A stretch of DNA of 64,000 nucleotides from a virus. Below, one piece after another: positions 1 to 64,000 of this stretch (position 1 is its first letter; every line of letters starts with the position of its first letter). The notes beneath the pieces were generated by a model. The model had not been told where the DNA came from. It made no database searches and worked only from the letters and a program-made list of their open reading frames with translations. The DNA lies in the IMG/VR virus record IMGVR_UViG_3300044949_001928, positions 1-64,000 of that record. One strand, 5' to 3'. A program made the translations under genes and the position numbers.

Positions 1-42
1 TTCAACCACCGTACCGGTCCACATGCCGGTACGGTGGTTGAA
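1..42. repeat. Perfect 17-bp inverted repeat
   Basis: Bases 1-17 and 26-42 are exact reverse complements around an 8-nt loop, with CGTACC/GGTACG at the core of each arm. The same half-site recurs upstream of the RHH gene at 2523-2556. It could be an operator, part of a terminator cut by the window edge, or a coding palindrome, because a leftward reading frame also runs through it. Confidence 0.7.
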
Positions 43-99
43 GCGAATGGAGCGACCGCAGGGCCTGGAAGGATCGGTGCTGCTGCTGCTGCTGCTCAT
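1..99 (-). CDS. Partial leftward ORF, unknown, cut by window edge
   Basis: The frame starts at an ATG at 99 with a run of serine codons and stays open for 33 codons to the window edge. Its leader holds the GCCACAC element (114-120) found ahead of other early genes here, but I see no clear -10 box. The fragment has a basic, Asn-His-Arg-Thr-Gly type stretch and no recognisable domain. The perfect palindrome inside it makes a coding role uncertain. Confidence 0.35.
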   Translation of the reverse strand, partial: MSSSSSSTDPSRPCGRSIRFNHRTGMWTGTVVE

Positions 100-162
100 G
101 GCTGGCGGCGGCGGTGTGGCGTGGTGTTGCCGGGATTGGCTCCCGGCGGGCCGTGGGGCTGG

Positions 163-354
163 TCAGACGCGGCGGGCGCCGTCCTTGGTCAGGTCGGACC
201 AGAAGGCGCGCGCTTCGGTGCGGCTCATCTGAAAGGTGCCAGTGACCTGCCAGCGGCCAGTGCGGCCGTTTAGCGCTTGACGAAGCACGCTGATACCGGA
301 TTGATTAGGGGTGAAGGAGAACGTTTGGCAGCCGTCGGAGAGGGTGTGGGTCAT
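163..354 (-). CDS. Small protein, unknown
   Basis: A 63-residue protein. The start at 354 was chosen because the upstream ATG at 378 lies in the GCCACACC leader element shared by early genes of this phage, and the extended -10 sits at 403-411. The C-terminal part is helical and charged (EARAFWSDLTKDGARR). No domain is recognised. It is the last of a leftward cluster behind the helicase gene. Confidence 0.5.
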   Translation of the reverse strand: MTHTLSDGCQTFSFTPNQSGISVLRQALNGRTGRWQVTGTFQMSRTEARAFWSDLTKDGARRV

Positions 355-402
355 GACTGGTGGTTTGCGGTGTGGCATCGGGTCTCTCGCCCCGACCTCC
401 AT

Positions 403-411
403 ACTGTAACA
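403..411 (-). promoter_or_regulatory. Extended -10 promoter, TGTTACAGT
   Basis: Reads TGTTACAGT leftward, matching the TGnTAnnnT class seen at other early genes. The GCCACAC leader element follows at 370-376 and the ATG at 354. Confidence 0.5.
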
Positions 412-458
412 ACTGGCGCACAGGCTGGCGACCCTTCGCGTGGTCTGTTTACAAACTG

Positions 459-620
459 TCATGTATGACCAGCCAGTCGTGCCGGCACGTACTTCAGGCG
501 AGAACCAGACGCAGCTAGGCGGGCGTTCACCGCGGCGATCTCCTCCTCACTGGCCACCACCGCGTAGCGGATCGTGCCGGTATCGCGGTTGATGAGCAGC
601 CAGGGCAGCCGCTCACTCAT
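459..620 (-). CDS. Small protein, unknown (53 aa)
   Basis: Starts at an ATG that overlaps the stop of the helicase gene (ATGA at 617-620), a sign of translational coupling. The protein begins MSERLPWLLINRDTG and has a helical middle (SEEEIAAVNARLAA). No family is recognised. The intact frame and exact coupling make it a credible gene; its role is unknown. Confidence 0.6.
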   Translation of the reverse strand: MSERLPWLLINRDTGTIRYAVVASEEEIAAVNARLAASGSRLKYVPARLAGHT

Positions 621-1954
621 CCCCCCGCCCTCGCCAGCCGCGCCGCCAGGACGTGCTGAGCCCAGCCGCGGGGGTTCTTCATCCCGCGCTGCTTCCCCAG
701 TTCCACCAGCTCCTCCAGCGTCTGCGCCGTGCCCTGCTCCCGGCGGCGCTCACGGCGCTGCATCTCCACCTCCACCAGCTCGCCCTCGATGTGCTCCAAC
801 TCGCGGCGTTCTGCCACGAATTCATGACCGCAATGTGGGCACCTTGGCTTGCGGCTCTCAACCACGTTGAAGCAGCCAGGGCAAACCTTGAGCGAGAGAG
901 AGGCTTCGCGGGATTTCTTGGCGTGGCCGTAGAGGCTCCACTCGCGCTCCACCAGGGGGTGGTCAAGGCGGTTCGGGTCTGAGTTCCCAACATGATCAAG
1001 GATAATCAAGTCTTCTTTGCCGGGTGCAATTCGCATCCCTCGGCCGCAGCCCTGCAGCCAGTCCACCAGGCTGGCAGTCTTGCGCAGCCACAGCACCGCG
1101 TCGATCTCCGGCACGTCCACCCCGGCGATCCAGAGCTTCGCGCAGGCCACCAGGTCAAGCCTGCCGGCGCGGAGACCCCTGACGGCCTCCTTGCGCTGGT
1201 CCTTACTGCTGTGACCGTGAACGGCCATCGCCCGGTAGCCGGCGCGTCTCCACTGGTTAGCAACCGCTTCGGAGTGGGAAATGCTCATGCAGAATGACAC
1301 GCCTCGCCGGCCGGTGCAGTGTTGCCTCCAGTGGGAGAGGGCATCGCCGACCGCGAAGGTTCCGTCCTTCGAGATGCTCGCCAGGTTCGGATTGAACAGG
1401 CGCACCTTGGCCAGCAGGCCCTCCTCCATAAGCTCCAAGGTGGAGCAGGTCAGCACCAGGTGGTCGAAAACCTCAATCAGCCCGCGGTTGTCCAACCGCT
1501 GGGGGGTGCCGGTCAGGCCAAGCAGCAGGGGCCGGCCCATGCCGTTGATCACCTTCACGTAGGTGTCCGCCACGGCAAGGTGGCATTCGTCGATGATGAT
1601 CAGATCGGGCCGGGGCAGGTTGCGCCTGCCGATGGCGGCTGCGGCGGTTTGCACCATCACAACTTGCACGGGCCAGGTAAAATCGACGGGCCGGCCTGAG
1701 CGAATTTGGCCAAAATTGATACCAGCCGCTATGAGTCGCTCGGCGGTGTCGTCGAGGATCTCCTCCAGGTGGGCGAGGAACCAGACGCGCTTTCCTTTGG
1801 CGATGGCGCGTCGGACAATTTCCGTGGCGGTGGCCGTCTTGCCGAACCCTGTGGGCGCCACCAGGATCGGGGCGCGAAAGCCTTGCCTGTAGGCGTGCTG
1901 AACGTCACGGAGGGCCTTGTCTTGGCGGGGGCGGAGCGTGAGGGCGAGGGTCAC
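617..1954 (-). CDS. Superfamily 2 DNA helicase, DECH box
   Basis: A 445-residue SF2 helicase. Walker A is APTGFGKT near residue 34, the Walker B/DECH motif is IIIDECH near 118, and TGTP follows as motif III. The C-terminal RecA-like domain ends in QGCGRGMR (motif VI). A zinc ribbon with two CxxC pairs sits near residues 355-375, in front of a charged helical tail. It should unwind DNA or remodel forks in phage replication or recombination. It overlaps its upstream neighbour by ATGA (1951-1954) and its downstream neighbour the same way, so the genes form a coupled leftward operon. Confidence 0.9.
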   Translation of the reverse strand: MTLALTLRPRQDKALRDVQHAYRQGFRAPILVAPTGFGKTATATEIVRRAIAKGKRVWFLAHLEEILDDTAERLIAAGINFGQIRSGRPVDFTWPVQVVMVQTAAAAIGRRNLPRPDLIIIDECHLAVADTYVKVINGMGRPLLLGLTGTPQRLDNRGLIEVFDHLVLTCSTLELMEEGLLAKVRLFNPNLASISKDGTFAVGDALSHWRQHCTGRRGVSFCMSISHSEAVANQWRRAGYRAMAVHGHSSKDQRKEAVRGLRAGRLDLVACAKLWIAGVDVPEIDAVLWLRKTASLVDWLQGCGRGMRIAPGKEDLIILDHVGNSDPNRLDHPLVEREWSLYGHAKKSREASLSLKVCPGCFNVVESRKPRCPHCGHEFVAERRELEHIEGELVEVEMQRRERRREQGTAQTLEELVELGKQRGMKNPRGWAQHVLAARLARAGG

Positions 1955-2214
1955 CGGCTGAGCGCTCCGACGACAACCGCCGCGACCGCCAGGCCGATCA
2001 GCATGGAGGATGCCAGCCCACGCCAGAGCTCCAGCTCCAGCTGTTGCTTTGCAGAGACCCGCACCCCCAACGAGAGGGCAATGTAGAAGCCTTCCGCAAA
2101 AGCCTTTTTCGGGGTGACGTCCGGATCACTGGCGTAGGTGGCATTCCAAACTGTTTCGCCTTGTTGGCGCATCCGCAGCTCGATGTGCGGGGGGATGGGG
2201 GTTGGGGTGGTCAT
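1951..2214 (-). CDS. Small membrane-anchored protein, unknown
   Basis: An 87-residue protein with a soluble helical N-terminus and one C-terminal transmembrane segment of about 20 residues (SSMLIGLAVAAVVVGALSR). It is coupled at both ends by ATGA overlaps, between a very small protein and the helicase. A tail-anchored topology is inferred. No family is recognised. Confidence 0.7.
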   Translation of the reverse strand: MTTPTPIPPHIELRMRQQGETVWNATYASDPDVTPKKAFAEGFYIALSLGVRVSAKQQLELELWRGLASSMLIGLAVAAVVVGALSR

Positions 2215-2342
2215 GGGTTGCCAGCCTCGCGCCGACCAAGGAAAGCCGCCTTCGCCGTGTCAATGACATCCACAATGTGGGGCGCCCAGCGTGGGCCGTG
2301 GCGGTTGAGGCTTTCAATGCGCCGTTCAAATGCTGTTGTCAT
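2211..2342 (-). CDS. Very small basic helical protein, unknown
   Basis: A 43-residue protein from ATG 2342, with TTAFERRIESLNRHGPRW at its start. A longer frame goes up to 2486 but its first half has no protein-like pattern and covers the promoter region, so the short start is preferred. It is the first gene of the leftward operon and overlaps the next by ATGA. Confidence 0.5.
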   Translation of the reverse strand: MTTAFERRIESLNRHGPRWAPHIVDVIDTAKAAFLGRREAGNP

Positions 2343-2522
2343 GGTGGTGCGCGACTCAATTGGAAACCACCAACCCACCCCCTTACTGCCGTCCTCATGT
2401 TCGTTTTCGCCTAACGGCAGACCTCGGCGGGTCCACAAAATGACGAGTAGCCTGCTGAATCCCGCCGGGCGGCACGGGGCTGGCATCGTCGCGGAGGCGG
2501 TGGGGCGCGGTGGCAGACTGAG

Positions 2523-2558
2523 CGTACCATACGGAAACCGTACCGCCTAGGGTACGAT
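2523..2558. promoter_or_regulatory. Putative operator-promoter with CGTACC half-sites
   Basis: CGTACC lies at 2523-2528 and 2539-2544, and its inverse GGTACG at 2551-2556. The last two form an inverted repeat with a 6-bp spacer. The box TACGAT at 2553-2558 can serve as a -10 for the RHH gene starting at 2590. The 250-bp gap 2343-2589 between divergent genes holds nothing else that I can see. Binding by the RHH protein is an inference. Confidence 0.4.
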
Positions 2559-2589
2559 CGGATCGCGCTCCCGAGACCCCACCACGCCC

Positions 2590-2922
2590 ATGCCAGTCAG
2601 TAGCAGCCCCCAGGATCAGGACCCCAGGCCGACGCAAAGGATCAACATCCTGACACCCGCGCAATGGGTGGCCTGGCTGGACCGACAGGCCGCAGCTCAC
2701 CACCAGAAACGGGCGGGCGTCCTGCGGAACATCATCCTCCAAGGCATCGAGGCCCCCGGGCACCCCCCTGAACCGCCGACCCTGCCGCCGCCGTTTTTCT
2801 ACGTCGGGCTGGAAATCCGCAGCGACTGGCTCGCTGAACTTGATCGCCGCGCCGCCGCCCTTAACTGGAAACGACCGGACTACATCCGGGCGCTGATCTG
2901 GGCCGCCAGCCAGGAATCCTGA
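2590..2922 (+). CDS. Tandem ribbon-helix-helix DNA-binding protein
   Basis: A 110-residue protein with two copies of an RHH-like unit: a short strand (RINILTP near residue 18; FYVGLEI near 71) followed by two helices, with RAGVLRNIILQGI in the first copy and RPDYIRALIWAA in the second. A proline-rich linker joins them, so one chain may mimic an RHH dimer. RHH proteins are usually repressors of their own operon. Here the CGTACC repeats just upstream are the natural candidate site. It leads the primase-helicase operon and abuts that gene. Confidence 0.55.
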   Translation: MPVSSSPQDQDPRPTQRINILTPAQWVAWLDRQAAAHHQKRAGVLRNIILQGIEAPGHPPEPPTLPPPFFYVGLEIRSDWLAELDRRAAALNWKRPDYIRALIWAASQES

Positions 2923-5666
2923 TGCCATCCCCAACGCTCCAGGCCGCCGCCGGTCGGTGGGAGGAGATCCTCTGCGCCCTGGGTGGCATCACGCAAGAGC
3001 AGCTGTGCGACAGGGAAGGCCCCTGCCCATCGTGCTTCGTGCTCACCGGTGACGCGGGCACAACGCGGTTTCGCTGGGATTACAGGAAGGACCCCATCAG
3101 CGGCGGCTGGCATTGCAGTCACTGCGGCGGCATCGCCCGCACCGGAGGCGGTGGCTCGGGCCTCGATCTCCTCCAGCGACTCCGCGGCTGGGACACTGCA
3201 ACAGCACTAGACCGCGTCGATGGCTGGCTTGGCACCGCCGCACCAGCCCCGCCCGCAGCTGCTCAGCCCAAGCGCAAGGCCAGGCCGCACCGGATACCCG
3301 ACATCCCGCCGCCGGGCACGCCACCGCCAGCGCTGGGCAACGCCACTGAGCAATACCCCTACGGGCCCGATCGCGCAACCCCCTGGTTCTGGGTGCAGCG
3401 CATCCCCCTACCGCCCAAGGCACCCGGCGGCAAACCCGGGAAGGCCCTGATCCACAGAACCTGGCTCGATGGCCGCTGGCACTACCCCAGATCCCGCGGG
3501 CCTAACGCTGATCCATTCAGCTCCGAGTGGCCTAGCCCCAGGCCCCTCTACCGCCTGCCGGACCTCCTCGATCGGCCCGACGCACCGGTGCTACTCGTCG
3601 AGGGTGAGCCATCGGCCAATGCAGCTGCCGCGCTGTTCCCTGATCACGTTGCCGCCTGCTGGTACGGAGGCACCGGCGGCATCGGGCACGTCGACTGGGC
3701 GCCACTACAGGGCCGCACCGTTGTGCTCTGGCCCGATGCGGATGAGCAGGGCCGGCAGGCCATGGCGAAAATCGCCGGCCGCTTGCTCGCGCTGGACTGC
3801 ACCCTCAGCGCCTTCCACCCTCCGGCCGACTTGCCGGCAGGCTGGGACCTTGGCGACGCCAGATCGCAGGGGATGAGCGGCCAGCAGGTGGCGGAGCTCC
3901 TGCAGCAGAACCTCAAGGCGATCCTCCCACCAGAGCCGGAACCCGAGCCGGAGCCTCCCCCTGGTGGGCCTCCCCCCGCTCCGCTATCGGATGCACCGGA
4001 CCCTAGTAACTTGCCTTTCGTCTGCTTGGGATTCGATGGTGACAACTACTTTTACCAGCCCAACGAAACCGGACAAGTGCTCCGGTTCACTGGCAAAGGG
4101 CACACGTCAACGGCGCTCCTGCAACTTGCTAGTGAAGCGTGGTGGATGAATGCTTTCCCAGGGAAAACAGGCGTAAATTTTCAGAGTGCTTATTCTATGC
4201 TCTTTCGCCGTCAGGCACAGGTTGGCATCTACGATCCGGATAAGGTTCGCGGGCGTGGTGCTTGGCTGGATGGCGGGCGCTGCATCCTGCATCTTGGCGA
4301 TCGGCTCATTGCCGATGGAGTTGTTCATAGCATCATGCAACCTCCCGCCACTAAATACAGCTACCAACGTGCTGCATCCATCGACATCGATACAAATTTA
4401 GACCCCCTTACCGATCAGGAGGGCATGCGAATCATCGACATCGCCTGCCGTTTTAACTGGGAGGTTCCCGCCAGCGGGCTCCTTCTTGCCGGCTGGACGG
4501 CTCTCGCGCCTATCTGCGGGGCCCTCAGCTGGCGCCCTCATGCCTGGCTCACGGCCGGGGCTGGCTCCGGGAAATCAACCCTGCTCGATCGGTTTCTCGG
4601 GCCCCTACTGGCGGAGCTGGCAATCTGGCCGGAGGGAGCAACAACGGAGGCATTCATCCGGCAAAAACTTCGAGCTGACGCCAGGCCAGTGGTCTTTGAT
4701 GAAGCTGAATCCAACGAAAAGGCAGATCAGCACCGGATTCAAGCAATTTTGGCCTTAGCACGCGGCGCTTCATCCTCCGGCCGTGGCGTGATCGGCAAAG
4801 GTAGCGCTGCTGGCGACGCTCAGCAATTTACTATGCGCTCAATGTTTATGCTCTGCTCAATTAGCACGGCCCTCAAGCACGGCGCAGACCAGTCCCGATT
4901 CGCTCAGCTCACCATGCGCTCACCCAACCACCTCCCTCGCGAAGAGCGACAAGCTCACTGGCAGGCATTGAGTGCCGACCTGGACCTGATCACACCAGAA
5001 CTCGGCCATAGGCTGCTTCTGCGCTCCGTGCGCTCCATCGGTGTGATTCGTGAATCCGTCGCTGCTTTCAGGCGGGCCGCAGGCGATCGGTTTGACAGTC
5101 AGAGACATGGTGATCAGTACGGCACCTTACTGGCCGGAGCCTGGTCCTTAACCAGCGGAAGACCCGCAACCCATGAGGATGCACTGCAGCTCATCGACTC
5201 AAACAACTGGCAAACCTATCGAGAAGTGGAGGAGGCGGATGAGCAGAGATGCCTGCAGTACATCCTGCAGCATCAGGTAAGGGTTGAAACCGAGCGGATT
5301 GAGCTGACCGGCGCCAGGGTTCAGAGCACTGCGAAGGTTCTAACCCGCACCGTCTGGGAACTGGTGGAGGCAGCCAGAGCGGGCCGCGAGGCTGCAGACA
5401 TCCCCGCGGAGGTGGCGGAGTCACACCTCGGACGCATCGGGCTCCGGGTGATGGACGGTCGGCTTCTGGTGGCGAACACGGCCATCGGCCTTCAGCGGAT
5501 CCTGGCGGATACCCCGTGGGCTCACAGCTGGCCCACGGTGCTCGCCCGCATCCACGGCGCCCAGAAGCCCGGCAAGGTCCGCTTTAAGGGGATGAGCGGC
5601 AGTTCCAGGGCCGTATCGCTGCCGCTGGCGGGGGCGGAATCGCTGCCGCTGGCGGGGGCGGAGTAA
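2922..5666 (+). CDS. DNA primase-helicase fusion
   Basis: A 914-residue replication protein. A zinc-ribbon primase module has CPSC near residue 34 and CSHC near 65. A TOPRIM domain follows, with LLVEGEPSA near 225 and the DAD metal motif near 270. A proline/glutamate linker (about 335-355) leads to a C-terminal helicase-type ATPase with Walker A GAGSGKST near 546 and an acidic Walker B-like EAE. It likely makes primers and unwinds the fork, as T7 gp4-type and D5-type proteins do. The C-terminus carries a 24-bp tandem duplication (two copies of SLPLAGAE). A terminator follows at 5697. Confidence 0.85.
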   Translation: MPSPTLQAAAGRWEEILCALGGITQEQLCDREGPCPSCFVLTGDAGTTRFRWDYRKDPISGGWHCSHCGGIARTGGGGSGLDLLQRLRGWDTATALDRVDGWLGTAAPAPPAAAQPKRKARPHRIPDIPPPGTPPPALGNATEQYPYGPDRATPWFWVQRIPLPPKAPGGKPGKALIHRTWLDGRWHYPRSRGPNADPFSSEWPSPRPLYRLPDLLDRPDAPVLLVEGEPSANAAAALFPDHVAACWYGGTGGIGHVDWAPLQGRTVVLWPDADEQGRQAMAKIAGRLLALDCTLSAFHPPADLPAGWDLGDARSQGMSGQQVAELLQQNLKAILPPEPEPEPEPPPGGPPPAPLSDAPDPSNLPFVCLGFDGDNYFYQPNETGQVLRFTGKGHTSTALLQLASEAWWMNAFPGKTGVNFQSAYSMLFRRQAQVGIYDPDKVRGRGAWLDGGRCILHLGDRLIADGVVHSIMQPPATKYSYQRAASIDIDTNLDPLTDQEGMRIIDIACRFNWEVPASGLLLAGWTALAPICGALSWRPHAWLTAGAGSGKSTLLDRFLGPLLAELAIWPEGATTEAFIRQKLRADARPVVFDEAESNEKADQHRIQAILALARGASSSGRGVIGKGSAAGDAQQFTMRSMFMLCSISTALKHGADQSRFAQLTMRSPNHLPREERQAHWQALSADLDLITPELGHRLLLRSVRSIGVIRESVAAFRRAAGDRFDSQRHGDQYGTLLAGAWSLTSGRPATHEDALQLIDSNNWQTYREVEEADEQRCLQYILQHQVRVETERIELTGARVQSTAKVLTRTVWELVEAARAGREAADIPAEVAESHLGRIGLRVMDGRLLVANTAIGLQRILADTPWAHSWPTVLARIHGAQKPGKVRFKGMSGSSRAVSLPLAGAESLPLAGAE

Positions 5667-5696
5667 GCCCGTCGGACGTGTCGGGGCTTGGCGATG

Positions 5697-5726
5697 GCGT
5701 GGCCGGGATTTCCGGCCACGCTTTTT
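5697..5726 (+). terminator. Rho-independent terminator after primase-helicase
   Basis: A perfect 10-bp GC-rich stem (GCGTGGCCGG / CCGGCCACGC) with a 5-nt loop, followed directly by five T. Confidence 0.9.
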
Positions 5727-5756
5727 GTGCGATCAAGGGCAACCGTCGGGCCCAGT

Positions 5757-6041
5757 GGAACGCCCCCAAGGGGCCCCGAACGGAACGGCGGAACGCCAAG
5801 CGGAACACAAGAACCCTTGCAAACACTGGATTTGTTCCGTTGTCCCGCCTGTTCCGGCTTCCAGGCGAGAGGCCTACATGCGCATGTGCGGGTGCGTGCG
5901 TGCGCGCATGCGCGTATGTATCTGTATTTCTGTCTTTAGGTGGAACAACGGAACAAAACAGGGGCCGGCCTAGTTGCCGCAAGGGGTTTACCCCGTTCCG
6001 CTTTGCGTTCCGCCCCCGGAACAGAGCGGAACAAGCGGAAC
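5757..6041. repeat. GGAAC iteron-like cluster, candidate origin
   Basis: Thirteen GGAAC/GTTCC pentamers lie in 285 bp. Forward copies are at 5757, 5782, 5790, 5802, 5942, 5950, 6018, 6028 and 6037; reverse copies at 5834, 5851, 5995 and 6007. Many extend to CGGAACA, and several are 8-10 bp apart, about one helical turn. A purine-pyrimidine alternating stretch lies at about 5878-5920. No gene is supported in the 424-bp gap 5667-6090. Position beside the primase-helicase suggests a replication origin or a regulator-binding region; this is inferred. Confidence 0.55.
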
Positions 6042-6059
6042 AGGTACCCTCGGCTGCGC

Positions 6060-6078
6060 TACGATGCGGAAGCCACAC
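6060..6078 (+). promoter_or_regulatory. Early promoter with GCCACAC leader element
   Basis: TACGAT at 6060-6065 with TG 3 bases further upstream than ideal, then GCCACAC at 6072-6078. The same pair occurs at 46601-46619 with similar spacing to the ATG. It places the start of the next gene at 6091, not at the ATG inside the -10. Confidence 0.5.
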
Positions 6079-6090
6079 ACCACTCCGCCG

Positions 6091-7488
6091 ATGGACGACC
6101 CAAAGCCCTGCCCCGAGACATGGGCCCTGCACGCCAAAGCACAGATCGCCGCTCAGGCCATGCACCTGGCCGGCATCTGCCGGAACGACTCGCCAGCCGG
6201 CTGCGCAGATGCCAGCCCCAAGGTGTTCGCCGCCATGATCCAGGCCCATGCCATGAACCGCATCGCGGACGCCCTCGGGTCACTGGAGCGGATCGCTACG
6301 GCGCTGGAGACAGCAAAGGCCGAGAAGCCGCTGCCCGACGCGGCGAAACAGGAGCCCGCGGCGCGGGCTAATCCAGTGGCATCCTGGGGAGGCTGGCGCC
6401 GTGGTCGTCCTAGGTGGGTGGATTCTTCGAGGAGCTTCGTCGAAGTACCCGAAGGCGGCCAGCTCGCCATCCTGCCTATCGGGCGCAAATTTCGCGTCAA
6501 AGATTTCTGGGCGATCGGCGCCGCCGATCGCTGGGCGCCGATCGTCTGGGTTGACTGGTCCTTCGTCGAGGAACCCGCCAGCAGCCCCCTCGATCTCGAT
6601 CGGCCCCAGGGCGAGCGCTGGATCAGCCACCGCACGCCCACCCGCGAAGATGCCACCCCAACGCTTGGCGTTGTTGAGGTCCGGGTAGGTGGTGTAGAGC
6701 ACAAATGGCCCTCCGGTCGCCAAGCCCGGCTCAAAAATTGGCACGAAGTCGCACTCGGTGAGCCTTGGGCCCGCTGGTCACTGCCCCCCAAGGCCGCCAC
6801 CTGGTCACCGCCTCCCAAGGCCCCCACCACAGCCCCCCAGGAGCCCCCTGCAGGCGATCCCGACGCACTGGTGCTGGGCACATCGCAGGAGCGCCACACA
6901 GGCGGCTCTGAGGCGCTGCAGGGCGAGGGTAAGGGCCAGGACGTGCCAGAGGGGGAGCAAGGGGGTCGGGAGGGCCCTGCAGCTGCCCCTGGTGGGGAAT
7001 CGGAGAAGCTGAGCATGGACGAGCTGCTGGAGCAGGCGAACGAGCTGCTGGAGCTTGGGCTACCGGGGCTGGAGCGGGTGTTATCCGGGCCCCCTGCAAC
7101 TGCCCCTGGTGGGCATCCGCTTGATCGGGACGGATGGATCAGGAGCAGGCTGCCGACTCAAGGGGATGCGACTGCGAACGGTCGTGTGAAGACCCCTCAC
7201 GGGCGCGGGCAAAGCTGGTTCTGGATTTCGTGGCACGTTGTCACCTCGGGCCAGCCATGGGCGCCGGCTTCCACCGAACCCTCCCCTTACACCCCTCAAC
7301 CCCTCCCTGCCCACCTCGCTTACCCCACATCCGAAGGGTGGATCCATGACCGGGTGCCGGGGCCCGAGGATGGGGATAAGGAAGGGGATGTGTTCGTCGC
7401 TGGGGATGTGTTCGTCGCGGATATCCTCAGCGCCTACGCCCACTGGTCACACATCGTCCCCGGCCAACCCTGGCGGCCAATCTCCTGA
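6091..7488 (+). CDS. Protein with triplicated Trp-rich module, unknown
   Basis: About 465 residues from ATG 6091, chosen because an upstream in-frame ATG (6064) lies in the -10 box. The N-terminal part is helical (about 1-90). At least three copies of one module follow: W-I-x-x-R-x-P-T-x-x-D, then W, then V-x-x-G-x-P-W, starting near residues 200, 340 and 420, separated by proline/alanine and glutamate-rich linkers. The repeated W/PW pattern suggests a small beta-type binding unit. I do not recognise the family. It sits between the repeat region and the terminase genes. Confidence 0.6.
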   Translation: MDDPKPCPETWALHAKAQIAAQAMHLAGICRNDSPAGCADASPKVFAAMIQAHAMNRIADALGSLERIATALETAKAEKPLPDAAKQEPAARANPVASWGGWRRGRPRWVDSSRSFVEVPEGGQLAILPIGRKFRVKDFWAIGAADRWAPIVWVDWSFVEEPASSPLDLDRPQGERWISHRTPTREDATPTLGVVEVRVGGVEHKWPSGRQARLKNWHEVALGEPWARWSLPPKAATWSPPPKAPTTAPQEPPAGDPDALVLGTSQERHTGGSEALQGEGKGQDVPEGEQGGREGPAAAPGGESEKLSMDELLEQANELLELGLPGLERVLSGPPATAPGGHPLDRDGWIRSRLPTQGDATANGRVKTPHGRGQSWFWISWHVVTSGQPWAPASTEPSPYTPQPLPAHLAYPTSEGWIHDRVPGPEDGDKEGDVFVAGDVFVADILSAYAHWSHIVPGQPWRPIS

Positions 7489-7513
7489 CCCCATTCCGCA
7501 TTCGCATCACTGG

Positions 7514-7522
7514 TGGTATGCT
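7514..7522 (+). promoter_or_regulatory. Extended -10 promoter, TGGTATGCT
   Basis: TGGTATGCT lies 25 bp ahead of the TTG start at 7547 and fits the TGnTAnnnT class. The GCCACAC element is absent here. Confidence 0.4.
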
Positions 7523-7546
7523 GTTGGCGTTGCCGCATCGTGAACC

Positions 7547-8035
7547 TTGGCAGGAGGTAGACCCTCCAAACTGACGCCGGAACTGGTCGAGAGGGCTGGC
7601 GAGCTGGCGGAAAGGGGCTTACCTATGCCACTGATCGCCGCTCGTCTTGGCATCGGTCGCGCTACCGCTAGCCACTGGATGGCCGCCGCTGATGAGAATG
7701 GCGAAGACAGCCTGGAGTACAAGTTTCGACAAGCCATCTTTATAGCGGACGCCAATAGTTGCGAGCATTTACTTTCCGGCCTTGAACTTGCGGCCCGTGG
7801 GAGTCAGGAATCCGCCCCTAACGCTTGGGCTGCTACCTGGCTTCTTACCCATCACCCTCGCCTTCGTGATCACTTCAGCGACGCTGCCGCTGAGCGCAAA
7901 ACCGAACGCCGCACCGTCGCCACCGTCCTGGAGGCCGTCGCCGCCACCGGGCTGACGCCTGATCAGGAGCGCACACTGCTGTTGCAGATGCAAGCCCGTG
8001 GGCTGGGGGCGCTGCAGGGTGAGGGGGAGCAGTGA
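7547..8035 (+). CDS. Small-terminase-like HTH protein
   Basis: A 162-residue protein starting at TTG 7547; no ATG or GTG gives the conserved N-terminus. It opens with GGRPSKLTPELVER and a helix-turn-helix (LIAARLGIGRATASHWM), the usual start of phage small terminase subunits, and then a helical oligomerisation-type region. Such proteins recognise the packaging site and hand DNA to the large subunit. The large subunit lies 1.6 kb downstream, with three genes between. Its stop overlaps the thymidylate kinase start (GTGA). Confidence 0.6.
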   Translation: MAGGRPSKLTPELVERAGELAERGLPMPLIAARLGIGRATASHWMAAADENGEDSLEYKFRQAIFIADANSCEHLLSGLELAARGSQESAPNAWAATWLLTHHPRLRDHFSDAAAERKTERRTVATVLEAVAATGLTPDQERTLLLQMQARGLGALQGEGEQ

Positions 8036-8685
8036 CCGAACACGCCCCCGCCGGCCGCTTCATCGTCTTCGAGGGCATCGACGGCAGCGGTAAAACCACG
8101 CAGCTGCAGCGACTGGCCGAGTGGCTGCCCAACAGCGGCCTCATGCCCTCCGGGGCTCTGCTGCACGTCACCCGCGAACCCGGCGGCACCGCGCTAGGTC
8201 AGTCCCTGCGGCAGCTGCTGCTGCATCCTCCCGCTGGCACCGCTCCCTGCCCTATCGCTGAGCTGCTGCTCTATGCCGCCGATCGGGCTCAGCATGTCGA
8301 GACCGTAATTCGGCCGGCGCTGGCGGCAGGCGACTGGGTGCTCTGTGATCGCTTTACCGGATCTACTGCCGCTTACCAGGGCTATGGCCGCGGCTTTTCG
8401 CCGCGAGTCATCACCGAACTGGAGTGGATCGCTACCGGCGGTCTCCGGCCAGACCTGACCATCTGGCTGAAACTGCCAGTGGCGGAATCCCTGCGCCGCC
8501 GCGGCTACCGCCCCGCCGATCGCATCGAGGCCAGCGGTGAGGAGTTCCTGCAGCGCGTCGGGGACGGGTTCGCCCATCTGGCGTTGCAACGGGACTGGCA
8601 GCGCGTCAACGCGATGCAGTCAGTTGATGAGGTGGCAAAGGACTGCTCCCGCCTGGTGGGAGATTTCCTGCGGCGGGAGGCATGA
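8032..8685 (+). CDS. tmk: Thymidylate kinase
   Basis: A 217-residue dTMP kinase. It has the P-loop FEGIDGSGKTTQ near residue 15, the REPGGT motif near 47, AADRAQH near 80 and DRFTGSTAAYQG near 105. It phosphorylates dTMP to dTDP with ATP. Starting at GTG 8032, it overlaps the upstream stop by 4 nt and the downstream start by ATGA. With ThyX (48547) and dCTP deaminase (51859) it completes most of a phage-encoded dTTP route. The residue pattern is full length and intact. Confidence 0.92.
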   Translation: MTEHAPAGRFIVFEGIDGSGKTTQLQRLAEWLPNSGLMPSGALLHVTREPGGTALGQSLRQLLLHPPAGTAPCPIAELLLYAADRAQHVETVIRPALAAGDWVLCDRFTGSTAAYQGYGRGFSPRVITELEWIATGGLRPDLTIWLKLPVAESLRRRGYRPADRIEASGEEFLQRVGDGFAHLALQRDWQRVNAMQSVDEVAKDCSRLVGDFLRREA

Positions 8686-8957
8686 TCGAACTCACCCCAC
8701 GCCTGCTCTCCGCCCGCAGCATCGTCAGCGATCGGGTGATCCTCGATTGGCTGGAGGTGTGCAGACGTGCCGTGCCGATTGAGTTCGGCGTCCGTGGCCG
8801 TGGTGTTCGCACCGGTGACCTCGAGGACGCCTGGCACTGCTCGCAGTCGACGGTTTCCCGCCGGTTGGCAGCCATCAACGCAGCGCCGCCGGAGGCTGGC
8901 CTGGGGCGTGTTGAGCGCGCTCGGGGCGGCCAAGGGTGGTGGAGGGTGCTGGTGTGA
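8682..8957 (+). CDS. Small winged-helix-like protein, unknown
   Basis: A 91-residue protein with a likely helix-turn-helix in the middle (DLEDAWHCSQSTVSRRLAAI) and a C-terminal WWRV strand, like a winged helix. Two leftward genes at 58643 and 58948 share the general layout (CSSQTISRRL in one of them). It is coupled at both ends and sits between Tmk and a lysozyme-like gene. A regulatory role is possible but not shown. Confidence 0.5.
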   Translation: MIELTPRLLSARSIVSDRVILDWLEVCRRAVPIEFGVRGRGVRTGDLEDAWHCSQSTVSRRLAAINAAPPEAGLGRVERARGGQGWWRVLV

Positions 8958-9673
8958 CGCGCCGCGACCGCAGCCTCACCTACCTCCTCGGAAACCCGCC
9001 GGAGGTCGCCCCGCAGCACAGCGAGCAACCCCGATGGCTTGGGTATGTGACGGAAATCGTCACCGAACTATACAAGTTTCGGCCGGTTGCATATTGCCCG
9101 ATTCAGGAAGACGAGTATTGGCACATCGAACCAGGGAAAAAGACTACCGATCTTTGTATCGGCTACCGTCATATCGGGCCGGATGTAAGTTTCGGGCAGG
9201 TGATCACACAGGAGCAAGCTCTTCGATTACTGGTGACTGATCTCCAAGCGCTTGCCTCGAAGTTGAGCGATCTCCTGCCAGCATTTGATACGTGGTACCC
9301 ACAGATTCAAGCTGTTGTAGTCTCCCTGGTCTTCGATCAAGGATTCAATGGCTTCCGATACTCTCGGCTTGGAAGGGAAATGACGACAAACTGGTATGGC
9401 TATTATCAGCCGATGGAGTGCTACGAGGAATGCTATGAGAAATACTTCAGGAACAGGGATCGCAGCGGCAGGGATTATTCACTATACTGCGCTCACTTAG
9501 GCTTAATTGATGAGTGGCGGCTTTTGGTGCACAATCAGGCTAAGGCTAAAGCGGAGGCCAAGCGCGGCGCCAGGCGAGCAGCAATGAGGGCCAAGCGCAT
9601 CGAGGCCAGTCGATGCCATCGCGCTGGCCTGGCGACCTGGCGTGCCAGTAAGCAGACAGAGGCAGCCGCATGA
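8954..9673 (+). CDS. Degenerate lysozyme-fold protein
   Basis: About 239 residues from GTG 8954, which overlaps the upstream stop. Residues about 45-130 follow the phage T4-type lysozyme layout: a Glu-rich segment, then IGYRHIG in place of IGYGH, then TQEQALRLLVTDL, then QIQAVVVSLVFDQGFNGF in place of the usual LVSFAFNVG segment. The catalytic Glu/Asp/Thr spacing is disturbed, so activity is doubtful. The C-terminus is a basic Ala/Lys/Arg helix. The gene body (9030-9530) is much richer in A/T than its neighbours, a sign of separate origin. A second, intact lysozyme lies at 62125. Confidence 0.45.
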   Translation: MTRRDRSLTYLLGNPPEVAPQHSEQPRWLGYVTEIVTELYKFRPVAYCPIQEDEYWHIEPGKKTTDLCIGYRHIGPDVSFGQVITQEQALRLLVTDLQALASKLSDLLPAFDTWYPQIQAVVVSLVFDQGFNGFRYSRLGREMTTNWYGYYQPMECYEECYEKYFRNRDRSGRDYSLYCAHLGLIDEWRLLVHNQAKAKAEAKRGARRAAMRAKRIEASRCHRAGLATWRASKQTEAAA

Positions 9674-11082
9674 CCACCTCCCTCCGCTCTCGCCGCATCA
9701 CCACGCCCGAGGCGTTGCTGGCCGTGCTGGAGCTGGAGCGGAGGGCGTCGCCTCGCACCACCCTCGACATTCCCACCACCCTCACCGCCATCCGCGACGA
9801 CCTGCACGGGGGGCAGGTGGATCTATTCGATGACACCACAACACGAGAGATCGGTGTCGCAGCCGGCTACGGGGCCGGGAAGACCCTCGGCGCCTGCGCC
9901 AAAGCCTTCCAGCTTGCCACGCTCAATCAGGGGTTCGTCGGCTGCGTGCTGGAGCCGACCGGGCCGATGCTGCGGGACATCTGGATTCGGAAGTTCGACG
10001 CCTTCCTTGATCACTACCGCATCCCCTACACCTTCCGGGCCTCGCCGCTACCCGAGCACGTCCTACACCTTCCCTGTGGGGATACCCCAGTGCTCGCCCG
10101 CAGCTTCGAGAACTTTAAGCGGATCGTCGGACCGGACTGGGCGTGGGCGCTGGTGGACGAAGTTGACACCGTGCAGGAGCAGATCGCCGCACGGGGCTAC
10201 GAGAAGATTCTCGGCCGTATCCGGGTCGGCCACGTAAACCAACTGGCGTTCCTCTCCACTCCGGAGGGTTACGCCTGGCACTACAAAACCTTCGGCACCA
10301 ACGAGGCCGCGGCCGACACCGGTAAGCGGCTGATTCGCATGCGCAGCCAGGATAATCCACACTTACCGGAGAGCTACCTCGACAACATGCGCGAGCGCTA
10401 CACCAAGGCGATGCTTGACGCCTATATGAATGGCCTTTATGTCAACCTGAAGACCGGTCAGGTCTACGACCGCTTTAGCCGAGACCACCACGTCAAACCC
10501 CTGCCCGATGGTCTCCAGCCGTCCGACCACATTCTGGTGGGGATCGACTTCAACGTGGGCAACATGTCCGCCGTCCTGCTGGTGGCGCGAGGTCGCGCTG
10601 TTTATGCCTTCGGCGAGATCATGGGCGCCCATGACACCGACGACCTATGCCGCAAGGCCCGCCAGCGCTTCCCTCAGCGACCCCTCTACGCCTACCCTGA
10701 CGCCAGCGGAGCGAATCGCAGCACCAACGCTAGCCTGTCCGATATCGGGATCCTAAAATCCTACGGGTTTCAAAACCGGGCGCCAGAAGCAAACCCGCCG
10801 GTGCGGGACCGCGTGAATGTGGTGCAGGCCCTACTGCTCAATGCCAAGGGTGAGACGCGGCTATGGGTGTCCCCTGAATGCCCCCGCCTGATTGAATCGC
10901 TGGAGCGTCAAGGCTATGACGATCGTGGCGAGCCGGACAAAAAGAGCGGATATGACCACGCCTGCGACGCCCTGGGGTATCCATTGCACCGCCTGTTTGC
11001 CGCTGAACTAGGCTACGGTCTGAGCGGACCCATGCGCACCACCACCGCCTACATCGGCCGCGGCGGCCCCCCATCGCGGTAG
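9670..11082 (+). CDS. terL: Terminase large subunit
   Basis: A 470-residue packaging motor. The ATPase half has Walker A GYGAGKT near residue 65 and Walker B WALVDEVD near 160. The nuclease half has GIDFNVGNMSA near 295, YPDAS near 345 and GYDHACDALGY near 430, the acidic residues of the RNase H-like fold. It translocates DNA into the capsid and cuts it. ATG 9670 overlaps the upstream stop. Length and motifs are normal. Confidence 0.93.
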   Translation: MTTSLRSRRITTPEALLAVLELERRASPRTTLDIPTTLTAIRDDLHGGQVDLFDDTTTREIGVAAGYGAGKTLGACAKAFQLATLNQGFVGCVLEPTGPMLRDIWIRKFDAFLDHYRIPYTFRASPLPEHVLHLPCGDTPVLARSFENFKRIVGPDWAWALVDEVDTVQEQIAARGYEKILGRIRVGHVNQLAFLSTPEGYAWHYKTFGTNEAAADTGKRLIRMRSQDNPHLPESYLDNMRERYTKAMLDAYMNGLYVNLKTGQVYDRFSRDHHVKPLPDGLQPSDHILVGIDFNVGNMSAVLLVARGRAVYAFGEIMGAHDTDDLCRKARQRFPQRPLYAYPDASGANRSTNASLSDIGILKSYGFQNRAPEANPPVRDRVNVVQALLLNAKGETRLWVSPECPRLIESLERQGYDDRGEPDKKSGYDHACDALGYPLHRLFAAELGYGLSGPMRTTTAYIGRGGPPSR

Positions 11083-11108
11083 CTCACCCACCACCTCAAC
11101 CCACCACC

Positions 11109-11348
11109 ATGAGCGCCAACCCAGACGAGCAACACCAGCGGCAGATACAGGCCCGCATCGACGCCTGCCAAAGCGAGCTCGGCAACCTCGAAGCTGAACA
11201 GCAACGGCTAGCCGATCGCTACTCGACCCTGAGGGCTCGCATTGACGCGCTACGCGAGGAGCTGCAGCCATCGCACTGCCAGGCTGAGCCGTTTGATCAG
11301 TGGAGTGCCGATGCAGCCCTTGCGGAGAAGCGTGGGGGGCGGCCATGA
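11109..11348 (+). CDS. Small coiled-coil protein, unknown
   Basis: A 79-residue, heptad-rich protein (ELGNLEAEQQRLADRYSTL). Its ATG follows a CCCACCACC leader typical of start sites here. It is coupled to the next gene by ATGA. No family is recognised. Confidence 0.6.
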   Translation: MSANPDEQHQRQIQARIDACQSELGNLEAEQQRLADRYSTLRARIDALREELQPSHCQAEPFDQWSADAALAEKRGGRP

Positions 11349-11773
11349 TGCTCGATGCCAACGACCTCAACTTCGCCGCCCGCTACCCTTACGGCGCAAT
11401 TGTCCGCGATCGCTGGGGGAGGCGGATCCCTGGGGTGATCGCCTGTAACCCGGAGACGGGGGAGGTGATCACGTACGGCATGGGCTGGGTGGCGCACGCC
11501 TGGCACGGGTTCCTGTGGTCAGGGCCCAAGCGTGGCCCACTCACCTGGCGGTTCTACCGGCGCTTCCTGCCTGCCGGTGGCGGATACCTGGATCGCCGCC
11601 ACGGCTTTTGGCCGGCGCCGCTGACGATCGAGGCGAATTGGCGGGCCGGTACTGGCACGCCTGGCCCGAGCTCGGAGACGGCGACTAGGACTGAAGGCAT
11701 CCGCTTTACCGCGGCCATTCGGCGGTTGGATGCTGTGCTCAAGGCCAGGGCCGCTCACTCCCCCCGCGAGTGA
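11345..11773 (+). CDS. Hypothetical protein between terminase and sigma-like gene
   Basis: A 142-residue protein from ATG 11345, which overlaps the previous stop. It is rich in aromatic residues and glycine and has a YGAIVRDRWGRRIPGVI beta-type start. I do not recognise it. Confidence 0.55.
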   Translation: MMLDANDLNFAARYPYGAIVRDRWGRRIPGVIACNPETGEVITYGMGWVAHAWHGFLWSGPKRGPLTWRFYRRFLPAGGGYLDRRHGFWPAPLTIEANWRAGTGTPGPSSETATRTEGIRFTAAIRRLDAVLKARAAHSPRE

Positions 11774-11779
11774 ACCGCC

Positions 11780-12613
11780 ATGCTTGCAAAAAACTACCCA
11801 CTACCAAACAGTCAAAGCGAAAAGCTAATCACCCAAAACATTGGCCTGGCCGAGATGATGGCCAACCGCTGGGCTAGGCATACTCGGCAGGATTATGACG
11901 ACTTGATAGGCGTCGCAATGGAGGGGTTGATAATCGGTTGCAGGAAATACGATCCAGATCGTATTAACCCAGCAACGGGTGAGCCATATAAGATCTCAAC
12001 TATCGTGGTTACTACGATAAACTCTGAGATGATGCACTACTTTAGGGATCACGGATTCGTGGTTACCTTTTCCTCGAAGTGGCGAGAGAAGTGGGGCATG
12101 ATTCGACGTATGCGCGATGACGGCGCATCCATTGAGGAAATCGCGGCTAAGGCCGGCCTCAAGGGTGGCGCCACTGAGGTGCAGGAAATGCTCGCCGCCA
12201 TGAGGGGCTGCACCAACATCGACAAGGCGATCGACATCGAGGCCCGGCCCGATGGGTTCTGGATTCAGGAAAGCTCCCCCCTCCTGCAGCTGGTGCGCGA
12301 GGCATGGGCCAGCATTCGCCCGTCGGACTGCAACCTGATCCTCGCCTGGTGGGATGCCCGGCGACCGTCTGCCTCCCCGCCATCAGGGCCGATGCAGCAA
12401 CTTTCATGGCGGATCAGCGCCCTCAAGCGTGGGCAGACGCTGCGCAGGCATCAGGAGCTGACCCAGTTGGCTCTACCGGCTGAGGATCTGATCCCCGAGG
12501 GCTTTGGCCTCCTCCCCTCCGAGGTGCCGCAACTGCCGGAGCTGCAGAAGGCGCCTAGGCCAGCGCGATCGCGTCGCCGCGGCCAGGATGTGGTGCAGCT
12601 GGTGATGATATGA
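11780..12613 (+). CDS. Sigma-factor-like protein
   Basis: A 277-residue protein whose first 110 residues match sigma-70 region 2: NIGLAEMMANRW, DYDDLIGVAMEGLI, KYDP, then YKISTIVVTTINSEMMHYFRDHG. A region-3-like helix pair follows (IRRMRDDGASIEEIAAKAGL). Region 4 is not recognisable, although a basic, helical C-terminus remains. It could redirect the host RNA polymerase to late genes. It stands immediately before the first gene carrying the GGAAACCT start-associated sequence, but no direct link is shown. A related RNA-polymerase-binding or recombination protein cannot be excluded. Confidence 0.55.
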   Translation: MLAKNYPLPNSQSEKLITQNIGLAEMMANRWARHTRQDYDDLIGVAMEGLIIGCRKYDPDRINPATGEPYKISTIVVTTINSEMMHYFRDHGFVVTFSSKWREKWGMIRRMRDDGASIEEIAAKAGLKGGATEVQEMLAAMRGCTNIDKAIDIEARPDGFWIQESSPLLQLVREAWASIRPSDCNLILAWWDARRPSASPPSGPMQQLSWRISALKRGQTLRRHQELTQLALPAEDLIPEGFGLLPSEVPQLPELQKAPRPARSRRRGQDVVQLVMI

Positions 12614-12618
12614 GGCGG

Positions 12619-12630
12619 GGAAACCTGGGG
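12619..12630 (+). promoter_or_regulatory. Start-associated sequence 1 (GGAAACCTGGGG)
   Basis: Member of the GGAAACCTGAGG family; 16 nt separate it from ATG 12647. Confidence 0.75.
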
Positions 12631-12646
12631 CAGATCCTCTCCGCCG

Positions 12647-12940
12647 ATGGCTGTTCCTGATCGCGTACGGGCCCAGATCAAGCGGCTAGGACTGGAGGGC
12701 GTGAACAAGCCGAGGCGCACACCAGGGCACCCCACCAAGTCACACGTTGTCCTGGCGGCCGAGAACGGTCGGTACCAGGTGCTGAGGTTCGGTCAGCAAG
12801 GTGTCAGCGGCAGTCCCGCGAAGAAGGGTGAGAGCAAGGCCGCGAAGACTCGGCGGGCGTCATTCAAAGCCCGGCACGCGAAGAACATCGCAAAAGGGAA
12901 GATGAGCGCGGCGTACTGGGCAGATCGTGTAAAGTGGTGA
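12647..12940 (+). CDS. Conserved phage small basic protein
   Basis: A 97-residue basic protein with two stretches that I recall from many phage genomes, including cyanophages: RRTPGHPTKSHVVLA near residue 23, with RFGQQGV after it, and SFKARHAKNIAKGKMSAAYW near the end. The role is unknown. It usually lies near head genes, as it does here. It is the first gene with a GGAAACCT element. Confidence 0.75.
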   Translation: MAVPDRVRAQIKRLGLEGVNKPRRTPGHPTKSHVVLAAENGRYQVLRFGQQGVSGSPAKKGESKAAKTRRASFKARHAKNIAKGKMSAAYWADRVKW

Positions 12941-12960
12941 GCATCGGTCGGCTTCCCACC

Positions 12961-13179
12961 ATGCTCGCCCCGTCACTGTTTCTCTTGAGGCTCACATCCC
13001 TCTGCGGGGGGTTTGCCTTATTCCGCTCTGCAACGCTGCTTTACACCGGGCGTAGCGAGATGCCGTCGCCTGATTGCCTCTCGTTCTACCTTTTGTACTA
13101 CCTCCTGCAGGCTGCCGTGGCACTTTGTGTCATGCTGGCGTGGGGGTTTGTGGAGGAGAAGATGGGGGCGAGGGCATGA
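12961..13179 (+). CDS. Small membrane protein with two TM segments
   Basis: About 72 residues from ATG 12961, chosen for its CCCACC leader; a GTG at 12937 is possible. Two hydrophobic stretches (LFLLRLTSLCGGFALF and FYLLYYLLQAAVALCVMLAW) suggest a membrane hairpin. It is coupled by ATGA to the next gene. A holin-like role is possible but the context is not lytic. Confidence 0.5.
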   Translation: MLAPSLFLLRLTSLCGGFALFRSATLLYTGRSEMPSPDCLSFYLLYYLLQAAVALCVMLAWGFVEEKMGARA

Positions 13180-13508
13180 GCGCCGCAAGCAACGGAGGCC
13201 CTGTTCGGCCGGGTACTGCTTGGTCCGATCCCGACGAGCGGGAAGCCTTCTTCCCTGCTGCTGGAGCAATTCGGGCTACTGAGCGTGTTCTCACCGAAGA
13301 CTTGCAACCCGACCCGATCGCGTTGAGTGAGCGGCTACCAGGGGGTGGCGACATTCTCAAGGCCGGGCCGTGCTCTCTCGCCTGGCTTGGCCGTGAACTC
13401 CCAGGGGGGTACTGGGAGTGGGAGCTGGCAGACCTTTGCTTCGCCACTCTTTACACCCACTGGCTCCCCGCCAGCGTCCGATACCTGCCGGCGAGGGTGG
13501 AGCTGTGA
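13176..13508 (+). CDS. Hypothetical protein, ends in duplicated sequence
   Basis: A 110-residue soluble protein from ATG 13176. Its last eight codons lie in a 25-bp direct repeat found again at 14052-14076, so its C-terminus (LPARVEL) is the same as that of the 23-codon remnant at 14005. The family is unknown. Confidence 0.55.
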   Translation: MSAASNGGPVRPGTAWSDPDEREAFFPAAGAIRATERVLTEDLQPDPIALSERLPGGGDILKAGPCSLAWLGRELPGGYWEWELADLCFATLYTHWLPASVRYLPARVEL

Positions 13509-14008
13509 CCGAACACGACCCCACAGGCCGCGACCAGCACGAACCCGGTGCGAAGCTCGATGCCGGCAAGCCTCGCCCCGCCCTGGTGCTGGGCGGTTTC
13601 GTTCACGCCCTGAAGGCTGTCACTGAGGTCGGCACGTTCGGTGCCGCGAAGTACACCGACAACGGCTGGCGAACAGTCCCTGATGGCCCGCAGCGCTACA
13701 CCGATGCCATGCTCAGGCACTGGCTGGCCGATCCTGACGGCCTTTCGTCGGACCTCGACAGTGGCCTGGCCCATGCTGCGCACCTGGCATGGAATGCCCT
13801 GGCGCGACTGGAGCTGATGTTGGCGGAGAAGCGGAAGCTGCAAGCGATGTTGGACGAGGCGTTGGGGCAGAGCAACGCGGAGAGCGCTGAGCGATCGAGG
13901 CGCCGTGCGCCGGATGCCGGGTTGGGCCCGCTGCCAACCAGGGAGTTGGCGGACCGCCTGCCCAAGCTGGGCCAGATCGACTGGAGCCGGGTCGGGCCGT
14001 TCCTATGA
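13505..14008 (+). CDS. dATP/dGTP diphosphohydrolase-like protein
   Basis: A 167-residue protein from GTG 13505. Its N-terminal 100 residues match the dATP/dGTP diphosphohydrolase N-terminal domain (MazZ-like, DUF5664): GAKLDAGKPRPALV, EVGTFGAAKYTDNGW, AMLRHWLA and DSGLAHAAHLAWNALARLEL. This family is all-helical and MazG-related; it strips pyrophosphate from purine dNTPs. In some phages it belongs to 2-aminoadenine genome pathways, but no PurZ or DatZ is visible in this window. The C-terminal tail is unrelated and charged. Confidence 0.65.
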   Translation: MTEHDPTGRDQHEPGAKLDAGKPRPALVLGGFVHALKAVTEVGTFGAAKYTDNGWRTVPDGPQRYTDAMLRHWLADPDGLSSDLDSGLAHAAHLAWNALARLELMLAEKRKLQAMLDEALGQSNAESAERSRRRAPDAGLGPLPTRELADRLPKLGQIDWSRVGPFL

Positions 14009-14076
14009 CCCTCACCCTTCGCCGCGGCGACTACCTGGAGGCGCTGCGCACCCTGCCGGCGAGGGTGGAGCTGTGA
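14005..14076 (+). pseudogene. DNA methyltransferase N-terminal remnant (23 codons)
   Basis: Starts with ATGA coupling and reads MTLTLRRGDYLEALRTLP, the common N-terminus of phage adenine methyltransferases (GDxLExLRxLP, normally followed by a DPPY motif). It then runs directly into the 25-bp direct repeat and stops. The most economical reading is a methyltransferase gene lost by recombination, with the repeat at the breakpoint. Confidence 0.5.
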
Positions 14077-14339
14077 GCACTTTTGATGCTGGCGAGGAAG
14101 TAATCAGGCGAATTGAGGAGTTGACGGATTCCGTTAAGCGTCTGAACCTCATCCCGAAAGAGATCGTCCTTGGCAGAGCTGCGTGGAGAGCGCTGAGGTT
14201 GTTTTACCTGTTTCACCTGTTCAACTACTGCGAACGCCAGCCCGAGCAGTTCACCTTTAACGGCCTTCCAGTGACCAGCCTGCCGTCGGGCTCCGACCCG
14301 TGGCGCGTTGATGTGCGATCCTCGGCTCGGAGGGGGTAG
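14073..14339 (+). CDS. Small protein, unknown (88 aa)
   Basis: Starts at GTG 14073 inside the second copy of the direct repeat. A helical N-terminus (EEVIRRIEELTDSVKRL) is followed by an aromatic patch (LFYLFHLFNYCERQPEQF). No family is recognised. Confidence 0.55.
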   Translation: MSTFDAGEEVIRRIEELTDSVKRLNLIPKEIVLGRAAWRALRLFYLFHLFNYCERQPEQFTFNGLPVTSLPSGSDPWRVDVRSSARRG

Positions 14340-14343
14340 CCAA

Positions 14344-14517
14344 ATGACTACTGAACCCAGCAACTCCCCGATAAGCCTCGCGGATCTCATTGACGCCGAA
14401 AACCCTCCGCAAATGTACTACGTGCCGGATTCCAGGGGCTTCGAGCGGAGAATTCGCCGACACATCCGCGCAAACCGTCAAACCCCAGGCCCCACCGCGC
14501 CAACCCCGGAAACCTGA
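14344..14517 (+). CDS. Small basic-tailed protein, unknown
   Basis: A 57-residue protein from ATG 14344 with a good Shine-Dalgarno (GGAGGGGG). The C-terminus is basic (ERRIRRHIRANRQ). Its stop codon is the TGA inside the start-associated sequence of the portal gene, so gene end and element are fused. Confidence 0.6.
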   Translation: MTTEPSNSPISLADLIDAENPPQMYYVPDSRGFERRIRRHIRANRQTPGPTAPTPET

Positions 14518-14519
14518 GG
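14508..14519 (+). promoter_or_regulatory. Start-associated sequence 2 (GGAAACCTGAGG)
   Basis: Lies 19 nt ahead of the portal start GTG 14539 and supplies the stop (TGA 14515-14517) of the previous gene. Confidence 0.8.
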
Positions 14520-14538
14520 CAGAACCTGGCCTAGGCGC

Positions 14539-16002
14539 GTGGAGATCGACCACCCTACAGACGACGCGAAGCTCCCGAGTTACCACCACCCGACCCTGCG
14601 TGCCGTTGAGCCGCAACTGCGGAAGGCTTACCACGTCTGGACGGGGCTGACGGGGGAGGACGGCAACGGCAAGTCGATCAAAGAGCTGTACTTGCCAAAA
14701 GAGCCACGGGAGCCCCTCGACGCCTACGAGGCACGCCTCAAGCGCTCCGTGTTCTGCCACTTCCTCACGGAAGCTATTGTTGGCCTCGCTGGTGTGCTAA
14801 ATAGTTTCACGCTGGCATCGCCTCCGAAGTCGATGGAAGCGAGACTACAGAATATCGACGGCAAGGGCAACTCTCTTAAAACGTGGTTACTTGATGCCAA
14901 TTCTCTTATGCTTCGCGATGGAGCGCTGTGCATTCAGGTGGAGATGCCACCTAATGAGGCTCGGAACAATAAAGACGTACTCGATAATGGAATTGCTCCT
15001 TACCTTGTAAAGAGGGAGCGGTCTAAAGTCATTAACTGGAGATTTCACGAAGATGGCAAACTTGACTGGGTGATCTTCCTGGAAGCAGCGCAGGAACCTG
15101 ACGGGTCCAAATACGGGGTTAAGATCGTGTACCAGTATCGCGTAGTAGGCAGGGGCTATCAGCAAGTCTTACAGCTGAAACGTGATAAGTCGGGCAAGTT
15201 TACCGTTGTAGAACAGCCAAAAATTGAGATCCTCAACAGCAAAAGAGAACTCGCCGACCGCGTGCCCGTGGTGTGGTACCCGTCCAAAGAAGCGGACTTT
15301 GGCGAAGGTGAATTGCCGTTGCAGCAAGCAATTGACTTATCGGTCGCTTACTTTCAGAAGCTGTCGGATCTATGGGAGAAGGATCATGCTTGCAATGTAA
15401 TTATTCCTGTTATTGCGGGCCAGCTTCCGCTCGCACCAGGGCAGGAGCACAATGAACTGGTGATCGGCAACAATTCGGCGATTTTCCTGGAAAACGGCGG
15501 AACCTTTAACCTTGCAACTGCTGACCCCGGCAGCATGGCGGAATCGAGGGCGCAGATTCAGGATATCGAGCGAATGATTGCCACACAAGCATTAAACTTC
15601 CGTTACGGCGATCCCGGCAACACTAAAACCGCCACACAAGCGGGAATGGAGGGAGCGCAAACGGAAAGCAAGCTCCGCGATTCCGCTGATCGGATGGCCA
15701 GCATGATGGAGGAGGTGATGCGCGTTTGGTGCATGTTCACCGGTGAAACGCTGCAACCTGACGCGGGCCTGTCGATGGCACCCAGCGTCTTCGAGCGGCC
15801 ACTCGACGCCCAGGGCATCGCCCAGCTGCAAAGGCTCACCGGCGACGGCCAGCTCCTCAGCTCGCTCACAGCCATCACGGAACTCTCCCGCCGTGGCATC
15901 TACCCAGCCCTGGACAAACCAGAGGATGAGGTGACGCGGATCAACGAGGAACAGGCTGCCGCCAGTGACGTGGGGGTGAGCGACGAATTGCTGTTGCAGT
16001 GA
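14539..16002 (+). CDS. Portal protein (DUF4055 type)
   Basis: A 487-residue protein starting at GTG, placed by the start-associated sequence. The order of features (HPTLRAVEPQLRKAYHVW, FLPKEP-type, RAxFxHFLTEAIVGLAG, then a long helical core and the RYGDPGNTKTATQAGMEG stretch) fits DUF4055 portal proteins, which form the dodecameric DNA gate at the capsid vertex. The middle (14800-15500) is A/T-richer than the ends. The MuF-type gene follows one gene later, in keeping with head-assembly context. Confidence 0.8.
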   Translation: MEIDHPTDDAKLPSYHHPTLRAVEPQLRKAYHVWTGLTGEDGNGKSIKELYLPKEPREPLDAYEARLKRSVFCHFLTEAIVGLAGVLNSFTLASPPKSMEARLQNIDGKGNSLKTWLLDANSLMLRDGALCIQVEMPPNEARNNKDVLDNGIAPYLVKRERSKVINWRFHEDGKLDWVIFLEAAQEPDGSKYGVKIVYQYRVVGRGYQQVLQLKRDKSGKFTVVEQPKIEILNSKRELADRVPVVWYPSKEADFGEGELPLQQAIDLSVAYFQKLSDLWEKDHACNVIIPVIAGQLPLAPGQEHNELVIGNNSAIFLENGGTFNLATADPGSMAESRAQIQDIERMIATQALNFRYGDPGNTKTATQAGMEGAQTESKLRDSADRMASMMEEVMRVWCMFTGETLQPDAGLSMAPSVFERPLDAQGIAQLQRLTGDGQLLSSLTAITELSRRGIYPALDKPEDEVTRINEEQAAASDVGVSDELLLQ

Positions 16003-16016
16003 TGGCGGTGAAGGAT

Positions 16017-16028
16017 GGAAACCTGAGG
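16017..16028 (+). promoter_or_regulatory. Start-associated sequence 3 (GGAAACCTGAGG)
   Basis: Exact consensus; 19 nt before ATG 16048. Confidence 0.8.
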
Positions 16029-16047
16029 GGACCCCAACTTTCCCACC

Positions 16048-16284
16048 ATGGACGAGTTCACCACCGCGGCACAGGAGCCTGACGAGGCGATGCAGGAGCC
16101 CTTTGAGGCGCTGGCTGACGACATCGAGGAAACTATTGCTACCTTCACTACCATATTCCATGACATCGACGTTCGCGATGTTCTCAAGGCGTTGATTGCT
16201 GTCGCTATGGGGTACCTGCACGCGGAAGACGATGAGGATGACGAAGATGACGAAGATGACGAAGATGACGAAGGCGAGGTGTAA
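16048..16284 (+). CDS. Acidic protein with Asp/Glu repeat tail
   Basis: A 78-residue, strongly acidic protein. A helical body (about 15-60) ends in a tail of repeated DED units encoded by a 9-bp tandem repeat (gatgacgaa type, 16230-16275). Acidic head-associated proteins can act as DNA mimics or scaffold partners; the role here is unknown. It lies between portal and MuF-type protein. The repeat tract is prone to slippage. Confidence 0.65.
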   Translation: MDEFTTAAQEPDEAMQEPFEALADDIEETIATFTTIFHDIDVRDVLKALIAVAMGYLHAEDDEDDEDDEDDEDDEGEV

Positions 16285-16287
16285 CAA

Positions 16288-17379
16288 ATGGCGCCAGAGA
16301 TTCCAGCGCCCCTGCGGATAGTTGGCATAGTTGACAGCTACAGCAGGGAGCTGGACAAACTGGAGGCCCGTAGCACAAGGAACATCCGAGCAATCCTGCG
16401 TCGATCGCTGGCGCAGGTGCTCGGCTCTCTTCGCTACAGCTACCGCCAGTACACCAACGCCCTCGGCGCCCAAGGCCGCGACCCCGCTGGAAACCGGATC
16501 CGGCGGCCCGGCGAGTATGGCATCCTCGACTCAAGCGCCAGGCTCGGGCAGATCTACAGCGACGCGGCGGGGTTCCTGTCAGAGTCGGAGATCAGCCAAT
16601 GGCAGGCGCTCCACCAGCGCGACCTCGCCGAAGCGGCTGCACTGGGCGGCCGGCTCGGGCAGGAACTCGCCGACCTGGCCGACCGCTCCCCTGGTGGGGC
16701 GTTCCAATTCGCAGCCGCTGACCCCGCCGTGCTCCGTGCTGCAGCGCTGCGAACCGGGGCCTATATTCGCGGCGAGGGGGTGAAGTTCCGGGACGACCTG
16801 GTGCGGATCGTCGGCACCGGTGCAGCGCGAGGACTCGGGCCCCGCCAGCTGGAGGCCGACATCCGGAAGCTCCTCCGCGGCGCCCGTGACCCCAGGGGCC
16901 TGAACCGCCGGATTGGACTGGAGCAGCGCGCGGCGCTTGTCGCCACCTCTGAACTTTCGAACGTCTACGCCCAAGCGACACTGGCCAGGGCCCAGCAGCG
17001 GGGCGACAACTACGTGCGGGTGCTCGCCTCGAATGATGAGCGGGTGTGCCCGGTGTGCGCGTCCCGTAATGGCCGGGTGTTCCCCGCCGATCGCGTCACC
17101 CTGCCGTTTCACCCGAAATGCCGTTGCGTTGCCGTGCCGGTGCCGAACGAGGCGGTGCAGGAGCGGGACCTTTCGGTGCGGGGCATCCTGTTGGACAGCG
17201 AGCGATGGCGGGCGGAGCACGAGCGGGGTGTGGAGGCTTACGCGAAGGCGAAGGGGTTGGACATGGAAAAGGCCCGGGCAGATCTTGCCAAGGCCCTGAG
17301 AACGCCTACGCCAGCGGAGAAACGACTGTTTCCGAAGAATCCCCTGCCGCTGGTGGAATCGGTTCCGTTGTTCGATTAG
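16288..17379 (+). CDS. MuF-type head morphogenesis protein
   Basis: A 363-residue minor head protein. The C-terminal domain has ATSELSNVYAQATLARAQ followed by the zinc-type pattern CPVC near residue 251 and HPKCRC near 275, hallmarks of the SPP1 gp7/Mu F family. These proteins bind the portal and enter the head in a few copies. The N-terminal half is helical. A convergent gene follows. Confidence 0.85.
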   Translation: MAPEIPAPLRIVGIVDSYSRELDKLEARSTRNIRAILRRSLAQVLGSLRYSYRQYTNALGAQGRDPAGNRIRRPGEYGILDSSARLGQIYSDAAGFLSESEISQWQALHQRDLAEAAALGGRLGQELADLADRSPGGAFQFAAADPAVLRAAALRTGAYIRGEGVKFRDDLVRIVGTGAARGLGPRQLEADIRKLLRGARDPRGLNRRIGLEQRAALVATSELSNVYAQATLARAQQRGDNYVRVLASNDERVCPVCASRNGRVFPADRVTLPFHPKCRCVAVPVPNEAVQERDLSVRGILLDSERWRAEHERGVEAYAKAKGLDMEKARADLAKALRTPTPAEKRLFPKNPLPLVESVPLFD

Positions 17380-17434
17380 GGAGGCGCTACTTGAACAGAT
17401 CTTGCGAGAAGTAAACCGGGAAACAACGCCTCCC
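17379..17434. terminator. Possible bidirectional hairpin between convergent genes
   Basis: GGGAGGCG (17379-17386) pairs with CGCCTCCC (17427-17434) around a 40-nt loop, between the ends of the MuF-type and cyAbrB genes. There is no T-run, so this is weak. Confidence 0.3.
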
Positions 17435-17450
17435 GGCGGGGCGATGGGGT

Positions 17451-17903
17451 TTAGGCAGTGACGGGCTGCGAGTCGTAGGTGGCCACCGCGGGGAGGGAAG
17501 GCTCGGGGACGGGGCCGGTCGCCAGCAGGGGCACTACGTTCTCCTCATGGATCACGAGGCAGTTGTTGACGCGGAGCAGCTTCACCATGGCACCAGGCTC
17601 CAGGCCAAGCTCACCGATGTAGGCAGCCCCTACGACAACGGCGCCCCTGGGGCCAACGGTGGCCTTCCAAGACGGGGGTTTGCCGGTCCTGCCGGTGCCG
17701 GAACTGCGGGCGCTGGGGGTGATGAAGCCCAGTGCGATATTGAGAGCGCGGGTGAAGCCCCTGGTATCGGGCTTGTCGCCCTTGGTGGTGTAGCCACATG
17801 CCGTTGCCAGGTCCTCGACCGGCAGCGGTTTGATGCTGTCAACCTTGGCAATGAGATCCTGCCCAGTCAGGCGAGGGGCGGGCGTGGTGGTTTCTTCGGT
17901 CAT
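17451..17903 (-). CDS. cyAbrB-type transition-state regulator
   Basis: A 150-residue protein of the cyanobacterial AbrB family. The helical N-terminal part has LTGQDLIAKVDSI, then ACGYTTKGDK, RGFTRALNIALGF. A basic linker leads to the AbrB-type swapped-hairpin segment (ATVGPRGAVVVGAAYIGELG). In cyanobacteria cyAbrB proteins regulate carbon/nitrogen balance and other global programmes; almost every host carries two. A phage copy could compete with or replace the host regulator. It stands alone on the minus strand with its own promoter. It is the clearest host-range marker in the window. Confidence 0.75.
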   Translation of the reverse strand: MTEETTTPAPRLTGQDLIAKVDSIKPLPVEDLATACGYTTKGDKPDTRGFTRALNIALGFITPSARSSGTGRTGKPPSWKATVGPRGAVVVGAAYIGELGLEPGAMVKLLRVNNCLVIHEENVVPLLATGPVPEPSLPAVATYDSQPVTA

Positions 17904-17932
17904 TGGTCGGCGGTGGGTGAACCGGTTTGCTC

Positions 17933-17945
17933 TGCCATACTACCA
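17933..17945. promoter_or_regulatory. Overlapping divergent extended -10 boxes
   Basis: Rightward TGCCATACT (17933-17941) and leftward TGGTAGTAT (17945-17937) overlap by five bases. Each lies 20-35 bp from a start codon (ATG 17964 and ATG 17903). The two promoters could not be used together. Confidence 0.4.
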
Positions 17946-17963
17946 GTGCGGACCTACAACGGC

Positions 17964-18182
17964 ATGGAAGAGACCCCACAACTCCCCCCAGATCTACAGC
18001 TGTTCCTGGCGGCGCACAACACGCTGGCAAACCGCGACCCGGAAATGACACGGGATGTGCTCCGGGTTACCACGGAGACCCTGCCGCACTCGGAACAGAT
18101 CAAGGTCGCCAGGATGCTGCACAGTTCCACTTCGCCTAATGGTAGGGCATTGTTACAGAAGGTAATGAGGGGCGACGCGTGA
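17964..18182 (+). CDS. Small protein, unknown (72 aa)
   Basis: Starts at ATG 17964, just downstream of the divergent promoter. Helical throughout (PDLQLFLAAHNTLANRDPEM). No family is recognised. Confidence 0.5.
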   Translation: MEETPQLPPDLQLFLAAHNTLANRDPEMTRDVLRVTTETLPHSEQIKVARMLHSSTSPNGRALLQKVMRGDA

Positions 18183-18193
18183 TGGGAGATGAG

Positions 18194-18234
18194 TGCTACT
18201 ATTCAGGAGTCGGAAGCAAACCCGACAGCCACAC
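18194..18234 (+). promoter_or_regulatory. Early-type promoter with GCCACAC leader
   Basis: Extended -10 TGCTACTAT at 18194-18202 and GCCACAC at 18228-18234, ahead of ATG 18250. The GCCACAC is further downstream than at the other sites. Confidence 0.5.
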
Positions 18235-18249
18235 AACCGCAATCAGGCA

Positions 18250-18642
18250 ATGACTAGCACTCTTTTCCGCGCTGCTGGCTACCTAGCTGGCCATTCCGTT
18301 CGCCTCGCTCGACAGATCGACTGGCAAGAGGTCGGCGCCGTCGCGCTGGAAGCGCTCAAAATCGCGATCGTGCTCACCCTGCTGGCGGGCCGCGCCACTC
18401 GCTGGGTGTGGGACTCCCTGCCCAGCTGGAGCGAAGCCCTCGGGCGCTGGTACTCCTCCTCCCTGGTGGGAGAAGCTGAGCCCACCGGGGAGGAGCCCGC
18501 TGCGCCCGCCCTCGTGGCTCCCGTGGCCCCTGCCCCTGCAGCGCCGGCCAGGCCCGCCTCTCCCGCCCATGCCGCGGCTGCTATCCGGGTGCGGCGTCAT
18601 CGCGCGGCATTCTGGGCAACCCTGCAGCAGGTGGGAGCATGA
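18250..18642 (+). CDS. Single-pass membrane protein, unknown
   Basis: About 130 residues from ATG 18250; a GTG at 18193 overlaps the -10 box and is rejected. One hydrophobic helix (ALKIAIVLTLLAGRA) sits near residue 35. A long Pro/Ala linker and a basic C-terminal helix follow. The role is unknown. It is coupled to the next gene. Confidence 0.5.
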   Translation: MTSTLFRAAGYLAGHSVRLARQIDWQEVGAVALEALKIAIVLTLLAGRATRWVWDSLPSWSEALGRWYSSSLVGEAEPTGEEPAAPALVAPVAPAPAAPARPASPAHAAAAIRVRRHRAAFWATLQQVGA

Positions 18643-18788
18643 AGCCGCTGTTGCTCTTCAGGGCCGTCACCACGGGTGGCACCCTCGAACTGTGGGCTTC
18701 CAGCTCCGGGGAAGCAGTCGACCATGCGCTGGAGCTATGCGGCCCTGGCGCTACGCTCATCCGCTGCCAGCGGGAGGGTGACTGGTGA
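18639..18788 (+). CDS. Very small protein, unknown (49 aa)
   Basis: Starts by ATGA overlap with the previous stop and ends by GTGA overlap with the next gene. Begins MKPLLLFRAVTTGGTLELW and contains SSSGEAVDHALELCG, a small alpha/beta pattern. Double coupling supports a real gene. Confidence 0.6.
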   Translation: MKPLLLFRAVTTGGTLELWASSSGEAVDHALELCGPGATLIRCQREGDW

Positions 18789-19123
18789 GCACTCCTGAGA
18801 CACCGGGCGAGCTTCTCGCCATGCAGATTCTGTCAATACCCGACTTCCCAGGCGTCCCCGTCGACGCGGTCGGCAACGTGATGGAGCTGCTCACACAGGG
18901 CGGCACCACACCGGAAGAGTATCGGCTGATTGCGCTGGCGATCCTCGACCTCCTGATCGTTCACCACGAGGAGGCGTGCGACAGGCTCTCCAGAGTGCAA
19001 CTCACCGAACTGGATGCACGGCTCGCGCTGATCTTCTGGGCCGGCGACCTGGCAATACTGCGCCAGGCTGCCGCCATGGTGGACAATCTGGCAATGCTGG
19101 GCGCACAGGAGGAGGAGACATGA
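18785..19123 (+). CDS. Hypothetical helical protein (112 aa)
   Basis: Starts at GTG 18785, coupled to the previous stop. Acidic and helical, with LIALAILDLLIVHHEEACDR near the centre. I do not recognise it. Confidence 0.55.
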   Translation: MSTPETPGELLAMQILSIPDFPGVPVDAVGNVMELLTQGGTTPEEYRLIALAILDLLIVHHEEACDRLSRVQLTELDARLALIFWAGDLAILRQAAAMVDNLAMLGAQEEET

Positions 19124-19368
19124 GGGAGAAGGTTCCTACATCTGCGGCCGGAGGCGGAAACATGAAGCACCCGCCTCTGTCGTCGATGCCTCTCTACGTC
19201 GGCATCACAACCATGTCCTTCGCGGCCGTGCAGCAAGCGCCGACCGTCCTGGGGGTGAGTCTGACCCTGCCGCCGGAGATCCCCGAGGGTGGCGAGCTAA
19301 AAGTGCTGTGGCACGAGGACGACCACATCCGCCAGGAACGCAAGATCGTTTGGGTGAGGGAGGCGTGA
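19120..19368 (+). CDS. Hypothetical protein (82 aa)
   Basis: ATG 19120 follows GGAGGAGGA and overlaps the preceding stop. Beta-rich C-terminal half (GGELKVLWHEDDHIRQERKI). Unknown. It is the last rightward gene before the leftward basic-protein cluster. Confidence 0.55.
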   Translation: MREKVPTSAAGGGNMKHPPLSSMPLYVGITTMSFAAVQQAPTVLGVSLTLPPEIPEGGELKVLWHEDDHIRQERKIVWVREA

Positions 19369-19373
19369 TGCCC

Positions 19374-19427
19374 TCACCCACCACCGGCGAAACGACCGCT
19401 GCTGTCGCGCTTGCAGGTACGGGCCAT
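19374..19427 (-). pseudogene. 17-residue stub of the MARTYKRD family
   Basis: Reads MARTCKRDSSGRFAGGG and stops. It copies the first 17 residues of the basic proteins at 20618, 21446 and 22043. It has its own start-associated sequence 18 nt upstream. It looks like a truncated paralogue that kept only the start cassette. Confidence 0.6.
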
Positions 19428-19445
19428 GGGAACCGGAGGAGTCTG

Positions 19446-19457
19446 GTTCAGGTTTCC
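19446..19457 (-). promoter_or_regulatory. Start-associated sequence 4 (GGAAACCTGAAC)
   Basis: Minus strand; 18 nt before the ATG of the 17-codon stub at 19427. Confidence 0.7.
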
Positions 19458-19464
19458 AGCCTGA

Positions 19465-19650
19465 TCAGCGCTTCCGCTTCTTCCCAACCTTCGACGCTTC
19501 GCTCAGAGCGATGGCGACCGCCTGCTTCCGGGAGGCCACCTTCGGCCCCTTGCCGGGGCCTGGCTTGCTGGTGTGGAGGGTGCCGCGTTTGAACTCACCC
19601 ATCACGGTGCGGACCTTGGCCTGGGCTTTGGTCGGTTTCTTCTTGGCCAT
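19465..19650 (-). CDS. DUF6496-like small basic protein
   Basis: A 61-residue protein from ATG 19650 (MAKKKPTKAQAKVRTVMGEFK). The pattern MGEFKRGTLH, then KVASRKQAVAIALSEA, is that of a small phage/bacterial family I recall as DUF6496. Very basic tail (GKKRKR). It overlaps the 3' end of the gene at 19595-19777 in another frame. The role is unknown; nucleic-acid binding is likely from its charge. Confidence 0.6.
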   Translation of the reverse strand: MAKKKPTKAQAKVRTVMGEFKRGTLHTSKPGPGKGPKVASRKQAVAIALSEASKVGKKRKR

Positions 19651-19777
19651 GGGAGAGGGTGCGATCGAGGACGATGCGGGCGGAGCCATCGGGGCGGACG
19701 GCGACCACTCGATGGCGGCGGGGCTCGCCGTTACGGGGGCGGAGCCGGCGGCCTACGGCGGTGACGGGGGAGGGCAT
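19595..19777 (-). CDS. Small basic protein, unknown (60 aa)
   Basis: ATG 19777 is placed by a start-associated sequence 20 nt upstream and by a CCCACCACCCC leader. Arg-rich (RRLRPRNGEPRRHRVVAV). It overlaps the DUF6496-like gene by 56 nt in a different frame. No family is recognised. Confidence 0.45.
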   Translation of the reverse strand: MPSPVTAVGRRLRPRNGEPRRHRVVAVRPDGSARIVLDRTLSHGQEETDQSPGQGPHRDG

Positions 19778-19797
19778 GGGGTGGTGGGAGGGGGACG

Positions 19798-19809
19798 GCT
19801 TAGGTTTCC
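19798..19809 (-). promoter_or_regulatory. Start-associated sequence 5 (GGAAACCTAAGC)
   Basis: Minus strand; 20 nt before ATG 19777. Confidence 0.65.
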
Positions 19810-19811
19810 GG

Positions 19812-20618
19812 TCAGCGGCGGCGAGAGCGGGGTTCCCTGAATCCGGGGCGCAACATTTGGTCAAGCTCGATATTCGCGACTGGATCTCCGGTCCTGTAAA
19901 CCTTCTGCGCTCTAATAGCTGTTGCTCGCTTTTGCCACTGCTTTTTATTTTTTCTCATGACCCGCGGTCCCACCTCAAGCTGGTTTCGCATTGCACGCTC
20001 TAGCCTTGCATTCCCGCCGCTGGAGGGTGTCGGCTTCAGCTTAATTCTTGCTGCTTGTTGCTCTGCATTTCTTGAGCGTTCTTTTAATCTATTAACTTCA
20101 TCCCGCAATTTTACAGCCTGCTGCATTTTTGCGTGCATTCTATCCCGTTCTGCAGTTTTTACTCCTTGAGTGTAGAAAGCGCTATCCTTGGACCTGTATT
20201 CTTTCTCTAATCTTGCAATTTTCACTTCTAATGCCTTGGCGCGGCTTGCACTTTTGACAGCCCCTTTTTCCAGTGATTGCTTCCTGGCCTCTGCACTAGA
20301 AATCGGCGTTGCCGGTCTTGCCGCTTTCCCCTTCAACGCCCCCGGCTTCAACCCCCTCGGCTTCCCGACAACACCCGACCGCTGCAGCGACATCCTCGCC
20401 ACCACCGCGCCACGCTTGTTCCCTGCCGCGGTCTTGAGCCTGCCCCCTCGGGCCGTGGCGCCCTGGCCACCTACCGACGTGATTCGCCCCGCGTTGTCCC
20501 GTGTCAGGCGGTTCCTCCCTCTGGTGGGAGGCTTGGCAGCCTTTGCCTCGCCCCCGCTGGAGCTGGTGCCACCAGAGGCGAAGCGCCCCCGGTTATCACG
20601 CTTGTAAGTTCTGGCCAT
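19812..20618 (-). CDS. MARTYKRD-family basic protein A
   Basis: A 268-residue, strongly basic protein. The N-terminal 75 residues carry the family cassette: MARTYKRDNRGRFASGG, then NRLTRDNAGRITSVGGQG, ATARGGRLKTAAGNKRGA. The rest is a helical, coiled-coil-like region (ALEVKIARLEKEYRSKDS, KLRDEVNRLKERSRNAEQ) encoded by clearly A/T-richer DNA (about 19890-20260). Two paralogues (20649 and 22043) share only the N-terminus. Its place near portal and tail genes suggests a minor virion protein, but that is not shown. Confidence 0.65.
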   Translation of the reverse strand: MARTYKRDNRGRFASGGTSSSGGEAKAAKPPTRGRNRLTRDNAGRITSVGGQGATARGGRLKTAAGNKRGAVVARMSLQRSGVVGKPRGLKPGALKGKAARPATPISSAEARKQSLEKGAVKSASRAKALEVKIARLEKEYRSKDSAFYTQGVKTAERDRMHAKMQQAVKLRDEVNRLKERSRNAEQQAARIKLKPTPSSGGNARLERAMRNQLEVGPRVMRKNKKQWQKRATAIRAQKVYRTGDPVANIELDQMLRPGFREPRSRRR

Positions 20619-20637
20619 GGCGTAGGCGACGGTCCTA

Positions 20638-20649
20638 CCCTAGGTTTCC
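20638..20649 (-). promoter_or_regulatory. Start-associated sequence 6 (GGAAACCTAGGG)
   Basis: Minus strand; 19 nt before ATG 20618. Confidence 0.75.
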
Positions 20650-21446
20650 TACTTCTTCCTCCGGCCGCGCTTTTTCTTTGGTGGGGGGTTCGCGTTGCGG
20701 GGGCCTGGAATGATGTTGCTGGCAGCCTTCTTTTTCGGCTTACCAGGGCCCATGAACGCCATCTGGTTTCCATAGATCTTCAGGGCCTTCTTACCCTTCT
20801 CGCTGCCCTTTGCCGCCAGTGCAGCGGCTCTCTCGGCACGCCTGCGGACGACTGGCATCCCGTACTTTGTGCCCATCGACTTGATGGTTATTCCGGCCAG
20901 GTCGCCGTCAATTCCCTTCTTGTTTCGATCGGCCATGGCTCGGGCAACCATTCGCCCCGTCCAGTTCTTCGTCTCATTAGCACGGCCTTTCAGTGATTTG
21001 AGGTCATCACTCATCCCCTTGACGGCGCCTCGTATCTGCCGGTCACCTTGCGCCATCCGTCCGTCGAAAGTAGCGGGCCTGTAGGGGCGGATCGTGTTGA
21101 CGGGCTTCTTGAGCAGGGGTGTGCCGGTGCGCTTGATCGTGTTCTTCGCGCTGGCCTTTGGCCGGCTTCCGCTCCCTCCCTTGCTGACCGGCCGCCGCAC
21201 CTTCCCGCTCGGGCCCGCTGGCCGCTGCACCTTGGCCAGTTGCGTGGCCCGCTGCTTGCCGCTGGCGGTGCGCAGTCTGCCGCCCCTCGCCGTTGCGCCA
21301 TTGCCGGTGCCCGTGATCCGCCCAGCGTTATCCCGCGTCAGGCGGTTCGCGCCCTTGCTCACAGCCCTGGCGGCGGGCTTAGCGCTGCGAGTGCTCCCAC
21401 CAGAGGCGAATCGGCCGTTGGCATCGCGCTTGTATTGCCTGGCCAT
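20649..21446 (-). CDS. MARTYKRD-family basic protein B
   Basis: A 265-residue basic protein with the same N-terminal cassette (MARQYKRDANGRFASGG, NRLTRDNAGRITGTGNGATARGG split over two segments). The C-terminus differs from the paralogues: helical with MVARAMADRNKKGIDGDLAG and RRRAERAAALAAKG, and a Lys/Pro-rich end (PPPKKKRGRRKK). Its stop codon lies next to the start-associated sequence of protein A. Confidence 0.65.
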   Translation of the reverse strand: MARQYKRDANGRFASGGSTRSAKPAARAVSKGANRLTRDNAGRITGTGNGATARGGRLRTASGKQRATQLAKVQRPAGPSGKVRRPVSKGGSGSRPKASAKNTIKRTGTPLLKKPVNTIRPYRPATFDGRMAQGDRQIRGAVKGMSDDLKSLKGRANETKNWTGRMVARAMADRNKKGIDGDLAGITIKSMGTKYGMPVVRRRAERAAALAAKGSEKGKKALKIYGNQMAFMGPGKPKKKAASNIIPGPRNANPPPKKKRGRRKK

Positions 21447-21462
21447 CAGCGCCCCATCGCTA

Positions 21463-21496
21463 CATCAGGTTTCCAGGGAGAAGCGGAAACCTGAGG
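21463..21496. promoter_or_regulatory. Divergent pair of start-associated sequences 7 and 8
   Basis: Minus copy GGAAACCTGATG (21474-21463) is 16 nt before ATG 21446. Plus copy GGAAACCTGAGG (21485-21496) is 16 nt before ATG 21513. Confidence 0.8.
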
Positions 21497-21512
21497 CAAC
21501 GGTCACCGTGTC

Positions 21513-22010
21513 ATGCCGCTAACGATTCCGCCACTCCTCTCGCCGTGGCGTTCCACCGATCGCCTGAAGGTTCTGGAGTACGCGAATTGGCCCGCATCGA
21601 ATCATAACGTTTCGGTGCTAACCCAGGCGATGAATCGCGTTGCGGATACCCTGCCCGATCAAGTGACGCAGGCACAGGGCTGGATCGATCAAGCGGAAAG
21701 ACTGCGGCAGGACTGGGAGGATCAGATCGAGGATGGAACAGCTCACATCGGCAATGCTGCCGAGTATGAGGGGCCCCGGCCTGGCGCCACCATCACCCAG
21801 GATGACAGACAGGTGAAGCTCGATGTGATCGAGTGGGCGCCGCATCCCGACCTGAAGATTCGCACCGTGACCGGCGGCAGGGCTGACGCCACCGCTGGGG
21901 GGCTGACGCAAGGGCTCATCGCGAATCTCCGGCTGCGGGTGCTTCAGTCGATCGGGATCCAGGCCGCGCCAAACCTCAGCGGTGGCGGCACAAGGGTGGT
22001 GAGGAGCTGA
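21513..22010 (+). CDS. Hypothetical structural-region protein (165 aa)
   Basis: A 165-residue protein with a helical first half (LTQAMNRVADTLPDQVTQAQ) and a mixed second half. It lies between head and tail genes where adaptor proteins are usual, but no family is recognised. Confidence 0.55.
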   Translation: MPLTIPPLLSPWRSTDRLKVLEYANWPASNHNVSVLTQAMNRVADTLPDQVTQAQGWIDQAERLRQDWEDQIEDGTAHIGNAAEYEGPRPGATITQDDRQVKLDVIEWAPHPDLKIRTVTGGRADATAGGLTQGLIANLRLRVLQSIGIQAAPNLSGGGTRVVRS

Positions 22011-22014
22011 GCCC

Positions 22015-22026
22015 GGAAACCTGAGG
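22015..22026 (+). promoter_or_regulatory. Start-associated sequence 9 (GGAAACCTGAGG)
   Basis: Exact consensus; 16 nt before ATG 22043. Confidence 0.8.
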
Positions 22027-22042
22027 AGACCGGGGGAGATGG

Positions 22043-22783
22043 ATGGCACGCACCTACAAGCGCGATAGCAGGGGGCGATTCGCTAGCGGTGGCAGCGCAC
22101 GGAGCACCCCGAAGACCCGCGTGGTGACGGGTGCGAGGGCTGTGAGCGGCGGCAAGAACCGCCTCACCCGTGACAATGCTGGCAGGATCACCAGTGTTGG
22201 CGGCCAGGGTGCTACCGCTCGCGGGGGGCGGCTGCGAACCGCCAGCGGAGCGAAGCGCGGGGCTGTAATAGTGAGGATGAACAGCACCGGCGGGAAGCTG
22301 CGGAAGCCGATCGGCGGGGGCGCCCGGATCAGCCGCGCTGAGCCCCTGGCGACCGGCGGCACCCTGGCGGCCCGCTCGTCCCTGGCCCGTGCGAGGCGGA
22401 AGCTGGCCGAGAACGCCACGCCAGCGCAGCGGGGAGCGGTCACCAGGGCGAAGAAGTACGCGGCGCAGTCCTATGACAGGAACACGCAGCCGAAGACGTT
22501 TGGCAGGCCCGCCAGTGTGATGCGGAAGCGGCCACCGGAGGCGCCGCTGCGATGGCAGGTTGGGGGTGGGAAGGGGGAAAACATGCGCGATAAAGATACT
22601 CGTCAGCAAAAAATTAATCAAGAAAGCGTTAAATCACTGCTAGCGGCAGGCCGCGCAGTAGCAGTTTATCCGAAAAAGGGAATCGTTGTAATCGACGGCT
22701 TTCAAAGGCAAAAAGTATCTAAAGCAATGGCGGCAGCTTTAGGCAAAATAGTCAAAGAACATTTACCGTCTCGCCCCCGCTAA
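22043..22783 (+). CDS. MARTYKRD-family basic protein C
   Basis: A 246-residue paralogue on the plus strand. The N-terminal cassette (MARTYKRDSRGRFASGG, NRLTRDNAGRITSVGGQG, ATARGGRLRTASG) is nearly identical to protein A. The last 70 residues (from about MRDKDTRQQKINQESVKSLL) are encoded by A/T-rich DNA with AAA/AAT codons (22580-22780), unlike the GC-rich first part. This sharp change inside one frame suggests a domain joined from another source. Role unknown. Confidence 0.65.
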   Translation: MARTYKRDSRGRFASGGSARSTPKTRVVTGARAVSGGKNRLTRDNAGRITSVGGQGATARGGRLRTASGAKRGAVIVRMNSTGGKLRKPIGGGARISRAEPLATGGTLAARSSLARARRKLAENATPAQRGAVTRAKKYAAQSYDRNTQPKTFGRPASVMRKRPPEAPLRWQVGGGKGENMRDKDTRQQKINQESVKSLLAAGRAVAVYPKKGIVVIDGFQRQKVSKAMAAALGKIVKEHLPSRPR

Positions 22784-22785
22784 CC

Positions 22786-22962
22786 ATGCCCCGCAACAAA
22801 CCCCCCGGCCTCTACGCCAACATCGCCGCCAAGCGCCGCCGGATCAAAGCCGGCTCCAAGGAACGCATGGCCCGCCCCGGCGAGGCAGGCCGACCGACCG
22901 GTGCGGCGTTCAAGGCCGCGGCGAAGACGGCGGGGAAACGCCGCCGCATACCCCGCCGCTAA
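22786..22962 (+). CDS. Conserved small basic phage protein
   Basis: A 58-residue protein starting MPRNKPPGLYANIAAKRRRI, then KAGSKERMARPGEAGRPT and FKAAAKTAGK. This GLYANI...KRRRIKAGS pattern is familiar to me from short proteins in many tailed phages, usually near structural genes. Function unknown. It follows protein C after 2 nt. Confidence 0.7.
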   Translation: MPRNKPPGLYANIAAKRRRIKAGSKERMARPGEAGRPTGAAFKAAAKTAGKRRRIPRR

Positions 22963-22964
22963 CC

Positions 22965-23441
22965 ATGCCCTCCCCCTTCTCCCCCTACGCCAACCTCCGC
23001 ATCCTCATCCCCAGGCCCGCAGCCTCGCTCAACTTCCGCGGTGGCTCGCCCCCATCGAACGGGCACTGGCTCATCCACTGCTACGCCAAGGGCCCCACCA
23101 CAGGCGCCACTGATCTCCCCACCGTTTCCCCCAGGGTTCGCAGCCTCGCCGGCTACATCACAGCATGGGCGCTGCTCCCCACTGGTGGGAACTGGCTCGC
23201 CGCGACAACCGGCTTCACATGGGAAACCACGGGCACCGCGCCATCGGGTCTGCGCATCGGCATGGGCGGACGCGGGTTCCTCGGGGCGCTCCCTGATCTG
23301 CCCACCAAGACCGGCACCTGGCAGGAGGGTGAGGCCACCATCACCAGCCTCTCGGGGCAGTTCGGCCCTGGTGGGATCGGCGCACAGATCCGGGCGCAAG
23401 CGGGCGATGCGATCACAATCGAACTGCAGGTCGCCGCCTGA
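22965..23441 (+). CDS. Head-tail region structural protein, unknown
   Basis: A 158-residue, Gly/Pro/Thr-rich beta-type protein. It begins with the same CCATGCCC context as its upstream neighbour. It sits directly before a gp10-like gene, so a head-tail connector role is plausible by position only. Confidence 0.5.
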   Translation: MPSPFSPYANLRILIPRPAASLNFRGGSPPSNGHWLIHCYAKGPTTGATDLPTVSPRVRSLAGYITAWALLPTGGNWLAATTGFTWETTGTAPSGLRIGMGGRGFLGALPDLPTKTGTWQEGEATITSLSGQFGPGGIGAQIRAQAGDAITIELQVAA

Positions 23442-23905
23442 TGAGCGTCACGGTCAAGCTCGATTCCAGCAACTTCAGGGCCAAGGCCGAGCAGACCGCT
23501 CAGCGTGCCGCGCAGATCACGATGGGCGAACTGTCGGCGGCCTTTCAGCAGTCGTTTACCGCCGTAGCTTGGACCTGGCCCCGCCGGACCGTGCGGAGCG
23601 GGGGAGAGGTTGCCGGCAGCCCGCGGAACCTGATCGATACCGCCAACCTCCGGCAGTCCCACAGCTGGGCCATGACCGGCCCCTATGAGGCCACCTTCAA
23701 GTGGGGCGCCAGATATGCCACCGCTGTCCACGAGGGGGCCCACATCCGCCCCTGGGGGAACGAGGATGCTGATCTGGTGTACCTGCCGCCGCGGCCCTGG
23801 TGTCGCGCCACCCTTGGGCTGGAAAACGTCGATGGGGTGGTGGTCTACAAACTGGATGAACGGCTGCGCAACGTCTGGATGGGGTACCTCAAGGTTGGGG
23901 GGTGA
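23441..23905 (+). CDS. HK97 gp10-like tail completion protein
   Basis: A 154-residue protein. Helical start, then WTWPRRTVR, a middle GPYEATFKWGARYATAVHEGA and PPRPWCRATL, the layout of HK97 gp10/minor tail Z-like proteins that finish the tail-side joint. It precedes the tail chaperone and major tail genes, which fits. Confidence 0.65.
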   Translation: MSVTVKLDSSNFRAKAEQTAQRAAQITMGELSAAFQQSFTAVAWTWPRRTVRSGGEVAGSPRNLIDTANLRQSHSWAMTGPYEATFKWGARYATAVHEGAHIRPWGNEDADLVYLPPRPWCRATLGLENVDGVVVYKLDERLRNVWMGYLKVGG

Positions 23906-23908
23906 CCC

Positions 23909-23920
23909 GGAAACCTGAAG
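23909..23920 (+). promoter_or_regulatory. Start-associated sequence 10 (GGAAACCTGAAG)
   Basis: 20 nt before GTG 23941. It argues against the earlier in-frame GTG at 23902, which lies upstream of it. Confidence 0.75.
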
Positions 23921-23940
23921 CACCACCACCGTCCCCTGCC

Positions 23941-24708
23941 GTGAAGCTCCCCTTCCGCACCTCGCCAACCATTACCACCGAAACCGTTTCGGCGGTGGTC
24001 AATGGCCAGAAGCTGGAGCTCGACTTCCCCGTCATCGGGGCCATCACCGTGGGGGAGTCGAACGTCATCAACGATCACCAGCATCGTGCCGTCTTCTTCC
24101 GGCTTTGCATGGAACTGGCGGATGCCATGCTCACCGAAGGGACTGCTGAGCGGATCCTGCAGGAACGCGGCGACACCGCCGATGGGGCCACCGCTGAATC
24201 CACCGCCGAACTTTCGGCGCTCCGGATTCTCTCCCGCACCGCCGGGATCCCCACCCAGCTCGATGCAGCCGAAACCCGCGCGCGGATCCATCACAGGGGC
24301 CTGGTGACCAGGGCTAGGACTGAGATGGACACGGAGAACGCAGCGCTCCAGTGCCGAACCGCAACGGCGCTCATCTCCCGCCGGTTGCCCGGTTGCGAGG
24401 GCTGGCAAGAGGCCGATACCGAGGGGTTGCCCCTCGCGCTCATCGCGGCGATCAACGAATTCGCGGCGCGGGAACAGAACGGCGGCGCTCCGGAGCGCAC
24501 GGCAGAGGAGATCCTCGCGGAGATGGCCGAAACGCTGGGAAAGCGCGATCCGGCCGGGGACCCCTCGACCCACCAGACTGGGAAGACCTCTTCTGGCGAT
24601 GCCGGGAACTCTGGCCCCATGCCCTCGAGTTCGGACCCGATCGATTCGCCGACCTCCCAGCCCCCTACGTCTACCAGGCCATCGCGAAAGGCGAAGAGCG
24701 ACGGCTGA
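23941..24708 (+). CDS. Tail assembly chaperone, short form (gpG-like)
   Basis: About 255 residues from GTG 23941. The N-terminal two thirds are a structured domain (KLPFRTSPTITTETVSAVV, later NEFAAREQNGG). The last 55 residues past the slip site are low-complexity Ser/Thr/Pro, as expected for a by-product frame. In lambda-like phages the short form and the frameshifted long form chaperone the tape measure. Position before the tail genes fits. Confidence 0.65.
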   Translation: MKLPFRTSPTITTETVSAVVNGQKLELDFPVIGAITVGESNVINDHQHRAVFFRLCMELADAMLTEGTAERILQERGDTADGATAESTAELSALRILSRTAGIPTQLDAAETRARIHHRGLVTRARTEMDTENAALQCRTATALISRRLPGCEGWQEADTEGLPLALIAAINEFAAREQNGGAPERTAEEILAEMAETLGKRDPAGDPSTHQTGKTSSGDAGNSGPMPSSSDPIDSPTSQPPTSTRPSRKAKSDG

Positions 24709-25187
24709 GGGACCTGCATGATGCAGAGAAGCCCATCGCTAACCTGCACTGGCGGCTCATCGCGGTCAACGCCACCAAGGCGGAGGACATCCCGCCGGTA
24801 GAAGATCTCTTCGTATTCCGCCAGCGGCAGCCCGGAGAGCTTCCCCCGGCGGCTGCAGGCGCTGCGATGCTCGCACTCGTGGCGCTCGATCAATGCCCGC
24901 CGTTCGCGCTGGCGTTCTACGAATCCCTGGCCGCCGCGGGAGGGGACCAACCGGCCCCGCCGCGCCTGGCGCTCATCGCCGAGGACGCCATCCTGTTGGC
25001 CCCCACGCCTTCCCCTGGTGGGTGGAGCGGGTTCCTGATTGCGGATTGCTCGGCAGCGGGCCAGGTTCGGGCGTTTCATCTCCCTGGGGAGGAGGAGTCG
25101 ATCGCGCGGCTTCTCGTGCCGCCTCCCGCCGACGGATCAGTGGCAGGAGTGTGGGCGGCGGAACGCTCCACGCTTCCCAACGGCTGA
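23941..25187 (+). CDS. Tail assembly chaperone, -1 frameshift product (gpGT-like)
   Basis: The heptamer GGGAAAG at 24537-24543 is in register (G GGA AAG) for a -1 slip. Translation then continues for about 214 codons to 25187, starting ARSGRGPLDPPDWEDLFW. The new frame is protein-like (LEFGPDRFADLPAPYVYQAI, NLHWRLIAVN) and extends well past the zero-frame stop at 24708. GGGAAAG is also the slip site of lambda G/GT. The product would be about 415 residues, longer than lambda gpGT. The major tail gene lies after it instead of before, unlike lambda. Confidence 0.7.
24537..24543 (+). other. Programmed -1 frameshift slip site GGGAAAG
   Basis: Heptamer X XXY YYZ in the correct register at codons 200-201 of the chaperone gene. 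GC-rich inverted sequences (CCGGCCGG) follow within 20 nt. Confidence 0.75.
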
Positions 25188-25341
25188 TCTCGTCGTAAAC
25201 GTGCTTGACTGCAGCTTCGGCGGCCATGACGGTGGCGTAGTACCCGAGGCTCCAGCGCCGGCCGCGGTACCAAACCCTTGCCTGATACGGCCGAGAAGAC
25301 GCCAACGGGTGAAACGAAACCCCTCGCGGGTAGCAGCTCAC
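24973..25341 (-). CDS. AP2-domain DNA-binding protein, antisense
   Basis: A 122-residue protein from GTG 25341. Residues about 5-50 match the AP2/ERF fold: RGVSFHPLASSRPYQARVWY, RRWSLGYYATVMAAEAAV and YDEI. Phage AP2 domains bind DNA and often accompany homing endonucleases, but none is seen here. Its 3' 215 nt overlap the frameshifted chaperone on the other strand. A minus-strand start-associated sequence lies 24 nt before the start, which supports it as a real gene. Confidence 0.6.
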   Translation of the reverse strand: MSCYPRGVSFHPLASSRPYQARVWYRGRRWSLGYYATVMAAEAAVKHVYDEISRWEAWSVPPPTLLPLIRRREAAREAARSTPPPQGDETPEPGPLPSNPQSGTRSTHQGKAWGPTGWRPRR

Positions 25342-25365
25342 AGGATCGGGGCGCGGTGGGGGTTA

Positions 25366-25377
25366 CCACAGGTTTCC
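25366..25377 (-). promoter_or_regulatory. Start-associated sequence 11 (GGAAACCTGTGG)
   Basis: Minus strand; 24 nt before GTG 25341 of the AP2 gene. Confidence 0.7.
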
Positions 25378-25405
25378 GATTAAGCCGCTAGGGCGGCTTG
25401 CTGGC

Positions 25406-26284
25406 GTGCGGACTGCTGAAGATGAAGCGTTCATCAACCCAATGGGCCAACAAGTTTTCGAGCAGGCACTCGGCATCGAGTTGTACGTGCAACCGGTAAG
25501 GCTGGAGTTTATTGATTTTGATTTGATTGTCCCTAATTCCGGCTTTGGTGTCGGCAAGTTTATGGACGGCACTACTCTCACTCCGCAAACTAACCGCGTA
25601 ATTGCGGCGGGTGCTGGTGACAATTACAACATCTTTTCCGGCACACCCAAGGCAATCACCAAAGCCGCCGTCGCAACCGGAACAGCGACCCTCACGTTCG
25701 CCGCAGCCCACGGGATCACGGTCGGTGGCACGATCATCGTGAGGGATCTGCCAGCGCCGTTTACTGCCCTCAATGGCGTCGCGGTTGTCACCGCTGCCAC
25801 TACGTCAGCGCCGTTCACCCTGGCCTTTACCACTACCGCGGCGACTATTGCCGAGGCAACTGTGACGGCCGGTACCGCCATGTCGGGTGCCCTGAAGCTC
25901 GATGGAACTGATCCGCCGTTTCGCCTGCAGGGCCTCAACAACTGCTCGGAGCAGCGGGGTGCTAACGAAGAAACTACCACCCTCTACGACTCAAGTAATC
26001 TCGGCTTTTCGCAGGGGTTAACTGTATCGCAATCGGTGACCTGGTCAGTTGCTGGCATGGTGAACTACAGTGACCCGGCTTATTGGGTTATCTACTATCA
26101 CTCCCTTAGCCTTTCGGATCAGCAGATCCTGCTGAAATACGTGCGAATCAACAAGAAAGGCATTGCTAAGTACGGATATGGGAAAATATCCGAGTGGAAC
26201 GAACCGGCGGAAGCGGCAACCCTTGTCAAGTACAACAACAACCTCGTCGGCTACGGCCCCATGGCAGTAGATAAGCCCTACTGA
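25406..26284 (+). CDS. Major tail protein
   Basis: A 292-residue protein starting at GTG 25406. The body is beta-rich with an inserted Thr/Ala-rich domain (about 80-165, TLTFAAAHGITVGGTIIV) of the kind seen in tail-tube decorations. The C-terminal part (WVIYYHSLSLSDQQILLKYV) is tube-like. A strong terminator follows, as is common after highly expressed virion genes. Call made from position before the tape measure and from fold pattern. Confidence 0.6.
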   Translation: MRTAEDEAFINPMGQQVFEQALGIELYVQPVRLEFIDFDLIVPNSGFGVGKFMDGTTLTPQTNRVIAAGAGDNYNIFSGTPKAITKAAVATGTATLTFAAAHGITVGGTIIVRDLPAPFTALNGVAVVTAATTSAPFTLAFTTTAATIAEATVTAGTAMSGALKLDGTDPPFRLQGLNNCSEQRGANEETTTLYDSSNLGFSQGLTVSQSVTWSVAGMVNYSDPAYWVIYYHSLSLSDQQILLKYVRINKKGIAKYGYGKISEWNEPAEAATLVKYNNNLVGYGPMAVDKPY

Positions 26285-26517
26285 ACCTGCTCGCTCATCA
26301 TCGCCCCAGCCGTTTCCGCGGTCGGGGCTTTTTGCTGCCACCGCGGTGGCAGGTTCTGCCGCATCGCCCAAGCAGTGGCGGCACGCTGCACCTGCCAGGA
26401 CTGCAGAAGCATTTTGCACAGCCTTTGAAGCACCGCCGGGTCTGTGGTGTTGTCGATCGCGCGGCTCATCCGCTCCAGCTCGAAGGACTGGGCGGTGGTC
26501 AGGGACATGCCGTCCAT
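26278..26517 (-). CDS. Small helical protein, antisense, unknown
   Basis: A 79-residue, all-helical protein from ATG 26517 (ATG 26508 also possible). Core: TTAQSFELERMSRAIDNTTD, then WQVQRAATAWAMRQNL. The layout resembles short helical proteins that I recall from cyanophages and picocyanobacteria, but I cannot name a family. It has a start-associated sequence 18 nt upstream. Its end overlaps the terminator of the tail gene on the other strand. Confidence 0.55.
   Translation of the reverse strand: MDGMSLTTAQSFELERMSRAIDNTTDPAVLQRLCKMLLQSWQVQRAATAWAMRQNLPPRWQQKAPTAETAGAMMSEQVQ
26303..26333 (+). terminator. Rho-independent terminator after major tail gene
   Basis: GCCCC...GGGGC stem with an inner CCG/CGG pair and a 2-nt internal loop, followed by five T (26329-26333). 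Confidence 0.75.
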
Positions 26518-26535
26518 CGGCGGGTGGCGGGGTTC

Positions 26536-26560
26536 CTGCAGGTTTCCCGGAAACCTGGGG
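26536..26560. promoter_or_regulatory. Divergent pair of start-associated sequences 12 and 13
   Basis: Back-to-back copies one base apart: minus GGAAACCTGCAG (26547-26536) 18 nt before ATG 26517, and plus GGAAACCTGGGG (26549-26560) 16 nt before GTG 26577. Confidence 0.8.
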
Positions 26561-26576
26561 TAGTACCGGTGCCACC

Positions 26577-27002
26577 GTGACGCTGCCGACGACTGCTGAG
26601 GGGATCTACGACCTCCTGGTGGGCGATACGGCCGTGCTCGCTGCACTGGGCACCTACACCAGCGACACGGGCGCCACGGGCCCCGCCATCGCCGTGCTGG
26701 CCGCGAATGAGAAGCTCCCCGAGGGGGTGGCCGTCAGCGGGATTGAACTCAAGATCACCCGCATCCCAGGGTTCGCCCCGCAGGCTCTCATGGATGCCAC
26801 CGTGACGAATCCGACATGGCGGATCTACGCGATCGGCTGGCAGACGGCTGACGGGCTCCAGGCGATGGCGGAGCGGCTCATGGCGCTGTTGCCAGGCGCC
26901 ACCGCGGCAGATGTGGCCGGTGACGCCCCTGGCAGCGGGATCGGGGTGCTCGATCAGGTAGTCATCCGCTGGACGAATCCAACAATCGCGGTAACAGCAT
27001 GA
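26577..27002 (+). CDS. Tail-region protein, tail-terminator candidate
   Basis: A 141-residue protein starting at GTG 26577, fixed by the start-associated sequence. The pattern (TTAEGIYDLLVGDTAVLAALG, WRIYAIGW, AERLMALLPG) resembles short phage tail-terminator proteins, and it is coupled to the tape measure by ATGA. The call rests on pattern and position only. Confidence 0.45.
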   Translation: MTLPTTAEGIYDLLVGDTAVLAALGTYTSDTGATGPAIAVLAANEKLPEGVAVSGIELKITRIPGFAPQALMDATVTNPTWRIYAIGWQTADGLQAMAERLMALLPGATAADVAGDAPGSGIGVLDQVVIRWTNPTIAVTA

Positions 27003-30000
27003 GCAACGGAGACTTCACTTATACAGTTGGTGGCGACTTCTCGCAGATCCTACGGGGGTTCGCGCAGCTGGAAACAGAGGCGGGAAATGTTGGCAAGTCA
27101 ATCGGGAATGAGCTTGATAAAGGTGTCCAAGAGGGCGTCGTCAGCTTTGGTAAACTACAGAAAGAACTTAGGAGGCTCAAGGATGAGCGAGCCAAGCTGC
27201 CGGTTGATTCGTCTGAGTACAGAGAAGCGGAGCAGAGAATCGCGGCGATCGGCAAGGCTATTGGCGACCTGAAAAGAAAAAAGGTAGAACTGGATGCGGA
27301 TCCAGCGATTAGCGATCTCAGGGTACTTGATGCTGCAGTGCAAGGTATCGCTTTTTCGCTCTCCAATGCTGTAGTCGACGCTGCCGCCCGTGCGATGGCG
27401 GCGCTTGGTGGGCTCATCGGCGATTACGCGAAGCTTGACACTGAGATCAGGAAAGCAGCCGGTGCGGCAGGAGAAACCGGGGCCTATGAACGGATAGCGG
27501 CCACCATCGACAAGGTCGGCATCGATGCCGCCGGGACCACCCTGGAAGTAGCGCAGCTCTACACCGAGCTGGTGCGCGGTGGGATGAGCATCGATCAGGC
27601 AAATGCCAGCTTGAGCGCGATCGTGCGGGGCGCGGAAGCTACCGGCACATCGTTTGACACGATGGGCAGAAACGTATCCGCCTCGCTGAAGGGCTTCGGC
27701 CTCGAAGCGGAAGACGCAACCCGTGTGGTTGACGCCATGGTGCAGGGCGCTAACGCCAGTGCCAGCAGCGTCGAAGGGATGGGCATGGCGTTCAAATACG
27801 CGGCGCCCGTCGCAAGGATCCTGGGGCTTTCGATCGAAGACCTCGGGATTACAGTTGGCCTACTTACAAATGCAGGGATTGACGCCTCTGAGGCTGGTGT
27901 AACCCTGCGCAATGGCCTCTCGAAGCTCGCCAGCGCTGCCCCGCAGACGGGCGCAAATGTGCAGAAGCTCAGCGGACAGGCCGCCGATGCAGCGCGGGCG
28001 ATGCGAACGCTTGGCGTGGACATCTATAACGCAGATGGCACCTTGAAGCCGATGCAGGAAACCCTGCTGCAGCTCAAGGGTGCGTTTGACAAACTCGCAC
28101 CAGCCGCAAAAATTCGGCTAGCGGCAAGCCTCTTTGGCGGGGAAGATGACGGGACAAAATGGCTGGCTCTGCTGAATCAGAGCGAAGAAGAGATAAAGAA
28201 AATGAGCGCCACGATGGCGAACACCAAAGGCGCCACCGATACGGCTAGGGATGCGATGCAGGGTTTCGAGTTGCTGATGAAGCAGCTCGGCGGGACCGTT
28301 GACTCGATCAACAACACCCTGGCCGGAACCGCTGCGACGGCACTACTGCCGCTCATCAACGCAGCCAATGCCGCGGTTGGGGCGATCGCGCTCCTCCCCG
28401 GCCCGATCAAGCAGACTGCCGCCGCTGCCATCCTCCTCTCTGGTGGGCTCATCGCGGCCAGGACCTCAGCGCTCCTGTTCCAGCAGGCGATGAATGCGGC
28501 AGCAGTCCGAGAGGCGGCGCAGGGGATCCTGCAGCTCGGCGGAGCATTACGGGGGCGGCTGGCGGCAGATCTCGCGATTGCAGCAGCAGCGTGGGGCAGA
28601 ATGACCCTGGCCGTGGTGGCATTCGATCGGGCGAGTATCTCCATCCCCAGCGTCGCCATGGCGGTCAAGGCAAGCCTCGTCAGCGCGGCGACTGCTGGCA
28701 CAACAGCATTCAAGGGGCTTACGGCAACGGTTACATCCGGAGCGTTACTGCAGGGGCTGCAGGCGATCACCTATTCAGCCAGGGCGGCCATCGCGGGATA
28801 CCTGCCGTTGATCGTTGCCTTCGCCAAGTTGTCGGCTGGCGTTGCGGCGCTTGCGGGTGCTTACCTACTCTGGAAAGGCACCATGGAGGGGGCGGATCAG
28901 GTATCTAAAGGGCTTGAATCCACGAATAAATCAGTTGATGAATCTATTGCAAAACTTGGCGATAGTTTCGGGAAGCAAACCGTAGCAGTTGTCAAGACGC
29001 GCAACGCTTTTCAGGAGCTGTATCGCGCACAGACAGAGGGCAATGCACTCAACAGGCTGGGAAAGGAAATGGATAGCCTACAGGCCAAGTTTGATGACAC
29101 TACAGACAGAGCCGTATTTTTCTACACTCAGCTCAAAGGGTCTGGATCTATCTCAGCTGAGCAGGTTGAGCAGGCGAAGAAAATGGCTTCCGCCCTTGAC
29201 GTGCAAGCCAAGGCAGCCCGGAATGTGGCCAGCAGCTACCGGGTGCAGGCCGATGCGGAAAGCGCAAAGGGAAACGAGACACTGGCCCAGGCGCTGCGAA
29301 TGCGGGCGAATCAGCTGGAAGCCACGGCGCGGGTACAAGGGAACCTTGCGGAGAGCACCAGGGAGCTCACGGGCCTCACCAAGGCGCAAACGGAGGCGGT
29401 GGTCAATGCTGAGCAGGCCGAGCGGAGTCGCCTGGCTACAGCGAAGCTGCAGGTCACCCAGCAGGAGGTGAGGATCGCCCGGCGACGGGAGGAGGGGCAG
29501 ATCACGGCCGAACAGGCGCGAGAGGAAGAACGGTTGCTGGAGCTACGGGCCGCACAGGCGGAGCTTGAAGTGCAGCGCGGCAAGGTGCAGGCTGGTGGCG
29601 GGGCGGGTGGCCAGGCGGAACTTGACGCACGGCAGCGCGTCGCGGAGCTGGAAAAGCGAATCGCGGAGCTGAAAGTGCAAGGCACGGAGAATGCGCTGCG
29701 GAATTCGCAACGAGAGTATGACATCGCGGTAGAAACGCTAAATATCGCCAGAACACGCCTCGACTTAGAGACGCAAGCCGCAAACCTAATTGCTTCGAGG
29801 ATTAGGGCGCAGCAGGATTACGGGAATGCGGAGCTAGCATTTCGGGCGGCTTACAACGACTTAGTGCAGAGCGAATTCAACGTAGACCGCGCGAGGCAGG
29901 ATTACGCAATCCAAGCGGCCGAAAATCAGCTGCAACTTATGCGACTGCGTGGCGTCGGGGCGGGTGACATTGCCGCACAGGAAGCTTACATTGCAGACCT

Positions 30001-31060
30001 TAAGCGTGGATCCGAGGATATCGAGCGGCGGGCGCTAGAGTTCGCCATTGAAGGGGCAAAAGAGCGATTTAGGATAGAAGGAGAAATGCTGCGCCTTAAG
30101 CAGGCTCAGCAAGTCATTGAAGCCCAAAATGCCGAAAGAGCATCAAGGCAAAACGCAAACAAGCAACAGGGCGACCTTCTTGGCCTGAAGCGCCAAGCAC
30201 TTGACCCAAGTCTTACACCCGATCAACTGTCAAACCTGGAAGAAGCTATTCGGCTGCAGCAACAATCTGTGGAACTTGCCAAGCAGCAGCAAGACGCAGA
30301 CCGAAGCAGATACCAAGGCCTAGCAGGTATTCAGTCTTTAGAGCGCGATACTCTTCAGATGCAGCAGCTGTCAACCGCTAACGGATTTCGTGCGCAAGCC
30401 GCTGCGAAGGGATGGGAAAGCTCACTTCGCGGGCCACTGGATCGGCTGGACTCAGCAGCACAGGCCAGTGGTACGATTGCAGACGGCACTAGATCTATCT
30501 CTCGTGGTTTTATCTCCGCAGGCGGACAGGTTATTGAGTTTCGCGATACGGTTTATGGCATTAAAGATGCAACCGAAACAACCAGCCGCGCAGCTGGCTC
30601 CCTTGCCGGCGGATACGCTAACGCCAACGTGGAAGCCAAAGCCCTGCTCGATACCCTGCAGAAACTTGCAGCTACGAAACCCGCACGCTGGGCTGGTGGC
30701 CCCGTTGATCCGTCAGTCGCGTACCAGGTCAATGAGCTTGGCCAGGAATCATTCCTCTCCCCTGGTGGGATGCTCAGCCTCATCCACGCCCCCGCACGCG
30801 GCACCTGGCGCCCACCAGCGAGGGGTACCGTCCTACCGGCTGGCGTGACGGCTGGCCTCAAGGCGCAGGGTGCCTTTGGCGGGGCCCCCGCGGCGATCAG
30901 CGGAGGGGGCAGCGCCGCGGGCGATGCGATCGGAAACCTGGGGCAGGCCGTGCGGGAGCTGCGGGCAGAGGTGCGGGAGTTGCGCATGAAAACCTGGACG
31001 ACCGAGGTCCGTGTGCCGGGCAACGCCGCGATCCTCGGCGCGATCGGCGGGCTATCCTGA
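26999..31060 (+). CDS. Tail tape measure protein
   Basis: A 1353-residue protein. The TP901-type core is at about 150-430 (RAAGAAGETGAYERIAATID-like, VAQLYTELVRGGMSIDQANA, GSLFGGEDD-like). Hydrophobic stretches at about 480-625 (AAAAILLSGGLIA, LPLIVAFAKLSAGVAALAGA) fit membrane insertion. A long coiled coil spans about 640-1150 and a Gly/Ala-rich C-terminus ends it. It sets tail length and crosses the envelope on ejection. A start-associated-like sequence lies near its 3' end. Confidence 0.92.
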   Translation: MSNGDFTYTVGGDFSQILRGFAQLETEAGNVGKSIGNELDKGVQEGVVSFGKLQKELRRLKDERAKLPVDSSEYREAEQRIAAIGKAIGDLKRKKVELDADPAISDLRVLDAAVQGIAFSLSNAVVDAAARAMAALGGLIGDYAKLDTEIRKAAGAAGETGAYERIAATIDKVGIDAAGTTLEVAQLYTELVRGGMSIDQANASLSAIVRGAEATGTSFDTMGRNVSASLKGFGLEAEDATRVVDAMVQGANASASSVEGMGMAFKYAAPVARILGLSIEDLGITVGLLTNAGIDASEAGVTLRNGLSKLASAAPQTGANVQKLSGQAADAARAMRTLGVDIYNADGTLKPMQETLLQLKGAFDKLAPAAKIRLAASLFGGEDDGTKWLALLNQSEEEIKKMSATMANTKGATDTARDAMQGFELLMKQLGGTVDSINNTLAGTAATALLPLINAANAAVGAIALLPGPIKQTAAAAILLSGGLIAARTSALLFQQAMNAAAVREAAQGILQLGGALRGRLAADLAIAAAAWGRMTLAVVAFDRASISIPSVAMAVKASLVSAATAGTTAFKGLTATVTSGALLQGLQAITYSARAAIAGYLPLIVAFAKLSAGVAALAGAYLLWKGTMEGADQVSKGLESTNKSVDESIAKLGDSFGKQTVAVVKTRNAFQELYRAQTEGNALNRLGKEMDSLQAKFDDTTDRAVFFYTQLKGSGSISAEQVEQAKKMASALDVQAKAARNVASSYRVQADAESAKGNETLAQALRMRANQLEATARVQGNLAESTRELTGLTKAQTEAVVNAEQAERSRLATAKLQVTQQEVRIARRREEGQITAEQAREEERLLELRAAQAELEVQRGKVQAGGGAGGQAELDARQRVAELEKRIAELKVQGTENALRNSQREYDIAVETLNIARTRLDLETQAANLIASRIRAQQDYGNAELAFRAAYNDLVQSEFNVDRARQDYAIQAAENQLQLMRLRGVGAGDIAAQEAYIADLKRGSEDIERRALEFAIEGAKERFRIEGEMLRLKQAQQVIEAQNAERASRQNANKQQGDLLGLKRQALDPSLTPDQLSNLEEAIRLQQQSVELAKQQQDADRSRYQGLAGIQSLERDTLQMQQLSTANGFRAQAAAKGWESSLRGPLDRLDSAAQASGTIADGTRSISRGFISAGGQVIEFRDTVYGIKDATETTSRAAGSLAGGYANANVEAKALLDTLQKLAATKPARWAGGPVDPSVAYQVNELGQESFLSPGGMLSLIHAPARGTWRPPARGTVLPAGVTAGLKAQGAFGGAPAAISGGGSAAGDAIGNLGQAVRELRAEVRELRMKTWTTEVRVPGNAAILGAIGGLS
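30932..30943 (+). promoter_or_regulatory. Start-associated-like sequence inside tape measure gene
   Basis: GGAAACCTGGGG within the coding region, followed in frame by ATG 30988 and GTG codons. No separate gene follows closely. It may be chance, a relic of a fused gene or an internal start. Confidence 0.35.
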
Positions 31061-31063
31061 CCC

Positions 31064-31834
31064 ATGCCGGTATCCACCGCCACAATCAGCTACGGCGGGA
31101 CGACCTTCACGTTCCCCAACCTCACAGAAGCGCCCCTCTCACTGGAGGTGTCCGACGCCAGCAGGGGCCGGGTTGCTGAATCGCTGCGGGTGGTATCGCT
31201 GCTCAAGAAGGAGCAGGCGGGGACGTTGTGGACGCTCTGCAGGGCGTGGAGCGCTGCGAAGCTGCCGGAGGAGGATGCCGTCAAGACGGGAACCCTCGGC
31301 GCCACCGTGTCGGTCACGGCGACGGTTCCCGGCTGGTTTACGTGGTCAGCTCGCCCCTGCTGGATCATCGACGGGCCCTCAAGCACCGCGGCGGGGTCCT
31401 ACCTGCGGACATCGATCGGCCTGGTGGATGCTGCCGCTCAGCTGGCGATTCGCCTCCGGGAGATCGAGGAGGGGCTCGAGCAGGAGGAGGCGTTGGGCCT
31501 CGGGACGATCACCCTGGGCGGCGCGGTCATCAACCTGACGGCCTACGCCGAAACACTCGGGGACCTGCCCCAGGGGAACCTCAGCCCCACGGGGGCCCAT
31601 GTGCTCTCTGGCCCGCTGGTGGTGGAGGAGGTGCGAGAGATCAGGGGCTGGGTGACGGCTGCGCATCTCACCAGCCTCAGATCCTGGGTGATGACTTCCG
31701 TTGCCAGCACGCCAACAGTCGGGGCCTGGTGGCCGCGATCGTGGAGCACACCTGAGGCGTTTCTGCGCACCAACGCTGGGGTGGTGGCCGTCGCCTACCG
31801 GGTGCAGCTGACGGTGTTTAAGGTTCGCGGATGA
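31064..31834 (+). CDS. Distal tail protein candidate
   Basis: A 256-residue protein directly after the tape measure, where distal tail proteins usually lie. Beta-rich, starts TATISYGGTTFTFPNLTEAP. It is coupled to the hub gene by ATGA. I do not recognise the family from sequence. Confidence 0.5.
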   Translation: MPVSTATISYGGTTFTFPNLTEAPLSLEVSDASRGRVAESLRVVSLLKKEQAGTLWTLCRAWSAAKLPEEDAVKTGTLGATVSVTATVPGWFTWSARPCWIIDGPSSTAAGSYLRTSIGLVDAAAQLAIRLREIEEGLEQEEALGLGTITLGGAVINLTAYAETLGDLPQGNLSPTGAHVLSGPLVVEEVREIRGWVTAAHLTSLRSWVMTSVASTPTVGAWWPRSWSTPEAFLRTNAGVVAVAYRVQLTVFKVRG

Positions 31835-34797
31835 CCATCGACACACGTCACTACGCCTGGTGCTCGCTCGGGCCCCTCGCCGCCCCACCAGCGGGGGCGA
31901 CAACCCTGGCGGATGATCATGTTCAGCGAAAGGGGGTGGTCACCACCAGGGGGACGGTCATCCTGCAGGGGATGCACCGGCCGGCCGCGGGGACGCCCGT
32001 GGCGCTGGCCTATGGCAATGGGGTGTGGGTTGCGAGGGTTCCCAAGCGGCTGCGGGTGCTGAGTTCGTTCGCCGATCCGCTGCGGGGGATCACGACGGTC
32101 AGCGTGGGGTGTCTGTTCGCGTATCACGAGAACCGGAAGCCGCCGGTTGAGGTGTTTGAGGAGATAGCGCAAAACAGTACACTAACGCACGCAATAAGTA
32201 ATACATTTGCCGGCTCGGGAAGCAGCTTGCCGGTTGGCGTATCAAATAGCGCAGCTGTTTACGAAAACGTGCGAAAGAAAGTTGTCTTACCGATGCGCGC
32301 TTCGTGGGTTATAAATAGAATTATCACTGGGCTAGGTCTTACCCTAGCCTCTCCGGTTCCGTTTGAGATTTATAGATCCGTTGACGAATGGGACACGTCG
32401 GCGGGCTATGTAGAAGAACTTGATAGAATTGTTCAATCAGCCGGATATTTTTGTTGGATCAATGACGACGAAAAGGTAGAGTTTGTTTTCAAAGGGGGAA
32501 ACTCTGCGCCCGGCCCTCTGATTCTCGGTTCGCGCATTATTGACATGCAACCGGTAAACGTTGGCGAAATGCCAGGTGATGCGGTTTATGCCAAATTTAC
32601 ATCCACAAAACTTACGCGGCCGAGGCCCAAGGATCCAGAAAAGCCGGATGATCCAGAAGATCCCGAAGATCCGCCAAGCGATGAAGATAGGCGGAGAAGT
32701 TGGGAATGGGAAAAAACCGATGGCGGAGCGGTGCAGATTATTCATACTTACACAAAACCCAACGGAACCACAGAGAAAGAATATGCGACTTTTGTGGATT
32801 ATTCGTATTCTGAGACACGGTATGACGCTAAGGACAGGGCAGTATTCAGGCGGGAGGTTAAAAATGGGCCCACGGGCGAAAGTATAACGATCACGAGAAC
32901 ATTTTATGACCCTAGCAGTACGTCACCACGGGAGCAAGTAACAGAAGAGTTTTCGCCGGTCGCTAATGTGGCTAGCTCTTGCGGGTTTGAGGGCAACCTC
33001 AGCCAGCTTCGGAGCCTTGGTTCTCATCGGTCTCGGACCGTGTCTATTGCCTATGAAAAAGACAGATCCACGGGAAACACTCTTACAAAAACAAGGCAGC
33101 ATGTGCCATACATAAATACCCCTTTCGGATCTGACATTATATCCAGACTCCGAGAGGAGCGCAGGCCAAGCGAGCCAATTCAAGAACTGATAGACCAGGC
33201 CTCTGAACTTGTTCCCTATGGTGGGAGCGTGCAGATCAGGACTGAGCGCGACTTCGGTGCCCAAACCAGGCCGAGGCAGCAGGAGAGGAATAAGGATGAC
33301 CTACGGAAGAGGCAGGGACAAGCGGGGCAGGATGATGAAGAACAGCGAGAACAAGAAACTAGGTTTGTCTGGGAAACTATTTCTGATACGGCTCAAAATG
33401 CTATCGAGTTGAGCCCACCTTACGTGTCTGACGACTATACAATTATAGAAGCCGTCTCCTCTGGGCAATTGAAATATAATAATTACAGAAGTCTTCCGTA
33501 TTTAGAGGCCCTTCGCTACGCTCGAATCGAAAACCGCCTGCTTCTTGGCAACCGCAACGGTGCTGGCATCCAACTGGCGCCTGTTGACATGCCAGCGAGG
33601 CCGTTCTCGCTGTTCTACATCCGCGCCAACGGTGTAACGGGCGCCTATCGCACCAACGGCACGACGTGGACCATCACGGCCAATGGGAACATCGTCTGCA
33701 GCACCGACGCGCTCTTCTGGGGTGCGGTGGACGGCAACCCCCAGGCCGCGTTTTTCCCCCTGCCGCCGGGCGCCACAACCCTCCCACCAGAGGTGACAGC
33801 GACGGGCAACGCCAACCCCGCGCCAGCCAATGCGATCACGCCACCAGCGGGCTTCAACCCTGCGGCCCCCGACCTGGTGGGCCTGTTTGCGGCGCTGCCC
33901 ACCACGCAAGCGGCGGTACCGCGGGCGACCGTCAGCCCGGCTCAGATCGTCACCCCATGGAATGAGACGCTGCAGGTTGCCGCGGGCGTGCAGGTTGGGG
34001 CAGTGGCAACCGTGCAGCGCTGGCTGCCCAAGGTGGTCACAGCTGCCGCCGGGGTCAGGGTCGGCGCGGTGTCGTCCGTTCCGGACATGGCCATTGGCAC
34101 CGGTGAGGCCGGAGCCGTGGGCTACCCGGTGACCCTGGAGCTGGGGGCCTTCGGTGGCGAAATGGCGGTTGGCACCGCGGAAGCAGGCGCCGAGGCGTTC
34201 CCGGTTGAGATCGAGCAGGAGGCCGGCCCGATTACTGGTGACGTGGAACTGCAGATCATTCCTGCACTGGCGGAGGCAAGTGCGGCTTCTGTCGACGCCA
34301 CTACCGGACAGGGGGGAGACGTAGTAGTTGCGACATCTTCAGCTGTGGCGTCTGCGACCGGTTATTCGGTTGACATAGATACTGGTTTTAGATTGTCGGA
34401 TATAATTTACAGCCAGTCCACTGTATGGCCTAACACTACGCCAGCTTCTGCGGCGATTATGCAAGACGGTAGTTTTACCAATACCGGAGCGGGAACGAAC
34501 TACGATAACACCCCCCAGTGGGTTAAGATGGACCTTGGCCGGGTTGTAGTTGTTACTGGGGTAGTCATAGGTACGGCCACTAATAATATTCCAGGTGGGT
34601 GGAGCAGGGCTTTTACATCGTTCCTGCCTGTCCAGTATTCACTTGACAATGTCACTTGGACAACAGCTTTTACCACCCCCAATTTTACCGAAGACGGCAT
34701 CTATACATTTAACACCAGTTTTTCGGCTAGGTATGTGAGGATTTTCTCAAGCGGCAGCTACGCCGCATTGTCTGAGTTCTACGTTTTCGCGACTTAG
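31831..34797 (+). CDS. Tail hub/tip protein with C-terminal discoidin domain
   Basis: A 988-residue baseplate-hub-like protein. The first 250 residues are beta-rich with hub-type layout. An acidic DPEDPEDPPSDED loop lies near 275. Repeats with GVQVGAV/GVRVGAV are near 710-740. The last 140 residues are an F5/8 type C (discoidin) fold: QWVKMDLGRVVVVTGVVIG, VQYSLDNVTW and RYVRIF. Such domains bind glycans, so the tip may touch the host surface. DNA at 32170-33500 is A/T-richer than the ends, a sign of module exchange. Confidence 0.7.
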   Translation: MTIDTRHYAWCSLGPLAAPPAGATTLADDHVQRKGVVTTRGTVILQGMHRPAAGTPVALAYGNGVWVARVPKRLRVLSSFADPLRGITTVSVGCLFAYHENRKPPVEVFEEIAQNSTLTHAISNTFAGSGSSLPVGVSNSAAVYENVRKKVVLPMRASWVINRIITGLGLTLASPVPFEIYRSVDEWDTSAGYVEELDRIVQSAGYFCWINDDEKVEFVFKGGNSAPGPLILGSRIIDMQPVNVGEMPGDAVYAKFTSTKLTRPRPKDPEKPDDPEDPEDPPSDEDRRRSWEWEKTDGGAVQIIHTYTKPNGTTEKEYATFVDYSYSETRYDAKDRAVFRREVKNGPTGESITITRTFYDPSSTSPREQVTEEFSPVANVASSCGFEGNLSQLRSLGSHRSRTVSIAYEKDRSTGNTLTKTRQHVPYINTPFGSDIISRLREERRPSEPIQELIDQASELVPYGGSVQIRTERDFGAQTRPRQQERNKDDLRKRQGQAGQDDEEQREQETRFVWETISDTAQNAIELSPPYVSDDYTIIEAVSSGQLKYNNYRSLPYLEALRYARIENRLLLGNRNGAGIQLAPVDMPARPFSLFYIRANGVTGAYRTNGTTWTITANGNIVCSTDALFWGAVDGNPQAAFFPLPPGATTLPPEVTATGNANPAPANAITPPAGFNPAAPDLVGLFAALPTTQAAVPRATVSPAQIVTPWNETLQVAAGVQVGAVATVQRWLPKVVTAAAGVRVGAVSSVPDMAIGTGEAGAVGYPVTLELGAFGGEMAVGTAEAGAEAFPVEIEQEAGPITGDVELQIIPALAEASAASVDATTGQGGDVVVATSSAVASATGYSVDIDTGFRLSDIIYSQSTVWPNTTPASAAIMQDGSFTNTGAGTNYDNTPQWVKMDLGRVVVVTGVVIGTATNNIPGGWSRAFTSFLPVQYSLDNVTWTTAFTTPNFTEDGIYTFNTSFSARYVRIFSSGSYAALSEFYVFAT

Positions 34798-34851
34798 TCG
34801 CCTTCTCCTTTCGCCGTGCGCATTGCGCAACCGATTTCAGCCACCAACCAC

Positions 34852-34863
34852 GGAAACCTAGAG
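34852..34863 (+). promoter_or_regulatory. Start-associated sequence 14 (GGAAACCTAGAG)
   Basis: 22 nt before GTG 34886, with CCCACCACC directly ahead of the start. Confidence 0.75.
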
Positions 34864-34885
34864 CAGGAACACCAGACCCACCACC

Positions 34886-35569
34886 GTGCCAGCCTGTCGC
34901 CCGATCTTCTTTCACGACTTCCTTCCTGCAGCTGCGGGGAGGGCGGTTCACGCGTTAGACAGCCACAGCATCCGGATGGCGCTTGTGACGGCTGTGCCAT
35001 CGATGCAAAGCGCTGCGCTGCTTACAGACGTAGCGCAAGTGGCTACCGGCAACGGCTATCCCGCTGGTGGGGTGCCTGTGACCGTGACACAACCTACACA
35101 GACCGGCGGTATCTTCAGGTTTGTAGTGACATCCGTGCCGGTTATTACTGGCACCGGTGCGGGGTTTACTCATATTGGAGCGTTGTTTTATAACAACACT
35201 GCAGCGGGTAAGAATCTGATATGCGCGGTGTATCAAAGCGGAAATGGGCAGATGCCCATCACGAACGTAGCGCAAAGTGGTCTGGTTGCCACCTTGACAG
35301 CCGTAAATCATCAGTTTAGCAACGGTGACACGGTAGTAACCGACGGGATTCCATTCTCGCGGTTGAATGGCACATTTACTGTGTCTGGGGTTACCGCGAA
35401 CACGTTTAATATAAACTCTCCTGTCTCCGCGTCAATCGCAAGTCAGGTATCAACGGGAGGCCTCGTCATAAAACCGGAAACCGTCAATACAGGAACGGGA
35501 TTAACCTATACAGTCACAACCGATCAAGCGAATGGCCTTCTCGTTGTTGCTCCTAAGGGGCTAGCCTGA
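34886..35569 (+). CDS. Tail-associated beta-rich protein
   Basis: A 227-residue protein starting at GTG 34886. The central part (ATLTAVNHQFSNGDTVVTDG, LNGTFTVSGVTANTFNI) is a small beta-domain common in phage virion proteins. It lies after the hub gene. Exact role unknown. Confidence 0.6.
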   Translation: MPACRPIFFHDFLPAAAGRAVHALDSHSIRMALVTAVPSMQSAALLTDVAQVATGNGYPAGGVPVTVTQPTQTGGIFRFVVTSVPVITGTGAGFTHIGALFYNNTAAGKNLICAVYQSGNGQMPITNVAQSGLVATLTAVNHQFSNGDTVVTDGIPFSRLNGTFTVSGVTANTFNINSPVSASIASQVSTGGLVIKPETVNTGTGLTYTVTTDQANGLLVVAPKGLA

Positions 35570-36015
35570 TGAGCGTCGCTTTTACGATGAGTAACGCCAG
35601 CCTGGCTAGGGTCTACGCGGCGTCTTTTCAGGGGCGAATCGCCCGCGCTTGCCTGGCGGTCAATCCGGGCACGCTGGATGAAAACAGCACTACCGCTCAG
35701 TGGGATGCAGCGGAAATCACCAGCCAAGCCGCTAACGGCTACACGCGGTTTACCTGGACAATCCCGGCAGGCACCTATGACCCGGTTCTAGCCCTGTTTC
35801 GTGGAGCTGCTACGGCGGTATCCTTTCAGGCCAATACCAGCGGCACAGGGATCACGTACGACACCGTTTACGTTGTTACAGGCACGGGTGGTACGTGGGA
35901 TACGAACGTAGAAATGATCCTGCTAGATCCGCAGGCGCTCCCGGCGGGTGCCCCGATAGCCTATAACGTTTCTTTCTTGGCTGACAACATCACATCGGCA
36001 CCTTCAGGGCTGTGA
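35569..36015 (+). CDS. Tail-region structural protein, unknown
   Basis: A 148-residue beta-rich protein whose start overlaps the previous stop (TGATG). Ser/Thr/Ala-rich. No family is recognised. Confidence 0.55.
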   Translation: MSVAFTMSNASLARVYAASFQGRIARACLAVNPGTLDENSTTAQWDAAEITSQAANGYTRFTWTIPAGTYDPVLALFRGAATAVSFQANTSGTGITYDTVYVVTGTGGTWDTNVEMILLDPQALPAGAPIAYNVSFLADNITSAPSGL

Positions 36016-37634
36016 AACGGGTAAACGTAAACATTCCGCCGGAGGTGCTCGAAACATCCAGGGCGCTGCAGGCTGCCAACCGGGACAGACTGGTGCGGCG
36101 GGAACGGGATGAGCGCACCAGGCGAGAGGCTGAGCGGCAGGCACGGAAAGCGCGGGAGGAACAGGCCCGCTCCTCGGCAGGCGGCAAGAAGGACCCCAAA
36201 AACCGAGGCGTGCCGGATGTGGAAGATCCTCCGTTTTTTCCGCTGCATCGGCGGGGGCAGAAGTTCAAGGTGGCAGGGGCTTATTGTCAGGTTTGGCCGG
36301 GGCAGTTGAGAGTTTTTACTCCTGACAGGCAGGTTTCTGAGTTTATCCCAGCCCCTAGATTTGTGCGCACTACCATTTATGAATCTAATGCAACTTCCAC
36401 ATTTCCGGCTTTTGTCGTGGCAATGCCAGGCGGAGCCGGAAGAACCGTCATTACTTTCTGCTTTGATACATGGGATTATTCTGAAGCTTTTTACCTTTTG
36501 GTTAGAGTGGATATAGAGAGATCGAAATATTACGAGAGAATAGGTAGCACTGTAAAAGTAAGACGGGATATGATTTTAGATGATTTCCGAAATGCTATAG
36601 CATTTAAGTCTTGCGTCGTAACAGACGATCGCATCAATGTAATCGATACGCCGCCAGTAATGTCAACTATATTAAAAAGGCTTTACCCGCGCAAGAATCC
36701 CGCAATAGAGATTTCGACTGCTTACTTTCCATCACATGCTCTCTGGAACGTTTTTGATTTTTTCTTTCAAAAAGATGGAGCACGTATCAAGAGCAGCGAG
36801 TATATTGCTTCCATAGACTACGGAAAAGATACAAACTTTTACGATAGATTACTGCTATCATCGTATGGCTACGGGTATTTAGTCAACAGGGAGTCGACCA
36901 CAGCCGCGGCCAACATTAAAGCGAGCATTGGCCGGGCAATCTCCAATGGGCAAAGTCTGTCAAGTATCGCATCGCTCAACTCAACACCAGTACAGCTCGA
37001 CAATCGCGGCTTTGCAACTCCGGCGGTCTTTGCTTTTATGTATAAATACGAAGGAGAATTTGATGGGAACAATGCAACTCGAAGCGAGGCGATGGATTAC
37101 AAGTATATTAGCGACAATTACTTTTCGGGGTCTTTGGCTGGTGGCGCCACTGGTTCAGGTCCTCGTTACATGCTGACCGTCGGCTACCAGCCAGAAGGTG
37201 TAACGACCGATAAAACGGCAAACCTTTTCTACTTTCGCCCTCCACTTGATACAAATACCTTCCTCGCTCCTCCAATCCTGCCAAAGGAAGGCAAGGGGGC
37301 AGACGAAGAGCGGGTCATGGCCGCACCGCCATTGCCAAACATGGGACGACGGGCCTTCAGCTCGCTTTGGGACTGGAAGCTGATTAGAGATATTAAGGCT
37401 CAAAGTGGGGATGAGTATAGTGATTCCAGTATCATTCAGGCCACTTCATCCGCATCCGTCGGCGAGGCAACCGCCATCAACACCTGGGACTGGGGGCGGC
37501 CTCTCGCCTGCATCCTCGAACTGCTGAGCCTGGGCTTCTCACCGGCGGCTCTCATGCTCACCGCGGAGGAGCTTGAGGCCGTAGCCAACGCCACGCCAGC
37601 CGATCGCTTTAACTTCTCCTCCTCCCCGCCATGA
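36012..37634 (+). CDS. Large tail-region protein with charged N-terminal helix
   Basis: A 540-residue protein starting at GTG 36012. Residues 10-65 form a highly charged helix (RLVRRERDERTRREAERQAR). The body (about 75-530) has no family that I recognise. DNA from 36300 to 37200 is A/T-rich compared with both sides, as in the hub gene. Coupled at both ends, so it belongs to the tail operon. Confidence 0.6.
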   Translation: MKRVNVNIPPEVLETSRALQAANRDRLVRRERDERTRREAERQARKAREEQARSSAGGKKDPKNRGVPDVEDPPFFPLHRRGQKFKVAGAYCQVWPGQLRVFTPDRQVSEFIPAPRFVRTTIYESNATSTFPAFVVAMPGGAGRTVITFCFDTWDYSEAFYLLVRVDIERSKYYERIGSTVKVRRDMILDDFRNAIAFKSCVVTDDRINVIDTPPVMSTILKRLYPRKNPAIEISTAYFPSHALWNVFDFFFQKDGARIKSSEYIASIDYGKDTNFYDRLLLSSYGYGYLVNRESTTAAANIKASIGRAISNGQSLSSIASLNSTPVQLDNRGFATPAVFAFMYKYEGEFDGNNATRSEAMDYKYISDNYFSGSLAGGATGSGPRYMLTVGYQPEGVTTDKTANLFYFRPPLDTNTFLAPPILPKEGKGADEERVMAAPPLPNMGRRAFSSLWDWKLIRDIKAQSGDEYSDSSIIQATSSASVGEATAINTWDWGRPLACILELLSLGFSPAALMLTAEELEAVANATPADRFNFSSSPP

Positions 37635-37780
37635 CCGACCCCATCCCCACCACCGAACTCGTGCCGCTCGAAGCCCGCGAAACCGCGATGCTGCTGGCCT
37701 TCGCCAACCGTCAGCGGCTACTGCGCGAGGAAGATCGCCGACGCGTCATCCAGGAAGCGGTACGACTGGCGAAGACTTAG
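37631..37780 (+). CDS. Very small helical protein, unknown (49 aa)
   Basis: ATG 37631 overlaps the previous stop. Charged and helical (FANRQRLLREEDRRRVIQEA). Its stop codon TAG ends where the next start-associated sequence begins. No family is recognised. Confidence 0.6.
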   Translation: MTDPIPTTELVPLEARETAMLLAFANRQRLLREEDRRRVIQEAVRLAKT

Positions 37781-37791
37781 GAAACCTGGGG
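37780..37791 (+). promoter_or_regulatory. Start-associated sequence 15 (GGAAACCTGGGG)
   Basis: 25 nt before ATG 37817 of the scaffold gene. Confidence 0.75.
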
Positions 37792-37816
37792 TGTACCGCG
37801 GCGTGATGCCAAAGAC

Positions 37817-38584
37817 ATGAAAACCCACCGCAAGCTCTTCCCCGAGCTGTTCCACAACGTCACCCCACCCGATCCCGCCCCAGACGGCGGGGCTGGTGGT
37901 GGTGGCGCTCCCGATCCCGCTGACTCCTCCACTGGTGGGGAAGGGCCGACAGCGGACGACGTCAGGAGGCTGCAGGAGGCGCTCAAGAAGGAGCGGAATC
38001 TGAAGGAACAGGTCGAGAGGCGCCTAAAGGCCATTGACCCCAACCAGGTGGAGGAGGCCCGCCGGGAGGCCGAGGAGGCGCGGCAGGCCAGGGAACTGGC
38101 CGAGCGTGATGCGTCCACCAGAATCGCCGCGATTCAGCAACGAGCACAGAAGGAGCTGCAGGAAGCCAGGGAGGAGGCCGCGAAGGCCGTGGAAGACGCG
38201 CGGCGCCTGAAGGTACGTGTCAAGTGGGAAAGCGAATTTGTCGCGTCCGGAGGGTTCACCGAGCCCAGCGAGATCGATGGCACCACCTCGTTCGATCTCC
38301 TCTGGAAGCATGATGGCGCCACGTTTGAAGAGGACGAGCAGGGCCTTTACCTGAAGGGCGCCGACGGCCTAGCCGTGATCGACAAGGAAACCGGCAAGCG
38401 CGTTACCCCACGCCAGCACTTCGAGCGGCTCCGGAACGACCGCCTCTATTCGGCGCACTTCCAGCCGATCGGTGGCAGCGGTGGCGGCAGCGGGGCCGGT
38501 GTGCGGGGGAGGGTGCAGCACAAGCAGAGCCTTGATGGCATGTCCTCGCGGGATCTGCTGCGGCTCGGACTGGAGGGCAGATAA
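37817..38584 (+). CDS. Capsid scaffold protein
   Basis: A 255-residue protein. Gly/Pro/Ala-rich start, then a long coiled coil at about 50-140 (EALKKERNLKEQVERRLKAI, EEARREAEEARQARELAERD), and a globular C-terminal part ending SSRDLLRLGLEGR. This is the usual make-up of phage scaffold proteins, and the major capsid gene follows. No protease motif is evident. Confidence 0.75.
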   Translation: MKTHRKLFPELFHNVTPPDPAPDGGAGGGGAPDPADSSTGGEGPTADDVRRLQEALKKERNLKEQVERRLKAIDPNQVEEARREAEEARQARELAERDASTRIAAIQQRAQKELQEAREEAAKAVEDARRLKVRVKWESEFVASGGFTEPSEIDGTTSFDLLWKHDGATFEEDEQGLYLKGADGLAVIDKETGKRVTPRQHFERLRNDRLYSAHFQPIGGSGGGSGAGVRGRVQHKQSLDGMSSRDLLRLGLEGR

Positions 38585-38605
38585 CGGCTTAGGCGGGGTT
38601 GGCCT

Positions 38606-38665
38606 ACTGGTGGTAAGCGACGTTGGCGTGATGCCCTCCGAGCCCACGGCGTGATGCCACCAGTA
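38606..38665 (+). other. Structured leader of the capsid gene
   Basis: TACTGGTGG (38606-38614) pairs with CCACCAGTA (38657-38665), and the loop holds two direct copies of GGCGTGATGCC. It fills the 110-bp gap before the capsid gene. It may be an mRNA-stability or attenuation structure. Confidence 0.4.
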
Positions 38666-38694
38666 ACCATTGCCACCCTTCAAGGTATTCACCA

Positions 38695-39645
38695 GTGACC
38701 GCTCTGACTCTTCTGGAGTCCGCCAAGGCCGCGGAAAACCCAGTCCAACGCGCTCTCTACCAGGAACTCAGCCTCGGCGAGCTTTCCGGCCTCATCCCCT
38801 TCGAGAACACCCCAGGCCCCGGCGTGTTCTACAACAAAGTTGCCAAGCTGCCACAGGTCGGCTTCCGTGGCGTCAACGAGGCGAACGATCCGGATTACGG
38901 GATCATCAACCCGCAGTCCGAGGCCTACAAGATGATGCAGGCCGACATCGACGTCGACCTATTCCAGCTGCGGACCGAAGGCCCCGAGGCCCGAATCAAT
39001 CAGATCACCATGCAGATGGAATCTATGCGATTCCTGTTGGAGGATCGGTTCATCAACGGCAATGAGGCCGTAAACGTCCGGGAATTCGACGGCCTCCGCA
39101 CGCGAATCAACGTCGGCAGTTCTCAGGCGATCAACGCCAACGGCGCTCTGTCCTTGGCCGCCCTCGATGAGCTGAACGATGCCACCGACGCCCTTGGTGG
39201 CCGGAAGGTGTTCATCATGAACCAGCAGATGGGCCGTCGGATCGCAGCCGCCGCTCGCAACAACGGGCTCAGTGGTCTCTACACCACGGACCTGAACGAG
39301 TTTGGCCGCCGCGCTCGCTTCTATGACGGCGTGGAGATCGTCACCACCAAGGTCAACGGCCAGAACCTCCCGATTCAGCCGTTCACCGAAAACGCCAACG
39401 GTATCGACCCGACTGGTGGAGCCACAACCTCCATCTACTGCGTCGCGTTCGGACCGAACCTGGTCACCATGCACCAGGGCCGGATGCAGAACGGCGAGTT
39501 CGGCCCCACCCTCCGTGCCCTTGGCGAGCAGGGTGATGGCGTGGTCGATCGCACCCGCTTTGAGTGGGACATCCTGATGACCATCAAAAACGGTCGGTCT
39601 GCTTCGCGCCTCTACGGGGTGACGAATGCTGCTGTCGTGGCCTGA
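38695..39645 (+). CDS. Major capsid protein (HK97-fold type)
   Basis: A 316-residue protein starting at GTG 38695. N-arm with helices (ALYQELSLGELSGLIPFENT), then a body with FEWDILMTIKNGRSASRLYG near the end. Length, position behind a scaffold gene and the beta-rich body support the call. The P-domain-like stretch QMESMRFLLEDRFINGNEAV is typical of small phage capsid proteins. It is placed 21 kb downstream of the portal, after the tail genes, which is unusual. Confidence 0.75.
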   Translation: MTALTLLESAKAAENPVQRALYQELSLGELSGLIPFENTPGPGVFYNKVAKLPQVGFRGVNEANDPDYGIINPQSEAYKMMQADIDVDLFQLRTEGPEARINQITMQMESMRFLLEDRFINGNEAVNVREFDGLRTRINVGSSQAINANGALSLAALDELNDATDALGGRKVFIMNQQMGRRIAAAARNNGLSGLYTTDLNEFGRRARFYDGVEIVTTKVNGQNLPIQPFTENANGIDPTGGATTSIYCVAFGPNLVTMHQGRMQNGEFGPTLRALGEQGDGVVDRTRFEWDILMTIKNGRSASRLYGVTNAAVVA

Positions 39646-39682
39646 TTTCTCCTTCTTCTTTCACCCCGAGAGGTAACCCCAA

Positions 39683-40144
39683 ATGGGACAACGTGCAACC
39701 GGTCTTGCCACTCGACTGGCAATGCCATTCGACGCCCTCACCGTGCTGGTGGGCAGCGTCCTCCGCGGCCCTCGTGGCCGTGTGGCTGAAACCCGCACCG
39801 GTGCGGCTCAGCTCCTGAATACGTCTCTGAATCACCAGGACGTCTACCGGATCGTAGCCAGCGGGTCTTCCGCCTCTGCTGGCACCTACACGATCCAGGC
39901 GGCGCATGTGCCCGAGGGTGGCGCCCTGGCCTCTGCCAGCACCTACGCCACCATCGCCGTGATCACCTGCGCTCCCGGCATCCAGCGGATCGCCCTGCAA
40001 GGCGACACCGTTGAGCGGTTGGTGCGAGCTGCTGGCAGCCTCACCGGCGAAGTGTCGGTGCGTGCCGTCCGGGCTGTGGCCGGTACCGCTGGCGATGCGC
40101 CGGCTGGCACCAACACGATTCGCATCGTGCCGATCTACGACTGA
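39683..40144 (+). CDS. Capsid decoration or head fibre candidate
   Basis: A 153-residue, Ala/Thr/Gly-rich beta protein (GTYTIQAAHVPEGGALASAS) with a Shine-Dalgarno (GAGAGG). It directly follows the capsid gene and is closed by a strong terminator, which suggests a high-copy virion protein. Role inferred from position. Confidence 0.5.
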   Translation: MGQRATGLATRLAMPFDALTVLVGSVLRGPRGRVAETRTGAAQLLNTSLNHQDVYRIVASGSSASAGTYTIQAAHVPEGGALASASTYATIAVITCAPGIQRIALQGDTVERLVRAAGSLTGEVSVRAVRAVAGTAGDAPAGTNTIRIVPIYD

Positions 40145-40154
40145 TCACCTCACG

Positions 40155-40173
40155 GGGCCCTTCGGGGCCCTTT
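40155..40173 (+). terminator. UUCG-loop terminator after capsid genes
   Basis: GGGCCC stem with a TTCG tetraloop and TTT after it. Confidence 0.75.
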
Positions 40174-40182
40174 CCTATCGCA

Positions 40183-40359
40183 ATGAGCTACGCCATTCCA
40201 ATCGGCATGACCCCCGAACAGGTCGCCCAGATCATGAACCCCGACACCAAACCCGCGGAGCCCGGTATCGCACCGGAGGACGCCCAGCAGGATCCCGACC
40301 TGGTGGGTGAACGCAAGCGCCCGCGCCGTGCGGAGAAGCCTCCGGAGGCGGAAACCTGA
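40183..40359 (+). CDS. Small charged protein, unknown (58 aa)
   Basis: ATG 40183. Starts MSYAIPIGMTPEQVAQIM; ends basic (ERKRPRRAEKPPEAET). Its stop codon TGA (40357-40359) lies inside the next start-associated sequence, as for the gene ending at 14517; both proteins end in ET. Confidence 0.55.
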   Translation: MSYAIPIGMTPEQVAQIMNPDTKPAEPGIAPEDAQQDPDLVGERKRPRRAEKPPEAET

Positions 40360-40361
40360 GG
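40350..40361 (+). promoter_or_regulatory. Start-associated sequence 16 (GGAAACCTGAGG)
   Basis: Exact consensus, but only one base before ATG 40363; one of two copies that break the usual spacing. Confidence 0.7.
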
Positions 40362-40362
40362 C

Positions 40363-40710
40363 ATGGAACCGATCAGCATCGCATTCCCGATCCAGCAAGG
40401 CGCACCGGCTTCGTTGCATCTTCGCTGGCGCAAAAGCGACGGGCCTGTTGTGCTGACCGGTTATACCGCAAACTGGGAGATATGGGACCCGAAGCGACGG
40501 ACTAAGTACGCGGAAGTAACTGTAGAATTTCCTAACCGCAACGATGGGCAGATCCGCGGTCGCTTAACTGCAGAGCAAACCCTGGCAATTCCCACCAGGG
40601 CAGGGAGGGCTGTTCATGATCTGCACTTGTTCCCACCTTCTGGCGACTCGTTTTACCTGGTTCACGGGTCAGCGGTTGCAACGCCTCGCGTTTCTCACGG
40701 TGCGCCATGA
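40363..40710 (+). CDS. Virion-region protein, unknown (115 aa)
   Basis: A 115-residue beta-rich protein (IQQGAPASLHLRWRKSDGPV, IRGRLTAEQTLAIPT). The pattern resembles small phage proteins encoded near tail fibres. Coupled by ATGA to its neighbour. Confidence 0.55.
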   Translation: MEPISIAFPIQQGAPASLHLRWRKSDGPVVLTGYTANWEIWDPKRRTKYAEVTVEFPNRNDGQIRGRLTAEQTLAIPTRAGRAVHDLHLFPPSGDSFYLVHGSAVATPRVSHGAP

Positions 40711-41114
40711 GTGAAGACATCATCGATGTAATGACCACTTGGGGACCGGGGACGACATCCCAGGGCACGAGTGAAACCACTCTTATAGATGTGTTGCCAG
40801 AGGTGGCGCCGGGGATTGTAGAAGTATCACTAGACGATCCCGTTTTAGAACTGGAGCGGGAAGCCGCAACCATTGAGGTGCTAACGCCCGCGGAGCCTGG
40901 GACCGGGCTGCCGACATGGAGCGAGCTTGTTTTGCGGTGGGATTCGCAGCCTGTGAAACTGGGACAGATTGCAGCTGGCAGTGTTTACTCTTACACGCTT
41001 CAAGGGGTAACCAGGTACCGACTTGTCCCATCGCCTTACGTGATGGCGCAAGATGGGTTCTATGGCTCCTACGTTAATGGCGTGTTAATGGGCCTTATTA
41101 CGTCGCGGGTGTGA
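40707..41114 (+). CDS. Virion-region protein, unknown (135 aa)
   Basis: A 135-residue acidic, beta-rich protein starting MSEDIIDVMTTWGPG. Encoded just before the spike gene. No family is recognised. Confidence 0.5.
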   Translation: MSEDIIDVMTTWGPGTTSQGTSETTLIDVLPEVAPGIVEVSLDDPVLELEREAATIEVLTPAEPGTGLPTWSELVLRWDSQPVKLGQIAAGSVYSYTLQGVTRYRLVPSPYVMAQDGFYGSYVNGVLMGLITSRV

Positions 41115-41117
41115 AGC

Positions 41118-43586
41118 ATGGCAGCTATCACCAGCGCACAAACAGGCCTCGCGTCCGCTACGACGACCTGGGTGGGTGGCGTGGTACCCGGCGAGTTCGA
41201 CACGGTGACCATCGCGACAGGGCACACGGTGACCCTGGACGGCGCCTTCATCTGGGGGAACGACGTGACAGGCGGCCTGGTCGTCAACGGGCGCCTAAGG
41301 GCCAGCCGCGCGGCCAACAGCCTGCTGACGCTCAAGACGACCGTCGCCAACGCCACCACGGGGGAATGGGACTGGGGGGTTGAGGGTGACACCATCCCGG
41401 CATCGGTGACCGCGGGGATCCGGATCAACTACTCCGGGGCGATGGCGAATAACAAATACGACATCCGACTCGGCACCACCAATCGCTTCAATCTCATCGG
41501 GATGCGTGGCGTAAACAAGCGCCGTCACACCAAGACCACAACGGCGGTGGTGGGTGGCACCACCGTCACCTTCACGGTCGAAGATGCGACCGGCTGGGCG
41601 GTTGGCGACTGGCTCATCATCAGCGCCGATACGAACACCGTCAGTGCTCTAGTCGAATCCAAGCAGATCAGCGCAATCAGCGGAAACGATGTCACGGTGG
41701 CGACGGCGTGGACGAACAGTCGCGCTGCCGGGGCCGTGGTCGCGAACGTGTGGAGCAACGTATACGTCGAGCACTTCAATGCGGCGAATTTTGCTACGTT
41801 TTCAATCATCCCGCGCACGGGGATGCCTGCCAATTCGATAGACATAAAGAATGTCAGCTTTCATGGTGGTGGAACAACGCTTGACCAATCTGCTTTCGGG
41901 GTCACAAGCGCGCCCTTCTTCGCCAACTCGACCGCCGTGTTCCGTGATGGCGTGGTCGAGCGGTGCGCGGCGACCAACCTTCGCCGTGACGGAACGCTAC
42001 CGACAATCGCGACGGGTGCCGGGCAAGGCTTCGGAATGGCCTTTAGCGCCATCGAGTTTGAATATCTGGAATGTGTGGCGGCGTTTCGTGCAGGGCCAAA
42101 CTTTGGTTCTTCTTATCGCGCTGCCTCGAACGCAATCGGTGTTGGCTTCCGGCGATGCTGCACCTTGAATATTTCCAACGCGCTCTTGTGCAACTTCTCC
42201 GAGGGCGGGCAGGGCATCCAGATCACCGACATGGTGGTTCGCAACGTCTCGCTTATCTCCAGCGTCACGCCGGGTAATGCAATCACCTGGAACGGCGGCG
42301 ACTTCGATAGATACGACCGCTTCGCCGCTCCCGGTGCGGGCTCCATTATCGTGAACGGTGCCAATTTCGGCACCAACAACTCGGGCTTCATCGGTAACAG
42401 CCTGTCCACGTCGCTTGCGCTACAAACCTGCGTGATAAACAACTCAACCGTCGGGTTGATGCAGTTGTTCAGTTCAATCTTCACGACCGGCCCTGCAAAC
42501 CCGCTGGCCGAGTTCTCGTTCGTCAACAAGAACTCCGATGTGACGGTGCAGGAAATCCAGACGGCTCGCGGGTTCATCGCTCGGGATAACGCCGTCGACA
42601 AGCGAAGCACCTCCTCTATCCGCTTTCAGCCGCAGCGGGCCGGCGTGGCCCATGGCCGCTCCTATTCGCTGGTGGGCGCGGTTGCGGGTCGTCAGGTCAT
42701 GGTGCGAGGCAGCCTGCGATTTGACACCACCTACGGCACGGCCACACCGCCATCGGTCACGCTGTCGGGCCAGGGCAGCACCCCGGCAACTTTTACGGCT
42801 CCGGCCACGGCAAACAGCTGGCACGACTTCGCTCTGACCGTGACGCCCGCGTCCACGGGTGACCTGACTCTCACGGTGAGCGGCACCTCCGTAAACACCA
42901 CGGGCAACTACTACCTGGATGGGGTTATTATTGCACCTTTTGTGGTGGCAGCACGACACTACGGCTACCTGTACAATAATGCTGTATTTCAAACAGTCGA
43001 TCCCGTTATAAGTGTCAGCAATGAGGCTGCAGTCGCGGCCTACACCGGTATCAGCATCAACCACGCTACGGATACGATCACGCTGACCGTCAGTCGCACC
43101 ATCGCGCAGCTCTATGACTACCTCCGCTATGACCTGGGCCTAACCGCAAACCTGGCCGAGCCGGACTACGTGGGTGGCACCCTGGCATCGCTGAGCATCG
43201 GGGCCTACAGCCTCGTCATCAACGGCTGCACCCTCACCAGTGGCGGATCGCTGACCACTACGGGCACGATCACCCTGACCAACGGCGGGGCCTTCGTCGG
43301 CGCCAGAACTGACAGCACGGGCACGGTCACATCGGCCACACTGACCGTGACGAACCTGGTGCCGGGGTCACTGGTGCGCATTCGCCGCACTGACACGCAG
43401 GCCGTTCTCGCGAGGACAACCGTAGCCGGTACTACGTTCACTTACAACTACAGCCACACAGTTAATGTGCCTATTGATGTAAGTGTGCGCAAATCCACCG
43501 GACTACCGGCCTACCAGGAGTGGTTTAACACAGCCACTCTCCTGGCCGGCGGTGTATCGCTAACCGCTAACCAAGTACTCGACTGA
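41118..43586 (+). CDS. Tail spike/fibre with G8-like N-terminus and beta-helix
   Basis: An 822-residue protein. The first 60 residues (WVGGVVPGEFDTVTIATGHT, VNGRLRASR) match the G8-domain pattern of surface beta-helix proteins. The middle (about 180-500) has repeated short beta-turns typical of a parallel beta-helix. Two small beta-sandwich modules end it. Such proteins bind or cut surface glycans. No catalytic residues can be assigned by eye. Confidence 0.6.
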   Translation: MAAITSAQTGLASATTTWVGGVVPGEFDTVTIATGHTVTLDGAFIWGNDVTGGLVVNGRLRASRAANSLLTLKTTVANATTGEWDWGVEGDTIPASVTAGIRINYSGAMANNKYDIRLGTTNRFNLIGMRGVNKRRHTKTTTAVVGGTTVTFTVEDATGWAVGDWLIISADTNTVSALVESKQISAISGNDVTVATAWTNSRAAGAVVANVWSNVYVEHFNAANFATFSIIPRTGMPANSIDIKNVSFHGGGTTLDQSAFGVTSAPFFANSTAVFRDGVVERCAATNLRRDGTLPTIATGAGQGFGMAFSAIEFEYLECVAAFRAGPNFGSSYRAASNAIGVGFRRCCTLNISNALLCNFSEGGQGIQITDMVVRNVSLISSVTPGNAITWNGGDFDRYDRFAAPGAGSIIVNGANFGTNNSGFIGNSLSTSLALQTCVINNSTVGLMQLFSSIFTTGPANPLAEFSFVNKNSDVTVQEIQTARGFIARDNAVDKRSTSSIRFQPQRAGVAHGRSYSLVGAVAGRQVMVRGSLRFDTTYGTATPPSVTLSGQGSTPATFTAPATANSWHDFALTVTPASTGDLTLTVSGTSVNTTGNYYLDGVIIAPFVVAARHYGYLYNNAVFQTVDPVISVSNEAAVAAYTGISINHATDTITLTVSRTIAQLYDYLRYDLGLTANLAEPDYVGGTLASLSIGAYSLVINGCTLTSGGSLTTTGTITLTNGGAFVGARTDSTGTVTSATLTVTNLVPGSLVRIRRTDTQAVLARTTVAGTTFTYNYSHTVNVPIDVSVRKSTGLPAYQEWFNTATLLAGGVSLTANQVLD

Positions 43587-43597
43587 GGACTCTCATC

Positions 43598-45040
43598 ATG
43601 CCAATCGGGAACGATTTCTCTGTCAATCCAAACGGTGACATCCGCAGGCAGGCGGGCGCATCTGGCACTATTTACACCACACTGGAACTGCACGCCTGGC
43701 TGCAGGATCTGGCGGATGATGAACAGTTTTCTGGCGACGATGAACTTGATTGTTTCTCGCCCAACCCCAGCAAGCTAGACGGGCCTCGCGATGCGGCGGT
43801 CGCGTCCAGATTGAACCTGCTAAGCGAAGGATCGATAGCATTCAACCTGGATGCAGCTGCAGCTCAGTTCATAAACTTTGGGTCGATCAAGCAGCAAAGC
43901 GGAGCGGTTCAGTACTCGGGCCTCAAGACCATCGGCGGAATCGTCGCGGCTTCGCCCGTTTATGTCGTACAGAATGGCAATAAAATTACGAAATTCTGGA
44001 ACAATGGGCATATTCAGATCCTCGTCCAAGTTCGCAGCGGCGGCAACCTTATCGATTCCGGGAACGTAACCGCCTTCTCCCGTAAGTGGGGGCAAACCTA
44101 CAGCCACTTCGATGTAAACCTTTCGGCTGGTGGCGAGTCGAACGCGGCGCTTTCAACTCAAATCGACTCAAGCATCGCACTGACCGAGGCCCAAGCGGCG
44201 GCGCTATCGAGCAAAGTTACGGTCACATTTGGTGACACAACGCTCGACCTTGGCAACGACAACGGCTCGCGCAGTTACAAGGGTACCATTGCCTTGTCCG
44301 GTAACTGCACCTTACAGGAAGCCTACCAGTATCTGCAGTACATCACCCGCGAAGGATCCACTACCACGCTGAACGGTGTGCCGGGCTGGCGCTACCGCGT
44401 GCTTAATTCCACCTATCCCGAAATTCCAGCGGCACCGTTTGGCGCTTTCGCTGGTGGCACGTTCTTCGTTGCTCGTGGCTGGGCGCTGACCGGAGTGCTT
44501 GCCGCGGAAGCGCGGCAGTATCAACTGATCGATCACGATGGCGTTACCCAGGTCCCGCCCACGCTGGCAACTATCACCATTGGCAACCTGGTGGCAGGCG
44601 ATCGTGTTCTTTGCGTTCGCAGCACCGAAGGCGGCGCCCTACTCATTGATGAATACACTCCTGTGCCAGCGGCCAGCGGTGCCACATCGCTACAGGTTGC
44701 AGAACCCATCAAAGGCGATACGCCCACCAGTGGGGTCATTCGCATTAAGAAGCGGCGCTACACTTATACAGCATATTCCGCTAGCACAAAAACCTTTAAC
44801 GGACTTTCACCGGTTCTGGCGTCTGCAATCGTTGCCACTGATGATGTGTTTGTTCCGCTCATTGATCGCGCGGCAACCGCAACCAGCGAGAGTGTAACTT
44901 TCCCTTATGCGAGCAATTTTAGCGCAAGGGTTGACGTACGGAATGGATCCGGGATTTTGCCTATCATTCCGTTCGCCACTATCCTGTCTGTAAATCCCAT
45001 AGGCGGAAGCGTAAATGCAATTCGCCAATATGATGTGTAA
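43598..45040 (+). CDS. Fibre-like virion protein
   Basis: A 480-residue protein with a GAGG Shine-Dalgarno. Starts MPIGNDFSVNPNGDIRRQAG, then TLELHAWLQDLADDEQFSGD, a layout I recall from long virion proteins of several environmental phages. Beta-rich throughout. Probably a tail or head fibre; role not shown. Confidence 0.55.
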   Translation: MPIGNDFSVNPNGDIRRQAGASGTIYTTLELHAWLQDLADDEQFSGDDELDCFSPNPSKLDGPRDAAVASRLNLLSEGSIAFNLDAAAAQFINFGSIKQQSGAVQYSGLKTIGGIVAASPVYVVQNGNKITKFWNNGHIQILVQVRSGGNLIDSGNVTAFSRKWGQTYSHFDVNLSAGGESNAALSTQIDSSIALTEAQAAALSSKVTVTFGDTTLDLGNDNGSRSYKGTIALSGNCTLQEAYQYLQYITREGSTTTLNGVPGWRYRVLNSTYPEIPAAPFGAFAGGTFFVARGWALTGVLAAEARQYQLIDHDGVTQVPPTLATITIGNLVAGDRVLCVRSTEGGALLIDEYTPVPAASGATSLQVAEPIKGDTPTSGVIRIKKRRYTYTAYSASTKTFNGLSPVLASAIVATDDVFVPLIDRAATATSESVTFPYASNFSARVDVRNGSGILPIIPFATILSVNPIGGSVNAIRQYDV

Positions 45041-45042
45041 AG

Positions 45043-45555
45043 ATGTCTTACTACGCGGTTCCTTTCACTTTTAACTTTCAGGCCTCGAAGATCGATATTG
45101 ACCTTGGAGCGACTGACGTAGATTGCCAAGACCTCTATGATGCCTGTAAACTTGCGCAGGCAAGCGAGGAAGGGATCCTCTATGACCCAATCGCAGTCGG
45201 CTCCGGCCTCTCGGTCCTCGGCCCCGGTGTCCAGGTCGGTCTCACCGTCAAGCTACTGGGGAACTGGCAACTTCAATTCCCACCCGGCGACTACAACGTC
45301 GGAAGGGTTGCCGGAGGAAACCTTGTCGGAGGCCCCGGAGACGACCCCATCGCCTACACCCCAGGAGTCCAGATCCTCCTGATCCAGTCGGCTGCATCGA
45401 CCGTAGTGGTCACTGGTGGGTCATCGCTGACGCCACAGGAGTCCGCAAGGCTGATGGCGCTTGACACGAATGCGGTCAGGGCGGATCTTGCCGTCGTCAA
45501 CCGGGGCGTACAAAACGCGTCGCTGCTGATCCCGCACGGGGAGAATCTTCCCTGA
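45043..45555 (+). CDS. Virion-region protein, unknown (170 aa)
   Basis: A 170-residue protein (YYAVPFTFNFQASKIDID, DLYDACKLAQASEEGI). The pairing with the preceding gene suggests that the two belong together in the particle. No family is recognised. Confidence 0.5.
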   Translation: MSYYAVPFTFNFQASKIDIDLGATDVDCQDLYDACKLAQASEEGILYDPIAVGSGLSVLGPGVQVGLTVKLLGNWQLQFPPGDYNVGRVAGGNLVGGPGDDPIAYTPGVQILLIQSAASTVVVTGGSSLTPQESARLMALDTNAVRADLAVVNRGVQNASLLIPHGENLP

Positions 45556-45561
45556 TGACGC

Positions 45562-45573
45562 GGAAACCTTGAG
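45562..45573 (+). promoter_or_regulatory. Start-associated sequence 17 (GGAAACCTTGAG)
   Basis: One base before ATG 45575; second copy with atypical spacing, and with an extra T. Confidence 0.6.
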
Positions 45574-45574
45574 C

Positions 45575-45934
45575 ATGAGCGCCCTCACCCCCGACTACCG
45601 CTACGAACTCGACCGGGTAGTGCGCGTCATCGACGGCGACACCATTGAGGTGGTCGTGGGCCGAGACGTGGGCTTCCGCTGCCGCCCCACCTGGCAGATC
45701 CGGGTACGGCTGGAGGGGGGCGATACCCCGGAAGTCCGCGGTGGCACGCCAGCGGACCAGGTGCGGGCCCACCAGGCCAGGGAATTAGCGGCGGCGTGGC
45801 TTGCGAGGGGGGCGGCGATCGTGGCCACCAGCGGGCGGACAACCTTCGAGCGGTGGCTCGCGACGATCACCCGCGGAGAGGAATCCCTGGCGGACGCGCT
45901 CGTGCTCGCCGGGCTGGCGCGGAGGGTGGGATGA
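45575..45934 (+). CDS. Staphylococcal-nuclease-like (SNc) protein
   Basis: A 119-residue protein. It has DRVVRVIDGDTIEVVV, RVRLEGGDTPEVRGG, then AAAWLARG and TFERWLATITRGEESLADAL, the order of the thermonuclease fold including the IDGDT and R-x-x-G-x-D-TPE motifs. It could be a secreted or virion-borne nuclease; there is no signal peptide. A TTG at 45569 is an alternative start. Confidence 0.75.
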   Translation: MSALTPDYRYELDRVVRVIDGDTIEVVVGRDVGFRCRPTWQIRVRLEGGDTPEVRGGTPADQVRAHQARELAAAWLARGAAIVATSGRTTFERWLATITRGEESLADALVLAGLARRVG

Positions 45935-46380
45935 GCGGCGAGATTGCGCGGCCGTCACAGCAGCAGCCACCCCAGGACCTCAACTACGCCATCGGCCTCC
46001 TGGTGGGAACGGTTGATTCCCTGACGAAAGCGGTAGGGAAGCAGGAGGAAAGCCTCCACGCTGCCATCAAGCGATGTGAAGGTCAATCCGCCGCATACCT
46101 GAAAAGGCTAGAGGAGATGGAGCGTCGCTTCTATACGTTAGAAAGCAACCTGGTAACAAGGGAAGACTTCAAAGACTTATCCGATACCGTGCAAAAACTT
46201 AGCGAATCATCCGCAAGGCGTGAGGGCGGAACAAGTTTCTTGGGAGTTGTTTCCGATAAGGCTGCTACCTGGCTGACTCTGATTATCGCAGGGGCGGCGC
46301 TGGTGGTTTCGCTCACCTCACGCGAGGCCCCGGCGCCAAAGGACCTTCCGGAGCAACCGGAGCGGATCGGCCAACAGTGA
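45931..46380 (+). CDS. Coiled-coil protein with C-terminal membrane anchor
   Basis: A 149-residue protein. A helical, coiled-coil body (QEESLHAAIKRCEGQSAAYL, LEEMERRFYTLESNL) leads to one transmembrane segment near residue 120 (ATWLTLIIAGAALVVSL) and an acidic tail. This layout is found in holin-like and spanin-like proteins, but the lysin lies 16 kb away, so its role is open. It overlaps the nuclease gene by ATGA. Confidence 0.6.
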   Translation: MSGEIARPSQQQPPQDLNYAIGLLVGTVDSLTKAVGKQEESLHAAIKRCEGQSAAYLKRLEEMERRFYTLESNLVTREDFKDLSDTVQKLSESSARREGGTSFLGVVSDKAATWLTLIIAGAALVVSLTSREAPAPKDLPEQPERIGQQ

Positions 46381-46597
46381 AAAATGCTGGCGATGCCCGG
46401 CGAACCGAGCACCGCTGCCACACGCGCGACGGATCGAGCATGACGCCGTGGGAACCACCCCGCGGCGTTCACCAACCGTAGCAGATCCAGAGCGGAGAGA
46501 AGCCCCTGGGCCGCGTGGATTCCAGGGGCAGAACCCACCATCCTCAGTAGGCCGGGGTTCGGCAAGCCGCGCGAACAGTGCGAATCCGGAACGGGTC

Positions 46598-46620
46598 TGC
46601 TACGATTGCGGAGCCACACC
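46598..46620 (+). promoter_or_regulatory. Early promoter with GCCACAC leader
   Basis: TGCTACGAT at 46598-46606 and GCCACACC at 46613-46620, 14 nt before ATG 46634. The 250-bp gap 46381-46633 upstream holds an 8-bp inverted repeat (GCCCCTGG/CCAGGGGC, around 46504-46531) and no supported gene. Confidence 0.6.
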
Positions 46621-46633
46621 ACGAGAGCACCCC

Positions 46634-46777
46634 ATGCCCTACTGGGATCCCGAGGACGACCTCCACCCGCACGACTACGAGGACTACGAGCCGGGCGAGG
46701 ACGACCGCGACGACTACGAAGGCGCCGAAGCCCTGACCGCAGCCGAGCGAAACCCCTCCATGCTGCGGGGGGTGTGA
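46634..46777 (+). CDS. Small acidic protein (47 aa)
   Basis: Asp/Glu/Tyr-rich (WDPEDDLHPHDYEDYEPGED). First gene after the early promoter, coupled to the Gp157-like gene by TGATG. Small acidic early proteins may mimic DNA or bind host proteins; nothing specific can be claimed. Confidence 0.6.
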   Translation: MPYWDPEDDLHPHDYEDYEPGEDDRDDYEGAEALTAAERNPSMLRGV

Positions 46778-47391
46778 TGAGTGGCGGGACGCTGTTCGCT
46801 CTCACGGGCGAAGGTCTCGCCCTGCAGCGGCAGATCGACAAAGAAGCCCAGCGCCTGTTCTCTGACGATCCGGCGGAGGTGGCGGAAGCCACTTCAGCCC
46901 TAGAAGCCCTGATCACCGCGGAAGCGAAGAACCGCAGCGCGCTGGAAGCCAAGGCAGATGCCTGGTGCTGGGTGATCGACGGCCTACGGGCCCGAGCCGC
47001 CGCGCAGAAAGAGCACGGCAAGCGGCTGGCCTCCCTGGCAAAGGAGGCCGAGCAGCGGGCCGATGCCCTGCAGGATCGCCTCGTGGCGGCCCTATTGCGG
47101 GTTCGCCCCGATGAGACCTCGTTCACCCTGCCCGAGCACAAGCTCACCAGCAGGAGGAGCACGGCGGTGGAGGTGGATCCGGATTTAGATCTGGGAGATC
47201 TTCCCGCAGGGCTCTACCGGATGAAGATCGAGCCGGACAAGGACGCTGTCAAAAAGCGGATCCAGGCCGCTATCGCCGCGGCCACCGCCGGCCTAGAGGG
47301 CGAAGAAGCCGCCATCGCCGCCGCCACTGCCGCCGTGACCGCCATTCCTGGGATTTCCCTGGTAGAACGGCGAAGCTGGGCAATCGGCTGA
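46777..47391 (+). CDS. Siphovirus Gp157-like protein
   Basis: A 204-residue protein matching the Gp157 family layout: LFALTGEGLALQRQI at the start, a helical ALEALITAEAKNRSALEAKA region, RLASLAKEAEQRADALQDRL, then TLPEHKLTSRRSTAVEV and a C-terminal LVERRSWAIG strand. The family is common in early or recombination operons of siphoviruses; its function is not settled. Confidence 0.7.
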   Translation: MSGGTLFALTGEGLALQRQIDKEAQRLFSDDPAEVAEATSALEALITAEAKNRSALEAKADAWCWVIDGLRARAAAQKEHGKRLASLAKEAEQRADALQDRLVAALLRVRPDETSFTLPEHKLTSRRSTAVEVDPDLDLGDLPAGLYRMKIEPDKDAVKKRIQAAIAAATAGLEGEEAAIAAATAAVTAIPGISLVERRSWAIG

Positions 47392-47422
47392 TCCCCTACC
47401 CCCACCAGGTACCCGCCATGCT

Positions 47423-47460
47423 CTGACCCGCTGCGCCTCGCCGGGGGGCAAAACCCGGTG
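47423..47460 (+). repeat. 38-bp intergenic hairpin repeat, copy 1
   Basis: Near-identical (34/38) to 47889-47926. Begins with CTGACCCGCTGCGCC and folds as CGCCGGG with CCCGGTG (one G-T pair). Confidence 0.6.
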
Positions 47461-47490
47461 CATCACTCACATTTCACCCCATTGCATTCC

Positions 47491-47892
47491 GTGAACAGCA
47501 AACACCTCGCGGCCTCTTGGCTCTTTTTCATCGCTGGTAGCGCCGCAGCGCTTGCCTTCGTTATCTGGCTCATTCCACAACTTGGCATTTACTACGCCAC
47601 TAGCAACGGCAAGGCGGCTTTAATGGAAGCTGAATCCACCAGGCAGGTCCGCGTTCTTGAATCCAGGGCCAAAAAGGACGCCGCCACTTATGAGGCAGAT
47701 GCCGAAATTGAACGAGCTAAAGGCGTTGCTCAAGCCAACAAAATTATCGGTGATAGCCTGAAAGATAACCCTCGCTATCTGCAGTATCTCTACATCACGG
47801 GACTGCAAGAGGGATCTGAGAAAGGCAACCGCACCATCTACGTCCCCACTGAGGGCGGGATGCCTGTTCCTACCTTGGACATTGAACGCTGA
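47491..47892 (+). CDS. SPFH-like C-terminal fragment with membrane anchor
   Basis: About 133 residues from GTG 47491, chosen over GTG 47458 because the latter lies in the hairpin repeat. One transmembrane helix near residue 18 (FFIAGSAAALAFVIWLI), then a charged helix (AESTRQVRVLESRAKKDAAT), then the C-terminal pattern of prohibitin/stomatin-type proteins (GVAQANKIIGDSL, YLQYLYITGL, TIYVPTEGG). Similar short forms occur in other phages. Role unknown. Confidence 0.6.
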   Translation: MNSKHLAASWLFFIAGSAAALAFVIWLIPQLGIYYATSNGKAALMEAESTRQVRVLESRAKKDAATYEADAEIERAKGVAQANKIIGDSLKDNPRYLQYLYITGLQEGSEKGNRTIYVPTEGGMPVPTLDIER

Positions 47893-47926
47893 CCCGCTGC
47901 GCCTCGCCGGGGACCGAAACCCGGCG
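47889..47926 (+). repeat. 38-bp intergenic hairpin repeat, copy 2
   Basis: Includes the TGA stop of the SPFH-like gene and folds as a perfect CGCCGGG/CCCGGCG stem. The base change relative to copy 1 preserves pairing. Confidence 0.6.
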
Positions 47927-47961
47927 ATTTCGCCGCCGCTCGCCCGTATCCCCCATCCACC

Positions 47962-48339
47962 ATGCCAGCCACTCCAATCAACCGCCCGCAATCAAGCAAG
48001 GCGCTCGCTTACATGCACGATATCCTTGACGCCGCTCACGACATCATCCCCCGCGAGGCCCGGCTTCCCGCCGCGGGGGAAAGGAACGGCCGGCAGGTTC
48101 TCATCCTGGAGGCCCTTCTCCGTGCTGCCGCCGCAACCGCTCGCGGCATCGCCGACAACACGCAGGAGGACCGCTCCCCCCTGGTGGGCAGCGTGGCCAG
48201 TCCCTTGCTGAGGCTCACGGGCGTCATCACCACCGCCATTACCGATGCCACCAACCCACAGCACGGCAACACATGGGGAGCTCCGGCCAGCACCCAGGGC
48301 CTCGGCATGCCGTCGATGAGCGGGGAGGAGCTGGTGTGA
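47962..48339 (+). CDS. Hypothetical protein (125 aa)
   Basis: ATG 47962 with CATCCACC leader, 35 nt after the second hairpin repeat. Helical (ALAYMHDILDAAHDIIPREA, LILEALLRAAAATARGI). No family is recognised. Confidence 0.55.
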   Translation: MPATPINRPQSSKALAYMHDILDAAHDIIPREARLPAAGERNGRQVLILEALLRAAAATARGIADNTQEDRSPLVGSVASPLLRLTGVITTAITDATNPQHGNTWGAPASTQGLGMPSMSGEELV

Positions 48340-48340
48340 G

Positions 48341-48487
48341 ATGATGTGCATTATCACCTACCCAAATAGGTATGGGCTCACCACAATGGAGTGGATCGCC
48401 CCGGCAGGGTGGACACTGCAACAGGTCTCGGACGCCTTCCGTAGACAGCACCAAGTGCAACCGCTGCACATCACCATCATCCCCTAA
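48341..48487 (+). CDS. Very small protein, unknown (48 aa)
   Basis: ATG 48341 follows GGGGAGGAG. Sequence pattern alpha/beta (CIITYPNRYGLTTMEWIAPA, PLHITIIP). A terminator follows its stop within 10 nt. The good Shine-Dalgarno and placement support it. Confidence 0.6.
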   Translation: MMCIITYPNRYGLTTMEWIAPAGWTLQQVSDAFRRQHQVQPLHITIIP

Positions 48488-48493
48488 CCTATC

Positions 48494-48522
48494 GCCACGG
48501 TCGCTATCGGCCGTGGCTTTTT
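48494..48522 (+). terminator. Rho-independent terminator before thyX
   Basis: GCCACGG (48494-48500) pairs with CCGTGGC (48511-48517), followed by five T. Confidence 0.85.
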
Positions 48523-48546
48523 ACCATGACAGCACATTCTCCCACC

Positions 48547-49278
48547 ATGCCAATTGACCCACGCTTCCGGGTGGAACTCATCACAGCCACGCCAAACCCG
48601 CAGCAGGTTGTTTATGCAGCCATGCACCAGGACTACAGCGAGGGCTTTGTCGCCGACGATCGAGGCGACTGGCCCGATGAGAAGACAGCCGGTGAGATCT
48701 GCATCAAACGCCTGCTGGCCGGCGAACGGGGCCACTACGGGCCACTAGAGCACGCCCAGATCGTGCTAAATGTGGGCTGGTTTCCCCATTCGGTGATGCA
48801 ACAGGCCCGCACCCACAGGGTGGGGGTTTCGTTTGACGTGCAGTCGATGCGTTACACGGGTGAGCGTATCTGCCGCGCTGCGATGGGGCAGATCGACATA
48901 GAGGAGGTGTTTTACTTGCGGCCGGTTGGCGACTACAGCGACCGCCAGGGCAAAAAATACCACTACGGCCAGAACCAGCGGGGGATCGATCGGGAGCTTT
49001 GCCGCAACGCCGCCGAGCGCTACCGCGACCTGCTGGCCTCCGGCTTCGCCGAAGAGCACGCCCGCGGGATTCTCCCTTTCGACTACCGGCAACATTTCGT
49101 GGTGAGCTTCACCCTGCGAGCCCTGCTGCACTTCCTCGACCTGCGGGCCAAGCTCGATGCACAGCAGGAGATCCGCTGGCTGTGTGAGCTGATCTGGCCC
49201 CACCTGCAGGGATGGGCGCCAGAGATTGCCGCCTGGTACGAGAAAAGCCGCCTACACCGGGCCCGGCTGGCGCCGTAG
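48547..49278 (+). CDS. thyX: FAD-dependent thymidylate synthase
   Basis: A 243-residue enzyme. The ThyX signature is present as RTHRVGVSFDVQSMRY near residue 85, close to RHRxxSxNxxSxRY. Other family features are HYGPLEHAQI and FRQH-type residues near 170 (FDYRQHFVVSFTLRALLHFL). It makes dTMP from dUMP with folate, FAD and NADPH. ATG 48547 is preferred over ATG 48526 for its CCCACC leader; the earlier ATG lies directly after the terminator. With Dcd and Tmk it forms a thymidylate route. Confidence 0.93.
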   Translation: MPIDPRFRVELITATPNPQQVVYAAMHQDYSEGFVADDRGDWPDEKTAGEICIKRLLAGERGHYGPLEHAQIVLNVGWFPHSVMQQARTHRVGVSFDVQSMRYTGERICRAAMGQIDIEEVFYLRPVGDYSDRQGKKYHYGQNQRGIDRELCRNAAERYRDLLASGFAEEHARGILPFDYRQHFVVSFTLRALLHFLDLRAKLDAQQEIRWLCELIWPHLQGWAPEIAAWYEKSRLHRARLAP

Positions 49279-49506
49279 GGCGATGCGCGGCTCGTGCGCG
49301 TAGGCGCGGGCCAGCTCCCTCAGCCGCCGATGCTCGGGGCGATCTGGTGGGATGTACGCCTCACAGAACAGCGCGATGATCGGCGGCGGCAGGTTGCTGC
49401 TTCCCTCCCCTGCCGGCGCGGTTCGTCGCTGGCAGTCCTGGCACTCCTCCAGCCAGTCATCAGGGCCGTCACCCCATCCGGGGCAGTGGGCGATGGGGTC
49501 AACCAC
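49252..49506 (-). CDS. Small cysteine-containing protein, unknown
   Basis: About 84 residues from GTG 49506. It has a putative zinc site (HCPGWGDGPDDWLEECQDCQ). Overlaps the upstream gene by 8 nt and the 3' end of thyX by 27 nt on the other strand. It is the last gene of the long leftward array. Confidence 0.5.
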   Translation of the reverse strand: MVDPIAHCPGWGDGPDDWLEECQDCQRRTAPAGEGSSNLPPPIIALFCEAYIPPDRPEHRRLRELARAYAHEPRIALRRQPGPV

Positions 49507-50122
49507 GTTGACCCTCCAGCTCGGCTGCGATGGCGCGGAGCTTGCGCTTGAAGTTGGCGACTCCCAGTCCGTACCAGCGTTGCTGTTGCCCGGGAACATG
49601 GGTGATGCTCAGCGGCACGTCTATCTCATCCGCAACAGCACGCAAGGCGGCGGCCAAGCAGGCAGGATCGCCTAGCATCCGCTGCCCGCGTTCGCTACTC
49701 AGCCAGGCATCCACCACCGCCCGAGCGGCAGGGCTCAGCGGCGGGTGGCTGGTGTCGGTAATCACTCCCCCCGCATCTGCCTTGGCGGCTTCCGTGGTGA
49801 GCATGGCGCGGATTGCCTGGCGTTGCTCCCACGCTTTTTCCATCACCCGCCACAGCGGCTCAGCGGATGCAGTGGTCGGGTCCGCTTCCACCGCGGGGGA
49901 TTCCACCACGGGGGGCGTCGGCAGGTCGCGAGGGGCCCTCTGGGCGCGATCGGCGGCGATGGCGCGGGCTTGCGCCCATCCCAGCTGCTCGTCGAGACCC
50001 AGGTTGTCCCAATGATTAAGCTCTACATCCGCCTGCGCGTTCCACTGTTCTCTCAGTTCGTCTTCTGAAAACGGCGCGGGTGGGATGTCGTCGCTGGTTA
50101 GTCCGTGGTGGTTGGTGCTCAT
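49499..50122 (-). CDS. Early modular protein with WNAQAD and LWRVME segments
   Basis: A 207-residue helical protein. Segment EDELREQWNAQADVELNHWD, then EQLGWAQARAIAADRAQ, recurs in the protein at 54227. Segment PLWRVMEKAWEQRQAIRAML recurs at 51154. So this gene combines two modules that occur separately elsewhere in the array. Start preceded by the ACC-rich leader. Function unknown. Confidence 0.55.
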   Translation of the reverse strand: MSTNHHGLTSDDIPPAPFSEDELREQWNAQADVELNHWDNLGLDEQLGWAQARAIAADRAQRAPRDLPTPPVVESPAVEADPTTASAEPLWRVMEKAWEQRQAIRAMLTTEAAKADAGGVITDTSHPPLSPAARAVVDAWLSSERGQRMLGDPACLAAALRAVADEIDVPLSITHVPGQQQRWYGLGVANFKRKLRAIAAELEGQRG

Positions 50123-50146
50123 GGTTCGGCGGTGGTGGTGGGTGGT

Positions 50147-50365
50147 TCAGTTGTAAGTGCGATCGATTCGATGCCAAGTTGTAAATATGCCATTGCTACC
50201 AATATCCCAAGCATTACGCCATTGCTTGTTTTGGGGGTTGCTTAGGCTGCAAAGACGCACTACACCTGGCCTTTTTTCCTTATCGCATTTCCATTCTTCA
50301 CCTTGCGGCGATCGCCATGTGTCGCCAACTCGAAAACGATCGGCCGGGGGTGGGGTGATGGGCAT
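50147..50365 (-). CDS. Small single-domain early protein
   Basis: A 72-residue protein built of one module (FRVGDTWRSPQGEEWKC, VVRLCSLSNPQNKQWRN) that also ends the protein at 50679. ACC-rich leader. A small beta-barrel-like domain is likely. Function unknown. Confidence 0.6.
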   Translation of the reverse strand: MPITPPPADRFRVGDTWRSPQGEEWKCDKEKRPGVVRLCSLSNPQNKQWRNAWDIGSNGIFTTWHRIDRTYN

Positions 50366-50412
50366 GGTTCGGCGGTGGCGGGTGGTGGGTGGTGGTGAAA
50401 CCTAGATAGATA

Positions 50413-50682
50413 CTACTCCCCTGAAAGCGCTTTTTCAATCTCAGCGGTAAGCTCAGCGCGAATCCAACAGCGCTCTTGCCATCGCTGATACACCGCTGAG
50501 CGCTTGGGGTTGGTAAGGCTGTCAAAAACCCAATCACTCTCATCCGGCACGATCCTGTCGCGTATTACAGCGAGCTTCTCGGCGCACCATTTATTGTTGG
50601 GTACGCTCCCACCAGTGGGGAGCATTATCTGCCGCCACAATGGGGTTGCGGATGGATCTGGATTGGCTTTGGGGGTGGTCAT
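50413..50682 (-). CDS. Small early protein, unknown (89 aa)
   Basis: ATG 50682 lies in an ATGA overlap after CACCACCACCGAACC. Helical C-terminus (AVYQRWQERCWIRAELTAEI). No family is recognised. Confidence 0.55.
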   Translation of the reverse strand: MTTPKANPDPSATPLWRQIMLPTGGSVPNNKWCAEKLAVIRDRIVPDESDWVFDSLTNPKRSAVYQRWQERCWIRAELTAEIEKALSGE

Positions 50683-51161
50683 GGTTCGGTGGTGGTGGCG
50701 GTAGTAACCCATGCGGCAGATATGCGAACCCATCCAATAACTCCATCCCATCGCACATAACGCAATCGCCCTTCACTCGGGTTTGGCTCGGAATATGGAC
50801 CCCGTAAACTGCGCAATGTGGCGATACCGCCAACCTCGCTTGAGTAGACGTAGTAATAACTGCCGCGTTGCGACTGCCAACGTTCGCCAGGCTTGAAAAC
50901 TTCGCAGTCTCCGTATTGAGTGATGTCGCGTTTCATGGTTGGAGGGGTGGTAGGGGGTGGCTGCTCCACTGGTGGGAACGGCGTGGACGTGGCCAATCGG
51001 CGATCCGCTCCGCAGCTGGGGCAGTAGTTAAATCGAAGCCAGGATGTGCCAGTCATGTGAGGCATTACTAGCACAGTGGGGTCGTCTTCTGCTGGATACC
51101 ACGCGACACGATCAGCCCATGCCGGCCATGCATCGCAACATGGTGGGGTGGGGTCAGCCAT
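50679..51161 (-). CDS. Fusion of two early modules through a translated leader
   Basis: A 160-residue protein. The first part (about 1-55) is a cysteine-bearing module (CCDAWPAWADRVAWYP, NYCPSCGADRR). The second part (from MKRDITQYGD, near residue 76) is the FKPGERWQSQRG module also seen at 50147. The joining PPPTTPPT stretch is encoded by a sequence that looks like the ACC-rich leader used elsewhere ahead of ATG. An internal start at the second ATG is possible. Confidence 0.55.
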   Translation of the reverse strand: MADPTPPCCDAWPAWADRVAWYPAEDDPTVLVMPHMTGTSWLRFNYCPSCGADRRLATSTPFPPVEQPPPTTPPTMKRDITQYGDCEVFKPGERWQSQRGSYYYVYSSEVGGIATLRSLRGPYSEPNPSEGRLRYVRWDGVIGWVRISAAWVTTATTTEP

Positions 51162-51417
51162 CGCCTCGCTCCGCACGGTCGGCCTCGGCGGTGAGCATGG
51201 CGCGAAGGCGTTGATTGTGCCGCCAGATAATGTGGCGCTGCTCGAAGCGGTATCCCGGCTCTGGCTCCGGGTCATCAGGCAGCCAATCCCGCACGGCGCG
51301 GATCTGGGCGGCGTAGAGGTTACCGGCAATGCTCCACTGGGGAGCTGGAGCGTCAATAACCGCTTGCTCCATCACCCGCCACAACTGCGGGCGGTCGGGG
51401 GTGGGGTGAGTGCTCAT
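51154..51417 (-). CDS. Early LWRVME-module protein
   Basis: An 87-residue helical protein; QLWRVMEQAVIDAP and RLRAMLTAEADRAER match a segment of the protein at 49499. Coupled at both ends. Function unknown. Confidence 0.55.
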   Translation of the reverse strand: MSTHPTPDRPQLWRVMEQAVIDAPAPQWSIAGNLYAAQIRAVRDWLPDDPEPEPGYRFEQRHIIWRHNQRLRAMLTAEADRAERGDG

Positions 51418-51653
51418 GGTTCAATGATGGCGGTGGGGGCCATGGCATCAATCCCGAAATACGGGCAACGAAAATCACCAAAGTGGCCACAGTCGTCAAC
51501 ATTTGATGGGCAGACTCCGCATTTGTGGCACCGCTGAACTCGCACCGGCCTGCCGTCTCCAATGTCTTTCCATTCGTACTCGCTGGGTATTGCCCCCTCC
51601 CCCACCGAGAACGGCGGATGGGTCTGCGGGCCAGGGATCGGTCGTTCTTTCAT
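51414..51653 (-). CDS. Small zinc-site protein, unknown (79 aa)
   Basis: Contains a likely zinc knuckle (RCHKCGVCPSNVDDCGHFGD). Overlaps the next start by ATGA; the C-terminus APTAIIEP is encoded by the ACC-rich junction. Confidence 0.55.
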   Translation of the reverse strand: MKERPIPGPQTHPPFSVGEGAIPSEYEWKDIGDGRPVRVQRCHKCGVCPSNVDDCGHFGDFRCPYFGIDAMAPTAIIEP

Positions 51654-51859
51654 GATCCGGGTAATGTGGTGGTGGACAATTCCATAGCATCATCAATCAT
51701 TTGTCGGAATCCATCTAGTTCATCGGTTGCAGTCGGCTCAGCATGGCCTTCCCGTTCTGCTATTTGCATTGCATAGTCGTAGCGATCTTTTTTTAGAGCT
51801 GCGATTCCTTCTACACAATTTTCCATCAGCCATCGAAGGCGTTTGCTGTCGCTTGCCAT
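51650..51859 (-). CDS. Small helical early protein (69 aa)
   Basis: Starts by TGATG overlap with the dcd stop; GTG 51862 is possible. Helical (KRLRWLMENCVEGIAALKKD). The C-terminus STTTLPGS comes from the ACC-rich junction. Confidence 0.55.
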   Translation of the reverse strand: MASDSKRLRWLMENCVEGIAALKKDRYDYAMQIAEREGHAEPTATDELDGFRQMIDDAMELSTTTLPGS

Positions 51860-52476
51860 CACACCCTCGCTCCCACGACCCGCTCCGGTTGCCCCTGGTA
51901 CTTCCCAGCCCGATCGGCATAGGTCGTCTCACACGGCTCCCCCTCGAAGAACAGCAGCTGGCAGATGCCCTCCTCCGCGTAGATGCGGCAGTCGGCACCG
52001 CTGGAATTGCTGAACTCCAGGGTGAGATGCCCCTCCCAACCGGCTTCGGCGGGGGTGGTGTTGACGATGATGCCAAGCCGGGCGTAGGTGCTCTTACCCA
52101 GGCAGATCACAGTGATGTTCGGCGGCACCCGCAGCCGCTCCAGCGCCACCCCCAGGCCGTAGGTGTGGGCCGGCAGGATGAAGTAGCGCCCGTCCTCGTC
52201 CTGGTGCAGCGGCGCCGGCTCCAGGTTGGCGGGGTTGAACCGCTTCGGGTTCATCACCGTGCCGGGCACATGGCGGAAGATCAGGAACTCCGCAGCCGAA
52301 AGGCGTAGGTCGTAGCCGTAGCTGCTGGTGCCGTAGGACAGGGCCGGGATGATGCGGGGGCCATACGGGCAATGGCCGCTCTCGTGGATTTCGAGTGTCC
52401 GCACCAACTCAGGCACGAAAGGTTCGATCATGCCGGCGGCGGCTTGTTGGCGGATCCAGCGGTCGTTTTTTAGCAT
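51859..52476 (-). CDS. dcd: dCTP deaminase
   Basis: A 205-residue trimeric-dUTPase-fold enzyme. Family features: SYGYDLRL near residue 53, LPAHTYGLGVALERLRVP near 100, GKSTYARLGIIVNTTPAEAG near 125 with the catalytic Glu, and EEGICQLLFFE near 170. It turns dCTP into dUTP, or dUMP if bifunctional. No separate dUTPase is visible, so the bifunctional option matters for the ThyX pathway. Confidence 0.9.
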   Translation of the reverse strand: MLKNDRWIRQQAAAGMIEPFVPELVRTLEIHESGHCPYGPRIIPALSYGTSSYGYDLRLSAAEFLIFRHVPGTVMNPKRFNPANLEPAPLHQDEDGRYFILPAHTYGLGVALERLRVPPNITVICLGKSTYARLGIIVNTTPAEAGWEGHLTLEFSNSSGADCRIYAEEGICQLLFFEGEPCETTYADRAGKYQGQPERVVGARV

Positions 52477-52479
52477 GGG

Positions 52480-52773
52480 TCAGTTTTCGGTGGGGAGATC
52501 GGGGCAATCACTGAATGAGATATCGCGTAGTTTTTTGATCTGCTTTTCTAGGCTTGCGATCTTCTTTTCGCGTTGCGCTTCCGCGGCTGCAATGGCTTCG
52601 CCTTTTGTGGCGTGCCATCTGGAGGGGGGAATTGCATTTAGTGCTCTGCAAATCCCGCGTTGCTCGTAAACAACAAGACCCTTTATCGCGTCGGGATAAA
52701 TTGGGGCCTCTAGCCTTCTTATTGCTATGCCAGCGGTTAGCGCGTAGCTGGTGTCGTAAACGTGGTGTTGCAT
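52480..52773 (-). CDS. Small early protein with C-terminal helix (97 aa)
   Basis: N-terminal beta part, then a charged helix (AEAQREKKIASLEKQIKKLR). The leader has the CACCACCACC element. Function unknown. Confidence 0.55.
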   Translation of the reverse strand: MQHHVYDTSYALTAGIAIRRLEAPIYPDAIKGLVVYEQRGICRALNAIPPSRWHATKGEAIAAAEAQREKKIASLEKQIKKLRDISFSDCPDLPTEN

Positions 52774-52811
52774 GGGTCAGTCCTCGGTGGTGGTGGGGTT
52801 CGTTGTCAAAA

Positions 52812-53081
52812 TCACTTCTCTTTTTCCTCCGCTTCCCAGTGGTCATCTTCTACTGTCACTTCCCATGGGCGGGGGCAGTAGCAAACATTTCCACGGTTGA
52901 ATTGGTCAAGCAATTCGACGCCTTGAAGCCTTGCGCCGCTTTCGATGTCATCATCAAGCATCCTATCTAGCGCTTCGCCCGCCACATCAAAGGCCTTCCC
53001 TTTCGCTTCGTCTTCTGACCTAGCTTCAACGGACAGGCAGACATGGCCTGCCATTGGAATCATGACGTAGAAGGTTTTCAT
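52812..53081 (-). CDS. Early protein, unknown (89 aa)
   Basis: ATG 53081 is preceded by a long ACC-rich leader. Alpha/beta pattern (TFYVMIPMAGHVCLSVEARS, DEAKGKAFDVAGEALDRM). An upstream in-frame extension is His/Thr-rich leader and is rejected. Confidence 0.55.
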   Translation of the reverse strand: MKTFYVMIPMAGHVCLSVEARSEDEAKGKAFDVAGEALDRMLDDDIESGARLQGVELLDQFNRGNVCYCPRPWEVTVEDDHWEAEEKEK

Positions 53082-53413
53082 TGCGGTTGGGGTGGTGTGG
53101 TGGTGGTGGTGGGGGTGGTTCGCGTAGTGTCTATTCTCCAGTATTTGCATTGTTCTTTCCGCATTCCTTTGCGCGCGTAAATACAGTCGTGGAATTCTTC
53201 TGTATCGATAACGCAACTCGTGGGAAACATGCCGGGTTCAAGGTCAACATGGCAGCCGTATCGAAGTTCTCCGATATTCTCGGCCATCTGCTTAACTGCA
53301 TCGGCTGCATCGTGCAAACCTAGCCGATTCGCTACTGATATCAGGCCAGCCATCTGATCCGCCAGTGGTTCCTGAGATTGAGGCCATGCCGGGAGTTTGC
53401 TGAGATCGATCAT
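53078..53413 (-). CDS. Early protein, unknown, Thr/Pro tail (111 aa)
   Basis: Starts MIDLSKLPAWPQSQEPL at 53413. Helical body (LADQMAGLISVANRLGLHDA). Its last residues (TTRTTPTTTTTPPQPQ) are encoded by the ACC-rich leader of the next gene, which it overlaps by ATGA. Confidence 0.55.
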   Translation of the reverse strand: MIDLSKLPAWPQSQEPLADQMAGLISVANRLGLHDAADAVKQMAENIGELRYGCHVDLEPGMFPTSCVIDTEEFHDCIYARKGMRKEQCKYWRIDTTRTTPTTTTTPPQPQ

Positions 53414-53739
53414 GGTGACTCCGTGGTGGTGGTTTTGTCTGCTGGGGGGCGCATTCCGACTATGTTGCCGTAAAGACCCTGAGCACGCTTTAGTTGCGAC
53501 CTGGCTTGATCTAGATGCCTGTGTGCACGTGCCATCAGCTCGTTGTGAGCTTCTTCCCATGTGTTAAACACCCGGCCGGCTTTTTTGAGCCTATCTTGAG
53601 TAGTTCTTCCATACCGGTTGGGTATTTTTAAGGTGGCAAAAGCCGTAGTTTCATTTACTAACTCGCATCTTAAAATCCTTGCCTCCGGAGTGAATTTTTC
53701 CGATTCCAGTACATACCTGTAAATTTTTGGCTCGGTCAT
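53410..53739 (-). CDS. Early protein, unknown (109 aa)
   Basis: ATG 53739 within an ATGA overlap. Beta start (KIYRYVLESEKFTPEARILR) and helical C-terminal half (AHNELMARAHRHLDQARSQL). Tail KTTTTESP is junction-encoded. Encoded by somewhat A/T-richer DNA. Confidence 0.55.
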   Translation of the reverse strand: MTEPKIYRYVLESEKFTPEARILRCELVNETTAFATLKIPNRYGRTTQDRLKKAGRVFNTWEEAHNELMARAHRHLDQARSQLKRAQGLYGNIVGMRPPADKTTTTESP

Positions 53740-54230
53740 GGCTGATCCTTGGTGGTGGTGGGTTCGTCTGCAAGCCTGGTCAAACCTTCCAAAGCCTGGC
53801 CAGTGGTCATATCTCCCCATGCTTGCTGGAGAGACTCTTCTCGTTCGTCTGATGGGACCGGGGCCTTCCCCGTCCCGCCGCACGCCTTGCACGGGCGGTA
53901 CTCGGTGCCATTGGCAGCGCTCACCCGCCAGGCGATGCGGCCTTCCCCGCCGCACTTCGGGCACAGCCCTGTGGCCGCTACCCATTCGGCTGTGGCGGCG
54001 GCCACTTCGGCAGGGGTAACGATCACTTCCCGCCACTTGCTTCGTGGCGGCCACTTCGGCCTGCCCTTGCGGGGGCCTTGGCTGATCACCCCCACCGGAA
54101 CGGCGCCGGTGAGGCTGTAGCCGATCGTGACGCGGGCGTCGCCAAGTACCCGGTAGATACGGGGCTCCCACTCGTCGGGCAGGCGATGGACCTGGCGGGC
54201 GGCCATGGCGTGGAAGTCGGGGGCGCTCAT
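53736..54230 (-). CDS. DnaJ-type zinc-finger protein
   Basis: A 164-residue protein with two CxxCxGxG motifs (CPKCGGEG and CKACGGTG, about 95-125), the DnaJ-type zinc pattern. A TPAEVAAATAEWVAATG helix comes before it. Phages carry many such short zinc-ribbon proteins of unknown role. Tail PTTTKDQP is junction-encoded. Confidence 0.6.
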   Translation of the reverse strand: MSAPDFHAMAARQVHRLPDEWEPRIYRVLGDARVTIGYSLTGAVPVGVISQGPRKGRPKWPPRSKWREVIVTPAEVAAATAEWVAATGLCPKCGGEGRIAWRVSAANGTEYRPCKACGGTGKAPVPSDEREESLQQAWGDMTTGQALEGLTRLADEPTTTKDQP

Positions 54231-54595
54231 AACGCCTCCCTGGCGCGCTTGGTGTTGACGCGCTGCCAAACCCGCAGCTGTCGCTCCGTTAGCGCGTCGT
54301 AGCAGGTCCGAGCGGTGGGGTGGCCGATACCCACCAGGTTGCCGCCAGGGGTCTGCCTGGCGACCCATATCGGCTGCCCGAGGGATTCTTCGCGTAAGAT
54401 CTGGTGACCATCGCCAGCGGCATACAACAGGGGCCGCAGCCGCTTGTAATCATCCCGGTCGGCGAGGATTGCCTGCTGTTGCGCCCAGTTCAGGCGGTCG
54501 GGTTCAGTAATTTCCTCCCAGCGGCGATTTTGGCCGGATCCGTTCCATCTCTTCGCCAGTTCTGCAGGAGTGAACAGGTCGATGTCGTCGATCAT
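54227..54595 (-). CDS. Early WN-module protein (122 aa)
   Basis: Begins with the same module as the protein at 49499 (TPAELAKRWNGSGQNRRWEE, RLNWAQQQAILADRDD). The C-terminal part is different (LTERQLRVWQRVNTKRA). Function unknown. Confidence 0.6.
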   Translation of the reverse strand: MIDDIDLFTPAELAKRWNGSGQNRRWEEITEPDRLNWAQQQAILADRDDYKRLRPLLYAAGDGHQILREESLGQPIWVARQTPGGNLVGIGHPTARTCYDALTERQLRVWQRVNTKRAREAL

Positions 54596-54951
54596 GGTTG
54601 ATCTCCCTGGTGGGCGCTGGTTAGCATCTTGGCAAGGCTTAAGAATTTCAAGCGAACATGAATATCCTTCATCTCAAAGCAGGCATCTGCAGGTAGCACA
54701 GCATCCACTGCGGCGCGTATACCGTTCGCTACGCATTGCCTGTAAACCGGATCGCCAATAAGATGGACGTTGCCATTGGTAGCCGCGTGCATCACATTAA
54801 ACGCATCGGCGCTCAATTGTTTCAGGTCACTGCTCATTGGGTTGTTCCTCACTGGTGGGTTGGCCGATCCACAATCCTGTGCAAACATTGCGCATATTGA
54901 GTTCATCGCATCTAATTCGTCGGCGCTCAATAGCTTCCACTCACTGCTCAT
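54592..54951 (-). CDS. Early protein with internal duplicated start region
   Basis: 119 residues from ATG 54951. The first about 38 residues (MSSEWKLLSADELDAM ... NPPVRNNP) are repeated in the next segment (MSSDLKQLSADAFNVM). At DNA level about 80 bp, including leader and ATG, are duplicated in frame, with an identical 24-bp core. Translation may also start at the second ATG (54837). Function unknown. Confidence 0.5.
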   Translation of the reverse strand: MSSEWKLLSADELDAMNSICAMFAQDCGSANPPVRNNPMSSDLKQLSADAFNVMHAATNGNVHLIGDPVYRQCVANGIRAAVDAVLPADACFEMKDIHVRLKFLSLAKMLTSAHQGDQP

Positions 54952-55117
54952 CAGGTTGTTCCTCACTGGTGGGTTGGTTGTCAACACACAACCCTGTATA
55001 AAGGTTGTGCATTTTGTGCCCTGGATCATCGCGGCCATCCGCGAGATACAGAGCCTCAAGGCGTGCCTGGCGTGCGGCTTGTTTGGCGTGATCTGCCGGG
55101 GCTGGTGGGGTGGTCAT
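54941..55117 (-). CDS. Small early protein (58 aa)
   Basis: ATG 55117, overlapping the upstream stop by ATGA. Starts MTTPPAPADHAKQAARQ; acidic end (PTSEEQPDEQ). Its last 11 nt overlap the next start. No family is recognised. Confidence 0.55.
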   Translation of the reverse strand: MTTPPAPADHAKQAARQARLEALYLADGRDDPGHKMHNLYTGLCVDNQPTSEEQPDEQ

Positions 55118-55371
55118 GGCTGCTGGGATGAGGGGTGGGGCGAGAATGGGTTAGAAATAGCCCAGTGGGGAAGACTGACAGTCTCATGACCGAGGCACTC
55201 CGATGGCTTCTGGAGAACCCATTTCGACTTCTCACCCGGCCTAAGCTCAAGTGACTTAAACCAACACCTTCCTTCATCATCGCAGTATCCATCGTATCGC
55301 TCCCATGGTGGCCTATAAAAATGGTTGACCATGGCTGCTACATCGAATGACTGGGGTTGTGGGGTGGTCAT
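55114..55371 (-). CDS. Early PWER...LPHWAI module protein (85 aa)
   Basis: Contains PPWERYDGYCDDEGRCWF and LPHWAI, the same module as the C-terminal half of the protein at 56387. Function unknown. Confidence 0.6.
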   Translation of the reverse strand: MTTPQPQSFDVAAMVNHFYRPPWERYDGYCDDEGRCWFKSLELRPGEKSKWVLQKPSECLGHETVSLPHWAISNPFSPHPSSQQP

Positions 55372-55664
55372 GGCTGCTGATTGTGCACTTCAGTTACGGT
55401 AACTGTGCCACCATATTTGCGCTCAAACCTGTAAAGTACGCCATTGCGTGGATTCGCCATAGACAGAAATATCTCATCAGAAAACCGCACTCCGTGAATA
55501 GTCCAACAAGCGGTACACGGGTCAAACCCGCAATCCCGTTGCAGTAACCACAAAGCAGAGCACCCAGGGAATAGCGTAAAGTGGAAAACACGTAACCACC
55601 ACGGCAGGATCATACCTGGTGGTACATCACGAACTAACCATCGCCATACAGTAGATCTGAACAT
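55368..55664 (-). CDS. Early protein, unknown (98 aa)
   Basis: ATG 55664, with GGAGG 7 nt upstream from the repeated junction cassette. N-terminal Trp-rich hydrophobic stretch (WWLRVFHFTLFPGCSALWLL), perhaps membrane-associated, with two Cys. No family is recognised. Confidence 0.55.
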   Translation of the reverse strand: MFRSTVWRWLVRDVPPGMILPWWLRVFHFTLFPGCSALWLLQRDCGFDPCTACWTIHGVRFSDEIFLSMANPRNGVLYRFERKYGGTVTVTEVHNQQP

Positions 55665-55852
55665 CACGCCACCTCCCCGCCCTGGGGCGGCTGGGGGCAG
55701 CTTGCTGCAAAACCCCATAGCGGATGCTCGGTGTCATGCCAGAGGCACGTCTCACCGCAAACGATGCACTCTTTCATTTCGTCATTGACGCAGCCCATAA
55801 CCCTGCTGATCGTGGGGCCGCCGATCGCGGCGCAATCTGCGGGGCGGCTCAC
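55664..55852 (-). CDS. Small Cys-rich early protein (62 aa)
   Basis: Starts at GTG 55852 after GGAGG from the junction cassette. Zinc-like pattern CIVCGETCLWHD. Tail PPQGGEVA is cassette-encoded. Coupled to both neighbours. Confidence 0.55.
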   Translation of the reverse strand: MSRPADCAAIGGPTISRVMGCVNDEMKECIVCGETCLWHDTEHPLWGFAASCPQPPQGGEVA

Positions 55853-56217
55853 GGCTGCACCTCCCCGCCCTGGGGCGGTCGCAGGTCACCGCTGGCAAAT
55901 GGCCTTAACTCGTGATTACAAGCGTAATCATATTCGGTGCTTGCCCAGTATTCCCCGGCTTCGTCGTAACCGTCGTCGTCTAGCTTACCTACTCGGTCCT
56001 TCCGGTCAACCTCCGCGACATGGTGGGTTACGACCCCGGCGTTAATCATGGTTACTTCATCGTTCCATTCCCCATCAGAAAGATAATCTTCAATCAAATC
56101 CCTGGCCGCCTTATCGCGCTCCTCTTCTGTCCGATAAAATGTCAGACCATCGTTAGGGCAATAGAGAAAGAATCTATATTCTATGCTAGGGCTTGACTTG
56201 CAGTCCTTTGTTGTCAC
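55849..56217 (-). CDS. Early acidic protein, unknown (122 aa)
   Basis: GTG 56217 after the junction cassette. Begins MTTKDCKSSPSIEYRFFL and has a YCPNDGLTFYRTEEERDKAA stretch; acidic middle (DDDGYDEAGEY). Tail PPQGGEVQP is cassette-encoded. Confidence 0.55.
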   Translation of the reverse strand: MTTKDCKSSPSIEYRFFLYCPNDGLTFYRTEEERDKAARDLIEDYLSDGEWNDEVTMINAGVVTHHVAEVDRKDRVGKLDDDGYDEAGEYWASTEYDYACNHELRPFASGDLRPPQGGEVQP

Positions 56218-56390
56218 GACTGCACCTCCCCGCCCTGGGGCGGCTGGATGTCGTCATGGGCGATCCACAAAATGCTTGCGCTGTGATCGGTCATCGAAAA
56301 TCCAAGGTTCCACATTTTGAGCGCATAAGACTCGGTTCCGTTCTCCGGGGTCACCTTCAGCGTCCCGTCTTGCAGGATGGTGGCTTTCAC
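56214..56390 (-). CDS. Small early protein (58 aa)
   Basis: GTG 56390 overlaps the upstream stop (GTGA) and lies 7 nt after GGAGG. Beta-type start (KATILQDGTLKVTPENGTES). Tail PPQGGEVQS is cassette-encoded. Confidence 0.55.
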   Translation of the reverse strand: MKATILQDGTLKVTPENGTESYALKMWNLGFSMTDHSASILWIAHDDIQPPQGGEVQS

Positions 56391-56794
56391 TCCGCCACCT
56401 CCCCGCCCTGGGGCGACTGGGGGTCGGGAATGGCCCAGTGGGGGAGGCAGAAGTCTCCATAAGGACCTCCATCGGCAAGTTGCCACTCAGGGATCCCAGC
56501 CCGGTTAAACCACCAGCACCTGCCCTCCACATCGCACCACCCTTCGCGCTCCCACGGACGCTCAGCCACCGCCACCGGCACAGCAGCCGGCGCCGGGGGC
56601 TCCGCTGCCAGGGCGGCGCGGCCAGCAGCGATGGCATCGCCAAGCCAGATCGAAGACTCGCCACCCTCTAGCAGGGATGACCACGGCTCTAAACCTCCGT
56701 TCATGTCGAGGCCGCTGACTCCTTCAGAGGCGGCGGCCAATAAATCGATCTCCGTTATCAGATGGGTTAGCGCATCACGAATAGGGTTAGTCAT
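56387..56794 (-). CDS. Early two-module protein (135 aa)
   Basis: The N-terminus (MTNPIRDALTHLITEIDLL) matches the start of the next gene upstream. The C-terminal half (RPWEREGWCDVEGRCWWF, LPHWAI) matches the protein at 55114. So it joins two array modules. Tail SPQGGEVAE is cassette-encoded. Confidence 0.6.
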   Translation of the reverse strand: MTNPIRDALTHLITEIDLLAAASEGVSGLDMNGGLEPWSSLLEGGESSIWLGDAIAAGRAALAAEPPAPAAVPVAVAERPWEREGWCDVEGRCWWFNRAGIPEWQLADGGPYGDFCLPHWAIPDPQSPQGGEVAE

Positions 56795-57258
56795 TGATTC
56801 TCCTGTTGATGAGTAGGATTCATGGCTGCAAGTTCCCGGCGAGCGTAGGCCCAGCCGCATCGAATTCCGCGAGCCCATGCCGTGTCCGCAATATCCTCTG
56901 CTCTCCATTCCTCTGGGCAATCCGGCAACTCCGGCCATTCCGCTGGCGCCGGGGTCGGCGCGGCATACAACGCCATGTCACAGTCGCTATACCGCTCCCT
57001 CCAGCCGCTGAATGACTGGCGCTTCTCCGCGGCGGCCATGAAGTCGCCGGAATTGCACCATGCCACTGGCGCCGGAGGCGGGGCGGCGGCCGGGGGCGGG
57101 GCGGCCATGGCGGCTTGCCGAAGCAGCTGCCGTATCGCCTCGCTGTTGGCCGTGATCACTCGCGAGGAGAGCGCAATGGCGTTGTTGGCGTTGCCAAAGA
57201 ACTGCTCGTTTACCGCCTCCACCAGTTCAATCAACGCATCGCGAATAGGATCACTCAT
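56791..57258 (-). CDS. Early PIRDAL-module protein (155 aa)
   Basis: Starts MSDPIRDALIELVEAVNEQ, a paralogue of the N-terminus at 56387. Ala/Pro-rich linker, then an acidic C-terminal part with Trp (EDIADTAWARGIRCGWAYAR). ATG overlaps the FGE gene end. Function unknown. Confidence 0.55.
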   Translation of the reverse strand: MSDPIRDALIELVEAVNEQFFGNANNAIALSSRVITANSEAIRQLLRQAAMAAPPPAAAPPPAPVAWCNSGDFMAAAEKRQSFSGWRERYSDCDMALYAAPTPAPAEWPELPDCPEEWRAEDIADTAWARGIRCGWAYARRELAAMNPTHQQENQ

Positions 57259-58426
57259 CACCACCCTCCCATGCGCTGCCATCAACAGGGGCTCCCTCGT
57301 AGTTCGGGTGCCATTGATCTAGGCACCATTCCCATACGTTGCCGTGCATGTCGTACAACCCCCAGTCATTGGGCGGGAATATTCCTACCGGTGTGGTCTG
57401 CTGGCGATATTCGCCGCGGGGGCCACCGTTATAGGTGTAGCCCCCATCGTAATTAGCTTGGTCTGGGGTTATGGTTTTGCCAAAGTGAAACGGCGTGGTA
57501 GTGCCAGCTCGGCAGGCATACTCCCATTGAGCCTCACTGGGCAAGGTGTAGGTGTCGCCGGTTTGCTCGCTCAGCCGCTGGCAGAATTCCATGGCGTCAT
57601 GCCAACTTACGCACTCTACAGGGAGGTCTTCGCCCTTGAAGTGGGAGGGGTTGTCTCCCATGACACTCACCCATTGCGCCTGGGTGATGGGGAATTGGCT
57701 CATCCAGAAGGTTTCTAGAGTTACCTTGTGTTGAGGTGATTCGCTGGCGAAGTGGCTTTCCTCGCTGGTGGGTGAGCCCATCAAGAAGCTACCGGTTGGG
57801 ATTTTCACCATCACAATATCGGTGGCGGGAGCTTGGGAGGTGACGCGGAACCCAACGAAGCCGTTGGAGTTGGCCGGGTGCTCCCTGCCCCGGTAGGCCG
57901 AGCGGCAGTCCTGAGGAGCGTCGAACCAGGAGCCGCCGCGCAGAACTCGGAAAATTCGAGACATGATGCCAAGGGTGGGATGGGAGAGGCAACACACACG
58001 GAAGCCGATGAAGTTGATGGCATAGGCGGGGTGGAGGTAGGTGCGGCAGGCCGAGCGGCAGGGCACCGGGAGGCTGCGCCAGGAGCCGCCGCGCAATATG
58101 CGGAAAATTCGAGCCATGATGCTGGGGGTGGGGTGGGGGAAGCGACAGACGCGGAAACCGCCAAGGGTGGAGGAGAGATCGGAAGGGCTGTAGAAGCGGG
58201 AGGCCGAGCGGCAGTAACCCGGTTTATTGATCCAGGATCCACCGCGCAATACTCGGAGAATTAGAGCCACGATGCTGGGGCTGGGTTGAGAGATGCAGAC
58301 AACACGGAAGCCGATGCCGTAGTTGAAGGCAAAGGCGGGGTGGTAGCTGAGACGGCGGGCCGAGCGGCAGCCCTGGGGACTGCTAAAGCAGGAGCCACCG
58401 CGCAGCAGGCGTTCCTTAGAAAACAT
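57251..58426 (-). CDS. FGE-fold protein with four tandem variable modules
   Basis: A 391-residue protein in one frame. Residues 1 to about 200 hold four copies of a 51-52 residue unit (RGGSW-xxx-P-xx-CRSA-x-R ... GFRV). A formylglycine-generating-enzyme-type domain follows (about 205-391: KIPTGSFLMGSP, VSWHDAMEFC, LPSEAQWEYACRAG, GNVWEWC). In usual FGE-type proteins the RGGSW-GFRV unit is the C-terminus after GNVWEWC; here the domain stops after GSAWEGGDE and the units come first. The variable codons are mostly NNC/NNT, and CRSA is conserved base for base. This is the pattern of DGR variable regions. The active-site Cys pair of FGE is not recognisable, so binding rather than catalysis is likely. 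Confidence 0.75.
   Translation of the reverse strand: MFSKERLLRGGSCFSSPQGCRSARRLSYHPAFAFNYGIGFRVVCISQPSPSIVALILRVLRGGSWINKPGYCRSASRFYSPSDLSSTLGGFRVCRFPHPTPSIMARIFRILRGGSWRSLPVPCRSACRTYLHPAYAINFIGFRVCCLSHPTLGIMSRIFRVLRGGSWFDAPQDCRSAYRGREHPANSNGFVGFRVTSQAPATDIVMVKIPTGSFLMGSPTSEESHFASESPQHKVTLETFWMSQFPITQAQWVSVMGDNPSHFKGEDLPVECVSWHDAMEFCQRLSEQTGDTYTLPSEAQWEYACRAGTTTPFHFGKTITPDQANYDGGYTYNGGPRGEYRQQTTPVGIFPPNDWGLYDMHGNVWEWCLDQWHPNYEGAPVDGSAWEGGDE
57841..58405 (-). repeat. Four tandem DGR-like variable regions
   Basis: Cores at about 58301-58405, 58149-58250, 57993-58096 and 57841-57943, with a 153-156 bp period. A 13-mer (CTGCCGCTCGGCC) is identical in all four. No template repeat, with AAC codons at the variable sites, is found in the window. 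Confidence 0.75.
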
Positions 58427-58619
58427 CGACAAGCCCCGCCGCACGATCTACCAGGGCAGCGTCAGCGAAACGATTTTCTCTGCGCAATGCAATGACCAGT
58501 GCGGACAGTCGCTCAGAGAACTCTTCATTCGACAAGGCGGCGCACGCGTCTTTGGCGCTGCTTATTTTCTCATTGAGATGAACCAGCTCGGGCAGTTCGG
58601 CAGGGAAAACGATCGGCAT
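58416..58619 (-). CDS. Small helical early protein ahead of the FGE gene (67 aa)
   Basis: ATG 58619, downstream of an early promoter (58634-58655). All helical (PELVHLNEKISSAKDACAAL, LSALVIALRRENRFADAALV). It overlaps the FGE-like gene by 11 nt and is cotranscribed with it. A link to the variable protein is possible but unproven. Confidence 0.6.
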   Translation of the reverse strand: MPIVFPAELPELVHLNEKISSAKDACAALSNEEFSERLSALVIALRRENRFADAALVDRAAGLVDVF

Positions 58620-58633
58620 GATCGGGTGGGGCG

Positions 58634-58655
58634 GTGTGGCTCTCACACTGTAGCA
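58634..58655 (-). promoter_or_regulatory. Early promoter with GCCACAC leader
   Basis: Leftward TGCTACAGT (58655-58647) then GCCACAC (58640-58634), 15 nt before ATG 58619. Confidence 0.6.
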
Positions 58656-58948
58656 CGTTGCCGGGGCTCTGGCGCGGGTCCTATCCGGCGAATCAGGTAG
58701 CCAGGACGGGCGCTGGAGCCCGGCTCGTAGTCGAGCAGGCCAGCACGGTGCAGATCGGACAACCGCTTACTGAGCGAAGGCGCACAGCAGCCGAACCAAT
58801 CGCACATCTGCCAAACCAGATACCGCCTGGCGGCCTGCCGACCGCGCTTCCTTGTCTGGTGGGCAAGGTGCAAACAGTCGACAATAACAGCGTTGGTATA
58901 ATTGCGGCGATTCATCATAAGATAGACGGCGAGATCAGGGGTATCCAT
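58643..58948 (-). CDS. Winged-helix DNA-binding protein (101 aa)
   Basis: 101 residues. HTH YLVWQMCDWFGCCAPSLSKR followed by LSDLHRAGLLDYEPGSSARP and a GYLIRR strand, a winged-helix pattern. The next gene upstream is a paralogue (same GSSARPGY wing). Start overlaps the previous stop by one base (TAATG). Likely an early regulator. Confidence 0.65.
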   Translation of the reverse strand: MDTPDLAVYLMMNRRNYTNAVIVDCLHLAHQTRKRGRQAARRYLVWQMCDWFGCCAPSLSKRLSDLHRAGLLDYEPGSSARPGYLIRRIGPAPEPRQRATV

Positions 58949-59340
58949 TACTTTTTCCTCTGTTTCGGCGCCCGGCCGATGGATCCAGCGGGCTTGCGCA
59001 CCGCGGTTTTTCGTTTTGGTCGCGGCCTGGGGATGGGCCGCGGGAGGGGTACCCCACCAGGGGGGAGGCCGACATGGGTAAAACGGTAGCCAGGACGGGC
59101 GCTGGAGCCCTTGTCGTACGTGACCAGGCCGTGACGGACGAGGTAGACCAGCCGGCGGGAAATAGTCTGAGAGCTGCATCCCCAGCGGCGCTGGAGCTTT
59201 TCCCGTTTGATCGGCTGATCAGGGCCGATCTCGCAATTAGACCATAACCTGTACAAAAAGATCAGATCTAGCAGTCCTTTGGCCTGGTAGGTGGATTGAT
59301 GCCTTTCGGCAAAATCCAGAATCTGCTCAATTGCTTCCAT
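58948..59340 (-). CDS. Winged-helix DNA-binding protein (130 aa)
   Basis: 130 residues. HTH LQRRWGCSSQTISRRLVYLV with wing VTYDKGSSARPGYRFTHVG, then a basic Pro/Lys/Arg tail (PKRKTAVRKPAGSIGRAPKQ). Paralogue of the protein at 58643. The tail is extra. Confidence 0.65.
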   Translation of the reverse strand: MEAIEQILDFAERHQSTYQAKGLLDLIFLYRLWSNCEIGPDQPIKREKLQRRWGCSSQTISRRLVYLVRHGLVTYDKGSSARPGYRFTHVGLPPGGVPLPRPIPRPRPKRKTAVRKPAGSIGRAPKQRKK

Positions 59341-59593
59341 ACGCCTCCGGCCAATTGTTGCGGATCATGCGGTCAATCCGCGAAGGCAGCGGCAATGGCT
59401 GCCCCGTTTCGTCAAGCGGGAAGGGGCCAATGGCCCCTCTAAACTTCCGCTCCGGCCTTGCCCGGATGGACAGGTACGCATACCGGCGGTCCCCCCAGCG
59501 GTCGGGCGCCCCCCACTGGAGGGAGGCGATGACCAGGGTGCCGTAGTTGATACGCCACTCGGTGGGGGAGTGGCGCTGCCAGGGAAGGTTCAA
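59327..59593 (-). CDS. Small early protein, unknown (88 aa)
   Basis: Trp/Arg-rich, beta-type (WRINYGTLVIASLQWGAPDR, YAYLSIRARPERKFRGAI). Overlaps the SSB stop and the next gene. No family is recognised. Confidence 0.55.
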   Translation of the reverse strand: MNLPWQRHSPTEWRINYGTLVIASLQWGAPDRWGDRRYAYLSIRARPERKFRGAIGPFPLDETGQPLPLPSRIDRMIRNNWPEAYGSN

Positions 59594-60072
59594 AATGGCA
59601 CCTCATCATTCGAGTCGTCGGACTTGCTGGTGAGCCAGGTGGCCGGGCTTGGGGTGGGGGCAGATGGACGGGACTGGGCGGGGGTGCGGGGCTGTGCCGT
59701 GGCGGGGGCGGGTGGCGCGGTGGTGTCAACCGGTGACCAGCTGTGAACTTTGAGCGCCATCGCGTAGCGAGGCTCACCGGTGTTCTTGTCTTCCCACTTA
59801 TCAAAGTACACCCGGCCGGTCACGTCGATCAACTGACCCTTCCGTGTGCCGTCTACAAATGGTTGGGCGGCTTCAAACCAGACTTTAAGGGTCAGCCAAT
59901 CCGGCTGCTTGTCATCATTGCGGCCTTTCTTTTCGGGATGATCTATGGCGATCCGGGCCGAAGCGACTTGGGTACCAGATTCAAGGTATCTGATCTCCGG
60001 ATCAGCCACCAAACGACCGCGAAAGAAGTAGGTTTGGGCCCGAAGCAGGCTTTGAAGAAGTTCCGAGTTCAT
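59590..60072 (-). CDS. ssb: Single-stranded DNA-binding protein
   Basis: 160 residues from ATG 60072. OB fold: FFRGRLVADPEIRYLESGTQ, ASARIAID, WLTLKVWFEAAQPFVDGTRK, LIDVTGRVYFDKWEDKNTGE. Pro-rich linker and an acidic tip (SNDEVPF), the usual bacterial SSB tail, with the cyanobacterial-type VPF end. It should protect ssDNA and recruit partners. Lies just downstream of the Sak4-like gene. Confidence 0.85.
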   Translation of the reverse strand: MNSELLQSLLRAQTYFFRGRLVADPEIRYLESGTQVASARIAIDHPEKKGRNDDKQPDWLTLKVWFEAAQPFVDGTRKGQLIDVTGRVYFDKWEDKNTGEPRYAMALKVHSWSPVDTTAPPAPATAQPRTPAQSRPSAPTPSPATWLTSKSDDSNDEVPF

Positions 60073-60110
60073 TGTGTGAAGCGTGAATTGCAGGGCGAGG
60101 GTGAGCGTCG

Positions 60111-61274
60111 TCAAGCCGCCGGAGCGGCTGTGGTCATGGCGGCCAGGTCTGCCGGGTCGGCGAGGCCCTGGCCCCAGGTGGCGGGGGATTCGTCGTCGGG
60201 GTCGGAGCCGACACCGGACTCGTCGGCCAGGTCGACATCGTCCTCGTGGTGATCGGGAACGGTGGTGGCTGGAGCGAGAGAGTGGCTCAACCGGTTGGTA
60301 GCAGCGGCGGCGGCAACGCGACGAGCCACCGCCTCCTCCTCCGCTGCTTCCCCGGCTCGCGTGCAACCCACTCCCAGGTCGGCGCCGGTGCGGCTGTCCT
60401 GCCCGGCGTTCCAGGCCCGGATTGTCGCGGGGAGGTTTAGGGCTTGGTTCAGGATCTGGGCCTGCAGCTTGGGAGGCATGGCCTCCAGCGGCTTCCCATC
60501 ATTGCACTGCGTCAGAAGCGCTTGCATCCCGATCGCAGTCAGCCCCACGGCGCGGGCTTTGGCCCGGATCTGATCGGGAATAGACATCGGAGGGGCGCCT
60601 TCGTCAAGCCAGGCGGCCATTTCGGCGCCCAGGGGCTCGCCTGGGTTTTGCAGGTACTGGTCCTGAAACTTGCCGGAGCGGTCTTTGATGACCGTGAGAA
60701 TATGTTCGGTCGACAGTTCTAGCAACATGTCAAATTCATATTCAATGCCTTTACCTTGCTCTGGGCTCAGACCAACCCGGACAGGCTTGTCCTTGCCGTT
60801 GCGGTCTTTCTCGGTTGTCCACTCTGTTTTGGATCGCATGGTTGCGATCACGTGGCCAGGGTAGTCAAGAATTGCGTCAATAAGTTTCCTTTGCTTGGGA
60901 GTGCCATCGCTCCAGGCACTCCAGGTGTTGCCTTTGTACTTGGCCTTGGCAAGCGCGTCAACCTCAGTCAGGAGCTCCTGCCAGGCGTGGGTAAGGCTGT
61001 CAATGATCAGCACTCCATAGCCCGCTTCGCCCGCTTCGTGAATTGCGGTCACATAGTCACTAATTCGATGCTGGCCGGTACCCAGGTCGCAAACATCAAA
61101 ATCAAACCGGTCCGCGTACTTACTTGCAGTACGGCGCTCGCTGTCGATGACGGCAATGCGGCCACCGATGCCAGTGGCAAGGCGGAGTGATGTGAAAGTC
61201 TTGCCGGCCCCTGACGGCCCAAAAATTGCCGCTCGAAGTTTTGCGGCTTCTTTGGTGGCCTTTTTGAAAGCCAT
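60111..61274 (-). CDS. Sak4/AAA_24-type RecA-like ATPase
   Basis: About 387 residues from ATG 61274. P-loop FGPSGAGKT near residue 18, Walker B GVLIIDSLTH near 88, and a downstream basic ATPase core (KGIEYEFDMLLEL). This is the phage nucleotide-binding family that in several phages acts with SSB in recombination (Sak4). A long acidic, Ala-rich C-terminal tail (about 300-387) is extra and may be partly unstructured. The promoter lies at 61286-61307. Confidence 0.8.
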   Translation of the reverse strand: MAFKKATKEAAKLRAAIFGPSGAGKTFTSLRLATGIGGRIAVIDSERRTASKYADRFDFDVCDLGTGQHRISDYVTAIHEAGEAGYGVLIIDSLTHAWQELLTEVDALAKAKYKGNTWSAWSDGTPKQRKLIDAILDYPGHVIATMRSKTEWTTEKDRNGKDKPVRVGLSPEQGKGIEYEFDMLLELSTEHILTVIKDRSGKFQDQYLQNPGEPLGAEMAAWLDEGAPPMSIPDQIRAKARAVGLTAIGMQALLTQCNDGKPLEAMPPKLQAQILNQALNLPATIRAWNAGQDSRTGADLGVGCTRAGEAAEEEAVARRVAAAAATNRLSHSLAPATTVPDHHEDDVDLADESGVGSDPDDESPATWGQGLADPADLAAMTTAAPAA

Positions 61275-61285
61275 GGTCTTTTGCG

Positions 61286-61307
61286 GTGTGGCCAGCACAT
61301 CATAGCA
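61286..61307 (-). promoter_or_regulatory. Early promoter with GCCACAC leader
   Basis: Leftward TGCTATGAT (61307-61299) then GCCACAC (61292-61286), 11 nt before ATG 61274. Confidence 0.65.
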
Positions 61308-61345
61308 CGGCGGTTCAGGATCCGCATCGTCTGACCCGCCGCCGC

Positions 61346-61783
61346 TCACCCGTGGGCGCCAAACGGTCCCGACACGATCGCCTGCGCCTCCTCGACGGAT
61401 CGGGCGACACCAGCCAGCCCGCCAAGGCCGCGGACCATTTGGATGAAACTCGCCTGCTCCGGTGTCGGGCGGGTCGCTGCCTTGAACTCAACCGCCGAGA
61501 ACACCGCCACCCGGCGGCCAACGTGCTCGGGCAGGATCAGCCGCGAGGACAGGCCGATGCTATCCGAGCTGCCAGGGCACAAGCCGGCACGCAGGGGGCG
61601 GGCGGCGCGGATCACAATGTCCCCAGGGCGGAGCGACGCACCTACGGCGCCGCGGTTGCTATCGGTCACCTTGTCGGTTCTCCCAACCCAGCCGGTCCCC
61701 ACGTTGTTCCGGTACATCCTGGTATGTTCGCCGGCCATTGCCAGAATCGCTCTTTGTTGCACTTCGTGCTCACGGCTGGCCAT
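61346..61783 (-). CDS. VRR-NUC nuclease
   Basis: About 145 residues from ATG 61783, chosen over 61807 for its CACCACC leader. EHEVQQRAILAMAGEHTRMY at the start, GDIVIRAAR, SDSIGLSSRLILPE and AVFSAVEFKA follow the order of VRR-NUC nucleases, with an Asp and ExK-type metal ligands. These cut branched or flap DNA. The GC-rich insert near 60-75 is longer than usual. Confidence 0.65.
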   Translation of the reverse strand: MASREHEVQQRAILAMAGEHTRMYRNNVGTGWVGRTDKVTDSNRGAVGASLRPGDIVIRAARPLRAGLCPGSSDSIGLSSRLILPEHVGRRVAVFSAVEFKAATRPTPEQASFIQMVRGLGGLAGVARSVEEAQAIVSGPFGAHG

Positions 61784-61823
61784 GGTGGTGCTTGGTGGGA
61801 ATGCCATGGTGCCACAACCAACC

Positions 61824-61835
61824 GGAAACCTGGTG
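61824..61835 (+). promoter_or_regulatory. Start-associated sequence 18 (GGAAACCTGGTG)
   Basis: 17 nt before GTG 61853; this spacing favours GTG 61853 over GTG 61835. Confidence 0.65.
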
Positions 61836-61852
61836 TGTCTGCGAAGGGCAGC

Positions 61853-62128
61853 GTGCCGCGGCGAATCTCCACTCGCACCCTGGTCATCGCCTGCAGCGTG
61901 CTGGCGTTGCTGGCGCTCGCCTACCGGACCGCGTACATCGTGGACTGCCGGCGATCGACCGGCCGCCTTGAGCGCTGTTGGCAGGAGGGCCCGCTGGTGA
62001 TCTCCATCGACGAGGCCATGCGGCTGGCGACCATCTCAGGCCTGGCGGGCTGGGCTGGATTTAACACCTACAACCCTGGGCTAAGCGCCCCTCGTAAACG
62101 CGATCCCAAACAACCCCCACCGCAATGA
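61853..62128 (+). CDS. Holin candidate
   Basis: About 91 residues from GTG 61853. One strong transmembrane helix near residue 15 (LVIACSVLALLALAYRTAYI) and a weaker hydrophobic stretch near 60 (AMRLATISGLAGWAGFNTY). Charged tail. It overlaps the lysin gene by ATGA and carries a start-associated sequence, so it is expressed with late genes. Holin by position and topology. Confidence 0.55.
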   Translation: MPRRISTRTLVIACSVLALLALAYRTAYIVDCRRSTGRLERCWQEGPLVISIDEAMRLATISGLAGWAGFNTYNPGLSAPRKRDPKQPPPQ

Positions 62129-63354
62129 GCACTCCCACCACGGTCCCGATCGGGAACTTTGTCGACCACTTGGACATGGCCAAGCCGCACCACAGGGCGT
62201 TCTTCCAGTGGGTGCTCGAACGGCTGCAGCAGCTGGACCCCACCGCGCTGCGGCGAGACTCGGAGGGCTATGCCATCTGGCAGGGTGCCGTGCCCAGTAA
62301 GGCCTTGGCCTTCGCCTTGCCCCTCGTGCAGGAGTTCGAGGGATGCAAGCTGACGGCCTATCCCGATCCCGGCACCGGCGGCGAGCCGTGGACGATCGGG
62401 TGGGGGAGCACCGGCTACGGCGACGGCCGGCCGGTGCGGCAGGGGGACACCATCACCCAGGCCGAAGCCGATGAGCTGCTGACCCAGCGGCTGGAGCGGG
62501 ACTACAAGGTGCTGGCGGGGCGCATCCCGCGGTGGGGGGAACTGAATGCCCACCAGCAGGCGGCGCTGCTGTCGTTCTCCTACAACGTGGGGGTGAACTG
62601 GTACGACAGCGAGGGGTTTGCCACGATCAGCACGTACATTCGCGGCTGGCATCTGCCGCTAGTACCGGGGGCCATGCTCCTCTACGTCAACCCAGGGACG
62701 CGCGTGGAGGAGGGTCTGCGGCGCAGGAGGGTGGCCGAGGGGAAGCTGTTCACATCTGGTGGGCCAGCACCGGCACCAACACCGGCAGCAGCTGCGCCCA
62801 CGGCTCCGAGTGAGTGGGCTACCAGGGTGAGGGCACTGAACCTCAGCCAACCGGATTCGAGCACCTGCCAGGCAACGTGCATCGCCATGGCGGTCAGGGA
62901 TCCCGACATCATGGCGATTCGCCGCAAACTGGTGAACATTGGATCAGCTGGAGACCCTGCGGTTATGAGGCGGGTGATTCAGTCCTACAATGTCAAGTAT
63001 GAATACGATGGTAACGCTAGCCTGGAAAAGGTATACGGCTGGCTCAAGGCTGGTGAACTGCTCATCACCCACGGCTGGTTTACTGGGAGTGGTCATGTCA
63101 TCTGCCTCGATGGGTTGAAGAAAAAACCGGACGGCTCGCATGACATAAGTGTCAAAGATCCATGGTCTAAATTCAACGCAGAATCCTGGGGATACAATAG
63201 CTCAGAGAAGTTCTACGATGGCTTCTATAGCGACCGCGAGATCTATGCGGCTTGCGTTGCGGGCGCCGGTGCTGGCGATGCTAGGCGCATTTACCAGTCC
63301 GGCGCCTTTGACGCAAAACGAGGCGGGATGTGGGTTCACCGGTTCCTGGTGTAG
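62125..63354 (+). CDS. Two-domain lysin: T4-type lysozyme plus C39-like peptidase
   Basis: 409 residues. Residues about 65-205 are a GH24-type lysozyme (FEGCKLTAYPDPGTGGEPWT, IGWGSTGYG, ITQAEADELLTQRL, LLSFSYNVG). After a Pro/Ala linker, residues about 230-380 resemble a C39-like peptidase (QPDSSTCQATCIAMAV, SGHVICLDG, DPWSKF). The first attacks the glycan, the second may cleave peptides, so the chain could break murein at two points. The N-terminal 60 residues are of unknown use. Confidence 0.8.
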   Translation: MSTPTTVPIGNFVDHLDMAKPHHRAFFQWVLERLQQLDPTALRRDSEGYAIWQGAVPSKALAFALPLVQEFEGCKLTAYPDPGTGGEPWTIGWGSTGYGDGRPVRQGDTITQAEADELLTQRLERDYKVLAGRIPRWGELNAHQQAALLSFSYNVGVNWYDSEGFATISTYIRGWHLPLVPGAMLLYVNPGTRVEEGLRRRRVAEGKLFTSGGPAPAPTPAAAAPTAPSEWATRVRALNLSQPDSSTCQATCIAMAVRDPDIMAIRRKLVNIGSAGDPAVMRRVIQSYNVKYEYDGNASLEKVYGWLKAGELLITHGWFTGSGHVICLDGLKKKPDGSHDISVKDPWSKFNAESWGYNSSEKFYDGFYSDREIYAACVAGAGAGDARRIYQSGAFDAKRGGMWVHRFLV

Positions 63355-63366
63355 GATTCACTGGTA

Positions 63367-63397
63367 AACACGGAGCGGCTGGCACTGTTTCCGTGTT
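63367..63397 (+). terminator. Hairpin after lysin gene
   Basis: AACACGGA pairs with TCCGTGTT around a 15-nt loop. There is no long T-run, so terminator status is moderate. Confidence 0.45.
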
Positions 63398-63407
63398 GAT
63401 CGTCCTC

Positions 63408-63653
63408 TCAGGTTTTGGCCTGGGGGGATTTCGCCTTTCGGGCCCGCCGCATCCGCAGGCGGTTTTCCTCTTTGCCAGCCGGTGAGCCACGCCAGCAACG
63501 TGAGCACAAGGGGGCGGTTTTGGCGCTCCGGATCTGGCAGCCGCAGGGGCAGACTGCCAGCGGTGGTAGCTCGCCCCGCTGGCGCTGCCGATGGCGCTTG
63601 ACGCGATCACTGGAGGGGGAGGGGTCAGGCACTGGGGGTGCCGAGTCCGTCAA
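63408..63653 (-). CDS. Small basic zinc-type protein (81 aa)
   Basis: 81 residues with CPCGC and CSRCW pairs around residue 35-53, between basic arms (RVKRHRQRQR, RLRMRRARKAK). DNA- or RNA-binding is likely. Overlaps the upstream gene. Confidence 0.55.
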   Translation of the reverse strand: MTDSAPPVPDPSPSSDRVKRHRQRQRGELPPLAVCPCGCQIRSAKTAPLCSRCWRGSPAGKEENRLRMRRARKAKSPQAKT

Positions 63654-63858
63654 TCATGTGCATTACGGCGGAGTAAACGCTGGTGGTTTCTTCTTGGACC
63701 AAAAAAAGCTGGTTATTTGTCGCTTTAATACATGTTCTTCTTGTGCCGCCACTATCGGCCGCTATTTGTTGTATCGAAATAATCGTTGAAGGATCTAGGT
63801 AAATCAGCTCTCCTGTTCTCCAATTTGTCAATTCGATGAACTGGGTGGCTTTGGTCAT
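63625..63858 (-). CDS. Small early protein (77 aa)
   Basis: 77 residues, beta-type (FIELTNWRTGELIYLDPSTI, NNQLFLVQEETTSVYSAVMH). This looks like a short phage beta-domain. Overlaps the next gene by 29 nt. The leader has CCCCACCGCACCACGCACACC-type ACC richness. Confidence 0.55.
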   Translation of the reverse strand: MTKATQFIELTNWRTGELIYLDPSTIISIQQIAADSGGTRRTCIKATNNQLFLVQEETTSVYSAVMHMIDGLGTPSA

Positions 63859-63908
63859 GGTGTGCGTGGTGCGGTGGGGTAAAACAGTTTCGGGTACAGA
63901 GGCGCGGG

Positions 63909-64000
63909 CTAGGGCATCCCGCGAACCGTCACGAGCGTGCGCGGCATCGCGGTAGGCGGGGCTGCAGCCTTCGCGTCTCCATAGGTGATCAGCGGCCCGA
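63909..64000 (-). CDS. Partial ORF cut by right window edge
   Basis: An open frame reads in from the right edge and ends with TAG at 63909-63911 (GPLITYGDAKAAAPPTAMPR, then TLVTVRGMP). Too short to assign. Real only if it continues outside the window. Confidence 0.3.
   Translation of the reverse strand, partial: GPLITYGDAKAAAPPTAMPRTLVTVRGMP

Follow-up and report, generated by a model that had tools for sequence, protein, structure and literature searches.

A repeated word ahead of structural genes in a cyanophage-family virus is most likely a late promoter read by a virus-encoded sigma factor

A 64,000-nucleotide stretch of viral DNA (IMG/VR record IMGVR_UViG_3300044949_001928, positions 1 to 64,000; here called the window) carries the repeated word GGAAACCT ahead of its structural genes. 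This word, found before structural genes of a cyanophage family, is most likely a late-gene promoter that is read by a sigma factor encoded by the virus itself. In our judgement it is very probably a promoter with a -10 element only, recognised by the SigF-type sigma of the phage. With less confidence, we consider it fairly likely that drift has turned GGCATACTAG into GGAAACCTGAGG as the form of this GC-rich promoter without a -35 box, that the promoter makes transcription start either at the start codon itself or 13 nt or more ahead of it, and that translation of the late genes proceeds largely without Shine-Dalgarno sequences. If so, start sites could be predicted to the base for dozens of uncultured genomes, start codons could be corrected with the help of the motif, and late genes could be separated from early ones from sequence alone. 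The sharply fixed leader lengths would also provide a natural test of the shortest leader that cyanobacterial ribosomes accept.

Copies of the motif in the window

In the whole window, 20 matches to GGAAACCT were observed (14 on the plus and 6 on the minus strand), compared with 1.73 expected; no shuffle reached this number. Eighteen of the 20 copies are associated with a start codon and all of these are oriented like the gene, 12 on the plus and 6 on the minus strand, the same count as in the initial annotation. Counted from the first G of the motif, the start codon has an offset of 13 in two copies (40350 and 45562) and of 28-37 in the other 16; these offsets correspond to the gaps of 1 nt (two cases) and 16-25 nt (sixteen cases) reported earlier behind a 12-mer. 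In an automatic count, a start codon opening at least 50 codons was found at offset 13 or 26-37 for 17 of the 20 copies, compared with 13.7% of random positions (P = 1.7e-12); the motif is thus not equally frequent away from starts. The eighteenth copy, 19457, belongs to a start whose frame ends after 17 codons. Two copies were not counted as start-associated. One (45316) is intragenic and lacks the consensus tail. The other (30932) lies within the tape-measure gene, 132 nt ahead of the next start; it might be an internal promoter (30932..30945, plus strand) at the 3' end of that gene, ahead of gene 31064, but this role is uncertain because the same stretch encodes a conserved peptide.

The genes behind the 18 copies are late genes or the putative holin gene and no others, "late" being what their gene content suggests. 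On the plus strand, the first predicted promoter (GGAAACCTGGGGCA, 12619..12632) begins six bases past the stop of the sigma gene and would start transcription at 12632, ahead of gene 12647. Portal gene 14539 is preceded by GGAAACCTGAGGCA (14508..14521, predicted start 14521) and gene 16048 by GGAAACCTGAGGGG (16017..16030). Further candidate promoters are GGAAACCTGAGGCA at 21485..21498 for gene 21513, GGAAACCTGAGGAG at 22015..22028 for gene 22043 of the MARTYKRD family, GGAAACCTGAAGCA at 23909..23922 for gene 23941, GGAAACCTGGGGTA at 26549..26562 for gene 26577 and GGAAACCTAGAGCA at 34852..34865 for gene 34886. Scaffold gene 37817, followed by capsid gene 38695, would be served by GGAAACCTGGGGTG (37780..37793), and putative holin gene 61853, followed by endolysin gene 62125, by GGAAACCTGGTGTG (61824..61837). 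For GGAAACCTGAGGCA at 40350..40363 and GGAAACCTTGAGCA at 45562..45575, the final A is the A of the ATG (40363 and 45575, respectively), and leaderless messages are predicted.

On the minus strand, the predicted promoters are GGAAACCTGCAGGA (26534..26547, gene 26517), GGAAACCTGTGGTA (25364..25377, gene 25341), GGAAACCTGATGTA (21461..21474, gene 21446 of the MARQYKRD family), GGAAACCTAGGGTA (20636..20649, gene 20618 of the MARTYKRD family), GGAAACCTAAGCCG (19796..19809, gene 19777) and GGAAACCTGAACCA (19444..19457, start 19427 of a truncated MARTCKRD paralogue of 17 codons). Arrays of paralogous genes are flanked by motif copies, and in each of the relatives the motif also stands before genes that are neither duplicated nor related to one another (portal, scaffold, tail).

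Two pairs of copies (21461-21474 with 21485-21498, and 26534-26547 with 26549-26562) stand back to back between the start codons of divergent genes, which are separated by 66 and 59 bp. Each of these gaps holds two motifs and little space for any other promoter. The search for host sigma-70 promoters gave 3 in the late region compared with 2.9 expected, and no excess over chance in the part of the early region that was searched. The early array is free of start-associated GGAAACCT copies; this absence, the divergent pairs and the overlaps with TGA stops are all as first described. A Shine-Dalgarno word precedes 8% of the motif genes and 25% of the other genes, and the GAGG of the motif itself ends at least 16 nt ahead of the start in most copies.

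Architecture, offsets and drift

The consensus, CCGGAAACCTGAGGCA, is one conserved, GC-rich block. It is two bases longer than first described, with CC ahead of GGAAACCTGAGGCA. It ends in a Y (88%) followed by an R (89%), and Y-R is the usual -1/+1 pair of a transcription start site. The same terminal A is the A of the ATG in the offset-13 class. No conserved position corresponding to a second box at -35 or -32 was found upstream of the motif, and its flanks are not conserved. Several other architectures were considered and rejected. A -35 box with a downstream -10 was ruled out by the lack of a second conserved block. For a sigma-54-like GG-N10-GC element, the spacing is one base short (sigma-54 is not known to occur in cyanobacteria), and for an ECF-type pair GGAAC + GTC, the GTC is not conserved. 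An RNA hairpin within the motif was discarded since base 5 varies freely without a change in its partner.

The window and ten related genomes and fragments together yield 210 core hits, for which offsets were analysed. At offset 13 there are 15 ATG codons, at 12 none, at 14 two, over 14-25 about 2 for each position, and at 28 there are 38; the enrichment at 13 and 28 has P values of 6e-9 and 2e-35, to be read with several of the genomes being interrelated. The start codon is placed at exactly 13 or at 26 or more, with a mode of 28. Orthologues of one gene use either preferred distance (13 or 28, 15 nt apart), and orthologues of gene 26577 have an offset of exactly 13 in seven relatives. Such a distribution would be expected if transcription started at base 13.

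Eight or more related viral contigs also contain GGAAACCT. Orthologous genes of relatives retain the motif or a close variant, so that the initial annotation also withstands the objection that close relatives' homologues might lack it. Three cultured phages, S-CRES3, S-CBS2 and P-SS2, have an element GG(A/C)ANNCTA, e.g. GGCATACTAG, at the same distance from the deposited starts; judged by its bases, it is a -10-like box. Across this drift the GG is invariant, and so are the second base of the hexamer (A) and the sixth (T), as in ordinary -10 boxes. Exact octamer counts had suggested that the cultured phages lack the motif, and enumeration of eight-letter words found nothing; the kinship is visible only through the degenerate form GG(A/C)ANNCT. 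With the loosest pattern, not every single high-GC genome is significant against the reversed control.

We propose that a single -10/-12-type element C-C-GG-(A/C)-A-N-N-C-T (GGAAACCT in the clade of the window), followed by a short discriminator GAGGC, would direct transcription to begin at the purine 13 bases past the first G, with no -35 or -32 box being used. The reader would be the host RNA polymerase together with the SigB/SigF/SigG-type sigma of the phage (11780-12613), whose recognisable region 4 would have been lost. The start codon would be either the first transcribed base (leaderless, offset exactly 13) or placed behind a leader that measures roughly 13 nt at the least and mostly 15-18 nt, and in which Shine-Dalgarno sequences would be rare; leaders in the window would measure 15-24 nt or be absent. 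Leaderless messages are predicted from the motif copies, 13 or more in number, whose offset is exactly 13; some messages probably begin right at the start codon.

The initial annotation had considered the gap too short for transcription, because the motif was pictured as a -35 box, and had preferred an RNA-level or recombination role. Neither fits well. If the ribosome, an RNA-binding protein or a small RNA read GGAAACCUGAGG in the leader as a replacement for the Shine-Dalgarno sequence, one could understand the fixed distance to the start codons, the rarity of the Shine-Dalgarno word in motif leaders and the C-richness of these leaders. However, two distances 15 nt apart, either of them used by orthologues, are odd for a ribosome and expected for a start site. 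The divergent genes would still require promoters, with little space for them. In addition, the motif drifts to a -10 box in relatives and its presence tracks the sigma gene, and we regard a translation-initiation element as quite improbable. A recombination site or gene-cassette boundary spreading with copied genes could explain why paralogous arrays are flanked by the motif, but hardly its position ahead of unduplicated genes, the unconserved flanks and the constrained start distance; this idea is barely credible. The offsets of 13 or at least 26, the Y-R end, the -10-like drift and the co-occurrence with sigma point instead to a -10/-12 element with transcription starting at its last base. 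What stands of the earlier interpretation is the late cyanophage element, the use of the motif to fix several start codons and the link to the sigma-like gene at 11780.

The phage sigma factor

The proposed reader is encoded on the plus strand (11780..12613). The protein matches the PHROG sigma factor family (5e-21) and the NCBIfam SigBFG and SigF models; TIGR02980 and NF005644 match the sigma in 12 of 12 members (best 2.3e-23). The window protein scores far below the curated SigF and SigB cut-offs and is, by sequence comparison, a relative of SigB/SigF/SigG and not a standard member. Its best PDB profile match is S. aureus SigB, and the domain 2 fold is matched with a Z of 12.3 (rmsd 1.8 over 77 residues). 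Pfam detected region 4 in 0 of the 12 members and only region 2 in the window protein. The C-terminal helices are modelled with moderate confidence and may represent a strongly diverged region 4; a fold search with this part gave no extra family, a result that should not be taken as a sign of a new fold.

One sigma of this type is encoded in each genome that bears the motif, usually immediately upstream of the portal gene, and in the related phages KBS-S-2A, S-H1 and MED4-184 neither such a sigma nor a motif signal was found. In 42 further loci found via the sigma protein alone, there were 168 cores, whereas the reversed word occurred 31 times; for GGAAACCT the counts were 59 and 3. Nine sigma sequences made too diverse a profile for scanning the collection, but narrower alignments worked. 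Two peptide patterns found no relatives in 84,980 bacterial and archaeal species genomes, a search that does not prove absence.

A promoter could also be read by another factor, either a group 3 sigma of the host or a polymerase or activator of the phage that escaped recognition. Host SigF recognises a similar -12 box, and single-block promoters are typical of T7-type polymerases. Still, host SigF also requires TAGGC at -32, which is absent from the motif region, and none of the window proteins searched was recognised as a polymerase. An AbrB-like regulator (17454-17903) was found only in closer relatives, whereas the sigma is present in all. We consider another reader unlikely. Another idea is a prophage-silencing operator to which a repressor binds, as at the stoperators of Cluster A mycobacteriophages. 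It would likewise be oriented, intergenic, present in many copies and often located at a stop-start junction, and stoperators are described as transcriptional (PMC3203893). Such a function leaves the offsets of 13 or at least 26 and the Y-R end unexplained. The window proteins searched included no recognisable integrase or repressor, and the peptide patterns did not place the sigma in bacterial genomes. An operator appears very improbable compared with a promoter read by the phage sigma.

Comparison with known systems

The initial annotation had suggested a likeness to the start-associated sequences of Cluster K mycobacteriophages. These are also short, oriented and repeated ahead of start codons, sometimes overlapping the preceding stop; however, their distance from the start is 3-7 bp, they have an AGGAG that pairs with 16S rRNA, and they belong to the non-structural half of the genome (PMC3203893). 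The window motif has an offset of 13 or at least 26 from its first base, has no Shine-Dalgarno core in ribosome-binding position and stands at portal, scaffold and tail genes, so kinship is not upheld.

Cyanobacterial SigF promoters have GGTAA at -12 and TAGGC at -32 (PMC2758279), and SigB promoters have GGG(A/T)A(A/T) (PMC8346170). The sigma class is the same, and the GG-N-A/T-A of group 3 promoters at -12 is found in the GG(A/C)AA of the window clade, which would fit SigF reading GGTAA. In contrast to SigF promoters, no -32 box is seen, which would match the lack of a recognisable region 4 in the phage sigma. In P-SS2, a homologous gene (ORF 003) adjoins the large terminase gene, and its authors considered that this group 3 sigma likely recognises sequences of a particular regulon; the main text proposes no recognition sequence (PMC2784084), whereas GG(A/C)ANNCT was found here. 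The phage group 3 sigma, known since P-SS2, would thereby gain a concrete recognition sequence and a regulon, testable in cultured phages, and a promoter series drifting alongside its sigma factor.

The T4 gp55/TATAAATA system may be regarded as analogous to the late promoter of the window. T4 late promoters likewise have one 8-bp element, placed roughly a helical turn ahead of the start (a predicted start in our case), no -35 box and many copies ahead of late genes, and their phage sigma is recognisable in domain 2 (PMC2988020). They are AT-rich downstream of the box (PMC2988020), a stretch that the motif lacks. Where T4 has a TATA box, the motif reads GG(A/C)ANNCT (GGAAACCTGAGGCA); the phage sigma is a relative of SigF/SigB, and a leaderless subclass is predicted. 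The motif and its proposed sigma would represent a second route to a promoter without a -35 box, besides that of T4 gp55.

Copies of the motif in the window and in related contigs

The window, which is part of a 65,114-base IMG/VR record, contains 20 matches to the octamer GGAAACCT against 1.73 expected, a count reached in none of 100 shuffles, and the reversed word does not occur in it. Eighteen of the 20 copies precede start codons in the orientation of the gene. On the plus strand they lie at 12619, 14508, 16017, 21485, 22015, 23909, 26549, 34852, 37780, 40350, 45562 and 61824, and on the minus strand their first bases are 26547, 25377, 21474, 20649, 19809 and 19457. The copy at 45316 looks like a chance match. 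Another, at 30932, falls in the 3' end of the tape-measure gene, and two relatives, G002 and G004, have it at the equivalent position with identical codons, GGA AAC CTG. Because a conserved peptide is encoded by the same bases, it is uncertain whether this copy serves gene 31064 as an internal promoter or reflects the peptide. Among the genes with the motif are those for the portal and the scaffold, genes of the tail and head regions and a putative holin gene before an endolysin gene; no replication-side gene has it. From this gene content we infer late timing.

Related contigs were collected via the portal protein and via the motif. In eight of them, whose genomes are related and not independent, the number of exact copies ranges from 6 to 16, the reversed word occurs 0-1 times, and the strand of the motif tracks that of the genes (e.g. 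0/16 and 10/0). Ahead of orthologous genes the motif is retained, either as such or in a closely similar form (GGAAAGCT, GGCAACCT or GGAAAACT). The consensus from 96 sites, CCGGAAACCTGAGGCA, is a single block, and no further conserved positions were found from -60 to +80 around these sites. Against the reversed control, the loosest pattern falls short of significance in some high-GC genomes taken singly; GGNAANCT performs better, for example with 20/51 vs 1/16 in the window and 18/27 vs 0/11 in the contig G010.

Gene arrays with a common N-terminal tag are present in the window (19427, 20618 and 21446, minus; 22043, plus), in G007, G010 and in other relatives. The tag reads MARTYKRDxxGRFASGG in one clade and MAGNGSRxGSGRxAGG in another. 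Each array gene has its own motif copy, and mutual similarity is mostly N-terminal. The tag may direct structural proteins to a common target. One family member (19377-19427, minus) is down to 17 codons with the promoter motif retained. A separate sequence, GGCGTGATGCC, precedes the scaffold gene and, in two copies, the capsid gene (37800-37810, 38625-38635 and 38648-38658), and also lies at 19362-19372; it is not enriched over the whole window. Relatives and the cultured phages S-CBS2 and S-CRES3 have GGCGYGAYGCC at the corresponding place, a sequence with the potential to form a hairpin of 4 bp in which G-U changes to G-C.

Distance to the start codon

Offsets were counted from the first G over 210 hits of the motif core. 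Of these hits, 15 have an ATG at offset 13 and 38 have one at offset 28, followed by 12, 13 and 16 at offsets 29-31, while offsets 14-25 have about two per position, the level of unrelated sequence. Base 12 of the consensus is C or T, and base 13 is A or G, each in about nine of ten copies; such a pyrimidine-purine pair is usual around a transcription start. With transcription starting at base 13, messages of the offset-13 class would begin with AUG and those of the remaining class would have leaders of at least 13 nt. If so, leaders of 1-12 nt would be avoided. The orthologues of gene 26577 in seven contigs (L017, G002, G004, G007, G008, G009 and G010) have an offset of exactly 13, but in the window and its near twin G001 it is 28. 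A switch of this kind agrees better with a start site than with ribosome spacing.

The element in cultured phages and the phage sigma factor

Exact octamers are present in 1 to 3 copies in S-CRES3, S-CBS2 and P-SS2, not above the reversed-word expectation, and these counts at first seemed to show how far the phenomenon extends. Inspection of all gaps preceding annotated genes in S-CRES3 ruled this out, as its late genes have GGAATACTAG, GGCATACTAG, GGAAGACTAC or GGCAACCTAG 28-35 nt upstream of the deposited starts. Counts of GG(A/C)ANNCT followed by a first start at 26-35, set against those of the reversed word, were 23 vs 0 in S-CRES3, 21 vs 1 in S-CBS2 and 19 vs 4 in P-SS2. The count was 2 vs 1 in KBS-S-2A, and S-H1 and MED4-184 gave no motif signal either. 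Invariant in the element are GG, the A at hexamer position 2, and CT; its A and T thus coincide with the bases that are most conserved in -10 boxes at those hexamer positions. AT-richer versions look like ordinary -10 boxes, and no upstream box is present in S-CRES3, S-CBS2 and P-SS2.

By the favoured explanation, the motif would be a -10-only late promoter read by a phage sigma factor of the SigB/SigF/SigG type. Gene 11780-12613 matches sigma-factor families and has homologues in every motif-bearing genome (36-46% identity, near twin excepted); for S-CBS2, S-CRES3 and P-SS2 the homology spans about 118 N-terminal residues. Its position is just ahead of the portal gene in the window and in G004, G007, G008, G009 and G010, several of which have a copy of the motif 5-44 bases further on. 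Each of the 12 members gives a match to the SigF and SigB/F/G models and to Pfam region 2, and none of the 12 matches Pfam region 4, the part of sigma-70 proteins that reads the upstream box. The top PDB profile match is a Staphylococcus aureus SigB chain. Superposition of the predicted domain 2 of the phage protein on structures of sigma domain 2 gives Z values as high as 12.3.

With the sigma protein alone, 46 loci were recovered. In 42 further sigma loci, outside the set from which the motif was built, GGAAACCT occurs 59 times vs 3 for the reversed word and the core 168 times vs 31, and the starts once more lie at 28-34. In the three related cyanophages that lack the motif signal, no such sigma was found; one of these phages encodes a similar terminase together with an RpoD-like sigma. 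Between head genes, in opposite orientation (17454-17903, minus), lies the gene for an AbrB-like regulator of cyanobacterial type; as reader of the motif it is unlikely, because it was found in closer relatives only.

The large terminase (9670-11082) resembles that of KBS-S-2A and S-H1 (54-56%), and apart from the near twin no match to it was found in the other motif-bearing relatives; the portal and sigma of the window resemble those of S-CBS2, S-CRES3 and P-SS2. By these similarities, the genome is mosaic at the terminase.

Comparison with known systems

Cluster K mycobacteriophages, to which the initial annotation had likened the motif, have start-associated sequences that differ from it in each of the defining features that were tested (PMC3203893). 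Promoters of cyanobacterial SigF combine TAGGC at -32 with GGTAA at -12 (PMC2758279), and SigB promoters read GGG(A/T)A(A/T) (PMC8346170). Relative to the inferred start, GG(A/C)AA of the phage motif occupies -13 to -9; the upstream box is missing, while the phage sigma has no recognisable region 4. The known example of a promoter that is 8 bp long, consists of a -10 element only and is read by a domain-2 sigma is the late promoter of T4 (PMC2988020). The group 3 sigma of P-SS2 was predicted by the authors of that genome to recognise sequences of a particular regulon (PMC2784084); the motif described here is put forward as a concrete candidate for them.

Follow-up and report, generated by a model that had tools for sequence, protein, structure and literature searches.

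Comparison of the window (the whole stretch of 64,000 nucleotides analysed here) with related viral contigs shows that its tagged proteins keep a short N-terminal tag in the slot while the C-terminal part, or payload, is exchanged, and we regard this exchange as virtually certain. The window phage is probably a tailed phage and, judged from its relatives, a cyanophage. On balance, we favor a reading in which the tag would target the capsid and the polymorphic payloads would be cargo, probably ejected. The features referred to throughout are the following.

14539–16002, plus strand: portal protein, slot border, with the start-associated element upstream
16288–17379, plus strand: MuF minor head protein, slot border
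19374–19427, minus strand: stub, tag only (17 codons and a TGA at 19374)
19448–19457, minus strand: stub element, GGAAACCTGA
19812–20618, minus strand: P1, tagged protein of 268 aa
20640–20649, minus strand: P1 element, GGAAACCTAG
20649–21446, minus strand: P2, tagged protein of 265 aa
21465–21474, minus strand: P2 element
21485–21494, plus strand: g21513 element, preceding an untagged conserved gene
21513–22010, plus strand: g21513, conserved untagged neighbor that borders most tag slots
22015–22024, plus strand: P3 element, the first part of which persists in the relative L061, where P3 itself is missing
22043–22783, plus strand: P3, tagged protein of 246 aa
22786–22962, plus strand: small basic gene, 58 aa, phrog_16028
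23441–23905, plus strand: HK97-gp10-like gene (gp10like; weak match), head/tail completion, downstream border of the cluster

The original prediction of four cassette copies, three full and one a 17-residue stub, holds at these positions, and the stub is the remnant of a tagged gene. Their common N-terminus was recovered with the P3 cassette as query, which returned P1, P2, and the stub with E-values of 2e-27, 6e-23, and 5e-4, respectively; the identity to the P3 cassette is 67% for P1 and 64% for P2, and the similarity of the copies is far above chance. In the window, the cassette contains an R-D-x-x-G-R-(F/I) motif twice, together with a GATARGGRL block. Across the family the consensus is [TS]Y-x-RD-x-x-GRF-[AS]-[SG]-G with the invariant core Y-x-R-D-x-x-G-R-F; in many members a second motif, RDNxGRI, and the GATARGGRL block come after it. 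The predicted change in base composition between cassette and C-terminal part was found in two copies, P1, where the G+C content is 69.1% over 20341–20618 and 50.5% over 19812–20340, and P3, where it falls near 22580 from 62–82% to 35–53% in 60-nt windows, with the final window at 65%. In P2 the decrease along the gene is only mild.

Approximately 200 tagged ORFs were found at 107 loci in viral contigs. The slots recur among the genes for TerL, portal, MuF, g21513, g22965, gp10like, and tail proteins, the majority lying between the portal, MuF, and head-completion genes and some among tail genes. A prophage or host origin of the system was rejected, as the cassette has no relative in the 84,980 prokaryote species genomes scanned or in the plasmids searched. 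The AbrB-like neighbor likewise has no relative in the 84,980 genomes. In the cultured cyanophages S-CRES2/3, S-CBS2, PSS2, and KBS-S-2A, which have related portal or terminase genes, the tag is absent from the stretches examined.

The exchange is seen most directly in pairs of closely related phages with orthologous starts at the same slot, where a swap was scored when the first 75 residues were at least 70% identical and the last 80 less than 35% identical. The N-terminus is kept with an unrelated C-terminus in 343 of 596 such pairs, compared with none of ~1,440 pairs for the control neighbors portal, MuF, g21513 (0 of 272), g22965, gp10like, g23902, and tail25406. Breakpoints concentrate after residues 60–100 of the tagged proteins, so that the pair comparisons support the proposed domain swapping together with its breakpoint at about 75 residues. 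Downstream, homology returns a median of 3–4 nt from the stop codon; of 325 swapped pairs, 265 show it restored at the stop codon itself. The outcome named beforehand as speaking against swapping, the same C-terminus always joined to the same cassette, was looked for and did not occur; the same payload can recur in more than one slot and behind more than one tag variant. The 144 complete proteins fall into 62 C-terminal clusters, and sampling is not saturated, with a Chao1 estimate of ~150 for the payload pool from the present sample alone. The contigs are metagenomic assemblies in which repeated tags could produce mis-joins, but because both members of a pair have the same downstream flank, a double mis-join would be needed. 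The further suggestion that element and cassette move as one unit was not borne out: both stay in the slot while the payload changes and homology resumes at the stop codon, and the element also serves the portal and other untagged genes.

Comparison of the window with L061 illustrates the process at single loci. The flanks are 87–95% identical (mostly 90–95%), and the rearranged places are the four tag loci and two other indels. At the site of the stub, L061 carries a full-length tagged gene of 142 aa, the upstream part of which cannot be aligned to the window. For P1, the cassette and linker (20341–20618) are orthologous in L061, whereas the payload (19812–20340) is unrelated to L061 there and is homologous to parts of proteins of L012, L081, and L023. 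For P2, the end of the tag (to 21391) and the payload at 20649–21119 are 89–90% identical to L061 at the DNA level, whereas the middle (21120–21390) is a different module. P3 is missing in L061 together with the phrog_16028 gene, except for its last codons; its cassette and middle module (to ~22549) are related to L006, and its last ~70 residues, coded by A+T-rich DNA, have no relatives in the compared set.

The pattern found here, a constant N-terminus with recombining C-termini, typifies polymorphic toxins (PMC3482391, PMC5576092), and on that reading the tag would be a delivery domain and the C-terminus an antibacterial toxin with an adjoining immunity gene. We consider this very improbable, as the resumption of homology at the stop codon indicates that the payload does not bring an immunity gene with it, no recognizable toxin domain was found in the payloads, and the absence of the tagged gene from prokaryote species genomes argues against a prophage-borne weapon. 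Toxin plus immunity was rejected as the architecture, the payload alone being exchanged. The MuF polymorphic toxins of temperate phages have a head-associated constant domain, variable C-termini, and a gene beside the portal (PMC5576092). In the window, by contrast, the constant part is a short tag and the tagged proteins are without an N-terminal MuF domain, MuF being a separate constant gene, and the payload changes without an immunity gene.

The payloads, which reach ~800 aa, are uniformly basic despite their unrelated sequences. The net charge is positive in all 62 C-terminal representatives, with a mean of +0.19 per residue, and only 2 cysteines, both in doubtful tails, occur in 17,727 payload residues compared with 64–142 expected. 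The tape measure protein and 37817 are the only other cases of absent cysteine seen here. The basic, low-complexity, disordered composition may itself partly account for the cysteine depletion. Neighborhood, charge, and lack of cysteine all point to a location inside the particle, which we regard as probable. That the proteins are instead late intracellular DNA- or RNA-binding regulators, lying in the structural module by chance, would agree with their basic nature; this is improbable, since it leaves unexplained both their confinement to structural-gene slots and the cysteine absence held in common with the tape measure protein and 37817, and Gordonia phages show a similar arrangement upstream of the capsid genes. 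A position on the particle exterior, with decoration or adhesion proteins diversified for host binding, would fit the common diversification of host-binding proteins and the tail genes that surround some slots. However, the portal, MuF, and head-completion genes enclose most slots, the proteins are very basic, rich in lysine and arginine, cysteine-free, and largely disordered or helical, and similarity of the payloads to fibers or lectins is limited to one weak match (E 0.027), making an exterior role quite improbable.

More weight falls to the possibility that the proteins are structural particle components that condense DNA or fill the head, with no effector role and with variation tolerated because only charge matters. 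The uniform strong positive charge over unrelated payloads is consistent with this, as are the disorder predicted for the first 100 residues of P2 in its AlphaFold model and the occurrence of neutral loss or truncation (the stub at 19427 and the absence of P3 from L061). We nevertheless judge it unlikely, because payload exchange reaching the stop codon outpaces drift in phages that are otherwise ~98% identical and because some payload clusters have conserved specific domains. Few payloads carry a recognizable putative activity domain. In 13 contigs a metallopeptidase-like HExxH family is found in which H, E, H, and one later E are invariant; its AlphaFold model is of low confidence with a helix-sheet-helix order, and Foldseek returned mostly HExxH peptidases at E-values of at least 0.2. 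As the mean pLDDT is 54–55 for the P2 and HExxH payload models, only the N-terminal disorder of P2 and the helix-sheet-helix order of the HExxH domain were used. The J-domain (PF00226) scores 29.6 bits in a payload of L038, above the Pfam gathering cut-off of 27.8, and 26.7 bits, slightly below it, in one of L041, and the HPD motif is present in both. For the payloads of P1, P2, and P3, no convincing known domain was found in Pfam, PHROGs, NCBIfam, PADLOC, or PDB.

The start-associated sequence that had been noted before all four tagged copies lies ~30 nt upstream of each start, and GGAAACCTGA has 20 matches at ≤1 mismatch compared with 3.5 expected. The element is present 26–36 nt upstream of 110 of 144 distinct tag starts (0.74 expected), and also precedes the portal (47 of 60), g21513 (32 of 47), and g23902, indicating that it is a general mark of genes or operons. 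We interpret it as a putative promoter-like sequence. Because it is common to the tagged genes, the portal, and others, late expression with the structural module is very likely, although MuF and gp10like, both structural, are without the element, and common regulation is thus incomplete. A Shine-Dalgarno function was rejected, as 26–36 nt from the start is too distant and the variant of a second clade lacks GAGG. The element resembles the −35 box of an extracytoplasmic-type sigma factor, but with this spacing transcription would begin no earlier than the start codon. Cluster K mycobacteriophages reportedly have start-associated sequences, short conserved elements that precede many genes with constant spacing to the start; the element of the window type differs from these in sequence (GGAAACCTGA or GGGAAAACT) and in its greater distance from the start.

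The closest functional parallel is with T4, whose internal proteins have an N-terminal capsid targeting sequence (PMC9026906) and are packaged, injected, and counter host defenses (PMC9026906, PMC9391042, PMC4437046), a counter-defense function being described for IPIII (PMC9391042). As in the window, where one phage has several otherwise unrelated proteins with a common N-terminal sequence, the T4 set (IPI, IPII, IPIII, and Alt) consists of several basic, cysteine-free proteins with a common short N-terminus and divergent bodies; IPI, IPII, and IPIII contain zero cysteine, and the variable ip1 locus of T-even phages is a close parallel to the tag system. In contrast, the window tag (YxRDxxGRF, then a second module) is unlike that of T4 and is without known cleavage, the window phage is siphovirus-like with slots spread across the head/tail region, and packaging, known for the T4 proteins, is predicted for the tagged proteins. 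Searches of Pfam, PHROGs, NCBIfam, and PDB gave no informative match to known internal proteins. No maturation cleavage site was noticed, no prohead protease was identified among the scanned window proteins, and removal of the tag at maturation may not occur. By analogy, the tag system may work like the T4 internal proteins, of which it is not a demonstrated family member. In bacteriophage P1, N-terminal residues (N30) direct the large anti-restriction protein DarB into the head (PMC9024508). That paper gives the Dar proteins no consensus N-terminus, and the sections drawn on here describe no swapping, unlike the common N-terminus and payload swapping of the window. As far as known, the window tag matches neither the T4 nor the P1 targeting sequence. 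Polyvalent proteins, whose multiple domains occur in shuffled combinations, are predicted to accompany the phage DNA through packaging and injection, and zincin-like metallopeptidases are frequent among them (Iyer et al. 2017; PMC5512222). They are defined by known enzymatic domains, whereas the window has a common N-terminal tag on short basic proteins with mostly unknown payloads, and no payload significantly matched a named polyvalent domain in Pfam, NCBIfam, or PHROGs.

A similar design is present in cultured Gordonia phages (Terapinvirus, Lambovirus), which have 3–5 basic cysteine-free proteins with common KRDxxGRF-type N-termini encoded between portal and capsid. Like the window, these phages have such genes in a row, with a (K)RDxxG(R/K)F core followed by divergence, whereas the rest of the N-terminus differs (WGNALGGY...) and the proteins are annotated merely as hypothetical. 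The putative homology of the two tags rests on a short motif. Gp8 of Patos is a fusion of Yikes gp7 (nt 1–98) to Yikes gp8 inside a 35-nt tag match, indicating that tag-coding DNA can act as a recombination point. This crossover comes from isolate genomes, not metagenomic assemblies. No virion proteomics of Gordonia phages was found in the open-access literature.

In the mechanism that we propose, the tagged genes would be made late in infection, the tag would carry them into the prohead, and the payloads, basic and free of cysteine, would be packaged alongside the DNA and probably leave together with it by ejection through the tail. The fast payload turnover would then reflect selection by host defenses or host takeover, as in the T4 internal proteins; we give the tagged proteins an even chance of being ejected effectors. 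More tentatively, a YxRDxxGRF-type tag in tailed phages as unrelated as uncultured cyanophages and Gordonia phages could be a general, previously undescribed capsid-cargo code that marks any late protein for head packaging and ejection. Recombination would then also take place at the tag DNA, allowing effector payloads from a large open pool to circulate between slots and phages like integron gene cassettes without a dedicated recombinase. Because cultured Gordonia phages have the same design, the hypothesis is testable now. To our knowledge, almost no injected effector or counter-defense proteins of cyanophages have been described. Should the tag prove to be a packaging signal, it could be used to load foreign proteins into phage particles, and the 62 payload families, and probably many more, would be candidate injected effectors or counter-defense proteins of cyanophages, the very fast payload exchange among nearly identical phages directly documenting what these phages have to inject.

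As originally predicted, the window encodes three basic proteins that share about 75 N-terminal residues and then diverge, plus a truncated fourth copy, and the window sequence bore this out in every detail. The shared N-terminal part is referred to as the tag or cassette, and the exchanged C-terminal rest as the payload.

20618-19812, minus strand: tagged protein P1
21446-20649, minus strand: tagged protein P2
22043-22783, plus strand: tagged protein P3
19427-19374, minus strand: tag stub of 17 residues

The cassette is composite, with MARxYKRDxxGRFASGG and NRLTRDNAGRIT both bearing an R-D-x-x-G-R-(F/I) motif and the second motif followed by GATARGGRLRTA; shorter tag relatives have a single motif fused directly to GATARGG. 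The core Y-x-R-D-x-x-G-R-F is nearly invariant in 159 distinct proteins (R, D, G and F in 158/158 aligned, Y in 156), a figure that is partly circular as the proteins were chosen by profile and motif. A first IMG/VR scan gave 56 loci, and a second with an alignment as query gave 273 matching stretches, 80 of which were kept. No tag relatives were found in prokaryotes in the GTDB scan (84,980 species) or in plasmids in the plasmid scan. Contigs carry one to five copies in recurring slots (TerL/portal, portal/MuF, MuF/g21513, g21513/g22965, gp10like/g23902 and tail25406/g26346, the coded names being untagged window genes), as surveyed in 6–8 kb flanks, with positions beyond that region sampled less well. 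The four copies of the complete window record fall within 19.3–22.8 kb.

The source is an uncultured viral contig of 65,114 bases, of which the window covers 64,000. The phage encodes a terminase, sigma factor, portal, MuF, tail protein, tape measure and major head protein, and the tagged proteins are encoded between MuF and a gene with weak similarity to gp10. The recombination-protein matches are Mu Gam-like and Sak4-like, with Pfam preferring Sipho_Gp157 for the former. The host is likely a cyanobacterium, since TerL is 51–56% identical to that of cyanophages KBS-S-2A, S-H1 and MED4-184, the top portal hits come from Synechococcus phages S-CRES3 and S-CBS2 and cyanophage PSS2 (32–35%), and one encoded protein matches the AbrB-like family PF14250. 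The gene at 57251-58444 (minus strand) encodes a protein with a strong FGE-sulfatase-like domain; this formylglycine-generating-enzyme fold is also used as the variable protein of diversity-generating retroelements.

Comparison of the window with its close relative L061 showed 87–95% DNA identity over most of 13.3–27.6 kb, mainly 90–95%, with all four tag loci differing. The P1 cassette is 88% identical and its payload unrelated, the break adjoining a KPKGLKPG linker. For P2, the start is shared and the payload is 89% identical from 21119 down, but the middle module differs, the break coming after FASGGS. P3 and its small neighbor gene are absent from L061, which retains the first part of the start-associated element (a short promoter-like sequence ~30 nt before gene starts) and the small gene's final codons, indicating that the deletion happened in L061. 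The positional counterpart of the stub is a full-length tagged gene. Outside the tag genes there are two more indels, extra stretches at 10868-11318 and 8329-9143 of L061.

For locus pairs with 2 kb or more in common at ≥78% identity, tag genes with alignment-orthologous starts were swapped in 343 of 596 pairs (N-terminal 75 residues ≥70%, C-terminal 80 residues <35%) and kept both ends in 207; the pairs are non-independent, with ~125 distinct payload-cluster combinations among them. The same test gave 0 swaps in ~1,440 pairs for seven conserved neighbor genes serving as controls (portal, MuF, g21513, g22965, gp10like, g23902 and tail25406). As an exception, the sigma gene (window 11780-12613 and its counterparts in relatives) was left out of the controls, because in this analysis its C-terminus diverged between otherwise close phages (20/266 pairs <35%). 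Breakpoints are concentrated at residues 60–100. The restart of homology lies a median of 3–4 nt ahead of the stop codon and falls between −90 and +60 nt of it in 265/325 pairs, so the exchange replaces the payload alone. Mis-joins during assembly are possible at repeated tags and can mimic swapping. However, the members of a pair have identical upstream and downstream slots, which would require two mis-joins, the identical payload-slot combination was found again in different samples, and isolate genomes of Gordonia phages settle the question for an analogous system. The 144 complete proteins sort into 62 payload clusters, with a steep collector's curve and a Chao1 estimate of ~152. The same clusters recur in different slots and with different tag variants, and GC3 of the payload is at least 0.15 below that of the tag in 29 of 62 representatives, with the reverse in one.

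The Gordonia system was reached through a weak match in phage LilyPad and consists of three to five consecutive genes in the portal-capsid interval of Terapinvirus and Lambovirus. The N-termini are shared (for example WGNALGGYRxQKRDxxGRF or GRIPRDKNGKF) and the C-termini divergent, with charges of +0.09 to +0.42 per residue and 0 cysteines in 5,123 residues; the region's other genes have 31 in 6,166. Patos gp8 aligns with Yikes gp7 at nt 1–98 (98%) and with Yikes gp8 at nt 58–651 (95%). Because the common stretch of Yikes gp7 and gp8 there is only a 35-nt, tag-coding match (91%), the alignments place the crossover point in tag DNA. The likeness to the window tag is one motif, too short to decide common origin.

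Most payloads have no recognized identity in domain and family searches. The commonest cluster (13 contigs) contains HExxH, whose H, E and H do not vary; further along, P-x-E-F-x-A-E contributes another invariant E. Its predicted order of helix, three strands, helix and helix would fit a zincin at low confidence, and the best Foldseek matches of the model are HExxH peptidases (E ≥ 0.2). A J-domain bearing the HPD motif is present in two related payloads and exceeds the Pfam cut-off in one of them. Several unrelated payloads end in QLSLL, QVNLL, QLNLF or QLALV (17 of 159 proteins), a motif that resembles the bacterial sliding-clamp binding peptide and that we treat as a lead only.

Last 20–100 residues of tagged proteins (L017, L066, L065, L103, L062, L071, L078, L036, L006): QLSLL-type ending

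Four lines of evidence, none decisive, point to the tagged proteins being inside the particle: position, element, charge and cysteine. The slots lie among head and tail genes. Of the 144 distinct tag starts, 110 have the element 26–36 nt upstream, against an expected 0.74. The element also precedes portal (47/60), g21513 (32/47) and g23902 (10/12), but is absent upstream of MuF and gp10like, which appear to be operon-internal genes. Payload ends are net positive in 62/62 unrelated representatives, and other window proteins are near neutral, save two small basic tag-adjacent genes and the gene at 53410. The 54,748 residues of the tagged set include 5 cysteines, compared with 0.4–1.5% in neighbors. 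Each of the five sits in an out-of-family or truncated tail, one of which is a frameshift as seen against locus L093. Only five of the 30 proteins called in the window with a length of 200 aa or more lack cysteine, namely P1, P2 and P3, the tape measure and the product of 37817; T4 IPI, IPII and IPIII are cysteine-free too. This scarcity is suggestive of the particle interior but not proof, because a basic, disordered composition may itself reduce cysteine.

The 255-aa product of 37817-38584 (plus strand), encoded just upstream of the major head protein with an element at 37780, is possibly a scaffold. The small, very basic genes 19465-19689 (minus strand, DUF6496) and 22786-22962 (plus strand, phrog_16028) are frequent tag-gene neighbors in relatives, and their products may be cargo as well. 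Divergent element pairs lie between opposed genes at 21465-21474 (minus)/21485-21494 (plus), 10 nt apart, and practically back to back at 26538-26547 (minus)/26549-26558 (plus). Since the elements at 26549 and 23909 (both plus) fall within called ORFs 26346-27002 and 23902-24708, they suggest true starts at ~26579 and ~23941.

T4 internal proteins have N-terminal targeting, ~360 copies, ejection and host-defense inhibition (PMC9026906, PMC9391042, PMC4437046), and by analogy offer a precedent for each step proposed below. The tag-payload proteins would work likewise, as they would with respect to P1 DarB, although packaging, the defining feature of the T4 proteins, is here a prediction. Shuffling is common to polyvalent proteins and polymorphic toxins, but tag-payload genes fall outside the latter by the immunity-gene criterion, and tagged proteins outside MuF toxins by the MuF-domain criterion. 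That the tag is a general cargo code is a tentative idea, which we consider somewhat improbable. In the proposed mechanism, the tag and late expression would carry the protein into the assembling head, where DNA packaging would trap it; the payload would then pass into the host along with the DNA and act there. Payload exchange would take place in co-infection, with the tag, the linker and the element serving as sites of homologous recombination.
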